From assembly GCF_000002985.6 (NCBI RefSeq), contig NC_003282.8, positions 6,882,001 through 6,946,000 on the forward strand: a DNA stretch of 64,000 nt, given 5' to 3'. The notes under the pieces are model-generated. The model saw nothing but the letters and a program-made list of their open reading frames with translations. It had not been told where the DNA came from and did not search any database. The translations under genes and the position numbers were made by a program. This DNA is from Caenorhabditis elegans (taxonomy: Eukaryota > Nematoda > Chromadorea > Rhabditida > Rhabditidae). Shown here piece after piece: positions 1 through 64,000 of this stretch. Within the stretch, counting starts at the first letter, position 1, and each line of letters opens with the position of its first letter.

Positions 1-1916
1 TATGGAAGGATAGATTGCACTTTTCACCATTTAAGCTTTTTATAAAAGTTTTAAGACTTTGGAACATTATTGAAGTTGTACAATTGTATAGATATTAAAA
101 ATAGTTTACTACCGTTTCTAAGAAAAAAGCTATAACGACCGACTTTTTAGAGCAACGGTTTCGTTGACACCGTTTGAATTGTGGTTTCTGGAATAAGATA
201 TAGGCATCGGCAACTCGGGGCGCTGTAAGTCTATTGGATTCTCAACAGTTCCAAAAGACATATACGACTTACCAAAAATGAGTGACGGTGGTGAGTTTAA
301 TTTAGTGATGCTAGCGTACTTTATTTGTTGTGGTAGTAAACAATACGTTTTTTCTTAACATTCTGGCTGAAAATTTTCAAAAATCCAATTTTTTTTTTCT
401 TTAAAATGATACTCGGTATTGTTGAATTATAATAAATGAATTTAGAAAAATCCTTCAGAAACTTTTGAAATAAATATTGTCCGAAATCAATTGGTAAAGT
501 TATCAGGTAAAAAATACTTATTTTATGGAGTAAACTACCGTAACCCATATAAACTTTCTGCACTCTGTCCTTGTTTGACTACTCTTCACCTCCTTAACTT
601 CTTAATTTCACTTCTAAAATTCCCATAGTCAGCAATTTCTTACAAGCATTTTCTGCTCTTCTTCTCATGCTCTGTTCTATGTTCTATCAATTTCACTATA
701 CACTTTGTATCTTGGAGCCAAGAGCCAATGGCCAAGAGCACTCGAAGATGCAAGCTCAAAGTTCCAAAATACGAGAAGCACCTGACACAATCACTGACCT
801 CTTCTTTCTTTTTCTCCTTCTTGTGGTGTCTGGCTTTGGATCCGAACTCCACTTGCAACAGTTGAGCAACATCTTTCTAATCGGTGATAGTGTGGATATA
901 CTTTACAATTTGAGTTGTGTACCTTTTGGAGTCGTTGTAAGAATAACACAGGGCTATGCTGGAAATTTCGAAAAATTATACAACCGAGACGTGAAATTGT
1001 AATATTTATGCGCCAAAAATACGGTACATGGTCTCGACACGCGTATTTGTCTAATTGTCTAGCGGCTAATTTGTGTTAAATGCAAAAACGTGTGTTCCTT
1101 TAGGGAGTACTGTAATTCAAAATTTGTGTTGCTGCAGAATTTTCATCGATTTTTCTTTCAATTTGTTTTTTAAAAAATATGTTTTTTACGCATAGTAATA
1201 TTTTTATCGAAAACCAATGAAACATCATTGAAAATATAGTCGTCATAAAAGTTTGAAATTACAGTACTCTTTAAAGGCGCATACTTTTTTGTATTCAACG
1301 AAAATTGGTCGTGTCGAGACCGGGTACCGTATTTTTCTCACACCCCAGTTTCAAATGTCATGTAGGCGCGCAGGTAGGCGATATGGTGCCTGAAACTAAC
1401 CTGTTTCTCGAAAATCTTGATTCCTATTCTTGTTACATACATTTTTATTGTACAATTGAACCTGAAATTAATGTAGGCACAATATATAAAAAACACCACA
1501 GCAAAATTCACAAAAATTAAAAATGGGTAGAGTACCCAATAAATACTTTTCCAAATGACAATACAGCTTGTATTTATAATTTTTGCTTTATTAAACCATA
1601 AAATAAATTAAAAGCTATTTTACCAAGAATGAAGAAAACAAATATCGAACACGATATGATTCAAAAAGACAAAAAAGGGAAGGAGACGGAAATAGAAATG
1701 TGGTGATAAACACGAATTCGGATAAAACATGGAAATGCAATGATATTGAATGTGTGTGTATGAGCAGCGGAATTATGAAGGATGTATCACAAACTCGAAA
1801 AAAGACGGGAAATGGGGTGAGAAGGTTGACTTAGAAAACAAATAAATAAATAAATAATGGAGAAAATTTCAAGAAAAAAGGAAGCAAACTAGAAAAATAC
1901 TATTGAAAGCGAAAAT
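1..1916. other. Left-end non-coding stretch with one fold-back repeat
   Basis: I see no convincing coding exon in this stretch. It holds a fold-back repeat (about 1009-1342), an (AAAT)n run near 1838-1857 just beyond the 3' end of spt-2, and short open frames with no recognisable domain. An ATG at 278-280 is followed by a good donor (GTGAGT at 291), so a first exon of a gene continuing elsewhere is possible, but no second exon could be placed. Confidence 0.5.
1009..1342. repeat. Fold-back repeat, GGTCTCGACAC-type family
   Basis: The left arm carries CGCCAAAAATACGGTAC followed by GGTCTCGACAC, and the right arm carries the reverse complement (GTGTCGAGACC then GTACCGTATTTTT). Inner portions also pair (AGTACTGTAATT against AATTACAGTACT). 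The same family recurs at 13205-13330 (half copy), 14209-14610 (full), 17640-17740 (half) and 23668-23760 (degenerate). It looks like a non-autonomous fold-back element; no internal gene is visible. Confidence 0.75.
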
Positions 1917-4900
1917 CTACAATTTAACAGAACGTCCTTTGGAAGCTTCTTTGATATCTTCCATAAATCCTGCACGTTTCGAAAAGTTCTCCTCTGACTG
2001 AATTCGGCGGTAGTTCGAGTGCATATCTCGTTCTGATATCGTCTTCTCACGACGAGACCACTTATCCGTGTCATATTTCCGATTGACCATTCTGTAATTA
2101 TTTTGAATGAAAAAAGTAAAAAAAAGATTATGCTTGTGATTTATTTTTAAAAAATTTAAATTTTAATGTAATGTTTTTTCTATTGTGGAAAAATAAAAAT
2201 ACTTTTTTTTCAAAAACTCTAACCTCAAAGTGTCTTCGAAATCCTTTCGGCACATTCCATCCATATTCATTTCGGTATCATCAATGAAATCATCCATATC
2301 ACTGAAGTCATCCTCGTCGTCATACTGAAACGTTATACAGAATAAATTACAGGGTGGGCCAAAAGTATGGTAACACACGAAGCGCTCTTTTACATGAGCT
2401 TTTCGCGCGACTGCCACGTCATACGTACATTCTTCTATCAAATACTGATACCTGAATAAATTTCCTTCAATTTGACTCAAAATTTGTAATGTTTCCCAAT
2501 AAGGTGCGATCTTTATCACCTCGACAATTTGGCGAACCCTTTCGAAAAAACGGTAATTTGGCACGCGGCACTTCCCACACAAACGCACCTCCCACGCACG
2601 CCAATAATTTTCAGATGTATGATTTTTATGTTAAATTTAAAGTTAAAGAAGTGAAGAAGCGTTTTTAATTGTTTTTGTAGCATATAAAAATTTTCTGTGT
2701 CGACACTGGCGCCTAGCAAGAACCTTTGAATATTTCATGAATTCAACTTTGCGAAATTTACTCAGTTTTTTTGGTTTCGCATGGCGTAACGACCCACAAA
2801 ATCATCCGAGCTCAATTTTCTAAAAAAATTCTGGAAAGTCAGGTCAAAACGTCTCGAAAAATACTAAAATGAATTTTTCTGCATACTGCTACTCGCCGCT
2901 CACATCCATCTTTCTGGCGACTATGCCATTCAAGACTTAACCTACTGCCGCAGTCCATGACAGAAATACCGTGATAGAAATTATTTGGATTTTTGTTTTT
3001 GAAGAATCTCTAGACCAAGAGCATTCTTTGAACTATAAAAACTTGTAAGACACTTGATGGATTCCTCGAGAAAAATGTAGAAATCCCGCAGAAAGCCGAC
3101 TTGCGTGCCATAAAGATCGTGATCTCAAAAGTTCTGAAGGCCTGCAGCGATGCGGATGGGAATATTTTGAAAATTCAAAACGTTCATCTGGTCAGTATTT
3201 TATGGAGAACAAAACTTGTACAAATTGATGTAATAACTCTCTTCACTAGTAAAGTTATAGAGCTGCAAACGTGTTACCATACTTTTGGCCCACCCTGTAA
3301 ATCATTATTTCAGATGTTACCTCATCCTCATCCATTTCTTCATCACTATAATCATCACCACCTTTGTAGAAACTTCCTCCGCCTCCACGTGAATCTCTTT
3401 CTCTATTCATCGCCTTTTTCTTCTTTCGTTCCTTTTCTCGCATTTGTTGCTCTCGGAGTTCTGCCATTCGACGAGCTTCATAACTTCGTTTGGTGTCTCC
3501 ATTACTTTTGGAACTCGATGATGATGATTGTTTGTGTGATGAAGAAGATGGTCCCGGCTTTTCAGATGTCTTTTGTATTTTCTTTTCTCTCTCGTATTCC
3601 TTCATCATTTGATCTCCTCGAGCGCGTTTCAACGATTTTTGCTTCTCACGTTCCTTTTCACGTTGGCGCTCTGCTTCCCGGACAGCTTGAATATGATTCT
3701 CTGAAAATAAATTATAAATGTTTAAAAATGGAGTAGCGCTTGAATGGGGATTTTGCTTCAAAAAAAAACTAAAATAGTCTTAAATTCCGAAATAAATACC
3801 ACAAAAAATAATAACTTTTTTGTGTCGTTTTTTTTCTAATTTTTAATGAGTTATTGAAAAGGTCATAATTGCTCAAATTTTTTTGTTTTCAAATCAGAAA
3901 AAAATGTTTTCTAAAAAACTTACTACTACTCTGACTATTCGAAGAAGACGGTGCATTACGTGAGCTTCCAGGTGCTGCAGCAATTGCTTTCATTAATGCT
4001 TGCTGTTCTTTATATCGAACATCTCCAGGAAGATACTTCTTGCCGGGAATTGCCACCGGAATCAGAGGCGGAGGAGTGGGTCCTTTTTGAAATGGCTTTC
4101 GTACTCTAAAACTTGATTAAATGAACATGAAATTTCAGGATTTTATAAATTACTCTTTCTTCGCAGGCGCGCTATGTCCGTTTGATGAGGTGGAACCATT
4201 ATTGTGACTAGATGATGAAGGTTTCGAAGATTTTTGGGAGGAAGATGATGCAGCTCGAGCCCTGAAAATAATTATTAAAAATCTTAAAAAATACTTTAAT
4301 TTGAAGATCTCACTTTTCTCGTTCTTTTTCCTTGATTCGAAGTTTTTCCACTTCTCTTTGTCGTTCTTGTTTCTCTTTCAATTTCTCCTTTTCTCGTAGT
4401 TTTTCACGTTCTGAAGACGAAAGTCCGGATTTTTGATTTCCATTAGACGAAGTAGAAGAAGTTCTGAAAGTTGTTTATTGGAGAATTGGAAAATGAAAAG
4501 AAACAAACTTTTGATGTTGATCTAATGTAGATTTAGCTGGTTTTGTCTTGAGATGATCTAAATTAACTGATTTTCCTTCTGAAATATCGCTTGCTGCAGC
4601 CATAAGACTTCTAAAAATGCAATTTTTTGGTTTTTATGGAGATTGATTGAAAAAATCTTACCTAAAGTCAATTGGAGCAGCTGCTTGAATTTTCTTTTTC
4701 TCGACAACAGGTTCACGACGTTCTGGCACTTTCTTGCCATCCTTTGGTGGTGAGAAGGTGTCTCTTCTGTAAATTTAAATATATTATTCAGTTGAAATGA
4801 GTATAATCTTACGTTCTTTCGTGCCGGGAGCACAAACCAGCTAAACTATTAGACTTGCTAGTTGATACTCGATGAGGCCCTTGAACAGTTGCACGAAGAG

Positions 4901-5648
4901 CTCCTTCATTTTTCTGTTTGGCAGCTAATGCTTTATAAACTCCATTTCGGTATCTATCGGCTTCCATATCTTGGTCTTCCTAAAAATAACAGCATATTAG
5001 ACCTTCAACACAATAAAGACTTCAACACAAAAACCTCTTCTTTCCATTTTCTCTTTTGCAATGTTTCTAAATGCTCGTTGTTTCCACCGAATCTTGTTTG
5101 TAGGGAAATAACATCCAATCCAAACTGCTTCCCCATTTTCTTCGTCGCTTTTCCACCGTTCGCTTGCATTCTCAACATCATCAACTTTTGCTTTTCGCTG
5201 TCTAGTTTCTTCTCTTTAGCTTCTTTTTCTGCTCTCTGTCGTTCTAAAACAGCACGAACAGCGGCAGAATTGACATTGGAGGAAGATGATGATGAAGGGC
5301 CTTCGTTGCGTTTTGGAATTGTGAAATTCTAAAATAATTTCTTTCAATTTTTAAACAAATCAAAACTCACTTTCCGCCGTTCATCTTCTTCTCGTTCCTT
5401 TCGTTTTTTAGCCAATTCCTTCTCTTTTTCGAGTTTTTTCCGTTGCATTTCCTGTCTTGCACGTTTTTCCGCTTCCAATTGACGCTGTGCTTCACTTTTC
5501 TCGTTTGAAACCTGTAAATTTCGCAATTTTTATTCGTATTGAAGACAATTTCTGAAAAAATCAATACCTCTTCTCGTATTCTATCTACTTCTCGTGACGC
5601 TTTTTTCTCATTTCTACTGGCCGCGTTCATTATTGTGGAGAAGTCCAT
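1917..5648 (-). CDS. spt-2: SPT2-domain histone chaperone (SPTY2D1 orthologue)
   Basis: Histone H3/H4 chaperone family acting on chromatin in the nucleus. Twelve exons on the minus strand: 5648-5568, 5511-5371, 5328-5035, 4979-4813, 4766-4662, 4610-4509, 4463-4314, 4261-4154, 4105-3924, 3700-3321, 2324-2224 and 2091-1917. Phases close to 661 residues. The N-terminal two thirds is Lys/Glu/Arg-rich coiled coil alternating with Ser-rich linkers. The last 150 or so residues form the SPT2 domain: a basic helix (SYEARRMAELREQQ), a long acidic stretch (SDMDDFIDD) and a final helix (SRREKTISERDM) near the stop. The start follows a TTTCAG acceptor by 3 nt, as in trans-spliced worm genes. A mariner-like element lies in the 996-bp intron before exon 11. 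It is divergent from the SHPRH-like gene. The symbol is from memory of the worm SPT-2 literature; family assignment is firm. Confidence 0.88.
2348..3299. mobile_element. Decayed mariner-like element in spt-2 intron
   Basis: Perfect 27-bp terminal inverted repeats, CAGGGTGGGCCAAAAGTATG and onward at 2350-2376 and its reverse complement at 3271-3297, flanked by TA on both sides (2348-2349, 3298-3299). The TA target duplication and CAGGG terminus point to the Tc1/mariner superfamily. The 948-bp interior has short open frames on both strands but no intact transposase. It lies wholly inside the intron between spt-2 exons 10 and 11. Confidence 0.75.
3731..3800. repeat. Solo arm of the GTAGCG...GGGGATTTTGC palindrome family
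   Basis: The sequence GAATGGGGATTTTGC with flanking GTAGCG and AAAATAGTC matches the left arm of the fold-back at 9064-9523. Only one arm is present here, in the spt-2 intron between exons 9 and 10. Confidence 0.5.
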
Positions 5649-6160
5649 TTTCTGAAATTAAAATTGCAGATTTAATTTTAAAAACTCAATAATCAATAAT
5701 CTTTGACAATATACAGAACAACATGGAGAGAGAAAAGACACAAAGAGAAGCATAGACATTAAAATAAAAAATCCAGAGGAGAGAATCGTTCAGTTAGTGA
5801 CCAGGCAAACACGCAGAATGACGATTGTCGAGAACCGGAATGTAGAGAGAGAGAGAAGAGACGGAAAAGAAACAGACAAACGTGCTGGCCGAGAATGTTT
5901 ATGGCCGACGACCCGGGGACGCGCAACTTCTCTCTCTACGTCTCTCAATATCACACACTCTCGCATCACAGTTCTCGACAGATTTTTACAATCCTGAACG
6001 CGTTCAGACGTTTCTGCATGTTGACACTGCAAAAATCAATAATGAGTGAAGACATAAGGAAACAAAAACTGATTGTGAGACCCCAACATTCTATCGATTT
6101 TCCTTCTTTTTTTCAAGTCCCTCAATTTGCATTTCTGGTTTAAACTGTTCAATATATACA
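5649..6160. promoter_or_regulatory. spt-2 side of the shared divergent promoter region
   Basis: Non-coding interval between the start of spt-2 (minus) and the SHPRH-like gene (plus, ATG at 6981). It contains purine/pyrimidine-skewed runs (GAGAGAGAGAAGAG near 5850, TCTCTCTACGTCTCTC near 5930) but no recognised core promoter element. The remainder up to 6980 is mostly a transposon-derived fold-back. Confidence 0.35.
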
Positions 6161-6830
6161 TACAGTGCTGGCCAAAAAAATATCCACTGTTAGTTTTTTG
6201 ATAGTTTTTCAAAAGTGCATAACTCCGAAGCTATTATAGATATGTTATCAAAAAATCTTCAGCTAACAAAATATAATCCATGATTAGGTCTATGTGTTTT
6301 TAGATGTTTCAATTATTGATGTTTGTTCGATTTTGCATTGTGTACACATATTAATTTTGTTTTAAAAACTACACGAAAAAAGGTATGTAAGCTGAAAGTA
6401 ATGTCTCACAAGATACTGTTTAGACAGCATGTTCAAAAATTAGGTTACTGTAAATAAAGAAGCACTTTTTTAAAATTATATTTGAACTATATATTAACCA
6501 AAAAATAGAATTCAGAAAAATTATCTACTATTTATAAGAAATGTGCTCGAAATGATCCTACACCACTTCTCCTTGAACCCCATATGTTTTCCTTACGGAT
6601 TTTCAAAAAAAAATTCATATGCGTAAAAAATTAATACATCAAAAATGGACTCACTAGATGTCGGCCGCTTTATTTCTGGTCAGGATTCTAGTAAATAATT
6701 CAAACATGTAAAAACACATAGCCTAATCATGAATTATATTTTGTTAGTTCAAATTTTTTTAATAGCATTTCTAGTTCCGGAGTTATACTTATTTGAAAAG
6801 TTCACCAAATTGCCAAAAAAACAAAAAAGC
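6161..6830. mobile_element. Tc1-related fold-back element
   Basis: After a TA dinucleotide (6161-6162) the sequence reads CAGTGCTGGCCAAAAA, the terminus I know for Tc1, followed by ATATCCACTGTTAG. A subterminal segment at about 6225-6310 (CTAACAAAATATAATCCATG) is inverted at about 6700-6800. No transposase frame is visible. The right terminus is degenerate and I cannot place it exactly. It occupies most of the divergent spacer upstream of the SHPRH-like gene. Confidence 0.6.
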
Positions 6831-6980
6831 AGGTAAATCACCCCGGTTCCCTTACGAAGTATTAGCAAGAGGAAAGTCTAACACATAAAGTTTTCAACAC
6901 AAGCACTTATCAATTTCTAATCAATCTTTGTTTGCTCTCTTGTTACAAGAATAAATCTATTATTATTAAGTGACGAATCA

Positions 6981-9900
6981 ATGTCTGAAGACGAGGAGTA
7001 CATCGAGGTAGGCTCGTTTCCGGAAAATATCTACAAAAAAACGTCTTTTCTCAGACCTGGAAGGATCTTCCGAAGAACCGTGTGATTTTCATAACCAAAA
7101 GATCCCCGTTAGTTCGTGGCGTGCTTCTCAGATCAATCACTTCTCACTTTCAAATTCCTGCAGCCCAATATGGAACCCTACTCGCATATGTTTCAGATAA
7201 TGTGGTAAGCAAACAAAACGTTTCCAAATATGTTTTAAAATCCAATTTCAGGTTAGATTTTATGCTGAAACATATCGAAGAAACAATTCTCCGTGGAAAG
7301 GAATGCACATGTACATTCCCGGAAAATTAATCTTCAGCACTGATCCAGAATCCCAGCATCAATTGATTTGGATTCTCATGAAATTGAGTAAAACCCCGAA
7401 GTACGATTTATAATAGCTTCTATAAAACATTGGTCAAATTTTCAGAATACTTGTGCAAGCCGGAATTTCGCTTCAATATATATGTCTGCCAACTAATCAA
7501 ATTAGAATTGATTTCTACATAGATCACGCTAAAATCAACAACTCTTTGATAGATTTTATTCCGAAATTGACTGAAACTATGAAACATAAATACCATATAT
7601 TGCTTCGAGATATCATTAAGGGTGACGAAAAGGTATTTGATGCTTTACACATGAACTTGAAATTAATAATAATTTCTCAGGAAACTCCCTTCGATCCGAA
7701 CGACGATAATGAGGTGGATAATTGTGAACAGCGTCGTCAAGAAGACATGAATTTCGAGCAATTTTTCACATATATCAATGTATATAAAGACAAACATGAT
7801 CACCAGATTCCAAATTTCAAGTTAAAGTTAGTTTCTCTGTGAATATGTCTACAATTTAATAATTTTCAGCGAGTCAGATTTAAACTGTGATCTCATGCAA
7901 TATCAGAAAGATACTGTCAGGTGGATGTTGTATCGAGAACTTAATCACGAACCGGATGGAAATATTGAATGGATGATAAAGAGTGAAAAGTATGTTTAAT
8001 TAAACTACATAAATTAATTCAGAGATGAGCTGTCACTTGTGAGATTATTCTATTCAAATATAGTACTGTATTATGATTGAGTTCTATAGTTTAAGACAAT
8101 AATCTCACAAGTTACGGTCCTCATTTTCCTTGAAATTTAGAAATTATAATTGATTCTCAAAAACAGATTGGCAAGTGATACTTCATTAGTCTATTATCCG
8201 TCGATCGGTGCAATTGCTCTCAATGAGATGACTATTGAAGAACGAAAGGATATTGAGAAGCGTTTCACATTGAAAGGAGGAATTCTTGCTGATGAAATGG
8301 GTCTTGGAAAGACTATCCAGGCACTTTCACTTATTGCCACCAATAGAAAACATTCAAAAGTAGAAATATACGACGAATCAGGAGAAGTCGAGACAGTGAA
8401 TAGAGATGAATCAAAGTCTACAAATAGTTCAATTGCTCAGCAGATTAAGCTTGCAGAATCAAGCTATGCAGAAATGGTAATGAATATACAAATTGACTTG
8501 AAAACCATATCATGAGAAAATTAAATTTCAGAAAGGTGCAAGACAAAATCAAGCGGATATCAGATACAATCTGAATAGTTTTTGTGATGGTGAAACTATT
8601 TTATGCTCCAATTGCTCACAAATGTGCTCCGCAAAAATTTGTGGATGGGATTTTGATAAATTCAAAAACGAGAAGTTTCAATGTTCAAAATGTACAAGTG
8701 AAAGTGAAAACCGTCGGGCAGTTGGTACAACATTGATTATTCTACCAGAAAGTTTGATTTTTCAATGGTTCACGGAAATATCAAAGCATTGTTCGGATAA
8801 TATTAAGGTCATGGTTAGTGCATAATTTTTTCAATTCACAGAGGCTTGAAGATTAACTTGAAATTTACAGTTTTATTTTGGAATAAGAAAACATGGATAC
8901 CTGCAACCTTGCGAAATGGATTCATATGATGTAATTCTGACAACTTATGATACACTTCGAAATGAAATGAGTTTTTCAGAAGAAAAGGGACCACGTGAGT
9001 TGATTTTTAAATTTTTTGGATCTTAAATTTATTATGTGACATAGTTTTTAAAACTCACCTTTATTTAAAGGTGAAGTAGCGTGAATGGGGATTTTGCCTA
9101 AAAGAATCCAAAATAGTCCCAAATTCAAAAATACTACAAAATAAAATCGAAAAAAAATTGTAGAGAGAATGAAAAATCTAACTTTCAAAAACGCGATTTT
9201 TCAATTGTGACTAAATTCCCTGTTTGAATTTCTTCCAAAACGAGAAGCCACACCTACTTTCGGACCAATTAGAGACTATGACCTCTTCACACTCCGTCTG
9301 ATTGGTTGAAAAGTGGGCAGAGCGAGTTGCTGATTGGTTGCAGTTCTCATTTTGGAGGATATTCAAACATGGAGTTCAGTCACAATTAAAAAATCACTTT
9401 TTTGAATGTAAGATATTTCATTTTTACTCCATTTTTTCGTTTTCCGTTTTTGGTATTTCTGAATTTAAGAGAATTTAAGATCTTTTGAAGCAAAATCCCC
9501 ATTAGCACTACTTCACCTTTAATGTTCAGCACGTAATCTTCGAAATGAATCAAAAACCCTCAACCTAACATCATCACTGATGCACGTTGAATTCTGGAGA
9601 ATTATTGTTGACGAATCTCAAGTGTTGCCTCATGGTGTCAGCTCTCAACTTACAAGAATGCTCATGAAACTTCACGCTGAAAATTGGTGGTGTGTTACTG
9701 GAACGCCATTAGTGAAATCAATTGCCGGCATTTACCCGTTGTTCAATTTTTTGAATCTCTTTCCATTTGGATCACCACAATTCTTTTCACAATATGTGCA
9801 TCCTCAATATCTCAATTTTGCGCTCAGCCTTCGAGACGAAGCACTCGATAAAAACAATCTGCCACGTGTGTTTCTGCTAGAGATTCTTTCGAAAATGATG

Positions 9901-12900
9901 TCAAGGAAGACGAAACAAGACAAGAGTGTTCAGTTAAAACTTCCAAAACTAACAGAAGTTGAAAAGATCATTTATTTCACGACTGTGGAGGAGAGGCAGT
10001 ACAAGGATGAAAAGGAAAGATTGAGAAATATTGTTGGTAAGTGGAATTGAAAGTGTAGTAGCTTGAATGAAGATTTTTTGTTTCAAAAAATTCGGAAATA
10101 GCACCAAATAATCGAGGAAAAGTTAGAAATCCATTGAGACTAAATTCTCTGTTAGAGTTTCCTTGGAAATGAGAAGTTAGGCTCACTTCTAAACTAATTA
10201 GCATCTTCAAACTCTGCATATTGCATCTGATTGGTTTAAATATGGGCGGAGCGTATTGCTAATTAGGCGCAGCTCTTATTTTTAAGGTATTTCAAACATT
10301 GAATTTAGCCAACAAAAAATCCAAAAAATTAAGAAATACTGTTTCAAATATTAGATTCTTAAAATTTGTTTTGCGATTTTTTTGGTGTCTTATGGGAGAA
10401 CTTACCTTATAAACAATTTTGTATGTTTTGAAGCAAAATCCTCTTTCACGCTACGCGACCTTAAAATTGTGATGTAAAAACACATAAACCTCTTAATATT
10501 TTCAGAAAGAGCTATCGGAAATGCAGACAATTCGGATCTCCTTTCCGATCTTCAATGTCGTGAAAAAGTGCTCCAAGAGCTGAGATTACTCAGACAAATA
10601 ATTCTACTTGGCCAGAGGAAAACAGAATCTGATAAGGTTTCATGTGTTCTTGCACCAGAAACTGTCATTTTCAAATTGATTAAAAATAAGAAAACGACAA
10701 TTAAAGCGAATTTCAGAGAGTATTTGAGTTATAGCCTTGGTTGGTTGAAGAATTAGGTTCTAATCAATTTACGATTTCTTATAGGTGTTGCTGGTGTACA
10801 AATATTGATGGATATGCCACAAACTGCTATTGAAACATATTCAAGTGCATTGATCAACTATGACGAACTGATTTTAGCTGAAAGAAATCATCTTCCCGAG
10901 ATTAAGAACGATTCGTCTCGTGATGATTCTCCGTGCTTGTTAGAAGAAGATGAAGACGACGACTTTGATGGAGAAGATGATGGATCTGCTGAGAAAAAGA
11001 AGAAACCAAATAAGCTTAACGAATTAAATGGATTCCTAGGAGGAATTCATCAAATATCAAAGAAATATATGAAATCAAAGAATTTAAACCTGGACCCAAC
11101 TTCCCGAAAATCCGAACGAAATGGTCGGGTTAACGAGAGAGAAATCGAAGAGATAACCAGACCAAAAGATGCAAAAAGATCTAGGCTTGACGTTGAAGAG
11201 GAGGATGAAATGGAAACTAACGAAGAAAAATCAAACACACCTTGTAGTTCAACTCAAGATGAAGGAAATTTGGAATATGTTAAAGGACAGAAACATATCC
11301 AAAAACTTGCTTTCGCCGCAATTGAACCCATCACAATTGATACAACACAAGAAGTTCATTTGATTCTGAATATGTATAACATTCAATTGTCGATGGGGTT
11401 TCCACAAGCCGATCGGGTCTCATTGGATCGTCTGCAACAAATTTTCGTTCGATATTTCCAATTGGAGGTGAGTTGAGAGTTATTGTGCGCTAGAAGTAAA
11501 TATTCAATGAACCTAATGTTAAAGGAAGTAGTGCCAGTTGGTCAAATTGCTAAAACCCACTGGTGCCAAAATGGCCAAATAGCATAGTGAAACTTTTCAA
11601 ATAATGTCTGCAAATGTTTTTTGACCGCGAAAAGTGATAATTTATGATTTACTATGATATTTGGCCATTTTGACACCATATAAGTGGTTTTTAAACCATT
11701 TTCCCCACTGGCTGTGCTGAAGCTTCAAATGCAACTTTTCAATTATCAAATTATTTACCACTAATAAAATCAATTTCAGTTGCGAGCCATTGAATTCATT
11801 GCTAACGATCTACCAATTTTCAGTCAAATGTGGACAAAAGATAAAAGAAATTTGGTAGGTGTTTCTGTTCTATTTCTAAAATCATTTATTTTAAATATTT
11901 GTAGATGTACCAAGTTAGTGAGTTCTTTGGAATGATGGGTATACGATGTTCAGCGATAAGAGACACGGGAGCATTATATGAGAATGGAAAGATTATTCGT
12001 GATACTGTAAAGAAACATCATTTTCCACATCTTCCTTTTGTCGCTCTGTATGACACGAACAAATTGACACCTATAGGTCGTGTACACAGAGAGAAGACGT
12101 GTATGGGTAGATGCAATAATATTGTAATGGAGTGTGAAGTTTTCAATGGACAACCATGCTTGAGTCTACCAGATGTTATGAGCAAAACGTTGGATCATTT
12201 CAAAAAGATCGATGAGAAAAGAAAAGAACTCGATCAAAAAGCGAACAAACTCGTTGAGTTTATCATGAAAATGGTTGGTTTTCTATTGAAAATAAACCCA
12301 TCTTTTGAAAAATATTAGTTTTAAAAAAGTATTTTTGTTGTTGATTTCCTTGACAGATCAAGTGACAGACAATTGTTTTTGTCATTGGTGATCATCACTG
12401 AAGGTCACGTTGTTTGTTTGTTTGTCTCTAACAATTATTTCTATGTACTTGAGCAATATAAAAAATGCATTTTTTCAAATATTAAAACGGAAAAAGTTAA
12501 TTCGCTAACACACGAAGAAGCAACAAAAACTGATTTTTAAGTTTGAACATTATTGAATATTTTGACCAACATTGCAATCTTTATATAATTTCGAGTATGA
12601 TTTTTCGGTAAAATTCAAGTATTTATGAATTTTTCGCGCACTATTTTTTGTTGAAAAAAGAGGAAAACTAAAAGTCTACAGTCCTTGAAATGAACTTTAA
12701 AAAAAAATCCTACCAAATTACTGAAAAAATTGAGCTCTACTCAACCCTTAAATGTGAAAAGACTCTTCATTGTAAGTCCAATTTCAGGCAAATCCAAACA
12801 TGTTGATTACTGTGTTTTCTGAAAATACGGATGACCGAAGCTCAAGTAACAGAACTCCCGAAATTCAGAAAATGCTCAACGTATTGCTATGCGATCACAA

Positions 12901-15528
12901 GATTATCAAAGGAACTCTTAATGACAAAGCATTTGTCGACGAGTATTACTGGAAAGAGTAAATTCAAACATTGGATATTTATTTCAGCAATTATTAACGT
13001 TTTCAGACATTCATGCTTAATCTGCGATTTTTGGTGCAAAACGTATTCATTTAAATTTGATGCTGGTTTCTCAACATATCATGGATTGTCTCGAAATAAA
13101 TCTGGAGTTGCGGAATGGGCTGTGTATCTTGCCAATCATTTTGCTCCGAGCAAGAAAGATGCTGTCACATTTGAAAAGTAAGATGATTCGATATTACGTA
13201 GACGCAAAATTTTGTTATTTTTTGCGCCGGAAATACGGTATCCGGTCTTGAAACGACAAAAAAATTTTGTTAAATGCCAAAAGGTTTGCGCCATTAAATA
13301 GTACTGGAATTTTTCCAAATTGTGTTTCTATAAAACATTGAAAAATCAATTAAAGATTTGGAAAACGATAAAAGCAAATATTTATCTTCTAATCTGAAAA
13401 AAATTGTTCGCCAAAAAACAAAAAAAAACGGAACATTTTGAAAGTTGGATACTTTAAATAATTTACATATTCTGATCAAAATTGTACTCTTCTAATAAAT
13501 TCGAGTATATTTTTAGGGTTAACTCAAGGCAGAAAAATTTCATTAATTAACAATTAATTAACAGAATTTGAATAAAACGAAAAATCTAAATACAGTTGGA
13601 AATTACTCTACATTTGACAAAAATATTGTCGTATCTCGACCAGGTAAATGATTTTTAATATGACTTGCTTTAATCAAAAAAAAAAACTGAATTTCAGACG
13701 AATCATCACTCCATTCTTTGAACAAATTGGAGATGTTCTTCATGCCTATCGTCTTATTGCATTGACTCTTGCAGAAATTGTTGATCGTTTCGATGAGCTC
13801 TCACAGGCTCAACGTCGGATCACTGATATTAATGTATCTGATTTCTTTGATCAAAACGACAATATCCCTGAACCTCCAATTGCGACGAAACGTATCGAAT
13901 TTAAAAATCATTACGAAGCTGAAATTAAAGTTGTTATTGAATCCGTACGTAAAGATGTTAAAGAACTCCGTTATCTTATGAATTTGATGAAGAAACAATT
14001 GGACGGAGAGTAAGTTTTCTCATTGTATTTTAGATTTCCAAGCTTTTATTCAGAACTGAAGATATTTTCGACTGTCCTATCTGTTGCGCTTCAATTGATT
14101 GTTTTATGGTGTTTACATGTGGCCATCGAATTTGTCAAAACTGCTTCGAAAAAATGAGAGCTCTTCAAAGAAGGTTTGTGGAATTTCTGTATCATCATCA
14201 CCCAGACGCAAAGTTTTGCGAATTTTTCTTGAACCGAAAATACTGTAGCCGGTCTCGAGGGGAATGTTTGTTAAATACAAAGAGGTGCGGACCTTTAAAG
14301 AGTACTGTATTTTCAACCAATTGTTGCTCTGGAAATTGCATCGATTTTTTATAGTTTTTGTTAGAAATATATGTATTTATTCGAAAAACAAACAAAAATA
14401 TACTGTAATTTCAAACTTTGGAATTTATATCAATTCTTAATTTTAAAGTTTTCACCACGAGTTTTCGAAACTTAAAAAAGTATTATATAATATTTGAATT
14501 TTTCTAATAGTAATATTTCTATCTAAAAACTTTTTAAAAAATTGATAACTTTTTAAAGGCGCACACCTTTTTGTATTTAACACAAATTCGTAGCGTCGAG
14601 ACCAGCTATCGTCTCTGTAATAATTTTACAATTTTCCAAATAATTCAAAACTTTTATAGAGCTGGTTCTGCTGAAGATGTGGTCGCATGTCCTACTTGTC
14701 GTGTAGTGAACAGGTCAAAACAAGTTATGGTGGCACAATCTGGACATGTTCAAGATAAATCGGCTATTCCTGGAATCATATTGTCTGCGAAGGTACATAA
14801 GGTTCAATTGCCAATAATATTTTTTAGAATATTCTAGATGTCGGAGGCTATTATATTGATGCGAGAGATTCTAGCAGCTGACCCACTAAACAAAATCATT
14901 TTATTCACAACTATTGAACAGACATCCACACAAGTATGGGAATATCTAACAAAGATTCTCAAACTTGCCAACCTGCCATTCATTGCACCAACACGAGCTA
15001 CTTGTGGAAAGAAAGTCTTCGATTTTGATGTATCGGAAGATACAAAGGTATTTCTATTTAGATGTACTTTTTCCTATATTCTTCAAATTTGCAGGTTCTT
15101 CTATGTTCCCTATCACTTTGTGCAAATGGTCTTAATATGACCGGAGCCAATCATATCATCTTTTTGGATCCACCACATCTTCAATCTGTTCTGAATCAGG
15201 CCATCGGTAGAATTAATCGATTCGGACAGAAAAGAGACATGAATGTATATCATTTGTTAGTTGACGGCAGTCTGGACATTGAATTAAGAGAAACTGCCAA
15301 AAAGACATATCGTAGAGAAGACGAACGTGAGTTATTTCTCTATTGGCTATGTTAACGATAGATTTTTCAGAAAAAGGATGGACCATTGGCGACATTCGTA
15401 GTATGTTTGGAATCAATTATTATCCAGTGCAGGCGAATATTCGAGCCATAGTTGGCAATGTTGATGGAAACTTTCACAGAATGCAAGAATTCTTCCGCAA
15501 CAACATTGTTAGAAGAGCCATTCCATAA
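6981..15528 (+). CDS. SHPRH-type SNF2 helicase / RING E3 ligase
   Basis: Predicted nuclear SNF2 translocase with embedded PHD-like and RING fingers. Human SHPRH and yeast Rad5-like relatives polyubiquitinate PCNA in DNA damage tolerance. Twenty-two exons: 6981-7007, 7055-7204, 7252-7400, 7446-7632, 7681-7826, 7870-7989, 8167-8476, 8532-8813, 8871-8994, 9530-10036, 10506-10739, 10785-11467, 11780-11854, 11905-12273, 12788-12957, 13007-13177, 13698-14009, 14054-14173, 14660-14792, 14838-15047, 15095-15326 and 15371-15528, giving 1,622 residues (human about 1,680). Walker A DEMGLGKT lies near residue 300, a Cys-rich PHD-like insert (CSNCSQMC...CSKC) near 385-420, DESQ (Walker B) near 520 and a C3HC4 RING (CPIC...CGHRICQNC...CPTC) near 1346-1400. 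Helicase motif VI (QAIGRINRFGQ) is near 1550. Introns after exons 9, 10, 16 and 18 carry fold-back repeats. Exons 15-16 are the least certain. I believe this is T05A12.4. Confidence 0.88.
8028..8116. repeat. Small inverted repeat in SHPRH-like intron 6
   Basis: CTTGTGAGATTATT at the left pairs with AATAATCTCACAAG at the right across a loop of about 50 bp, inside the intron between exons 6 and 7. Possibly a small fold-back remnant. Confidence 0.5.
9064..9523. repeat. Palindromic element with TTTAAA-type flank, intron 9
   Basis: Left terminus TTTAAAGGTGAAGTAGCG with GGGGATTTTGC. The right terminus is the reverse complement, GCAAAATCCCC with CTACTTCACCTTTAA. The interior contains CCAATCAG/CTGATTGG pairs around GTGGGC. 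It resembles the worm palindromic elements with TTTAAA target sites (family name from memory). It fills most of the intron between exons 9 and 10 of the SHPRH-like gene. A diverged copy is at 10054-10466. Confidence 0.7.
10054..10466. repeat. Diverged copy of the same palindrome, intron 10
   Basis: Left arm GTAGTAGCTTGAATGAAG and right arm GAAGCAAAATCC...CACGCTACGCGACC form an imperfect inverted repeat matching the 9064-9523 element, including the central ATTGGTTTAAATATGGGCGG segment. It lies in the next intron of the same gene. Confidence 0.65.
10339..10406 (+). ncRNA. Candidate 21U-RNA locus (CTGTTTCA + YRNT)
   Basis: CTGTTTCA at 10339-10346 is followed by TGGT with the T at 10386, giving a predicted 21-nt RNA at 10386-10406. 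It lies in an intron of the SHPRH-like gene, inside the 10054-10466 palindrome. Prediction from motif and spacing only. Confidence 0.3.
13205..13330. repeat. Half copy of the GGTCTCG fold-back family
   Basis: GCGCCGGAAATACGGTATCC, GGTCTTGAAACGAC and AAATAGTACTGGAATTT align with one arm of the 1009-1342 element. No opposing arm is clear. Located in the intron after exon 16 of the SHPRH-like gene. Confidence 0.6.
14209..14610. repeat. Full GGTCTCG fold-back inside the RING-domain intron
   Basis: The left arm (ACCGAAAATACTGTAGCC, GGTCTCG, TTTAAAGAGTACTGTA) and the right arm (TTTAAAGGCGCACACC, GTCGAGACCAGC) form a fold-back. The element sits in the 486-bp intron that divides the RING finger between CxxC...CGHxxCxxC (exon 18) and CPTC (exon 19). 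Confidence 0.7.
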
Positions 15529-17449
15529 ATCCACGGTTTTTTATTCTTGTTAACATGTTTATTGTTCCCCCGACATTTCCACATTTTTTTGCTTTAACTA
15601 ATTAATTTTTTGACACAAACCAAAGTTTCACCCTGTTACCTCGTTTCAATTGTTGCCACTAAATCGCTCTCTCCAGCCCCACAGATCATCATTTCACTGC
15701 ATTCAAATTTGACTGATCTGCTTTACCAAAAATCGATCTTTCAATGAAATGTTTTTCAACAAAAAAAAAGAACAACTAATTTATTTTCGCTTTTTCACAC
15801 TTTTCAGGTTTGCATTCTAATACATTACGCTGTAATGTGTTCGCATTCTAATTTGATATAAATTTTTAAAATTTCAAAGAAAAACTAAAAACTTGAAAAA
15901 GCGTCAGTATGTTTCAAGGTTTTAATCCAGATTTTTGTGAGGAGATCAGGTCAGTTAACATGAAATAACATTGCTGATACTCAGATTAGTCTGAAAAAAT
16001 ATATTACGCTGTAATGTGTTTATTTGATTTGATTTATTTTTCCAACATTAAGAGCCAAAAGGTAATACATTAAAAGGTAGTACAATTTAAGGTTTAATGA
16101 GAAAATAAAATTTATAAAACGAGACAAACCCAGCAAGAGTTCATCTCGAGTGTGGGAAATGGGTAAGGTAAGAATTAGAAAACAGAAAACAAGAAGAATA
16201 GAGAATGAAGAATTATAAAGAAAAGAGAATGGACTCGAGATCACATAGTTTCAATACCGGGGAATGTGAAGATCGAGAAAGTGAGAAAATTGGAAAGGAG
16301 AGAGGAAAACCGGGACGTTTTTGAAAAGATTATTCCAAATGGGAACTGATTGGGCGAAAAAGTGAGCGGTGCAACTGTCCTTTCTAACGAGAATCATAGG
16401 GTGCCTATTAGAGCTAGCAAATGGGACAAATTGATTAAGACTAGGGAAGTGGGATGATCCAGTGAGGAATCTATAGAGTAGTTTCATTTGAGCTTTGACA
16501 GGAGAGAGACCATTACAGATCGTCTCCTATAGAGGGCTGCCGGCAGGGGGGCGTTGTGGACCTGTGGGAAGAAGGGAAGAAGTGGGGAGACGACCGCACG
16601 GGCTGTATGTAAATGGGTACCTGGCCGTAATCTCAAAAACGAGCACAGTAAAGTATATTTTTAGTTAATTTCCTGAAAGAAAACAGTAAAAAAGATTTTT
16701 TAGTGCAATTAAACAAATCTTTGGATATAGTTTTATTTAGAAACTTTTCATTTTACCAAGATTTTTTGATTTAGTACTGAATTTCATTGATTTCTATTAA
16801 GTTCTTCGAATAATTTAAAATGCCTTAAGTACAGGCTCTGTGAGTAGTTATGTTAAGTAATTTAATTCGACACATTTGAACAAATTCGGACAGAAACAAC
16901 TTTTTTGCTCAATTTTCTCAAATAGAATTTCGAAAAAAAAATTGAAAAAATTGAATTTGAATTTTGATGAAACCTTTTTGAAATCAGTTAATTGGTATGT
17001 TTCCCATATACCAAACCCATTCAAAATCTACGATTGTTATTGAGAATTTGCAAAAATTGAAGCATTTTCAGTTCATACAGTAGTTATAATATGAAAACTG
17101 TTACATCTCAAAGAAAAAACATTTGTTTGAAAAAAATATCAAAAACCTTTTTAATTTTATTTTCAGAAAAAAAATTAAATTTCCAATCAAATTCCTGTAG
17201 CTAATCAGGCTCTAAAGTTTCGTCAGTCTTGACCAGAGGTGCCCTTTTACAGACCGTGGTCCGTAATTGTGCATGAGAGGCCGCTGTAGAGACAGCCGCA
17301 CGCTGTTGTAATAGAAGAAACGGCGGAACTTATGTTTTGATACCTTGAGAATTTGGAAATTTCTACGGATTTTCAAAACGTTTTCAAAACTATCGGAAAT
17401 CACCAAAAAAACTTTCAAAAAATGTTGAAATCTATTTAGTTTGGGGATT
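15529..17449. other. Intergenic stretch after the SHPRH-like gene
   Basis: Apart from the LINE fragment, there is no gene. The 19-mer-like sequence ATTACGCTGTAATGTGTT occurs twice in direct orientation (about 15824 and 16002), the second copy abutting the LINE 3' tail. The segment 15660-15820 has a second diverged copy at 18230-18360. The rest (16650-17450) is AT-rich and featureless to me. Confidence 0.5.
16020..16640 (-). mobile_element. 5'-truncated LINE fragment (reverse-transcriptase C-terminus)
   Basis: Reading the minus strand, frames contain ALYRRRSVMVSLLSK, then after a shift LLYRFLTGSSHFP, and FFAQSVPIWNNLFKNVP. This order resembles the C-terminal tail of nematode non-LTR reverse transcriptases (LYK.LHG ... 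FF..R....WN.LP). The 3' end runs to a TTGGAAAAATAAATCAAATC tail near 16020, typical of worm LINE 3' ends. There is at least one frameshift and no 5' part, so it is a dead fragment. Superfamily is an inference from residue pattern. Confidence 0.5.
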
Positions 17450-18360
17450 TGAAAACTTTTAACTTAGTTTTTTGTTAGAAATATATTTATTTATTAGAAA
17501 AACTCAAAAACTGAAGGCATGAATTTCGAGAAACGAACAAAAATATGCTGTAATTTCTGTGGAATTTATATCGATGTTTTGGAACTTATGTTTTTAGTTT
17601 TATATTTGAGTTTTTCTAATAATAATATTTCTATCGAAAAACTATGAAAAAATCGATGAAGTTTCCAGAGCAACAATTACAGTACTCTTTAAAGACGCAC
17701 AACTTTTCGCATTTAAGCCAAATTCGTCGTGTCGAGACCAGCTACCTTTTTTTTTTTGCAAAATCGCATCGTCTCTGTAATAATTTTGCAATATTCCAAA
17801 TAATTAAAAAATTTTATAGTAGCAAATTCAAAAAGTACTACGAAGCTCAGATTAAAGTTGTTATTGAATCCGTTAGTAACGACGTTAAAGAACTTCGTTA
17901 TCTTATGAATTTGATGAAGAAACAATTGGACGGAGAGTAAGTTTTCTCATTGTATTTTAGATTTTCAAGCTTTTATTCAGAACCGAAGATGCTTCCGACT
18001 GTCTTATCTGTTGCGAATCAATTGATTGTTTTATGGTTTTTGCTTCGATAAATTGAGAGCTCACCAAAGAAGCTTTGTGAAATTTATGTATAATCACCCA
18101 AAATAGTGACATACCCTATCGCACTATTTGGCGCAAACTTGGCCTCCGTCCGACACTCTTTGAGTTCCGCGCATCGCTTTAAAGATTTGGATCGCGGCGT
18201 TTGCGGCGCCCACATGGAAGCCCTACACTGAACCGCTCTCTCTCCCTCCCCCAAGGATAATCATTTCAATGCATTCAAATTTGACGCACCTGCTTTACCA
18301 AAAATCAAGAAAATGAACAACTATTTTATTTTCGTTTCTTCACATTTTTCAGGTTACCAC
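17450..18360 (+). pseudogene. Broken, permuted duplicate of the SHPRH-like gene 3' region
   Basis: 17465-17820 matches the second half of the RING intron (about 14350-14660), ending in the same TTTTATAG acceptor. It runs directly into 17821-18110, which matches 13899-14210 (end of exon 17, its 44-nt intron and exon 18) at roughly 85-90% identity. In the copy, the RING segment encoding CGHRICQNC is deleted, CPIC reads CLIC and frames are broken. 18230-18360 then matches 15660-15820, downstream of the parent stop. The part order (intron end, then exons, then 3' flank) suggests an internal tandem duplication with later deletions. A GC-rich insert (18110-18230) has no counterpart in the parent. 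Confidence 0.75.
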
Positions 18361-21300
18361 TTTGACAGGTCTTCTTAATTTGGAATCCTATAGCACCGAC
18401 TGTAAAAATAATGGAAAGAGCACCAATTGATATAAAAAGGAATTCTTCTTCATCTGTAAATGAGAAATTTTTATATTTTCAGGCTCATGGCCTATTATGG
18501 AGACACAAAATGCCCCTGTTCATATCAATGTGGGAACGCGCTCCATGGTCAATTGAAAACGCTACGCCCCCGAACCACGGGTCTCGTTAGGTGTTTGGCG
18601 GCAAAGTCGGAAATTCAAACAATTTCACCTATCGAGACTGTAAGAGGCAGATTTTTTTCAATTGACTGTGGAGCGCGTTTCCACGGCGATTTCAAATAGG
18701 GGCCCTATTATATACCTATTAATTCTGCATAAAAGTAATACGGAGATTCCTGTTCTGTAGTTGTCGTAGTGGTTACAGTTGAAGTTATAGTAACCGGAAT
18801 ACTCGTTGAACTGACTGGTGGGGGTACTGTAGTTGTAGAAACACTTGGATCACGAATATCCATACAAGCCGCATATCTAGCACTCCGGCAACTATACACT
18901 GGAATTGACAACTGAAACAGAACAATAACTATGAAAACTTAACGAGAATTTTGGAAACTTACAGATCGCGATCGCGTGTAAAGACAATTCACAAATCCAT
19001 CGGTTCGATTCTCAGGGAAGAAGTAAAAATCAGTTTTCGAACAGTTTCCTCTATACATAAAAAGTTCTTTATAACTTAAAAATTTATAAGAAAACCATCA
19101 AACCTTGTGAAATAAGCATCTAATAGTTGACTTTCATAAAATTTTCTGAAGTACACCCTTCCTGTCGGTTTTCCAATTGGAGCTTCAAATGTTTTATTTA
19201 TTCCAAGTCTTTGGGGAGAACTGATGCTCAACAGTTGATCGTTGGTGAATCTGAACATTGAAATCGGGATAATTATTTGATATATTATATGTTTTGATTT
19301 ACGAGAAGGAAATATTAGCGTTTTCAAAGTTTATTTGCACAGTGGTGGAGTCCACCACTGCAAATTAGAGGTGGCTATAGGTCGACCTAGGTCGACCTGC
19401 GACCTAGAGGGTTAGGTCGCATCGCGACCTGCGACCTTGCGACCTGGGTCGCTTTGCGACCTGCGACCTAGCGACCTGGGTCGCTTTGCGACCTGCGACC
19501 TAGCGACCTAGGTCGCATTGCGACCTGAATTACCGACATTTTGTTCTCTTTCGGTTTTGATTCACTTGAGTTGTTAAAATCCGTATAACTCGAAAACTAA
19601 AGATTGCAGAATATGTATATTCCACTAACATTTTCTCTATTAAGATTTTATAAGTTTATGCGTTGTTTCTAAAATTTCATTTTCCACTTTTCAAATTAAA
19701 AACGTAGAAAAAAGCACAGAGCAAAGCATTGATTTCTACAAATTCTACAATTCTACAAAAAAAAAATTGAAATTTAGAAAGTTAAAACATTTCGGGGGGA
19801 ACGAAACCCATAAGTACCATTGTTTTCAAGTTGAAACAATTTTAGTCGGCAACAAATCCGGCGGATGTCGGCTGTTCTAACTTTTTTCGACAAGGTGTGT
19901 TATGGATAAGAAATCGAAAACAATGTAAAATAAATGATTTGTAGCAATTTGTTAGTATACATATTCTGCAATCTTATGTAGTTTTCGAGTTATACAGATT
20001 TTAACAACTCAAGTGAATCAAAACCGAAAGTGCACAAAATGTCAGTACTTCAGGTCGCAATGCGACCCAGGTCGCTAGGTCGCAGGTCGCTAGGTCGCAG
20101 GTCGCAATGCGACCTAAATGAAAACAGCGACCTAGCGACCTAGGTCGCACTCTTGCCACCCCTACAATAAAATGTGAATATTCAATGTTCTCCACCTGGT
20201 GGAGAACATTGAATATTCACATTTTATTGCTAGTTTTTTTTTTGAAAACGTTGAGAAGGATGCTGGAAACCTTTAGAAACTAATTAAAAACTTAAGAAAA
20301 TATTGGCCTAAAATATACAAACTCGGTGAATGTCAAAGGGAAAACTACCGTACCCTATAGTGTCCTAGCATTAAAGTACACTCAGTAGGAGATTTTATAA
20401 TCACTACAATGCTGCTATAATGGGCAAAAATCATAGTAAAACTTTTAAAACCCTTTGATTCGTTTCATATTTACAGTTTAAAAAGTAAGAATTTCGAAGT
20501 TTTCACATTTTTGCATTACATTTTAATTGTTTGAATTTTAATATTTCAAGAGTTATATTTTCACAAAGTTGAATTTTTTAATATATTGGCGCAATGTTAA
20601 GAATAAGTTTCTCAAAAAAAAATATTAGTGAGATATCATTTAGCTATACTTTCATGAGAGTATTTATACAAAAGCCCAACTGGTGTTACTCTATCTTATA
20701 GAAAAACCAAATATCAAATCTACCAGATAAAAAAGACGGAAGTACGATAAGTTACGGTTGGTAACGTTACATGGAAAAGTAATATTTTCGAACTTACTCT
20801 AATTTCAAGTCTATTGTGGGATCTCCTGATTGATCTATGTCAAGCCTGTGCGGCTTTACTAGATGCTAAAAAATATCGACCAATTAAAACAATCATACTG
20901 CACACTACTTACTTTAGATCGTTCCCATTTTTCTGTTATTGTAAGTTCACCATATCCAACATTAACTTTATGAGCTTTTGTATGGTTTATAGCTTTACTT
21001 TTATCAACGTATCTATTGTAAATTGATAATTCTAAAAAAACTTGTTGCTCTGATCCTTTTTCCATATCTTCGATAATTGCATTAGATAGTTGGAAGACTT
21101 CCATTCTGAAAGCTATTAACATATTTCCATTTTTTGAATGTAATTCCTACGTTTTATTTTCCATTTTCAGTTTCAAGTGCAATGTGTCTCCGAGATGAAC
21201 TGGTTGTGTCATAATCACACCATTTGGTATTTTGAGTTCTTCTAATTGATTATCTGATGAATTTTCAAAAACACACATTTTAGGACAAAAATCTGAATGA

Positions 21301-21624
21301 GGTGTACAGTTTCTGAATAGTTGCTCTAAAATAAAGTCTAGATTGAGAAATATTTTTAAAAACTGTTTTACCCTCAAAAAATTCCCTATTTTCATCCGTC
21401 AACACTGCAAGATTTCCATTGAGACTTTCGCAAACTTTTTGAGCATCTTCAGGGAATATAGCTAGTTCTGAATCTCCTACGAGCTGAAAATTACTACTTT
21501 TTCGATGCTAAAATTGAAAAATGCTCACCTTCAATTCTTGAGAACTTGCTTGGATCATAAACATAAATATTGTCCCGATAATCAGATTCCACCAATATTT
21601 TTGTATAACTGTTTGTTTATTCAT
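18326..21624 (-). CDS. Type I membrane protein with Thr-rich stalk; possibly lectin-like ectodomain
   Basis: I do not recognise this gene. Nine minus-strand exons: 21624-21529, 21483-21372, 21325-21151, 21105-20913, 20865-20798, 19250-19104, 19050-18963, 18911-18716 and 18453-18326, closing exactly to 400 residues. Residues 1-30 are a signal peptide or anchor (WWNLIIGTIFMFMIQASS). The ectodomain has about eight Cys and several N-glycosylation sequons (ENKT, INHT, INKT). A Thr/Ser/Pro stalk (VTITSTVTTTTTTEQES) follows, then a transmembrane helix (LFISIGALSIIFTVGAIGF) and a short basic tail (KNVKKRK). AQKVCESLNGNLAVLTDENREF resembles the first helix and strand of a C-type lectin fold, but the rest is not diagnostic. 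The 1,547-bp intron 5 holds the GGTCGC fold-back and a perfect hairpin. It is divergent from the PP2A-type gene with a 353-bp spacer. Confidence 0.7.
18528..18684. repeat. Inverted repeat (GAACGCGCTCCA...TGGAGCGCGTTTCC)
   Basis: GTGGGAACGCGCTCCATGGTCAATTGAAAA at the left pairs with TTTTCAATTGACTGTGGAGC plus GCGTTTCCAC at the right. The inner GGGTCTCGTTAGGTGTTTGGCGG is shared with the element at 35573-35960. It lies in the last intron of the type I membrane protein gene. Confidence 0.65.
19370..20160. repeat. Large fold-back element with GCGACC/GGTCGC subterminal arrays
   Basis: Termini AGGTGGCTATAGGTCGACC and GGTCGCACTCTTGCCACCC are inverted. Inside each end is a run of GCGACCT / AGGTCGC units (about ten at the left, eight at the right). 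Further in, TTTCGGTTTTGATTCACTTG, the AACTC-rich block and the TGCAGAATATG segment at 19550-19600 are inverted at 19950-20035. The centre has no gene. It behaves like a non-autonomous DNA transposon with repetitive subterminal binding sites and sits in an intron. Confidence 0.7.
20165..20229. repeat. Perfect 32-bp hairpin with 1-nt loop
   Basis: The left arm 20165-20196 (CAATAAAATGTGAATATTCA, then ATGTTCTCCACC) is the exact reverse complement of 20198-20229, separated by a single T. It abuts the GGTCGC fold-back element. The arms are perfectly matched, so the structure is recent or maintained. Confidence 0.85.
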
Positions 21625-21977
21625 TGTTATTTGTTAGGAAATGAATTGAAATGTGTTTACGTCTCTATAAAATGGTGTAAATAAATATTTTATCAAATGC
21701 TTCACGTGTTTTTAGTATTTTCTAGGCCTATTTTTTTGATTTTTGTAGTTTTCAAAGACACATGTCGCCACTCGTGAAGGTCTCGCGCGGAACGATCTAC
21801 AGCTAGCCTCGAAAATTTTATTTTTAGTGACAAATTGTTTACGAAAGTCCATTTTAGTTCTTTTCTGCGTTTTATTACATCTTTTTCACTTTTTTATCCA
21901 GAATTTTTGTCTCAAATCAATTATAACATTTTAAGCATTTGCTTTTCAGTGTTCAAATACGCTCATCCCACGTGAAA
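21625..21977. promoter_or_regulatory. Shared divergent promoter, membrane protein / PP2A B''-type
   Basis: 353-bp spacer between two divergent start codons. A TTTTCAG acceptor at 21942-21948 lies 30 bp upstream of the plus-strand ATG, which suggests trans-splicing of that transcript. No TATA box stands out. Confidence 0.4.
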
Positions 21978-23399
21978 ATGAGCCAGCAGATTCAGATGAA
22001 GTCTGTTATTGATGTGAAGTTCCCGACGGTATGTTTATCAGCTCAGGAGAATATACTTTTCATTCTTGGAAATTTTCAGCATCTGTTTTCCCCGCTTGCC
22101 ACGTCATCACCAAAACTCACGAGAATGAGAGCTCCGATTCGCGATCAGTCGTGGTCCTCTTGCTCGGATGACTCCAGCGGAAATCTGACGTCTCAAGCAA
22201 TCACTGGAGTCGATGATTCGCACATGTTTGTTGAATCATCAGATTTATTTAAACATGATTTTTTGTTACAGAGAAGCGACGAAACTCGAAAATGAAAGCA
22301 GTACATCTTCGTGCTCAATGCACACTGCTTTGGAGTTTGTTAACTCATCAATTTTCGAAAGAGTGCGGTCGTATTCAGAAGTGATCACACGCGAAGAATT
22401 GCAGTCAGCTATTTTCGAGCGGAAACTGACTGAAACGGACTGTTCAAAGGAGGAAGCTGAAATGTATTCGATCATTGTAATTTTCTATTTTTCTAATTTA
22501 ATTTTGTGTATCGATAACATTTCAGGTCACTGAGCGTATACTCTGGACTGCTGGGCGAACGTGGACGGGAACGATTCAAGTTAAGACTAAAGATCTTCTA
22601 AATGACTACGTGCGTTATGCATGCGAGGATTGGTACATGAAGTAATCGGCTATAATCTCAGATTAGTCATTTAATTATTAAAATTGTAGGCACACCGGAC
22701 AACTCTGCGCAGTCGAGCTCAATCATATTGGCAAATGGGATGAGATATTTGATTCGAATGCCATCGCCATTTACTGCTACGAAACCGGTATTCCAACAAT
22801 AATCGTCGACCGAATCTTCTCGAGTAACCTAGTGCGTCGTTCAACGGGAAACTATCTCGATACGAAAGAAGTGACGTGGCTCATATTTGCGATGATTGGG
22901 ACTGACGAGAATCAATCGATCGAGTATTGGTTCCGCGTCCTTGATGTGCAATCTACAGGAATCCTTCAATTGGACGACCTGCGGATGTTCTACGATGCCA
23001 TCACAAAGTTTCTTGTCAATAACAATGTGCAATCCCTGCCGTTCGAAAACGCTATCGCTCAATTTCGGGACATCCTTGGCACAGACAAATGGAATCTGCA
23101 ATCATTCAAAAAGAACTCGCAACTTGCCTTCAGAGTGATCAATGGCTTTGTCTGCGCTCTTCGCTTTCTTGAGCAGGAAATTTGTGAGAGTATGTTTTAA
23201 TAAGATAAAATGGTTGTTTATGTTAATAACACTGCTTTCAGAAACGAACACCGAACGCCAAGATGATGAGGAATTTGGGATGGTTCGGACTCGTTGGCAA
23301 CGTTTGATCGACCACAAATTTGACGATTACTATGCTCAATCCAGCACGTCATCATCAGGGTCGTTCAACATCAATAACGAACCAATAAATCCTGTTTAA
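21978..23399 (+). CDS. PP2A regulatory subunit B''-type (PPP2R3 family), EF-hand protein
   Basis: Regulatory B'' subunits target the PP2A A-C core to substrates and often bind calcium. Six exons: 21978-22028, 22080-22225, 22272-22476, 22526-22641, 22690-23189 and 23242-23399, closing to 391 residues. The segment from about residue 195 (FDSNAIAIYCYETG ... IEYWFRVLDVQSTGILQLDD) matches the B'' core, where human members have WFRCMDVDGDG. The EF-hand loop here reads DVQSTGILQLDD (from about residue 258), missing acidic ligands at positions 3 and 5, so calcium binding at this site is doubtful. The N-terminal 120 residues are Ser-rich and poorly conserved. The protein is shorter than human PR72. 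It is divergent from the type I membrane gene. Family call is good; the exact paralogue (PPP2R3A/B versus C) is not settled. Confidence 0.8.
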
Positions 23400-23667
23400 G
23401 TAATCCTAAAGTTTAATCATGTCAGATAATCATTCCCTATTGTATTTAATCGCCTGGTCCCATATCTTATGTGCAATTTTCACAAATTTCAGTATTCTTG
23501 TAAAATGTCAGGCGGATTCATGTAAACAATAAGATTGTTCCTGCTCATCTCGTTTTACTGAACCTGCAAGAATATTTTTGAAAAAAATTAATGGGTTTTC
23601 AAAACGATTAGATTGGTGGGAAATGTTAAAAACTATGAAATGGGCTTATAACATTATTTGTTAGATT

Positions 23668-23760
23668 TTTGTGCCGGAAATATGGTGACCGGGTCTCGTT
23701 ACGATAATTTTTTGCTAAACACTGCACCTTTAAATAATACTGTGATTTCAAATGTTCAAA
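23668..23760. repeat. Degenerate copy of the GGTCTCG fold-back family
   Basis: GTGCCGGAAATATGGTGACC, GGGTCTCGTTACGA and CACCTTTAAATAATACTGTG follow the same order as one arm of the 1009-1342 element, in the spacer between the PP2A-type gene and the small collagen-N gene. Confidence 0.5.
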
Positions 23761-23996
23761 CTGTTTTTTTTTGAATCACAAAAAGTCTAAAAGTTTACAC
23801 AATTCACTTCTATAGTTCGTCAAACTGGTTAGTCTCTACAAATATCTCTAAATCTCTTCACTTTTTCTTATCTTTTATCACCTGTTTTCTGTAGTTTTCA
23901 ATTCTTTGTCTAATTGTATTGGTCATTTGCTTCTTCTTTCTATTACTTTTCCATTTAATACATCAAATTTTGAAACTTTATAGTTTTTTCGAAACT

Positions 23997-24379
23997 ATGA
24001 ATACATCCGAATTTTTATACAAATTTCGTTTCATCGCTGATTTTGCTGCTATTGGAATTTTATGTTTTATGGCAATTATGACACTTGTTGTTATATATTT
24101 GACAAGTGATATTATTAATGAAATTGATGAAATGAAAGATGTTTTTATGGATAAAAAGGCTACTTTTGAGGTGAGTGTAATAATTCATTAAACTTTTCTA
24201 AAAACTGAAAAACTAAAATTTCCAAACTCACATTTGAACATTCTAAATTTTATTTCCAGATGTATGCGAACGATGCTGAAAATCTAATGTCGAACAATCG
24301 CCACCTTGACGGATTTTCTGATATATTCGATACTTTGATAAGGATACCTAGAAGATCTTCAAATTCCTGTGATCAATAA
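23997..24379 (+). CDS. Stand-alone cuticle-collagen N-terminal domain protein (no Gly-X-Y)
   Basis: Two exons, 23997-24170 and 24260-24379, 97 residues, with consensus GTGAGT donor and TTTCCAG acceptor. The first 60 residues follow the nematode cuticle collagen N-domain layout: short cytoplasmic segment with FRFIADFAAIG, a membrane helix (ILCFMAIMTLVVIYLTSDI) and an acidic amphipathic helix (INEIDEMKDVFMDKKATFE) followed by YANDAENLM. Real collagens continue with a furin-like RxxR site, Cys clusters and Gly-X-Y repeats. Here a basic RIPRRS motif occurs near residue 88, then SSNSCDQ and a stop. The 250 bp downstream contain no Gly-X-Y codons. It could be a truncated collagen gene or a small membrane protein built from the N-domain. 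The first ATG in frame with the membrane helix was chosen. Confidence 0.6.
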
Positions 24380-24635
24380 ATATTAATACATATATAAAAC
24401 CCAGGATGATAAGATTGAAAGTAATAATTTACTCGAATACCGTCCCACTCAAATTTAAAGTGTACACGTTTTTTTCAAAGAAAAAATGATGAGGGAGAGG
24501 GAAAATTGACAGAAAAACGGGAAATCGGGCAGAGAGCGAATGCAATCGGATTGTGCACAATAAAACGGGTCAAAACGGATAATTTAGATGGGAGAAAAGG
24601 GGGAGAAAAATAAATTAGATCCATAAATTTGTTGG
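24380..24635. other. Convergent 3' spacer, collagen-N gene / rpn-1
   Basis: 256-bp AT-rich spacer between two convergent genes, with an AATAAA overlapping the end of the plus-strand gene (about 24375-24381). It has a purine-rich patch but no other feature. Confidence 0.5.
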
Positions 24636-27600
24636 TTACTTCTTAGTTGATACAACAACCGGCTGATAATCTGGATTCTTCTTCAAAATAACCAATCCTT
24701 CAAGATGTGGAGTCACAGAGAGATCTGAAATATTTTAGTTAAAAATTAATTATCAAATGTTAGGATGGCATACATTCATCGTTCGCCAACTCGGCACGTT
24801 CACCATGGGCAAGCAAGACTGGCGTAGTATGAGTTTGGAATCCAGTGATTGTCTTTGGCTTTCCGGCTTGAGCAACAACGTCAACGGCTTGACCAACACG
24901 AACAGAAACGTTCAACTGTAAAATCACATTGGAGAGTTGAAACTTTTAAAAAAATTATACCTGTTTCAAGCTTCCAGGCTTCATTTCGTCTTCTACCAGT
25001 GTGGTAAGCATTCTTGGTTGCATTGCGAGCACCAACGTGTAGAGCAAGTAATGCTGACGGTTGTTGAGAATCTAAATTTGAAATAAATTATGGTAGAAAT
25101 ATCAATCTTGCACTAACCGTGTTATTGGCGTCGAGGAAAGAGAAGCAAATTGAAAGGAGAGAAGCCAAAGCACTTGGAGACAATAATTGCCTATCAGAAT
25201 GCCATGGGTTCAACGTCATTGTTCCTTTTCCGAGATGAGTAAGTCCTTGTGCAATTCTGACCAGCATTAGAGAAACTTGATCCTTGTAGTGATAAGAAGC
25301 CAGGTTTCGGAGCATAGCAACAAGACGAGCATTGTTTGTTCCTGCTCCAACAAGTCCCATCGCGAAAATAGCATTGTGAGCGGTATCAGCGTCAGAATCG
25401 TGAGAGAACTTGGACAGAGTTTCCAAAATGTTCAATTGAGGATTTGAGACGGAGAGAAGTGACAACGCCAAGGGAACAGCACGACGGATAACTGGTTCTC
25501 CATATCTGATGAGATGTCCGAACATGCGAAGAGCCATCTGAGATCCGATGTCATCTCCCATAGCAATCAGACCAATTCCGAGTACAGCAACCGCCTGTTG
25601 CGATGACAAGTCTGGCTTGGCAGGTGGTGCTGGAGTAGCGTCGGCGGCAGCAGTCTCTGGAGCTCCTGGTGTAGCAGCACTTGCGGCTCCTGGAAGGTCG
25701 CGTCTCGGAGCAGCTGGGGCAACGGCGGGTGTTCCAGTTGGGGCTGGAGTGCCAGCGACGTTGACATTTCCAGGTTGCGCAGCAGGACGAGCAGGTGTAG
25801 CAGCAGCTGGGGCTGGTCCACGCGGTCCACGAGAAGCGGCAGTTTTCTTCTCAGCTGCTGGCGTCTCGTAGTGTTCAGAGCAGAGATGGAGCAATTTCTG
25901 GATTTTCAAAACATTTCCAGTTCCTGCGTATGCACAAACTTCAACGAGCGTAGAAACCTGAAATTGTATTCATTATGATATGAACAAGGGAATAGCCAAA
26001 ACTCGAGGTGATCTAGAACAAATAATACTTACCATCGCTCCAAATGGATCAGGAAGTGAACGGAGACTTTCGACAAACACATCACTCTTGTCCTGAGTTT
26101 GCAAGAAGATCAATGCAATTCCCAATGCAAGGAAACGCATATTTGGATCTGTGAGCTCAGTTTCGCTTTTATCCATTAGAGCTTGAAGCATCTCCATCGC
26201 AGCTTCCGCATCAGCAGTTCCAACAAGAATGAGGCCAAGAGAAAGTCCAGCAAGTCCTTTAACTTCAGGAATAGCCGATGGCTTTTGATCAGAAAGAACT
26301 TTCTTGAGCTCGAAAATAACACCGCGTTCCTCATTCTTTGTAACGGTTTCTCTTTTGGAATTAGCGTAGGCAAGTCCAAGTCCAAGAATTGATCCTACTC
26401 TCATAATTGACCGATCAGATTGAACATGATCAAGGAGAAGTGCGGAAGCAGGGTCACAAGCATCTTGAATTCCAGAGGAAATAATACCAATAGCCAAAAG
26501 GGTTCCAGCCTTGATATAATCGTCATTGATATACAAGAATCTGTCGCATTGTGCCAGGCCGGTATCGATATCCCATCTCCAGATAAGACCCTGTGAGGCG
26601 GCTGCAGTAAGCATTCCATATTCCTTGTTCTTGTAGAACCATCTGGAGGCTTCCTCTGTTTCAGCCATCATTTTATCAACTCCGAATCCACAGTTCACGA
26701 ATCCATTCACCAACGCAGCGGCGAGATTCATGCGAGTAGAGTCTGGCTGAGCAGAGTTTCCGAATGGCCGGGAATGTTCCAAATGAGATTTGTAAATTCC
26801 TTCTGGAGTTTTAGGCTCCATAATGTCGAGCTCACGAGCCAAGGAGTGGAAGTATTCATAGAGATGAGCATTGGAATTCAGTTCGGCAAGAGCATCCGAA
26901 TCTGCAGATCCCTCGTAGTCAAGGAAAATCTGATGGCGACCGAGCAAGATAGCCATTTGCTTTCGAAGCAATCTGAAAACTTTTCTTTAGGAAAGTAAGA
27001 GACGTTATATTTAACTTACGGGTCAGATGCCTTCGCAAATATTTGATGAACCTGTGGAATATCGTTGACCATGATAGCACATCTAACAGCTTCAAGATAC
27101 CGGTTGAATTTCAAATAGAGTTGGAGAGCAGTGCGAATAAGAATAATGTTATCCGGGTCTGGAGTCAATGGGGCACATGAAAGAAGATAAAGGCACACAC
27201 GTTGGTGATCAACTTCTTGGACATAAGAGATCAGCAAATCAATACGCTCAATTTCGATGAGCAAATCGCACGCTTCAACTTCTGCGTTGTGTTTCATGTG
27301 ATGGCTGACAATATCCTGAGTCAACTTAAGGAGTTCAGCTTTTCTCGCATCCGAAGTGCCTTCCTTCTTCCACTCCTCTGACATTTCCATCGCCAAATGA
27401 CGAACGTATTCATGTCCCCAATCCCCGATCGGCTCGTGTGATCCAAGAATACGATAGTTGATCGTGTCGGTTCGCTCATCTGATGTCATTGCGAGCACTG
27501 AAATGATATCTGCGCAAAGTTTCTTAACGTCAGGCGCCACGATCGATGTGAAAATCTCCTTCATTTTATTGTAATGCGGACGCATAAACTTGAGAGGTTT

Positions 27601-27904
27601 TGGAACAGAGGTCATCGATGTGGTTGAAGCACGAATCAATGTCCGCATAGTCTCCAGTGATGGCTTGTAAAGTGTTGTGTCCGGTTCAGATAAACGCTGA
27701 ACAAGAAGATTGAGATCCTCCTCGAGTTTTTGATCCTCTTCGCTCTGAAATAAATAAGCTATAAGTCTCATTACGGCTTAAACAATAGTTATTCTTTAAA
27801 CTAACCATCTCTTCTTTTTTTGGCTCAGCTTTCTCGGGAACTTTTTTATCGTCGGCTTTCTTTTTGTCCGCCTCTTTTGGTGTCTGTTGAGTAGTCGCCA
27901 CCAT
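24636..27904 (-). CDS. rpn-1: 26S proteasome regulatory subunit Rpn1 (PSMD2)
   Basis: Largest non-ATPase subunit of the 19S base, a scaffold that docks ubiquitin receptors and shuttle factors. Seven exons: 27904-27806, 27744-27020, 26972-26033, 25957-25118, 25071-24961, 24915-24774 and 24724-24636, closing to 981 residues. It has a Lys-rich N-terminus ([12 protein letters not shown]), helical PC repeats (for example [32 protein letters not shown] and [18 protein letters not shown]) and the conserved C-terminal end [13 protein letters not shown]. An Ala/Pro-rich insert of about 85 residues (near 620-705) sits where vertebrate PSMD2 has a charged linker. The gene is divergent from ribophorin I. 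Essential housekeeping gene; identification is secure, symbol from recall. Confidence 0.95.
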
Positions 27905-28682
27905 TTTTCGATCCTTCAAAATATATGTATTCGAAAGAGAAGCTGAGATTTCGAAATGAATTTTATAGAATTAACAAAACAGTTAAGTCACGAAGAAACT
28001 ATAACAGCGTATTCAAATACTAATTCCCTCGAAAACGTGAATATTTTTCAACTTTATGAAAACATCGAAAAATAACTATTTTGAGAGTCAGAGTTTGGAA
28101 AAAAGGAATAGAAACTAAGAGTGAAATACATCTAATCCGAATAAAAGAATAAAAAAACAACAAAACGATGACAATTGGATTAGAAAATCTGAAAATCCGC
28201 GCCGGTTCGCGGAAAAAATGATAATTTGAACAGACTTTGTTTAAAGGCGCAGTCATCATGCCGGCTGGTGGGTCTCGCCACGAATGGCTCCGATTCAAAA
28301 TACGTGGACGAGTTTACCACGTCTTTCTCTTTTTTTTGCTGAAATTATTGTAATTTAAAGATAGATTTTCGCAGAATTTATGCATCAAATCAATATAATA
28401 CACTTGAAATTTGCTCTTATAATGAATTTTGCTGATTTCACCAAACAAAAATATCATTTTTCTAGTCTGTACATGCGAATTTTTGCTGCTAAATGATTTT
28501 GTGACAAAATAAAGTTACTCTGTGCTGAGATTGTAATAATAGATAATTTTTTAACACGAGCTGATTAATTAAATTCCAAATAGATGTCGTCTTGCTCGAT
28601 CAGTCGAATTTCATTCTTGAAACGTTTTAATATGACATTTTTGGGTTTTCTGCATTTTTGATTGTATATCTAATTTTTCCAG
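27905..28682. promoter_or_regulatory. Divergent spacer, rpn-1 / ribophorin I
   Basis: 778-bp non-coding spacer between two divergent housekeeping starts. It contains the segment TTTAAAGGCGC...GGGTCTCGCCACGAATGG (about 28239-28283), similar to an arm of the GGTCTCG fold-back family. A TTTTTCCAG acceptor directly abuts the ribophorin ATG, indicating trans-splicing or a 5' intron. Confidence 0.4.
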
Positions 28683-30663
28683 ATGCGATTGCTATTTGCC
28701 ATCGCTCTCCTGGGGGCGGTTTTCGCTGAAGACGCTTGGAAAGCCGCTAATGTTGACCGAACCATCGATGCCACGTCACAAATTGTCAAGGTTTCGACAT
28801 TGTATTCATTTGAGAACGTTGGAAATGGACCTCAATCGAAAGTTTTGGTATGTAGATATATTTTTCCTGAAAATTCACTATATTTCCTATATTTCAACTT
28901 TATTTTTCAGATTGCTTTGTCTAAAGAAGAATCTGCTACTCTTTCTTTCATTTCTGCTGGAATCGATGGAAGCAAAGGAAAATTGAAAATTTCTGAAAAA
29001 CCAGCCGAAAAGGATCTTGCAGTTTACGAAGTAGACCTCCGAACTCCTGTTGCCAAGGGAGCCAAAGTTACCATAAGAATCAATCTTCGTATCACACAAG
29101 TACTTGAGCCACTCCCATCCAAGATTCAGCAATCTGACAGTCAATTTGTTGTTCTTCACACATCTGCATACGTTCCTTCCCTGTACGAAACTGTGACCCA
29201 AAAAACAACTATTAGAACCACTCAAGGAGGCAAGCTTCTATCCGCAACCACAGTTTCTCCATCGAAACAAGAAACGGAACGTGTCATCTACGGACCATAT
29301 GTTAATATCCCAGCTTTTGAGACGAAACCAGTCAAAGTTCATTATGAAAATAACTCGCCATTCGTTATTGCCACCATCGTGGAAAGATTCATCGAGGTTT
29401 CTCACTGGGGAAACATCGCTGTGGAGGAGTACATTGAATTGGTTCACAAGGGAGCTGAGCTTGATGGTCCATTCTCAAGAATCGATTACCAAATGGACCG
29501 TCGTGGACGTCGCCAACCAGCACTCCAACAGTTTACCACAGTTCTTCCTGCTCAAGCTAAAGATATCTATTATCGTGATGAGATCGGAAACATTTCTACA
29601 TCCGCTGTACGAATCCGTGCTGACAGCGTTGACGTTGAGATTCGTCCACGATTCCCACTCTTTGGAGGATGGAAGACGTCGTATGTCATCGGATACAATT
29701 TGCCATCGGAAGAGTATTTGTACAGCAAAGGAAATCAGTATGCTCTCAAAACAAAGTTGTTCGATCATGTGTTCAATGATATTGTTGTAGAGAAATTGCG
29801 CACTAAAGTTCTTCTTCCAGAACATGTCAAGTAAGTTTTCATTTTACTCATTGCGTTAGTTTTCAAAAAAAGTTATTATGTTGGTTAACATTTCCATTTT
29901 TAAATGCTGAAATGATTTTCTCTTTTTTCAGGCGTGTAAAGGTGGCCACTCCATATGCTGTTGACAGAAGACCAGAGGAGCTCAAGCCAACATATCTCGA
30001 TACTACTGGACGTCTTGTTCTTGTTCTCGAGAAGGAAAACATTGTGCCAGACCACAGTCAGTTCTTCACCGTAACCTATGAGTTTGAATTCGTCGACATG
30101 CTCCGTGAGCCACTTCTTGCATCTGCGTTCTTCTTCTCACTATTCTTTGTGATCATTGTTTACTCCAGATTTGACTTTACAATTTCATCGGTGAGATCTT
30201 TTTTCTATTGATTTGATAAAAACCTCGAATAATTTTCAATTTTCAGGACCCAGCAAAGGACGCCGAAGAACGATCCCAAATCATCCTAGGAAACCTCGCC
30301 AAATCTGTTGATTCTAAGCAATCTGCTTATGAAGATCTTATTGAAGCATCGCAGCAGTATAAGTCTACCAAGAATGATGCCGATCTTCAAGAGGCCAAGA
30401 AGACTTTCATTGCTGCTAGAAACCAGGAAAATTCTACGCTCACTGACAAAATTGCGACCCTGAAAACCGATTCCGGAGCTTCTGCTGCTGAGAAAGCGTC
30501 AGAGCTTCTGAAGTATGACAAAACCGTTTTCGATGCTGTTGATAACTACTTGAAAGCTGTCGAGAAAAGCACAACAAAGACTGCTGGAACAGAAGAACAA
30601 CAATTCTTGAACAAAGTGAAAGATGCAAGAAACCGTGCTGATAGTGTACTCGCCTCGATCTGA
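28683..30663 (+). CDS. ribo-1: Ribophorin I, oligosaccharyltransferase subunit
   Basis: Subunit of the ER oligosaccharyltransferase complex, which transfers glycans to Asn-X-Ser/Thr on nascent proteins. Four exons: 28683-28847, 28911-29830, 29932-30190 and 30247-30663, 586 residues (human RPN1 607). Signal peptide MRLLFAIALLGAVFA; luminal domain with SHWGNIAVEEYIELVHKGA and SRIDYQMDRRGR, hallmarks of the ribophorin I family. A transmembrane helix lies near residues 424-444 (LLASAFFFSLFFVIIVYSRF), then a cytosolic tail of about 140 residues that is helical and charged. The start codon immediately follows a splice acceptor (TTTTTCCAG), so the mature leader is probably only the spliced leader. 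The symbol is from memory. Confidence 0.93.
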
Positions 30664-31541
30664 TCAAAAATTTCAAATGCCCCTTAATTTATTGTTAAAG
30701 TTTAGGCTGAAAAATAATTTTATTTATTAAAATGTGATTCTCTTGTCCCCTCCCCCACTCCCAAAGTTGTAATAATCTCCTTTATCCCTCCACCTTTTTA
30801 TGGGTTTTCATTGTTTTAACGTTATTTTTCTGGGATCCTTGATGTTTATAAATTATTTTTTCCGGAATGCTCGGAAGTTTTGTTTTCTACCGCGGGTTTT
30901 TACATCTCGCGAAATATCTATTTGAGTTCCGCAAAACTGTAATGTGTTTTTGTTGTTTCTGCTAAGTTTTGCAAGGAAAGTGCAGTCTTTCATGTCGCCG
31001 CCGCCGCGGCCTCAATGAATATCGCAATTTTTCAATGAAATATGTATTTAGGGAGTGTTCATTGTCCTTGAATTCTACTATAAATACAGCCTAGAAAGCC
31101 AAGTTCATTCATTTTTATATAGCGAGTGCAGCAGATCAATTGAATGCGAATGTACTCTTTTTTTCTCTGATCTCTCCACCGAGCTAACGAGGCTTTTTGC
31201 AACCGTTATTCATCCGCCGTTTAATAGTTTAGGAGTGTTTCTCATAAATAAAACATTCAGCCAAGTGGAAATAGTGTAATTTTGAGAAACGCAGATAGCT
31301 AATCCATCTATTTTTCCTCCATGAAAAGCTCGGCAAGAGCTCCATGGAAACCGCCGAAAAAAAGCCAAATCTAAGAAGATTTCCTTGTGTGAAAAGGAAG
31401 CCAAATACATTTTTCGTATCTTCTAGAGATGAGAAAATGAGAAAATTGAATTACTTTTCTGTAACCAATTTCTCTTTTTCTTTCATTTTTGATCTTATGT
31501 AGGCTTAAAAATATTTTTAATTAAATCGTAATTCCAGAAAA
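30664..31541. other. Spacer between ribophorin I and IMPDH; possible IMPDH promoter
   Basis: 878-bp spacer, too long for a standard worm operon gap. It has a GC-rich patch (GTCGCCGCCGCCGCGGCC near 30995-31012), a TATAAATA at 31079-31086 and an imperfect inverted repeat CCATGAAAAGCTC/GAGCTCCATGG near 31318-31346. The TTCCAG acceptor at 31532-31537 precedes the IMPDH ATG by 4 nt, so a 5' untranslated exon or trans-splicing is likely. Confidence 0.35.
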
Positions 31542-34500
31542 ATGGTTCGACCGGAAGACTTCAATTCATTGGAGCTTGATAACTCACTTACCGATGGAGA
31601 AACCGTCCACGAGATGATGGCTCACAAGGCTGGACTGACATACAAGTATTTATTTTGCGTGGTGTAATTTTAATAAAATATTTGACTTTCAGTGACTTCA
31701 ACATTCTTCCTGGATTTATCAATTTCGGAGTGCACGACGTCAGCTTGGAGACCAACATCACGAAAGATCTTAAAATTAAAGCACCACTTGTTTCATCTCC
31801 AATGGACACTGTAACTGAAAGTGGAATGGCTATCGTTATGGCGGTTAGTCTGACTGAATTTATATTCTGAAAACAATTTAAATAAATTTCAGCTTTACGG
31901 TGGAATTGGTATTATTCACGGAAATTTCCCAAAGCCGGAAGATCAAGCCGCTGAAGTTCTCAAAGTGAAAAGATTCAAGCAAGGATACGTGATGCAACCA
32001 CATTGTCTCAGTCGTGACTCGACTGCGTTTGATATGATTCAAATTAAAAAGAAGTATGGTTATACTGGAGCACCGGTTACTGAAGATGGACGAGTTGGTA
32101 GCAAACTCATTGGTAAATGGTTTATAAGAAAGTACAGAGGATATAAAAAATATACTTTCAGGAATGGTTACATCTCGCGATTTTGACTTTATTACAATGG
32201 ACGTAGCCGGTCAAAAAGGTACCCCAATTTCCGATGTAAGTTTATATATTTCTATGTGCTTGATTTTAAATATCACATAAACAAACTCATTTCAAACTTA
32301 AAATTTTTGCCGATTGAACACTACACTCAAAATAAGAAAACTGCGTGGCGTGTACTGCAGAAAACCTCATATTTAGGCCCCGCCTTTTTCTTGTCCACTC
32401 ACGGAGAAAAGGCGAAAATTTGGGGACCAACCAATATCAGGTCGCCGACATCTACGGGTTCCGCGCGCCGCTATGTTTAACTCGCTGTGGGCGTGGCGAG
32501 CTGTCTCCGCCCGCTGCGAGTTAAACAAAGCGGCGCGCGGAACCAGTAGGTCGGCGGCCTGATATTGGTTGGTCCCCAAATTTTCGCCTTTTCTCCGTGA
32601 GTGGACAAGAAAAAGGCGGGGCCTAAATATGAGGTTTTCTGCAGTACACGCCACGCAGTTTTCTTATTTTGAGTGTACGTGCATGTGATTTTTTTTTAAC
32701 TTTTCATCCATAAATTTTACCCTAATATCAAACTTCCTAATAAAATTGACTGACCAATTAAATTATCCTAATCAGTGTGCTTTTCTCCACCCTAATTGTG
32801 TGAATTCAGACGAACGATGTGACGCCGACCACTCCGATCACAAGGGTAAGCCCTTTTTACCCAATAATCTATCCCAAACTTTCCCAGTTTCTAACTCGTT
32901 TTTATTGCATTTCGCCTAACTTGGTCCGTTCTGTCCTTTTTAAATACTTTCCACAAAAAACAATTCATTGATAAATAGTTTTCTAAGCATATCTTTATAC
33001 TTTCACGCTTTTATAGCAATTTAATGCTTACTTTCGGTTAAAAATGATGTAACGAGATACAATTAAAAACTTTTCAGATCATGGTCTCTGTTGATCAACT
33101 TCATTTGGGACACATCAATGACGCTCCAGAACTTTCACAGAAGAAACTCAAGGAGCACAGACTTGGAAAGTTGCCAATTGTCAATGACAATGGTGAACTG
33201 TGCGCTTTGCTGTGCAGATCTGATTTGTTGAAGGCTCGTGACTATCCAATGGCTTCATACGACTCTAAGGGGCAATTGCTCTGCGGAGCTGCAGTTAACA
33301 CTCGCGGAGAATCTCAATACACAGTTGATCGTGTCGTTGAAGCTGGTGTTGATGTTCTTATCATTGATTCATCAAATGGATCATCCACATACCAAATTTC
33401 GATGCTCAGATACATCAAGGAGAAACATCCACATGTTCAAGTTATCGCTGGAAACGTTGTTACACGAGCTCAAGCTAAGCTTCTCATTGATCAAGGAGCT
33501 GATGGTCTTCGTATTGGAATGGGAAGTGGATCGATTTGTATCACACAAGATGGTGAGATAATAATAAGAAAATAATATATTCTCAAATACTTTTATTTTC
33601 TAGTTATGGCTGTTGGACGTGCTCAAGGAACTGCTGTCTATGATGTTGCTCGTTACGCCAATCAACGTGGTATTCCAATTGTTGCAGATGGTGGAATTCG
33701 TGATGTTGGATACATTACAAAAGCCATCTCACTTGGAGCATCAGCTGTTATGATGGGCGGTCTTCTTGCTGCTACCACTGAAGCGCCAGGAGAATATTTC
33801 TGGGGACCGGGAGGTGTTCGTGTGAAGAAATACAGAGGAATGGGTTCACTGGATGCCATGGAAGCTCATGCTTCAAGTCAAGATCGTTATTTCACTGCGC
33901 ATGTTTTTTTTTCGATTTTATCTTATTTTTAAGTCATTTAATTTCAGTGAATCTGATCAGATTAAAGTGGCTCAAGGAGTTTCCGCCACCATGAAAGATC
34001 GTGGATCATGTCATAAATTCATCCCATACCTCATTCGTGGTGTTCAACATGGAATGCAAGACATTGGTGTTCGCTCTCTCCGTGATTTCCGTGAGAAAGT
34101 CGACAATGGAATCGTGAAATTTGAGAGACGTTCGACAAACGCTCAACTGGAGGGAGGCGTTCATTCGTTGCACTCGTGAGTTAAAATTAAAATTTGAGAA
34201 AAAAAGTTCTAAAAATTAACCATCAAAAATACATTTTTTCAACCAAATTTGTTTTGATGATGAAAAAACCCATATAAATTTATTTTAATCAAAAGGGAAA
34301 ATTACCAAAATTTAAGCTATTTAAAATTCAAAAATTAAACAAATTTCGATTTTCTATAATAGTAAAATCTTAAATTTTCCTTTATCGATTTTTCGCCGTT
34401 TAGAACAATTTTTCTCATTTACAGAAACAAACTTTGATAGAAAATTGAGTTTTATGGTTAATTTTCTGAAATTTATTTTTCGATTTTTCTATTTTCCCTG

Positions 34501-34873
34501 AAAAATCGGAAAATGTTACACCCTTGACTATGCGTAATCTAACCCAAAGAGGCAATTGAACGAGCACTTCAGAATTGAACAATCTACGTGGAGGGTTGGT
34601 CCAATGATGATGAATTTGACAGGTAGAAAATTAAGTGGAAGTGATAGTGCAAAATCTTAAAAACTTATCAAGAAGTACAGAAATCATTTATATTTCAAAA
34701 AATCAAAGCTTCTCTAAAATCACTGAATAGTTCATTTTGTGATGCACTAAACTTGTCAGCACACTTCTACTTGTGAAAACCTGTCATTTCTCTTCATTTT
34801 CAATTGAAATTTCAAATTTATTCATAACAAGTATGATATATGATTTTTCAGGTTCGAAAAGCGTCTCTACTAA
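31542..34873 (+). CDS. Inosine-5'-monophosphate dehydrogenase
   Basis: Catalyses NAD-dependent IMP to XMP, the rate-limiting step of guanine nucleotide synthesis (cytosol). Exons: 31542-31645, 31693-31843, 31893-32112, 32162-32235, (optional 32810-32845), 33078-33552, 33604-33898, 33948-34175 and 34852-34873. Without the optional exon there are 522 residues (human IMPDH2 514). [10 protein letters not shown] near residue 85 binds substrate. The CBS/Bateman region spans roughly residues 115-240, the catalytic Cys loop is [10 protein letters not shown] near residue 333, and the flap and active-site Arg/Tyr region [10 protein letters not shown] is near 410. The end, GGVHSLHS then FEKRLY, matches animal IMPDH. 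Two oddities: the exon 7-8 junction needs a GC donor or a different boundary, and a 36-nt phase-0 cassette with good splice sites lies in the Bateman-domain intron. That intron also contains a 356-bp palindrome. I believe this is T22D1.3. Confidence 0.92.
32322..32677. repeat. Long near-perfect palindromic element in IMPDH intron
   Basis: TA followed by CACTCAAAATAAGAAAAC at the left is inverted as GTTTTCTTATTTTGAGTG plus TA at the right. Pairing continues almost without interruption for about 160 bp per arm, through the GGCCCCGCC, GTCCACTCACGGAG, GATATTGGTTGGTCCCC and CGCGCCGC segments, to a short centre near 32490-32500. The GC content is far above the surrounding intron. No coding capacity; a MITE-like element with a TA target. 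Confidence 0.85.
32810..32845 (+). other. Putative 36-nt cassette exon of IMPDH
   Basis: The segment is bounded by GTGTGAATTCAG and GGTAAGCC, both good splice sites. It is 36 nt, phase 0 and without stops, and would insert [12 protein letters not shown] between TPISD and IMVSVDQ, inside the Bateman (CBS) domain. Inclusion would change the length to 534 residues. It could be an alternative exon or a chance pseudo-exon. Confidence 0.4.
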
Positions 34874-35280
34874 TCACTGACGTCACGGAAACTTGTTAAT
34901 TTTTGATTGTTGAATTCATTTTTTTTTCTTTCATCCAGATCAAACCTCAAACCCCACCCAGCATTCTGACACCAAACACGGTGCCCCGTTGATCTAAATT
35001 TGTTTGCATTTATTTTTTCTTTTATCATTTGTGTGCCCCCGTTGTTTCATCAATATTGCCGTTAATCTTTGTGAGCATTTTTTGTAGTAATTCAATAAAG
35101 TACTGTTGTTAATCTTTTTCAACAATATTTATGGTAACAATGTGAATTGTTTTATAAAACTAGTAGAAAGTGAGAGCGAAATGAAAAGGGAATCGAAATA
35201 GTCAAAACAGGCAAAACATAAATCAACAACAAAATTTGAGGATCTGAGAAGAGTCAATGGTGGAACAAATGAGAAAGATT
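34874..35280. other. Convergent 3' spacer, IMPDH / ruvb-2
   Basis: 407-bp spacer. AATAAA at 35094-35099 on the plus strand is a likely IMPDH poly(A) signal, about 220 nt after the stop. Nothing else is seen. Confidence 0.5.
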
Positions 35281-37398
<2,118 letters not shown>

Positions 37399-37956
37399 TT
37401 TGATGTCTGAAATTGAAATATAAAGCTGAAAATTTGCTGAAATTCGGAAAAAGTGAACCTAAAATTCGAAAATCGCGCGCACGAAACGCGCCAACCACAG
37501 AAAAAGCGTCAATCAAGGGGCACGAGAAGTGCGTCAACTCGCACTTTCTGCGTCTCACTCTCTAATTATATAGCAACGTGATCTGGAGTTGGATAAATTA
37601 ATTTTAAAAAAATTTATAAATTAAGCATTTAAAGTTATTTTGGTCGGTCAAGTTTTTGAAAGTGACTGGATATTAAAGAAAATTAATTTAATCTTTATGA
37701 GCCTTGTAAAATGTTTTCAAATTTGATCAATCGAGCATAAATAAATGTATTTATTTTATCAATTAAAAAAATCAGAACTTATAAAATCTTATGTATAAAA
37801 CCAATTATAAAAAAGATAAATATAGAAAAAAAGCGCAATTGAATACTTAGATGCTCTTTTTTTACCAGAATGTTCAAGTTCGATTGCCGGGATCATTTCT
37901 GAAGAAATTAATTAAAATGCCAAAAGAAATCAATCAAAACCTTTTTTCCCAATAAT

Positions 37957-38163
37957 TCAAAGATAAAATTTGCTCAATGTGAATAAGGAATAGCATGCTG
38001 TAATTGCCACAGTGATAACAAGAGCCCAATCAATAAATCTTCTTGAATTCGAATATTTGCTATAGATCACAATCTCATCATTCGGATCATCATTCTTACA
38101 AAGAAGTGGTACATCAACCAGTGAATACTCTAAAGATTTATGAATAGGTACAATGTTAGCCAT
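37957..38163 (-). CDS. Possible 68-residue single-pass membrane peptide
   Basis: An uninterrupted frame from ATG at 38163 (an in-frame upstream ATG at 38211 would add 16 residues) to TGA at 37957-37959. It encodes MANIVPIHKSLEYSLVDVP, an acidic CKNDDPNDEIVIY segment, SRRFIDW and a hydrophobic helix ALVITVAITACYSLFTL at the C-terminus, like a tail-anchored protein. I do not recognise a family. It lies about 560 bp upstream of ruvb-2 on the same strand. No supporting splice sites; it could be chance. Confidence 0.35.
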   Translation of the reverse strand: MANIVPIHKSLEYSLVDVPLLCKNDDPNDEIVIYSKYSNSRRFIDWALVITVAITACYSLFTLSKFYL

Positions 38164-38504
38164 TTGGAAGAGAAATGAGGGCGACGATGAGGCTGTATGC
38201 GGGGTTTTCAAAGCATATGCTTAGAAGCGAAGATTGCTATCAAGCCTTTGCCTTGTCTTCTCGCTTACACGTGGCAAGTCTTTTTTCTGGCTAGGAAATA
38301 CGATTTTAGAGAATTAAATCCGAGGCGGTGGAACGTTTTGGTAGAAATCCTGCATATCCTGAATTCAAACTTTCGGAAAGTGCTGTAGCAGTCGATTCCA
38401 TGATTCTATCGTAACCTACTTATAAGTTTTCATTTTCAGAAACTAATTTTCAAAAACTATCACAGAAATTTAACAGATACGCTGTACATTCGAAAAGAGC
38501 TCTA

Positions 38505-38725
38505 TATCCCACATATTCTCTATTAGTGCGGCACCTCAACCGCTCTATTTTAATAGCGTATATGTAACTCGCACGCTTTTGAAGATATCGAAAAATGAAA
38601 AACATAGAAAAAGAAAAAGATTTAACAAAGATGTTCTTAGTTGAAATTTTTGGCTTAAATCCGAGATATAAGCTGTCAAAGTTGAGCAATTGGGGGTGCC
38701 GAACTAATAGAGAATATACGGTATC
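38505..38725. repeat. Inverted repeat, CTCTATTAGT family
   Basis: ATATTCTCTATTAGTGCGGC with ACCTCAA at the left and TTGGGGGTGCC with GAACTAATAGAGAATATACGG at the right. It is related in sequence (CTCTATTAGT / ACTAATAGAG, ATACGGTAT ends) to the elements at 57690-58155 and 59712-59792. Confidence 0.6.
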
Positions 38726-39023
38726 AAAAATATTAAGAAGCAAATCATTTCAATTTTACTATACACATAAAAATAACCCAACAACAAAAAAATCGTTTAT
38801 TTCTTCAAAGGTCAAAATGAAAATTAGTCACAAAAATTATAAACTCTCATTGCAATTCACACAAAACAACATTAGACACTGTTTAAATGTAAGTCTGTTC
38901 TTGAGAATACATAAATCAGAAACAATAATACCAGAAATAAAGAGAGCACATAATTCAAATGACGATGAAGTTGAACTTTCATCAAATAGTAAAACTTAAT
39001 CGGAGTGAATTGAAGAATCAATA

Positions 39024-39092
39024 GGAAGATAAATGAAGTCCTGAATGACGCAGTGGATTTGTGAAAGAATAGATTCATATCTGTTGAAACAG
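39024..39092 (-). ncRNA. Candidate 21U-RNA locus (CTGTTTCA + YRNT)
   Basis: Minus-strand CTGTTTCA occupies 39092-39085. CATT follows with its T at 39044, so the predicted 21-mer is 39044-39024. Intergenic. Motif and spacing evidence only. Confidence 0.35.
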
Positions 39093-39805
39093 ACGGAGAT
39101 GGCATTCAAGCCATTATGTTTAATTAATTCAGTCAAACTGTTCACAAAGTTTTGAAGAAATGTGTGAAAGATCAGAATAACGTGGTTTCAGAAAAATGGA
39201 TATCTTTTAAAGTTGCGATACTGTATATTATCTATGAGTACTATTATACATTTAAAGTTTCCTTTATACTGTTAAGATTACTAATTTTAACTTACAAGAC
39301 ATGTATGCGTTTAAATTTTGAATAAAAAATCATGAAAACTGCAAATTAAATATATAATTATTTGGATGTAACTTGTTTTTAAATTTTGGAGCCCTCAGAA
39401 TTTTCCAGATGCTGAAGGTACTCTGTGGTATTTCTAAAATGTTTCAGCACTTATAAAGGTTAATTTTGGTAATTTTTATGTTAATTGTTTTTCGTCTCTG
39501 GTGCAATCTGTAGATGACACTGGTTTTGCGTCAACTGTATCAAATATTTCTGTAAAAGTTCAATAGAATCTAAATTGGCAATGTCAACTGATTACTTAAC
39601 CTAGACTATTGACATAATGTAATCACTAAATGATTGATAACTTGATGTTGATCTATTCTACATCATAACTGATAACGCTCATCTTCTGATAATTTAAATT
39701 AAAAAATAAAAATGCTCGAGAACTATGCTCATGAACCTTTTGAAATGGTTAGCTCACCGGAAGCTCAAATGTCGTCAGACAGAGAACGACAACATTTCAC
39801 AGTGA

Positions 39806-39813
39806 TATAAAAG
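39806..39813 (+). promoter_or_regulatory. TATA box of the Pro-rich repeat gene
   Basis: TATAAAAG lies 42 bp upstream of the ATG at 39855, a spacing that fits a short untrimmed leader. Confidence 0.45.
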
Positions 39814-39854
39814 AAAAAGGAAAAACTGAAATAGTATCACTCATTGAATTCACA

Positions 39855-40991
39855 ATGAGAACTTTCCAATTAACACTACTCTTCACCGCTTTGGCGGTAA
39901 CTTCTCTGGCGGCTCCGCGTTTCTCAGTTGGTGAGACTGCTTCTCGTCGTCCACCACCACCACCGAAGGGAACTGGAACTCCACCACCACCACCAACTGG
40001 AGAACCACAGGATCTTTCTGGAGAAGGTAATGCTTCTCGTCGTCCACCACCACCACCGAAGGGAACTGGAACCCCACCACCACCACCAACTGGAGAACCA
40101 CAGGATCTTTCTGCAGAAGGTAATGCTTCTCGTCGTCCACCACCGCCACCGAAGGAACTGGAACCCCACCACCACCACCAACTGGAGAACCACAGGATCT
40201 TTCTACAGAAGGTAATGCTTCTCGTCGTCCACCACCACCACCGAAGGGAACTGGAACCCCACCACCACCACCAACTGGAGAACCACAGGATCTTTCTGGA
40301 GAAGGTAATGCTTCTCGTCGTCCACCACCACCACCGAAGGGAACTGGAAGCCCACCACCACCACCAACTGGAGAACCACAGGATCTTTCTGGAGAAGGTA
40401 ATGCTTCTCGTCGTCCACCACCACCACCGAAGGGAACTGGAAGCCCACCACCACCACCAACTGGAGAACCACAGGATCTTTCTACAGAAGGTAATGCTTC
40501 TCGTCGTCCACCACCGCCACCGAAGGGAACTGGAACCCCACCACCACCACCAACTGGAGAACCACAGGATCTTTCTGCAGAAGGTTATGCTTCTCGTCGT
40601 CCACCACCACCACCGAAGGGAACTGGAAGCCCAACACCACCACCAACTGGAGAACCACAGGATCTTTCTGGAGAAGGTAATGCTTCTCGTCGTCCACCAC
40701 CACCACCGAAGGGAACTGGAAGCCCACCACCACCACCAACTGGAGAACCACAGGATCTTTCTGGAGAAGGTAATGCTTCTCGTCGTCCACCACCACCACC
40801 GAAGGGAACTGGAACCCCACCACCACCAACTGGAGAGCCAGAGAAAATATAGACAACTGTGTAAAAATGTTGAAATTTCCCTTGTACCAATAAAACTTGT
40901 TGTATTAGAAATTCTGAATACTGTTGTGCCTTCGGCAACGTCTCTACCAAGATTTAACATATTGTCGAGCAACAAATATCTTGAGCCTTAA
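39855..40991 (+). CDS. Secreted Pro-rich tandem-repeat protein, reading frame broken in repeat 3
   Basis: Signal peptide MRTFQLTLLFTALAVTSLA is followed by ten tandem 93-bp units (starts near 39938, 40030, 40123, 40215, then every 93 bp to 40774). Each codes for 31 residues of the form ASRRPPPPPKGTG, xPPPPPTGEPQDLS, xEGN. No family is recognised; the role is unknown, probably extracellular. In unit 3 the run GAAGGGAAC reads GAAGGAAC (about 40152-40155), a one-base loss that shifts the frame. As written, the frame then reads His-rich repeats (HHHHQLENHRIFL) to a stop at 40989-40991 (378 residues). The frame used by units 1-2 would, with one more base, run through all ten units to GEPEKI and a stop at 40850-40852. 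Sequencing or assembly error, a real allele, or programmed use of two frames are all possible. Confidence 0.65.
   Translation: MRTFQLTLLFTALAVTSLAAPRFSVGETASRRPPPPPKGTGTPPPPPTGEPQDLSGEGNASRRPPPPPKGTGTPPPPPTGEPQDLSAEGNASRRPPPPPKELEPHHHHQLENHRIFLQKVMLLVVHHHHRRELEPHHHHQLENHRIFLEKVMLLVVHHHHRRELEAHHHHQLENHRIFLEKVMLLVVHHHHRRELEAHHHHQLENHRIFLQKVMLLVVHHRHRRELEPHHHHQLENHRIFLQKVMLLVVHHHHRRELEAQHHHQLENHRIFLEKVMLLVVHHHHRRELEAHHHHQLENHRIFLEKVMLLVVHHHHRRELEPHHHQLESQRKYRQLCKNVEISLVPIKLVVLEILNTVVPSATSLPRFNILSSNKYLEP
39938..40846 (+). repeat. Ten-unit 93-bp minisatellite (coding)
   Basis: Units begin GCTTCTCGTCGTCCACC and end with GAAGGTAAT (GAAGGTTAT once). Variation among units is mainly ACT/ACC/AGC before the second Pro run and GGA/GCA/ACA in the S-x-E position. 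The last unit has one CCA fewer. Because the period is a multiple of three and stop-free in several frames, long spurious frames exist on both strands. Confidence 0.9.
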
Positions 40992-41369
40992 ATTTCGTGT
41001 TATTCAGAAAAATGAGTACCTTAAGAATTTACGCTGTTTACACAATAATCAAACAATTTTAAATTTGCAATATCATGACCAGACTATTTATCGACAAAGT
41101 TCCGAAAATGCTAGAGTTTGCTGTTTTTAAAGAATCAATGTATTGGAAAATTTGTAATCTCTGAAATAATTAATCTGGTCATGAAACGGAGTATTTAAAA
41201 ATTCTAAAATTTGGTTTGTTAACCGTGCCCAGACAGGTAGATTCCCAGACCAGATAGAAAATTTCAACAAATTTAATCTCATTTTTCGAATCTCATTTTA
41301 TTTCTCCCATTTTTATTTCTGGACTTGGTGCAGACCAAGAACATCAAACAGATTTGTTTCATTTGAAAA
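40992..41369. other. Spacer between Pro-rich gene and GT92 gene
   Basis: AT-rich spacer of about 380 bp on the same strand as both neighbours. No recognisable element. Confidence 0.4.
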
Positions 41370-43407
41370 ATGCGACTTCAAAATATGTTCAGAAGTAAAT
41401 TCTGTCTGTTTTTTGTGATATTTCTACTACTAGTATTATTGTATACAGCTCCAGTTAGTCAACTGTTGAAGAAATCATCAAATACTAGAACATCGGAGAA
41501 TACAACAAATTATATTAGTAGAATTAAAAATTCAATTCCAAAATCTGGAGTGATTATTGATCCACAAAGACGTTTAAGCAGAGTTCTTCCAGTTTCCCAT
41601 GTTTTCATTACATCTGCCTACTACTATCCAACATCCAAATCGTAAGAAATTTTTCAAAAATTTGAAAAAAATTGTCCGTTTTAGATTGGGATCAAACGCG
41701 ATTGCATTGAATATGGTTGTTGATTCAGTTAATTTTAGTGTTGAAAATGCAATATACAAAGTTATTGGATCAAATGGTACTCATTCTGATTCAACAGAAG
41801 CTGTCTCAAAAGTGTAAGTTCGGAGAAACCGAGAAATTTAAAATCAAGATTTTTAGAGAAGGAGTTCCAAGTTGTCGTTATACTACTGCGATGGCTAGAA
41901 CGAACACAATAGAGAATTTGAAAAAATTGGAAATGGAATCCAATGGAGTAAAAGTTGAGGTGAGTATACATTCTTGAATGTCCCTAGTCTCTCTTTCATT
42001 TCAAAAATAGATCCCGGAACCATAAAAAAATTACTTTAAACAAAACACTTTATCAGCTTATGTGACAGCAGCGAGTAACGCAAATCCACATTAAAAGGTG
42101 TTTCAGAAAAAAAAGTTGTAAGCATTTGGATAAAACCTCAAGTAATTCAATAATTTTCTATAAAATTAAAACTATCCATAATCTCAGATTCCGTTCAAAA
42201 TGGCTTGTTATTCAGCTCCAAAACCAGTTATCATATGCATTTCTCCACAATTTGTTGCAGAACAATGGCAAATGTTTTTGATGCATGTACACGTGGCAAA
42301 TCGGTTGGCTTCACATTGACTTCGAAAGTAATCACAAAAATTTCAGATTTGGAGGGCATCTTCATATGTACATAACTTCAATGATAGAATCTTATTTTGA
42401 ATTAATGAGAGAATATGAAAGACAGGGATATTTGACACTTGATTATTGGTTAAGAATGAAATTTGAGAAAATTGAAACACCGTATTTTGAGCCAAACGGG
42501 AATATTGAATGGAGAAATCAAGCAGGAGCAGAGACAGATTGTCTTTTGCAGTACAAGGAAGCTGCACAATACATTGCATTTTTTGATATGGACGATATCC
42601 TGTTCCCAGCAAGTTATTCAACATATTTGGAAGAATTTAATGCGGAATGGGCAATTGAACCGAATACGACATCACTGTTTTACGGAAGACGGGAGCATGA
42701 GTTCGTGAAAGGTAAAAGTCCTGAAAACCACATCCAATTGCACGATTGTTTTAGCTGAAACAATGTCAGAGTTCAGTTTCTCTGAACTTGTCGCCAGTCT
42801 CCGATCGTCTCCAACCGTGAAACGTGGAAAAGTCGTTGTAAAACCAGAAACCTACAATCACACGTGGATTCATTACAGTTGGCATGAAGATCCAAATACG
42901 AGGTGGGGAAATATTGAACTTGCGAGATTCAATTAAAACTTTTACCCTTTCAGGCATAATGTCAGTTTCCCTCATCTTGTTCATGTTCAACGACCACTCC
43001 AGAAAAATGGTCATAACAATATCACACATCTCTGGAAAATGGAATTTGAACCATTAAACGAAACAATCAGAGAAGAAGATATTAAAGCGATTGAATATGA
43101 TTTTTGGAGAATGCGGAATCAATCTCGAGTCGTTGAAATTTCAAAACGACTTCCAAGTGAAGATTTTTATTTGCCAATTGTATTCAAATGTTATTATGAT
43201 TCATTCTATGGTTTCATATTTGATAACAAACGTCGAAAAGGTCCAATGCAATGCCCGAATGCAGATCTTTGTGAATTACCACAAAGAGAAGAATATCGTT
43301 GTGTACATTCAGATGCTGAATATTATTCAGGACCCCATATGGAACCATTTACATTTCATTTCTCGAGTAATTCATTTTGGACTAAAGACATCGGATGTTA
43401 TCAGTAA
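41370..43407 (+). CDS. Glycosyltransferase family 92 (DUF23) type II membrane protein
   Basis: GT92 enzymes are Golgi glycosyltransferases, some of which add galactose to N-glycan core fucose in worms. The family is greatly expanded in nematodes. Seven exons: 41370-41641, 41685-41813, 41857-41959, 42188-42303, 42347-42711, 42755-42902 and 42954-43407, 528 residues. Short cytoplasmic N-terminus, signal anchor [18 protein letters not shown] (residues 11-28) and stem. The catalytic domain has [13 protein letters not shown]-like early strands (here [11 protein letters not shown]), [17 protein letters not shown] near 209-225, the DxD-type [10 protein letters not shown] near 285-294 and a Cys-rich C-terminal part (CYYDSF...CPNADLC...CVHSD). 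All phases close. It is convergent with the esterase gene. Substrate cannot be read from sequence. Confidence 0.88.
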
Positions 43408-44165
43408 ATATGTTATGTTATCCAGTTTCAAACAATTAACAATAAAAATTTTAAAATTTATATTTCTTTATCAAATACCATATTTTTTCAGAGTGCATCA
43501 TTTTTTGCCACAAGAAACGTGTTTTTTGGGTGTACGCCATTGCAGTTTTTCTTTGGGAAATACGTACATATGACGTCAACATTTCAAAATCCCGCATTGA
43601 AATCTTCCAATCTCAAAAATTTTGAACAGGATACAGACTATAGTATTTGAAACAAAGAACTGAAGCCACTATATTCAGGTGTTTGAGACAAAACAGATCT
43701 AGTCAAAAGATAAACTATGTGGAAACATGAAATCTCGACTGTAGATCTACTCATTTTCAAAGGACAGAAACACAAATAATTCTTTGTAGACAGAAAAATT
43801 TCGAAGAGGAAATATTTTGGGGATGTTCAATTGGTTATTTGGAATCAGAAACCTGATATTGGCAGACACGCGATTCTGAAACTCGTTTTATACTGATTAC
43901 CGCTGAAAGTCTCGAAGTAGTTTACAGTTTTCTCCGCTACTTCAAATAGTTTTGGAAACTTTCTAGTTAAATATATGTGCCAAAGTTTGATGAACTCCAA
44001 TTATTTGCCCTAGTTTCTATCTCAATTATGTCATAGACACCTCCAGGGTCCGGGCCGCGAAAAGAGCTAACACGATTTACTAGGTGTCGATTTACGGACA
44101 CCAAGTGTTTAAAAAGTTATGTATTTCATTAAAAATTTATTTTTGAAATATTTCAATATCAATAA
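43408..44165. other. Convergent 3' spacer, GT92 / carboxylesterase
   Basis: 758 bp without a recognisable gene. A short direct/inverted-like patch (TAGGTGTCGATTTACGGACACCAAGTG near 44080-44106) is the only structure seen. Confidence 0.4.
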
Positions 44166-46420
44166 TTAATTTTTGACAGTGTAACAGTCATGATCAAGTC
44201 CATCTAATTGAATATACAAATGTCTATCCCGTGGCTGAACACAACATATTTTCCCAACAAGACATCCTGTTAGAAATATTAAAGCAATTATCAACATAGA
44301 AATATACAAATATGGCAATTGGTCTTCAGATACATTGAATTTAGCTGACCGGGTTATGGCTACTTTTAGTTGTTTTGCAGCTGTAATATTTTGATCATAT
44401 TCGAACATGTCTTTCAACCAGTATTTGATGATCTGGAAAGTAAAAATAATTTTCAAAGTTTTGAAATGAAATACCTCTTTCTCGAAATTAGTTTTCATTG
44501 AAGACTTTTCTCCGGTCGTTTCATTCCAGTAAAAATTGAAATAACTTGAATTTTCAAAAGTCGACATTTCAAATCCACCGCCTGGCTCTCCAAATTTCAC
44601 AAAGTTCATGAACATTTCTTGGTACGATTTGGCAAGATGTATCTCATTTTCATCTTTTTCAAATGCATGAACGCCCATTATATAGGAAAGATCATCAGTA
44701 TGAGAAGGATGTTTTGGATATGAATATTCATAGAAATATGTCTAAAAATATATAATTTTTAAAAAGGTATTAGAAAGGTTGGTTTTTTTAATTATTTTTA
44801 GTAGTTAACCTACCGGAATTCCTTTATCTAACTGTTTATCGACTTTCAGTTTGGTTTGGGCAAGAATTCCAAAAGTTTCATCCGCGTGTTTGTTAAGATC
44901 TGAAACTTATGAAGGGATGATTATAATACTTTAAATTGCTTTCATCAAAATTACTACCAATTCCTCACCAAATCTTCCGTACTTCCTATCGTCTCTATAT
45001 TTGTCATCACACTCTTTATAGTTTTCATATCCGAGTGTTTCAACAATATTGTGATACGCGTGAAATTTGTCCAGTTCTTTATAAGTACATCCTGTCAGAG
45101 TTGGGATATTTTTTGGTTTTTCATAGAAATCCTGAACTAGAACATTCTGAATGAGTGGTTCTCGAAGGACAAGACCACTGTAAATTGGATGTCCTTCGTC
45201 TTCCAGACTTCGCTGAATTCTGCATGAGTTTAGCAATTAGAAATAAAAAGTTCTCAATAAAGGCTGAAATTTAAAAACAAACCTCAATAACTCCATTGAA
45301 TCAATATCTTGAAGGCATTCCATCATGTAAGAATCTTGCTCAAAACTTGTCATCCTACTTTTTAAATCTTGTGGAACCGAACAGTTTGCATATTGAATAA
45401 ATCGCATCGTTTTCTCTATTTCAAACTCCAGAGAGTCCCATACATTCACTGATGACATACAAATTACACGTTGGAAGTAGCTTAATAATATATATTTTGA
45501 AGTTGCAAAATTTACTTGAAACTACCTCAAATCTGTATTAATTTCAGTACTGAATGCCATTACAGAGACAACATGACCACCATAAGAATGCCCAAATGCC
45601 GTGACTCGATCACTGCTCCCTCCGAAATTGTGAATCTCTGATTTCACAAATTCAAGGGCCAATAGAATATCTAAAAACAATAATAGATTGAAGAGTTACT
45701 AGTAAAAAAGTGAACCATAAAGTGCCAAATTGTTTGGAGCAACATTCTGATCTTCTACAACAAAATGTGAAAAGAGTCCAAGGCGAAAAGCAGGGATCAC
45801 AAGAATCACATCTGAAATTCTACATTATAGTTTTGTTATGAAAAATTAAATTAAAAAAAAAACCTCGACTAGAAAATGTGTCAAATAGGTATTTATCCTC
45901 AAACATGACTGCCGAGTCATAAACCAACTCTCCTCCATGAACGTAAAACACCACTGAACAGTTTTTTGAGCTCTGAAGTACAATTAATAGATAGTAAAAC
46001 ATTCAAAGATACAACTTACCAAACAAGTATCCGTTGTGAAAATATTTATGTGAAGGCAATCTTCATCTATCCATTTTTGTGGGCTTTTTGAAGTCGAGGA
46101 ATTTGACATACAAGCTGGGCCGTACTCTAAAACACATATTTTCTTAGATTTCAAAACTTTTATTATCGGGGTTTTGAAAATCAAAAGTTCCTACCAGTTG
46201 CATTCAGAATCCCTTCCCATTTCTCAGCAGCCATTGGTTTTTGAAATCTCAATTTTCCAATCGGAGGCTTTGCAAATGGAATCTTCTTGAATGTTTGATA
46301 CGATCCTATTTGATTTCCATTTATACTGCCCAGGGAGGTGGTAATAACACCAGCTTCACACGATTTGTAGGCAGAATAGACAATAAGAAGTACAAATATT
46401 AACATGTCGAAGTTTCCCAT
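44166..46420 (-). CDS. Membrane-anchored carboxylesterase type B (cholinesterase-like)
   Basis: Alpha/beta-hydrolase of the carboxylesterase/cholinesterase family. Ten exons: 46420-46195, 46126-46020, 45972-45864, 45811-45716, 45670-45526, 45480-45283, 45219-44969, 44899-44814, 44741-44475 and 44432-44166, 583 residues. It has a signal peptide (DMLIFVLLIVYSAYKSCEAG), the entry motif FKKIPFAKPPIGKLRFQKP and an oxyanion-region YVHGGELV in place of the usual HGGG/HGGA. The nucleophile elbow is GHSYGG (Ser near 208), the catalytic acid probably Glu in YKELDKF (near 342) and the His in SHTDDLSYIMG (near 420). The nucleophile motif is GxSxG but not the common GESAG. A C-terminal membrane helix (LYISMLIIALIFLTGCLVG) and cytoplasmic tail make it type I. 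Probably active; substrate unknown. I believe this is T22D1.11. Confidence 0.88.
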
Positions 46421-46828
46421 ATAGGACAGAGCAATAAAATATCCAAATGCAAATAAGTGCAACTAAATGATAATCGAACAGATAACACATACATATAGAG
46501 AACACTAATAAAGAAATAGAGACCCAGATAGATAAGATAGTTCTGCAATAATTATTCGTGTGCCTTGTTTTTTTATCGATTAGCTCAGGAAAGGTTATCT
46601 TACTATTAGGGAAATGTTAACATCGTGTTATTTTTCTGATTTTGAGCAGCTCTCTGGCACCATTTGGCTGAGCTTTTGAGTCGTTTTAACACGTTGACAA
46701 ATCTCACCAAAAATCGCCGACGAATGTTGAGTACTGTTAACGAGTACTGTAAAACGTTTAAAAAAAACTAGAAAAATTACAAATTTTCTTTAATCCATGA
46801 ATTCGTAAAATAAGTTGTAATATTTCCA

Positions 46829-46896
46829 CTGTTTCAACATCAACATTTATGATCCTAGGTTTGGTTTTCAAATAATGATTATTTCTCCGAAATTCT
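46829..46896 (+). ncRNA. Candidate 21U-RNA locus (CTGTTTCA + YRNT)
   Basis: CTGTTTCA at 46829-46836, then TAAT with T at 46876; predicted 21-mer 46876-46896. Intergenic. Confidence 0.38.
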
Positions 46897-46930
46897 CAAA
46901 ATCTTTGTCGAAATGTTTACATGAAAATTT

Positions 46931-46938
46931 TGAAACAG
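46931..46938 (-). promoter_or_regulatory. CTGTTTCA octamer without a good YRNT
   Basis: Minus-strand CTGTTTCA. No YRNT with T at 38-42 nt downstream, so this is a weaker 21U-RNA candidate. Confidence 0.2.
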
Positions 46939-47087
46939 TTAAAAAATTCATTTTCAAACCATAAAGTCAAATGAAAAAATTCATTGAGAACGTTGAGAAA
47001 TCGGTGGCACCCGAGAAATATACAATACAATTATGTCGTGATGAATCATATTAAAATGTTTAAATTGGAGTAGAATATGTTATAGAC

Positions 47088-49118
47088 TCAAACACTGTCT
47101 GGGCGTTCATTTGGACGAGGAGTTGTTGAGAAAGGATCACGCATCTGAAATTATGGAATTTTCAATAAAATATGCATTATTTCAAATTTTAATTTTTTCG
47201 TTCAAAGAGTTTATTACAAGCGTTGTCAATTAAAAACTCACCAAAGTGACATTTTCCGCCTTCGAAGTCGCAGAATATGCATACACGTTGGTGGCTGCTG
47301 TACCGGTAGTTGTGACGTAACACGGGCGGAATTGAAGAATCTGAAATAATAATGTTTAATGGAAAAATTAAAATTGTCTCTTCTAAACATTTCATTAAAT
47401 TAATTTTGAAGATTGTTTTTTGAAATGTAACTCACCATTGATTGTAAAGCATTTCTAAATGATTCATTGACCAGTGCATATACTATTGGATTAACACACG
47501 TTGAAGAGATTCCGACCAAATGACAGAAGATGTACCTAAAAATTTATTAAAAATAATTTTACATAACTTTTCCTGTTTCTTAAAACTTACATATTTTGTG
47601 AATAGTTAATAATCTCGAGACCATTCAAAACATGATAAATATTCATTGGAGCCCAACACACGGCATATGTGAGTACTAACAAAAAGAGCAACAAAAGAGC
47701 TCTTCGATTTCTATTTTGCATTTGCATTCTTCTTGTTGTATCCACTGTACGTGATACTTTTGATCGTTTTTGAATTGTTGACCCGATTTGGAAATATGCA
47801 TATGCCAAGGCAGCAAGTGGTAGAATATATTGAATACCAAGTACTACAAATGTGTACGTGGTTTTTGAGACAATTGCATTATCCCAGGCTTCTTGCATCT
47901 CTGCACATATTTCTGGCACTTGACGGTTGCAATAGGTTAGCTGAAGAAAATCAATATTTGTGAACATTTTCTTACTGTTTAGAATTATTTTATATTATAA
48001 CAGTTCAAACTTGTTCATTGATAGGTTTGGATTCAAAACATTAAGAATTTAAATTAAGATCCCTATGAAATTTGAAAGGATGCTAACGAGTAAAAAAGTT
48101 AAAAAAAGCAAGTTAGCTGAAGAAAATCAACATTTTAAATTATTTTCTTACTGTTTCAATAAAAGTGTTAAGTAAAGTGTTCAGCGAATGTTTTATTGGA
48201 ACATTTTTTTCATGTTTCAAGAACGATTTAAATCAACGGTGCGAACTTGCTGATTGATATAATTAAAACAAAAAAATAAAAAAGGAGTGGAATTTTGAAA
48301 ATGAATAATTTAAATAATACTTTAATATTAACTTGATAATAAGACACATACCATTTTGGGAGTTGCTCTATCACTCCATGGATCAAATGGAGCCAACTTT
48401 GAGCTTACTGCCAATGCATATGGAAGAGCAACTATGATCGAAATGATCCATACGACACCATAGCATAAAAGTGGTGCAGTTGCTGCTAATCTCCATCGAA
48501 CTGGACAAAGTGTTAGAAGAACACGATCCATTGCAATGAATGCAAGAGTAAGTGATGAAACAAATGTGTTCACTGCTTGAACACCAGCGAGCTGAAATTG
48601 AAAAATCAATAACTTGAAAACCTCAACTGAAGTTTTCTAAATGTTTCTTTTCACACTTTACAAACCTTTAACGGTTTCGAAAAATTCTAATAAATTTCAA
48701 ATTATATTTGCTATTGATAAATATAACTATGAAAATACTTACAAACTTGCACGACCAATCTCCGAATGGCCAAAATAAATTTAAACTCGTATAGAGAGTG
48801 ACTGGCGCTGTGACCACACACAGAATCAAATCGGAAAATGCCAAATTCACAATGAAACTGTTTCTCAAGTTTCGAAGATTTGCAGTTCTGACAAATGCGA
48901 GGAGAACGATAAAGTTGGCAAGAGCTCCGAATGAGCACACCAACCCATACATTGGCACTATTGGGGATCCATCAAAATTTATTTTGTAGAGACTGTTCTG
49001 GAAAAAATTCAATTGGAGATGCAAAACAGGAAAACTCAAATACCTGATAATTTTGCATTTCTGCAAACCAATCGCAGTGAATTTCTGTCCATTGTCCCGT
49101 AGAGTTTGGCGGTTGCAT
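47088..49118 (-). CDS. Rhodopsin-class GPCR, neuropeptide-receptor type
   Basis: Seven minus-strand exons: 49118-49044, 48997-48743, 48591-48352, 47940-47591, 47535-47436, 47340-47242 and 47144-47088, 391 residues. Seven helices are visible: TM1 MYGLVCSFGALANFIVLLAF; TM2 with NSFIVNLAFSDLIL; TM3 ending in MDRVLLTLCPVRW (DRV in place of DRY); TM4 with CYGVVWIISIIVALPYAL; TM5 with YTFVVLGIQYILPLAALAY; TM6 with LLVLTYAVCWAPMNIYHVL; TM7 with NPIVYALVNESFRNAL. Extracellular Cys in WSCKF and YCNRQVPEIC allow the conserved disulphide. N-terminal NST is a glycosylation sequon. The layout is that of worm NPY/tachykinin-like peptide receptors; the ligand is unknown. A TTTCAG acceptor lies one base before this ATG, so an upstream exon is likely (candidate at 55632-55713 adds MTVHKT in frame). 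I believe this is T22D1.12. Confidence 0.88.
48151..48217 (+). ncRNA. Candidate 21U-RNA locus (CTGTTTCA + YRNT)
   Basis: CTGTTTCA at 48151-48158, TATT with T at 48197; predicted 21-mer 48197-48217. Lies antisense in the GPCR intron between exons 3 and 4. Confidence 0.35.
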
Positions 49119-51189
49119 ACTGAAATTAAAAGTTTATAGTTTCAGAAATTTAAAAATATAAAAATAGATTTTAAAAAAGACTTAAAAAAAATTCAATTGA
49201 GTATTTTATTTCACTGCGTAATAAAATCTTCTACGGTTCTAGACTCTAGAACCTAGAGTTTAACATAAAACCTTGTAACAGTAAAAAAATTTAAAACGTA
49301 CAAACTATGTTTTAATAGTATGAAATTTAAAAACAAAATGAAATCCATGGTTATCACAACATAAACTGCCAAAGGGGGTCAAATAGGAAATGGAAAACTA
49401 CAATAGGATTCAGAGAGACATTCTAGCATAAGAAAAATCCCTTAAAAAATAAGAAAAAGGCAAAGCGAGCTATTTGCGAAAAAAAAAATCTAAAACGGCT
49501 AAGAGCTTCCTGAATAGGTAACATCAATAAGGAACTAATGCTGTGACATATTTACAGAAAGTACATAAAAATTGTCAAAACAGGAAAGGAAAAATACGAA
49601 CTTCTTTGAATAGAGAATAAATTGGTAAGAAGTTGTTTCTCTAACCTGTTCCAGAAATATCCTTGCACTATATTTAAGATGTTAATCTAATGCTCGAAAG
49701 TTCTCAAGGGCTCGCTTCTAGAAAAAGGCAACAAATTTTGCAAAAAAGTAAAAACAGAGTCTGGTGAAGAATTTGAAGAAAAACGTCCAAAGTTGATGAC
49801 GTGAACTAAAGTTTGACTGCTGCGAATGAGACACTGACTTTTAATTGGTTTAGCTCGTTTTTCCGTTTTTCTCTGAAATGGAAGTGGAACTTTTTAGTGT
49901 TTTTCATGTAGCCAACAACTAAAAGGAAATTATTTCATATATGTCCCCCCAAAAAACAAGAAACTATATGACAGAAGGGAAATGAGTTGAACGGACGAGA
50001 AGTAAAGAGATGGAAAGATTGGCACGGGAATTTGAGTCAAAAAAATGAGAGGCAAAGGATAGCTGAAAAAAAAAAACAAAAAGTGCTCTTACATGAGATA
50101 TCCGATGTCTTAATGCCCAGAACATATGATTTTATTTGATTTCAGCATAATTATTCTAGGAACTGTTTTAGAAAATCGTTTCCATTAACTCGAAAAACTC
50201 CAGAAGGCAAAAAATAGAGTAGGCACCGTATAGACACGATGCAGGATCAATAATGGCTGCCTATTGTGCATTTTGACAGTTGCAAAAACACACAAAAACT
50301 GTATATTGAATTTGTTAAACCCGGAAAATGCTTTATCGCCGTACCGCAAAGATTTTTTGTTTTGCCAAAATTTAGGAAGGCATGAGTCCTGGAAACGTGC
50401 CTGGCAACAATGAAAGCTTGATAAAAAATTTAATATTTTCAGATAACAAGTTTCACGTTAACGGAGAGTTAATTTGAAATTCGTATTCTCAAATTATATT
50501 GTCAATTTCTATAATAATATTTCCTTTTTGCAATCCTGCTTCAAAATCTGGATCTGAGAAGATCTGGTCAGACGAAAATCTGGTCTAACATACAAACAAA
50601 ACAAAAAAAAATTCCCCCGCTTCGGAGAAATATAGATTTTAAAACTGAGAAATCCAGCGCGAAACCACCAAATTCACATTTTCCGTTCAAAAATTCAAGA
50701 CCCGTTTCCGTGTATGCATTGAATATTAAATTGCGTCGAAAGTGCTAGGATGTAAAAAGGAAGATTTTGAACATAATCCGCTTGAATTTATGGTTTCAAA
50801 TAATACATTATTTTTTTGGTTTTTTGTATTTTTGAACTAAAAGTTCGTAATTCGAGATAACTTGTTTTTCGTGTACTTTGAGAGTTGGCAGGATCACTTT
50901 AAAAACAGTCACGCAGAGAGTTGTATACCTATAGATCCTAGATTGTCATCAAAATCAAACTGACATAAACAAAAGATCTTTGAATTCTAATATCTCGTTA
51001 ACGTAAATTTTCCCACGTCACAGTGAAAGCAATAAAAAACACTTCAAATTTTCACACTCTTTCCAGAAAATGATAGTTGACACTAAAGCTACATTAGACA
51101 TTCATAAGACATAAAATGCTAATTGGTTGTCCAAAAAAAAAAATTTAAAAAAAAAACGTCTAGGTCCGTTCAATGCAATGTCGGAAATC

Positions 51190-51515
51190 TTCAAATTGGA
51201 GTAGCGTCAATCCGGATATTTAAAAGGCCCGGAAAAGTCCGAAATGAATCTCGACTCGGATGATTCTTGTTATTCTAAATTTTTGAATTTCCTCCAAAAT
51301 GCGACCAATCAGCATTTCTATCCTCCCACTTCTTGACCAAAAAACGGGAGTGGGTGGAGTTTTGCGCTGATTGGTCTAAAGTTTTTTGAAAGACACCCAA
51401 ACTGCGAGATTAGCAACAATTTGGATGTTTTTTTTGTAATTTTCTAGATTTTTCCGAGATATCCAAATAAATGTTCATTGGCAGTGCCCCCCTTTAAATG
51501 TTATGTATATAAATA
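51190..51515. repeat. Fold-back related to the GTAGCG/GATTGGTT family
   Basis: GGAGTAGCGTCAATCCGGATAT at the left is opposed by ATATCCAAATAAATGTTCATTGGCAGTGCCCCCC at the right. The centre has GCGACCAATCAGC ... GTGGGTGGAG ... GCGCTGATTGGTC, the same inner motif arrangement as the 9064-9523 element. Confidence 0.5.
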
Positions 51516-52130
51516 AATTTGAATGGAGGTCAGCTTCAAAAGTTCCAAAATCTGAGTGGTTTTGGATGAAGTCATGCATAACAGTTTAAAATTGAAATTC
51601 GAAAATCACATTAGGAAAAGAAAACTAAAGTGCTAAGTGAAAGCAATCTAAAATTCAAACGTATATGGATAGAATTTAAAATTGGACACTAAATTTTCAA
51701 ATCAAAAAACATAATTTGGTTTGCTGAGAATTGGAATGGTTAGGTTATTCTTCTTCTTCTTGGAAGCCCCCCACACACAGAAAAACCAAAAATTTTGTCA
51801 AAACAAAAAAAAAACAACAAAACAAGAGACTCCATTCACCAGAGTTTCTGGAACCTTTTAGGCAGTCATTTCAATTTCACGCTTCAATGTTGATCTGGTC
51901 GGTTCTGAATCAATTAGAATTGGGAAAAAAGAACGCGGAGATAGGATGGAAGGGGAGGAAAAATGAAAAAAAGTAAGAAAAAGGAAGAGAGAGAAAGTGA
52001 ATGAAATTTTAATGAAGAAATAGTCACAAGCAAGAAAGTTGTAAATGTTGAATACGTCAGGATCATGAAATTTGAACTTGAGTGCTACGAAGTTCAAAGG
52101 TTTATTATGCGCGTGAGTAAATTCAGTTTT

Positions 52131-52138
52131 TGAAACAG
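52131..52138 (-). promoter_or_regulatory. CTGTTTCA octamer without a good YRNT
   Basis: Minus-strand CTGTTTCA in the long gene-poor region; no YRNT at the expected distance. Confidence 0.2.
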
Positions 52139-55100
52139 TAATATTTTTTCCTGAATTTTTGTGTTTTGAATCATTTATTGAAAACCATTAAATAAATATC
52201 TGAATAAACGGAAATAATTCTAGATTAAGAAAATAAAAAATAAAAACAGATTTTCTTCTATTTCCTTATATTGTTTTATTATTCACAACAGATTTTCACT
52301 ATTTTTGAAAATATTTTCATTGAATTTTTAATTGAAGGCTTCTTCCTATAGACTTTTAGAACATCTCATTGAAAGGTCAGAAAATTAGAAATTGATACGA
52401 ATACGTGTTCTTTAAGCTTTTTTATCCTTTCTCAACTTAAATGACGTCTTTAAACTTTTTTCCGAGACAAGAAATTCGTGATACACACGAGCCAGATCCC
52501 GAATTAAATTCGCGTCCAAGGAACCTCAAATCTAATTTTATTCAATTTAATTGATTCCAAAAAAGAATTGAATGCCGGAAACAAAATGATCTTGTATCTT
52601 TTCTTCTGACTCATAGATTTATAGATAGACAAGAATAGAAAAGTAGCGACGTCGGGGGAAACGGAGACGATGGGTCCAAGGTTTCTCCAATTTTTTTGTT
52701 GTTTTTTTTCTTGTTGAAAAACAAGTGTCGGATGACTAGTAGATGAGCTTGAAACTAGAATCATACAATGGGAAGTATATTAAAAATATATTAGAGCAAA
52801 TAATTTGCTTTTGAGAAATTTTTATCCGACAAAAATATACTTCACAAAAAAAATTGTGACACTCGGCGAAGTTTATGATAAATGTAACAGGATAAGAAGA
52901 TAAACTTAATGCTTAATCCTAAAAATTAGAATTTTTTTAAATTTCTGTACAAGCCTCCTAAAAAATATTTTTATGTGCCGAATAAAAAATAAGCTGTTCC
53001 AAAAAACACATTAAAATGGAGGTGGATGATGCTTCAAGATGAGGAACAAATTAGGGCTTCATACCCCCACGAATTTGTTATGAGAAATTATAATGAAATA
53101 CATGATTAAAATTGAAAAAAAAAGAAAAATTAATATATTCTTGGCACAGATCAAATAAAAAACAATTGACCAAAAACGGGGCTCTTGGAGTTTGTGATTA
53201 CTGTTCGCTTGAGATGAACTTGCGCATTAACTTTGATTTTTCTAATGTGAAGGTCTACAATTAGGATGATGCTCTTGATAAGCATCATTCCAAAAATCTT
53301 CCAAAAAATTCTTTGTAAAAGTGACAAAAATTGACGATTAGTGGTTGTTATTTGCTAACTTCAGCAAGAAATCTCGTGTTCCATTTGATTCGTAATCTAT
53401 GATTCTAAATCTTTCGTTGCTTCTTTTATTCAATTCCTCTTTTTCAGACTCCATTACCCTAAAAAATCCCAGCGGGGTTTGATGAAGAGACTAAAAACCA
53501 AAAAAGAACAATGAAATCCAGATAAGAATTGATTGGAAGGTAAATTGAAATTGAAATATATTTTATTGTGTGCTCTTTTTTTCTTTCTTTTTTATACTCA
53601 AAGGTGAAGAGCAAATTGCAATTTCTCTTCCTGCTCATTCCCCCTTCAATTTTTATTTAATTTTACGACAAAATGCTCTCAAAAGGTCCGCGAAGAGCAG
53701 GAAGTCAAGAATAAAAATAGAAAATGTAGGAAGAGGCGAAGAGAAATGAATTAAATATTAAAAGAGTCTTCAAAAATTGAGAAGATTAATACTATTGGTA
53801 TAAGCTTCAAACTATGGGGATCAATTTGTCATGGTAACTAATTAGAGATGCTTGGTACACCCTGGTACTTAAAAACATTTGAATAATAATCAGAAATTAT
53901 GAAAAATGAATAATTTATTGACGCCAATTGGGAATATAAAAGCTACATTTCTAGAGTGATATTATTTAACTCTTCCGCGACCAAAAATGCCTATTTGTCA
54001 AACTTCTTGAAAATGTGTTGCATGAACTGAGATTACAAAAATGCGTAAGGCACAAAAATCAAAAGCTGGAGCCCACGCTAACATATGAGGAAACATTCAG
54101 TAGGCAATCATGAGACAGTCAAGTAGTACGTATACGTCTGAAAATGTTACTAATTTTTTTTTTAAACTATAATTTTTCACTTAAAATATCTAGTTTGCTC
54201 ACAGAAAATGATGACCTGATATAAAATAAATTCTTATCGTCACAGCACTCTTTTGAAACAAAATGTAAAAAAAGAAGAAGAAACGAAGAATAGGAGTCGA
54301 TTAGCTCTTCTCAATGAAGTACCTCCTTCGAGGTTAGGAATTTGTAAAATTGAATGGGTAAGGTGAATTTGAGTGTGTTTCAAAACATAGAATACACAGG
54401 AAATGGACAAGAATAGAGTAAGTAAATGGAGGTGGGTGGGCATACGGAAATGCCAAATAAGACTATTAAATTGTAGGTGGACTCTTGGAAATTTAGCAAA
54501 ACATTTTGTGAATAAGTTGAGCTTCAAATACCTAAGAATAAACTAACTAAATGATCTGGTCCCAATCAAATATCTATTGATTGCGAGATTTCCAAATTGG
54601 CGAAATATTGTCCGCTTGATGGTACAACTGTGTGATGTTATCGCAAAGTTATCACTCTGATCTCGGTACAGTAAAAATTTACAGGTTTCAATCAAGCTTT
54701 CAACTTTAAATTCAAACGATTAGGTACAGTTTGACAGCAAGATGATGAAAACTAAAATCTCAAAGCCTTCGAAAAATCTGGTATTTATACGCTCGAAATT
54801 TCTACGAAAAAAAACCCATAAGGAACTGGAATTTCGATATGCCAACCGTATCCTAGATTCTTTGGAAATTACTTTTCTGTACAAAAATTAATTTCAAAAA
54901 TGTCAAACCATTTGTGAATGTCAGTCGACATTTCGTCTAGATGCCAACATCCTGTTTGTACGAATTCAATTTTAAAATTCGCATAAATTTTTTGTTGAAG
55001 CACGGAATAATGAAAAGCTATTGAAGAAACATAGTGAGGAAAATCTTGTGCAATGGGAATGGGAAAAAGATGAAGTAGGCATGATAAAAATGTTGAAATA

Positions 55101-55502
55101 AGGAAAAGAAAAGGAAAAAACAAATCAGATTTGCATAAATGATCAGAAAAATGTATTGAAAATCGAATGTCGGTGTTTGTAAAAAATCAAGATAACATTT
55201 GGAAGATGTTTCTTAGAAAGCTTAAATACAAAAATATTAATGAAGCATGGCCCACTTGAACGTTTTTAAGAAGAATTGGTACCCACATCATCAAGAAAAA
55301 TACGAACAATTCCATGAAACCATGAAAATATTCCTGGGATGACAGGGTTCGTGAGCCATATATTATTCAAAATTGTGGAGGACCATTCTGGTTTTTGTGT
55401 TTTCGATTCTTTTTTGCAATTTGCAGGAAAGGAAGTAAAGAACACTTTTTGACCAAAAAAGAAGAAGACCACTAAATGTTCATGTATCTAAAGTTACGTC
55501 TT

Positions 55503-55569
55503 AAAGTTGAAACAAAAACAGCATCGTTGTTCTGCAACGTTCCTTTGATTTGTACACAATTTGAAACAG
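55503..55569 (-). ncRNA. Candidate 21U-RNA locus (CTGTTTCA + YRNT)
   Basis: Minus-strand CTGTTTCA at 55569-55562, CGAT with T at 55523; predicted 21-mer 55523-55503. Confidence 0.4.
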
Positions 55570-55631
55570 TTTTATTTTAGTTTATGCTACTGTCTGAAAC
55601 TTTCTGTCAGAAACATTTAAAAACAACTTAC

Positions 55632-55713
55632 GTTTTGTGAACTGTCATTATAGTGATGTTGCTATAAAATCGGCCTACAGATTCTTTTTAGAAAGATTCC
55701 AGATGGTGTTTAC
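55632..55713 (-). other. Candidate 5' exon of the GPCR gene
   Basis: On the minus strand, TTTTTACAG (acceptor) precedes position 55713 and AC|GTAAGTT (donor) follows 55632. The segment contains ATGACAGTTCACAAAAC (ATG at 55648-55646). Joining its AC to the T at 49119 gives MTVHKT directly in frame with MQPPNST of the GPCR. Splice sites and frame agree, but with a 6.5-kb intron chance cannot be excluded. Confidence 0.35.
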
Positions 55714-56909
55714 CTGTAAAAACAATTAAGATCAGTTTTTAAAGAGTGGTAAATACAAGTAGTATAGAGATAAGGGAGTACAAAAAGTGTACAGATTGAA
55801 AAATGTGATTGAAAGTTTTTTGTAACAACATATCAAGCCGCTTAAAAGGTGACTAATTTTTTCTGCCAAATTCAATAACGTGTTCCAAAAAAACATAGAA
55901 CAGCGCAAAAGTCGTAAAAGAATTAAGTAGACAATGAATGTGAAAAAAAATGTCAAGAGACTCGTGGAAACAGCTCCGGAATGAATATAGTAGTGGAATG
56001 AGGAAAGAATCGTGGATATATACTAGAGGAAGAAGGAAAATGTCGTTGCATAATAAATACACCTTTCGGCACATTTGTTTTTACAAGTAATACGACTTTT
56101 AAAGATGTTTTTTCTTTGCTGGAAATAGTCACTGCCAGGTGAGTTAGCAAGAAAAAGGGTTCAATATTTTCCTTTATTTTTTTTGTCCTGAAACGTTCGA
56201 ATATCATAGTTTTAAAATTAGAGAATTATTTAAATTCTTTAAACTATAGCCAAAAAGTGGTGAAACTCAGTTGTCCTATTATAATGTTGGAAAATTACAA
56301 AAAAAGGTAATTATTTGGTAATTTTGGAGTATTATAAATATTTTTAAAACGAATCCTCACGGGCGGTACTCCAGCTTTATTCAATCAAAAACATCAAAAT
56401 AGTTGTAGAAGTTTCAATCTTTTTTTATTGAAAAAAGTTTGAAATTCAAATATTTAATGATGGAAATTAGTTGATTGTTTTAGAAAAAAAATTCCAAGAA
56501 AACTGTCAGGCATCTTAAACTTTCCCAACAAAACAATTATAGTTTTATGTAATTTCTAGCATTCTTAAGAACTCACAACAAATCAAGAAAATTTTTTATT
56601 TCTCACCTAGTTTCAGAAAGTTTATTTTTGCAGAATATTGCAAGAAGTATTCAAAGAATTACTTCTAAGAAGGTCCATTTCTGAACAAATTGAGTAACGT
56701 CTCATTGCTTTTTGGTGGGCGGACGATGGGTTCTAATGTAATTACTGGGTTCACATCGTTTGCAATGAGCACCAGTCGTTAAAATCTTTTCCACTAAAGC
56801 TATCGAAAAAAAGTGAAGCCGGAACACGAGATTTTGGAAAAAAATAATGGATTTAGATGACCAATGGGAAAATACGAATTATGAGGTTTTGATGAGTTGA
56901 GGAGATTCA

Positions 56910-56975
56910 GGACACAAAATCAAATCAACATTGTTCGATAAATATTTTTGTGTTTATAAAAATAAGATGAAACAG
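56910..56975 (-). ncRNA. Candidate 21U-RNA locus (CTGTTTCA + YRNT)
   Basis: Minus-strand CTGTTTCA at 56975-56968, CAAT with T at 56930; predicted 21-mer 56930-56910. Confidence 0.4.
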
Positions 56976-57689
56976 TACATTTTTTTATTTTCTCAGCTTT
57001 AAAAGTGAATACAAAACTATCGATGGGCTAGAAGAGGTTCATTTCAGCACTCCGTTATTCGTTGCAAATTTGTAAATAAAAGAAGTTTGAATAGAATTTC
57101 AAAGTATTTTGGCAACTCTGAATCTTAAATCTCAAACATGCGTTCTTTGAAAATAATAAGCTGTTCATCTTCGGAACCAAACTAAATTATATTTTCAGGC
57201 TTGGCAATTAGTGTTTTCAAATTGAAAAAAAATAGAGGACGATTTTAAATTCAATTAACAATAATAATAAAATGTTATAAACAGGAATTGCACAGTAGAT
57301 TCTCAAACAAAATGAGATATTCTTGATCAAGAACAAATTTGTAATATGATCACCGCGAACATTTTAAGTGCGTTTTTTTTTGTTCAATGGTTAGAATGTA
57401 ATTATATATTCTTTTTTTCATGAGCATGTTCAAAAAACAAAAGTGAGCGAAATTCCGTATAATTAGATATATGATAGGCGAGAAAGTTGACCGATCATCA
57501 TGGTTAGAAAAAATCAAAAAAATTCCTTAATTTCAAATTTTTGAAAGAAATGCTAGTTGAAATTTAATTAGGTACGAACTTATCTTTCCAACTTTTGATT
57601 TTTTGTTGAATTTTCATTTTGATATTTAACCTAGTACAAGTGTTTCAAAGTATTTGTGCAACTAGCGCTGACTTACGCCTAAATAATTG

Positions 57690-58155
57690 AATACCGTATT
57701 TCCTCTATTAGTAAGGCATGCAAAACTAATTTTCGGACACCTAATTTGATGCAAAACTAATAGAGGGTGCAAAACTAATTTTCGAACAGGTTTTTTCTCA
57801 CGTTTTCCATTAAGTTATGGCATAATATCATCAATTACAGTAACAACTTATGAACCAAAATTGACGAATTTTACGACTGATACGCAAAAATTGTACGAGT
57901 TGTACTCATATTTTGCCAGTTTTGACTTTTTATACCAAGTCTGTAAAAGTTTTCCTAATTTTTAGAACGGTTTTATAATGCAAATTTTGAATTCCTAAAA
58001 ATAGGGAACAAATGAAAGGGTGCAAAACTATTAGAGGTGCAAAACTAATAGAGGGTGCAAAACTAATTTTCGATTAGTGATTTTAGATGCAAAACTAATG
58101 GCGGTGCAAAACTATTATAATAGAGGTGCCTAACTAATAGAGGAAATACGGTATA
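57690..58155. repeat. ATACCGTATTTCCTCTATTAGT palindromic element with internal GCAAAACTAAT repeats
   Basis: Left end AATACCGTATTTCCTCTATT and right end AATAGAGGAAATACGGTAT are inverted. The interior has six or more GGTGCAAAACTAAT / GCAAAACTAATTTTCG units. Flanks are AT-rich. No gene inside. Confidence 0.75.
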
Positions 58156-58491
58156 CATAATTCAAAAGTTCAAAAAAATGAGTTCAAGAAAATCAGATCT
58201 GGTATACTTTCCAAATTTCATCTGGATTAATAAAATGAATCATTTTATTTTCAGACACACACTCCTTCATTCATCTTTTGCAGACTTAAATAAGCTTTCA
58301 GTTGATCAGAAAAAATGCGACCAGTGATCTTCTGTGGTTTCCGATTGGTTCACTAAGCTAACCTATTCGATTAAAATAAATGAAAATTTAAAAGGAGATG
58401 GAGGGTAAGGGACCATAAATTGAAATGAAACAACAAATATTACGAATGAGTAAATATAATATACCACAACAATAAAAACATATTTTTAGAT

Positions 58492-58557
58492 TTCATATAT
58501 AGCCAATTGAGACTGAAAACTTCAGTCACAAAATGTTTTACCAATCTTTTGAAACAG
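58492..58557 (-). ncRNA. Candidate 21U-RNA locus (CTGTTTCA + YRNT)
   Basis: Minus-strand CTGTTTCA at 58557-58550, CAGT with T at 58512; predicted 21-mer 58512-58492. Confidence 0.4.
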
Positions 58558-59711
58558 TAAAAAAATTGAATATGAAAAACAACCCACAATAGATTATCTA
58601 ACGCTTATAATGGATATGAGTATGTAGATAATTGAGTTTTATGTGATAAATACAAGAAAACGAGAAAATTTTTTTAATTTTCAAAAAAAAAACAGCTGAA
58701 CTTGCATTGGAGTTAAATTGGTTTAGGAATGAATTTTTAGAAAAAAAACAAAAACAATTTTCTAACGGTGTGAGATTTGTTGTTACTTTGCTCAAAAATG
58801 TATTAAAGTGTTGTGACGAGACCGGTGATTTTTTGCCTGTAGCCAAAAATTGCAAAAATTGCAGAATGTCAAAAATATTTGAAAGCCGGAATATATAATT
58901 TTCCATTGGTTTTAACATGTTGCAAAAAAAAGGTTTATTATCCTGAAAAACTGAAATTTTAATCTTCAAAAAATTTGTTTAAGCCGGTGCTTTTTGAGTG
59001 CAAAACGCTCAAAAGCTACCTGATATCTTTACCGCCAATCATACGGACTCATAAAAAATGAAGATATTTTTTAGAAGAAATAAGTCTTCAAGTCTTCAAG
59101 ATTTGGCTCATAAACCTCCCTTCAGAAGATTGACATTGTGACTGACAAGTTTTCTCTCTGAATGTCACTTGAAACTTGAGAATCTCTACCCTTTTTATCT
59201 CATTTTCTTCTTACTTGAAACTTTCGACAAAACAAAAAAAAAGTGTATCCTTGTTTTTTACTTCTGCTTTGAACATTTCTATGGAGGTCTCACTGACTTC
59301 AAAACACACTTTTTCGAGGAAATGATGGACTCCTGGGACTTCCTGTTGCAGATATTGAATGAACAAATGAAAAAAAGAGAAGAATTGTGAAAAAAAGAAT
59401 GAGATGATATGGAGATGGAAAGCCGTAAAAAAGAGAAAATAGATACTTCAAGTAGCCATTTTGGATTGAGTAGGCGGGAGATTTCAGAAGGTCCAAAACA
59501 AAAACAACAATGCTTTTAAAGATTTTTCTACTGGAATATTAATATCCGTTTTTAAAATTCCCAACTCTTGCCAAAATTCATCTGAATATTCTTTCTTGAC
59601 CAACCAGCGCAGCCCGACGCTACTGATTGGTTTTACAGTGGGCATGGCTAAACAGTGATTGGTGTCCCGTTTTAGTTTATTAGGTGGGTCTAGACGGGAG
59701 CAAACTGAAAG

Positions 59712-59792
59712 ATACCGTATTTCCTCTATTAGTCTTGCACCCCTACGGGTCAAATAGTCTTGCATGTAAGACTGATAGAGGAAATACGGTAA
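59712..59792. repeat. Minimal copy of the CTCTATTAGT palindrome
   Basis: GATACCGTATTTCCTCTATT at the left is opposed by GATAGAGGAAATACGGTAAC at the right with a 40-bp centre containing AGTCTTGCA twice. Same termini as 57690-58155 but without the GCAAAACTAAT array. Confidence 0.75.
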
Positions 59793-61768
59793 CGGAAAAA
59801 GAACAAAGTACAAATTCCAGATTCGTAAATTAATTTTTTTAATGAGAAAATCTAGTAAAGTTCTCTATGAAAACGTCACCATTTTTCTTTTTTTATAACG
59901 TTGAACACTGAACATTTAGGAGAAAGAAACAAAAAAATATTTTTTGAAACAATGTAACTACTTTTGAGGAATTGTTGAAACAAGCGAAGTTGGTTCACAC
60001 AATCAGAAAAAGTGAAAAAAAAACTTTCAAATAGGAAGGGAACTTTTTTGGATTTCAAAAATGCTTTTGGATTTTTATAAATTAGAAAAGTAATAGGTAA
60101 ATAAAAATATGGTAATCTTTTTTTCATAATATGGTTACCTACGAATCTTTAGATGAATTCACAGAATTCTCAATTACAGAATCTTTCAACAATACATGGC
60201 TCATGATTTTTAAATAATATGTTTTTTGGCCAATTCGTTCAAAAAACAGTTTGGCAAATCCAAAAAAATGGGAATCTTGTTCGGGGAAATAGAAGGCCTC
60301 ATAAAATAAAATAAAAATTATCATCAACACCCTAAAACCCTAACAGAAACAGAAAATAAATGTATACCGCGAAGCCCAAAGGGAGAAAAAATGATGAAAA
60401 AATAAGCATTCATGGAGCAGAAAAGTGCATCCCAATTTGCTGAAGTAAGAAAAGTGGACGAAAGTTCAATCATCAAATGATTACGGGAAAAATGGGTCTG
60501 AACACTTTGTAAGTGCTATTCAATTTTCAATTTTCTAACACTGAATAAGCACTTAGTGGTGTTCATGGAAATTATTTGCAAATCCATTAGCAGAATAGTT
60601 CAAGCTTTTTGGTAAACACCAGTTTAGGAATTAGTTTTGAAACAATTTTTAACTTTCTAAACAAAACATACACAGAAGTTTTAAAAAATTAAAAATTGAA
60701 TTTTCAATAAATTAACTGAATTTTGTGTCATTTAGGGTTCCACCCAAAAGCATAAAATATTCGATGGACAGTCCATAAGTATGAAGACCCCACCATGGTA
60801 GAAGTAATTTAAAATTTTGTCGTAATCTTACAAATATTAATATAATACCAGGTGGTTTGTGAACTGCTCAAACTAGTTTTGAAAACAAGGAAGTGAGCAA
60901 AAATCAAAATTTTATTTATAGAGAATGATTTCTTGTTCTTTATTTTAGTTGCGTCTGAAACCGTGAAAATATACACAAGTTTTTTGAGTTTGAGAGTTTT
61001 TCTTTCAAAGCTGCAGTAGCCTAAAGTTTTTAGTAAAAGTTGAACATCAAAATTTTTCGACATGGATGTAATATTTTGACTTCGTGAAAAGTCAAAGACA
61101 TAACCAAAATATTATATTTTAAAGTTGAGCCCTTCGGGACCAGCCAGAAATTTAATAAACGGAAAATATTCTTCAATTTTTTGCAACAGGAAATATAAAA
61201 GGAAAATTTTCGAAAAGAATTAATAAGAATTTAATATTCAGGAACAATATCCAAATTTCAGTTTATGGAATAATAAAAGTTTGTGATAACCTATTGTTGA
61301 ACGTAAAGAAAAAGAAATTTGAAAAATCAAATTTTCCATGAACCAGTCAACCTGAAAACAAACAATTTTACAGCTTGATAACCAGGAGAATTGAAATTAT
61401 AGTTTAAAATCTACTTTTTATCGTTAAATGCTACCGTAATCTTTTCTAAAATAATTTATTAAAATTATTTTTGTTTAAAGTTTCGAAGGGTTTAAGTAGT
61501 TCTCCAACAGGTGAAAATAAAATTAGAAATAGGTTCAAAGACCCGGAAACATTAAAATCTGAATACATCAGCTTTTGTAAAAAATAGAAATATTGAAAAG
61601 AGGAATTTTTTGCAAGAATCGTTTATTCTTTTGGTCTTAAAAAGCTTCACCACATCTATCAAAAAACTCTTTTCCGAATGTTTCATTGTCTTCAAGGCCT
61701 CCCTATTTTCCGCCTCCACTTATTCCATCAAAAATCTTAAAGTCAGTGACGTGGCAACAATTGAGGAG

Positions 61769-61785
61769 AGAGAGAGAGAGAGAAT
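61769..61785. repeat. Short (GA)n microsatellite
   Basis: Eight or so GA dinucleotides, followed by a purine-rich stretch. Confidence 0.7.
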
Positions 61786-62284
61786 AAGAAGGAATAATGT
61801 ATTGAAAAAGAGAAAGAAAAGAGAATTCGGAAGCTTCATTGGAGGTCTCAGCTGGTTTCAATGAATTTAAAATTTAAATTTGAAGAGAGATTTCATTGGA
61901 ATTTTTGTTGAAAATCTATCTGATTTCAGACATCAACTTTGTGTTAGTACTTTGTTTGTTTACACTTTTTCATGAGCTCATTTCGGGGCTTAAAGGATGT
62001 CCACATATCCGATTGAGAGAAGGGGAAAGGCACACGTTTCCCCCCGCGCAAATTGTCTAGCATGAATCAGATGTGGATACGAAGGATTTTTAGATCAGTA
62101 CGAGATTTTTTTGTTGTCAAAGGGATTTTGGCAGTACTGATATATTTTTAATAATAAGAACTAAATTCCAAGACAAAAATACTCCTTCAAGAGTCCTTCA
62201 AGTTCCGCGAGTTGAAAAATTTCAAAAAAAGAATACTAGGTTTTACTTACTTTTTAAACTTGTGAAATCTGAAAGTATAAATTT

Positions 62285-62292
62285 TGAAACAG
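62285..62292 (-). promoter_or_regulatory. CTGTTTCA octamer without a good YRNT
   Basis: Minus-strand CTGTTTCA; no YRNT with T at 38-42 nt downstream. Confidence 0.2.
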
Positions 62293-64000
62293 AAAAAAAT
62301 TTAAAGCCCATTAAAATTAAAGCATGCACCAAAAACTGCCTGCCTCGTGCCTATAAACAAGCCTATTAAAATAAGATTAAAAATCATACTGTACAAACAC
62401 CAAAAACCATGTGAGAATCTAGAATACAGATAGCCTCCATAATTTACGTAGTCAATGAGAGGAACATTTGCAAAACACAGAAATTAGGTTACCAGAATGA
62501 GAATAATCAAAAATTGCAGAAAATATGTCGTTCATAAAAATCTTAATATCTATGATGTCTTCAAAAAATTTGTACAGAATAATTGAAAAGATTCGATGCT
62601 CTCGTCATTCTAAAAAACAAGAATTTCAATGAACCATTTTGTCAGTTCAGAGAATGCAGGATAAAATTAACTCAATTTTGGGCGGAATTAAAATAATAAT
62701 TTTATTGAAAAATCGTGGCCCGAAAATAATAACAATAATGAAATTCCCAGCAGAGCAGGCCCTAGACCTTTTATGCGATTGTGTCTGGTTCAAGCCCAAA
62801 ATGAAAACATTTTCAGACGTTTGCAACGACCGCACAAGATACTTTTCAAGTCTAGACCTTAAAATAAAAGGGAACCGATATTTTCTAAGAAATCATCATC
62901 ATACTACTTATGTGTCCACCAATTTTCCGGTGCTCAGAGCTCGGAGCTCTTACGGAAACAAGTCATTTGAATGTAAGTTGACGTTTTTTTCAGACTTTTC
63001 TTGAGAAGAGTCTATGTAGAAAATTACCATAGAAGCACATTTTAAAGTTCAGTGATCAGAGTGCACCAAAATTATAAAATTTTTAAATTAAATAATTTTG
63101 ACAACCAATTGTTTTTAAAGTCCAAAAGTTAGAGTTCTAATCGAAAATTGTTTTTTTTCTGAAATATTTTCAACGAAAATTCAAACAAAAATCACTGAAA
63201 AGTAACGTGAATTTTGCAAAAATGAGGGTGCAAAGTTTTGGACTCGAGACGGCCAATTTAGTTTCCCACCACTAAAGTTTATTCTGGGGGTGAGAAATAT
63301 AAATCACGAGTGGTTATGAAAATAATGAGAAGTGGAAAGAAGAGAAGGTATCATTTAAAAAATATATAATTGAAACATTAAAAAGCTTAAATTTTGTTAA
63401 ATAAAATGTTACTTCAAAAATACATTCAAATAGTCTAGAAAACAAATTGGAAAAAGGCTTTATTTCTCAAAAGTTAAAACAAAAAATAAATTTATTTTGG
63501 GGAATTTCGGGGGATTTCAAAAAAAAATTCAAGTGTTTTTGACATTCCAGACAAAAAAATATTTGCAAAAATTTTACAAAAACATCAGATATTTTCTACT
63601 GTGTTTTTACGTCATTTTCTCTATTCATAAATATTACCGAAAACAACTAGAATAGGCAAGGCGTCGCAACTCTCGCCTCCCCACCGTTTGTCCTGAAAAT
63701 GCCTCGAAAAAAGTGAAAATGTAACGATGGAAAGGAGCAAAAATAGCAAGTGGTGTGAGTATACAATAAATAAAAATTGCACACAAGGGCGCCGATGAGG
63801 CGGAAACAAATGACCCCGTATCGCCTCGTCCTGATGGAATTTCAACGTAAAATTAAAGACTGATAAATTCGGAAGTACCTAAAAATCATCTAAAAATTTG
63901 CAATACTTGCCTAATAAGGAGACTTCCTTCTTTTTTACTCTCAATTTACCACGTCATTTTCTCAGATTTCTAAATAATTATAATATGTATGTACTCATAT

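Follow-up and report, generated by a model that had tools for sequence, protein, structure and literature searches.

The window (the whole stretch of DNA analysed: 64,000 nt of Caenorhabditis elegans chromosome IV, IV:6,882,001-6,946,000) spans, with a probability of about 0.9, the left edge of a sparse type I 21U-RNA (piRNA) sub-cluster inside the known small piRNA cluster. Starting at 46.8 kb, CTGTTTCA cores with extended flanks, often with a YRNT 38-40 nt downstream, ran through to the end of the window and continued over at least the next 20 kb. Type I 21U-RNA promoters were the best reading of these predicted sites, for which the species, the published coordinates of the cluster, the extended flanks and the YRNT spacing all point the same way, and the right-hand 17 kb very probably holds about seven to ten such predicted promoters. 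The preliminary description had proposed a scatter of 21U loci over 52 kb. Its right-hand portion, from 46.8 kb on, largely held up and its left-hand sites found no support; since support is limited to the former, the pattern reads as a sub-cluster edge and not as a 52-kb scatter.

Location in the chromosome IV clusters

The small piRNA cluster has been placed at chromosome IV 4.5-7 Mb and the big cluster at 13.5-17.2 Mb (PMC7884074). At IV:6.882-6.946 Mb the window lies inside the small cluster, close to its right end; it shares species and the published 4.5-7 Mb interval with the known type I 21U-RNA genes clustered on chromosome IV. The predicted window loci resembled those of the sampled big cluster in core, flanks and, where a YRNT was present, its spacing, and differed in being sparser than the mean, in lying at a sub-cluster edge and in the absence of YRNT at three good cores. 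Nine scoring sites occupied the right 19 kb of the window, compared with a sum of 232 in 200 kb of sampled big-cluster stretches. A YRNT start and PRG-1 loading would also be expected of type II 21U-RNAs. The predicted window loci are ordinary members of a cluster and a gene class already described, and not a novel type of system. They add one case that agrees with published descriptions of 21U sub-clusters broken up by active domains.

GTTTC density, for which a large contrast has been reported (PMC3597512), was useless here as a cluster marker: per kb it was 4.13 on the left, 3.63 on the right, 4.77 in the stretches used for training, 3.40 in the chromosome I stretch and 3.15 in the right flank.

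Octamer counts

In total, 13 exact copies of CTGTTTCA were found on both strands of the 64-kb window. The ten octamers listed in the preliminary description were all correctly placed, and three more were present: 18920(-), 24961(+) and 26656(+). Its chance expectation of two to three was also low. Dinucleotide shuffles of the whole window (n = 100) gave about four (mean 4.04, SD 1.90, largest 11), and none of the 100 reached 13.

Genome-wide there were 10,674 copies of CTGTTTCA in 100.29 Mb, or 6.8 per 64 kb, versus 2.7 per 64 kb for the reversed pattern, and for this reason shuffles understate the background in the C. elegans genome. The 3' splice-site consensus, the clusters themselves and perhaps an inverted-repeat family are the likely causes of the high genome mean. 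Among the first 100 genome octamers listed, at least six plus/minus pairs lay about 151-157 bases apart (C1, for example 1979907(+) with 1980063(-)); these pairs suggest an inverted-repeat family with CTGTTTCA near both ends, which would raise genome-wide counts.

Within the window the octamer excess was local and right-hand only. The right part (45-64 kb, all octamers from 46,829 on) contained eight, against a mean of 1.14 and a maximum of six in 300 1-kb block shuffles. The left part (1-45 kb) contained five against a mean of 2.97, and 18.7% of 300 shuffles reached five. Motif density thus exceeded that of shuffled sequence on the right and was at shuffle level on the left.

YRNT spacing and strand

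All seven YRNT T positions given earlier (10386, 39044, 46876, 48197, 55523, 56930 and 58512) proved correct. A YRNT with its T at 38-41 nt accompanied seven of the 13 window octamers (binomial P = 0.026). On the right it was present at 38-40 nt in five of eight (P = 0.009), the octamers at 46938, 52138 and 62292 having none at 38-41 nt, and on the left in two of five (P = 0.38). Because a YRNT falls 38-41 nt away by chance at about 25% of places, octamer plus YRNT alone was a weak locus criterion and was set aside. In the big-cluster sample (13.5-17.1 Mb, 151 octamers with full flanks) YRNT was found at 38, 39 and 40 nt in 28, 50 and 32 cases. Elsewhere in the tested range of 20-69 nt, each spacing had 2 to 21; with only 15 of 151 at 41 nt, the peak is 38-40 nt and not 38-41 nt.

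Octamers beyond 49 kb were all on the minus strand, as previously stated; the companion figure of five minus-strand octamers among seven from 48 kb on was a miscount, there being six, of which five were minus. Strand bias was not significant for these (5/6, P = 0.22), for the right-hand set (6/8, P = 0.29) or with the 20-kb right flank included (14/21, P = 0.19). Among nine sampled big-cluster stretches with at least eight octamers, strand bias reached P < 0.05 in one, and 21U loci have been described as having no prominent strand bias (PMC3597512).

Promoter model

A two-class promoter model was built from 12 nt upstream, a core with at most one mismatch, 16 nt downstream and the YRNT spacing, and was fitted to 623 candidates. 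The training sample consisted of 20 stretches of 10 kb (200 kb) from chromosome IV 13.5-17.1 Mb, whose octamers were presumed to be promoters. A score of 11 was the cut-off, with 9 as the looser one. With half-trained models, 58 of 81 and 52 of 73 held-out exact big-cluster octamers reached 11, as did 0 of 10 exact chromosome I octamers. Of 59 candidates from chromosome I with at most one mismatch, one reached 11 in each half model; at the looser cut-off, none and two of the 10 exact chromosome I octamers passed in the two half models. This control from outside chromosome IV comprised 34 kb, mostly octamer-selected, and eight of its 10 exact octamers came from octamer-picked loci.

In the window, nine sites of the right 19 kb reached 11, seven of them with exact and two with variant cores, and no site of the left 45 kb did so; right and left block-shuffle means were 0.09 and 0.15, and none of 300 shuffles reached nine such sites on the right. 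Both half-trained models placed seven of the eight right octamers and none of the five left ones at 11 or above. A first model using exact octamers only agreed with the mismatch-allowing model in ranking the same eight right octamers above the same five left ones. When the octamer was kept and its flanks were shuffled, P was below 0.03 for seven of eight right octamers and for none of the five left ones (0.40, 0.85, 0.37, 0.22 and 0.67, in order). The left-hand variant 10078(+) scored 9.8, with 0.71 sites of at least 9 expected on the left by shuffling. Beyond the window, two 10-kb stretches to the right had four and seven sites of at least 11, and a 10-kb stretch to the left had none, with two of at least 9. 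A repeat search that used no motif recovered a four-copy family consisting of the motif and its flank (three exact cores, one variant).

These scores divided the seven starts put forward in the preliminary description. The promoter reading is well supported by flanks for 46876, 55523, 56930 and 58512 and is doubtful for 48197 (octamer 48151). It was unsupported for 10386 (octamer 10339) and 39044 (octamer 39092), where the sequence around the octamer scored no higher than it did with shuffled flanks (P = 0.40 and 0.67). Judged by their flanks, 46938, 52138 and 62292 deserve inclusion as predicted promoters though they have no YRNT.

That every octamer arose by chance or from the composition of AT-rich non-coding DNA is very improbable: the idea fits the counts and flank P values of the left 45 kb, where the look-alike motifs are chance, but it fails on the right, where the octamer excess, the composition-matched flank shuffles and the score counts of 300 block shuffles all run against it. 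Chance is refuted for the right-hand octamers taken together; an individual weak site (48151 or 60352, for example) may be a chance match.

Accidental matches at intron ends or in coding sequence account for some of the left-hand octamers. The octamer at 26656(+) lay inside the RPN1 coding ORF and was the only one of 17 sites within a coding segment by the codon-usage scan. The one at 24961(+) was at the edge of an exon whose translation matched proteasome subunit 2/RPN1 (best E = 1.1e-4), and 18920(-) looks by eye like an intron 3' end, ctgtttcag. This explanation is true for 26656 and probably for the other two, but can hardly extend to the right-hand set: an intron end CTGTTTCAG needs a G next, and the eight right-hand octamers are followed by seven A, one T and no G. 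None of the eight overlapped a coding segment in the codon-usage scan, which is insensitive: having missed both Pfam-recognised receptor ORFs and the short 24961 exon, it cannot prove the other sites or the sequence to the right of 49 kb non-coding. Because exons and intron ends also give rise to the octamer, a search by octamer plus YRNT is too loose in C. elegans, and flanks and domain context are needed to part likely loci from chance.

Predicted right-hand loci

The predicted loci of the right-hand part are given in Table 1 together with the neighboring genes.

Table 1. Predicted 21U-RNA loci and gene features of the window (positions in the window; flank P from flank shuffles with the octamer kept)
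Feature	Position	Strand	Details	Score	Flank P
SNF2-type helicase, RPN1, ribophorin I, IMP dehydrogenase and TIP49/RuvB-like ORFs	up to about 37 kb		housekeeping block on left		
T22D1.2, glycosyltransferase family 92 and carboxylesterase ORFs	about 37-46 kb		last ORF ends at about 45 kb; without scoring sites		
Predicted type I 21U locus	46829..46896	+	core 46829-46836; 21-mer 46876-46896; YRNT 40 nt	13.8	0.0085
Predicted locus facing the 46829 locus	46871..46938	-	core 46938-46931; possible 21-mer 46891-46871; no YRNT	14.1	0.006
Rhodopsin-type receptor gene	47587..49141	-	two ORFs, 47587-47994 and 48668-49141; Pfam 7tm_1; in first part of sub-cluster		
Doubtful locus	48151..48217	+	exact core; YRNT 39 nt; shuffle-like flanks	9.9	0.235
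Possible locus	48212..48278	+	variant core ATGTTTCA; YRNT 39 nt	11.2	
Predicted locus	52071..52138	-	core 52138-52131; no YRNT at 38-41 nt	13.8	0.005
Predicted type I 21U locus	55503..55569	-	21-mer 55523-55503; YRNT 39 nt	15.6	0.001
Strongest predicted locus	56910..56975	-	21-mer 56930-56910; YRNT 38 nt	19.0	0 of 2000 shuffles reach score
Predicted type I 21U locus	58492..58557	-	21-mer 58512-58492; YRNT 38 nt	15.4	0.002
Possible locus	59916..59983	-	variant core TTGTTTCA; YRNT 40 nt; 10.7 and 10.6 in half-trained models	11.0	
Possible weak locus	60285..60352	-	variant core CTGTTTCT; YRNT 40 nt; at least 9 in one of two half-trained models	10.1	
Predicted locus	62225..62292	-	core 62292-62285; no YRNT at 38-41 nt	11.3	0.028

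The predicted 21-mers of the two facing loci, 46829(+) and 46938(-), share 16 nt in antisense orientation (46876-46896 on the plus strand, 46871-46891 on the minus strand); overlapping 21U-RNAs as such have been reported as common (PMC2718520). Six predicted 21-mers, five right-hand and one left-hand, had no match in the main texts of the papers searched, supplements being outside that search.

The Ruby motif has been reported to be bound by USTC, with RNA polymerase II initiating 2 nt ahead of the mature 5' U and making short capped precursors (PMC6317315, PMC4015492, PMC11262695). Following this published work, USTC (PRDE-1, SNPC-4, TOFU-4 and TOFU-5) would bind each core in the germline, RNA polymerase II would begin transcription 2 nt before the T, and the resulting capped precursor, some 28 nt long, would be trimmed to a 21-nt 5'-U RNA that loads PRG-1. 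Cores beginning with C have been linked to male-germline expression (PMC3597512, PMC7884074).

The sites could alternatively be real Ruby motifs that are decayed or silent relics at the cluster fringe, giving no detectable 21U-RNA. Low density, the missing YRNT at three sites and poor flanks at one speak for relics, and about one quarter of Ruby motifs in regulated chromatin and more than 98% of those in active chromatin have been reported to lack detectable 21U-RNA (PMC6436959); several window sites nevertheless score as high as typical big-cluster sites, and this alternative was judged improbable. Promoters of other small RNAs of the SNAPc type (snRNA-like), sharing an ancestral motif, are extremely improbable. 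The motif of SNAPc-driven snRNA promoters is evolutionarily related to the Ruby motif (PMC6436959), but no Rfam family reached its gathering score in the window, which unlike such promoters has no known structured RNA family, and the YRNT spacing matches the 21U cluster. ARAGORN found nothing in the 64-kb window.

Two repeat features touched single sites. A 45-nt local duplication (47936-47980 and 48112-48156, 87% identical) lay beside a receptor-gene ORF; the 48151 octamer was at the end of the second copy, and the first copy diverged before the octamer was complete. At 57688-59791 there were several short inverted repeats with a common TACCGTATTTCCTCTATTAGT, together with TGCAAAACTAATAGAGG direct repeats, resembling a small palindromic transposon family, and the 58557 site sat between two of the inverted repeats.

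Gene context and a possible domain border

Pfam matches were obtained for 10 of 20 ORFs scanned. Scoring sites were absent from the housekeeping block and began near the receptor gene, which, judging by position, is probably npr-12 (T22D1.12), a gene listed in a published table (PMC3527849); for one receptor ORF the best solved relatives (PDB) were chemokine and neuropeptide Y receptors. About 9.6 kb separated the last housekeeping ORF from the first scoring site, and the edge does not abut the housekeeping block.

In the published clusters, 95% of 21U loci overlap H3K27me3 domains, active domains yield only four of 9,634 cluster 21U sequences, and genes in cluster regions without 21U loci have high germline expression (PMC6436959). 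The arrangement of genes and predicted promoters in the window fits the published finding that 21U loci keep out of domains of active genes. More loosely, the edge of the predicted type I sub-cluster may mark where an active domain carrying housekeeping genes (RPN1, ribophorin I, IMP dehydrogenase and RuvB-like) gives way to a repressed domain containing the neuropeptide-receptor gene. A speculative and rather unlikely extension is that a natural border, somewhere within about 37-46.8 kb, divides an active gene domain from a piRNA domain and that the first two promoters past it, facing each other, give 21U-RNAs with a 16-nt antisense overlap. If true, the region would offer a compact setting for studying what bounds piRNA domains and whether promoters that face each other interfere.

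The proline-repeat ORF at 39753-40991 coincided with T22D1.2, published at IV:6,921,878 (PMC12340121), which ties the window to reference coordinates on chromosome IV. The ORF carried a tandem array at 39938-40828 (93-nt unit, 9.6 copies), and proline-rich reading occurred in two different frames, in ORFs 39753-40991 and 40124-40852. Resequencing of T22D1.2 has been reported to give an extra base and two extra repeats (PMC12340121). Further tandem repeats, with CGACCT-type units, were found at 19393-19527 and 20068-20106.
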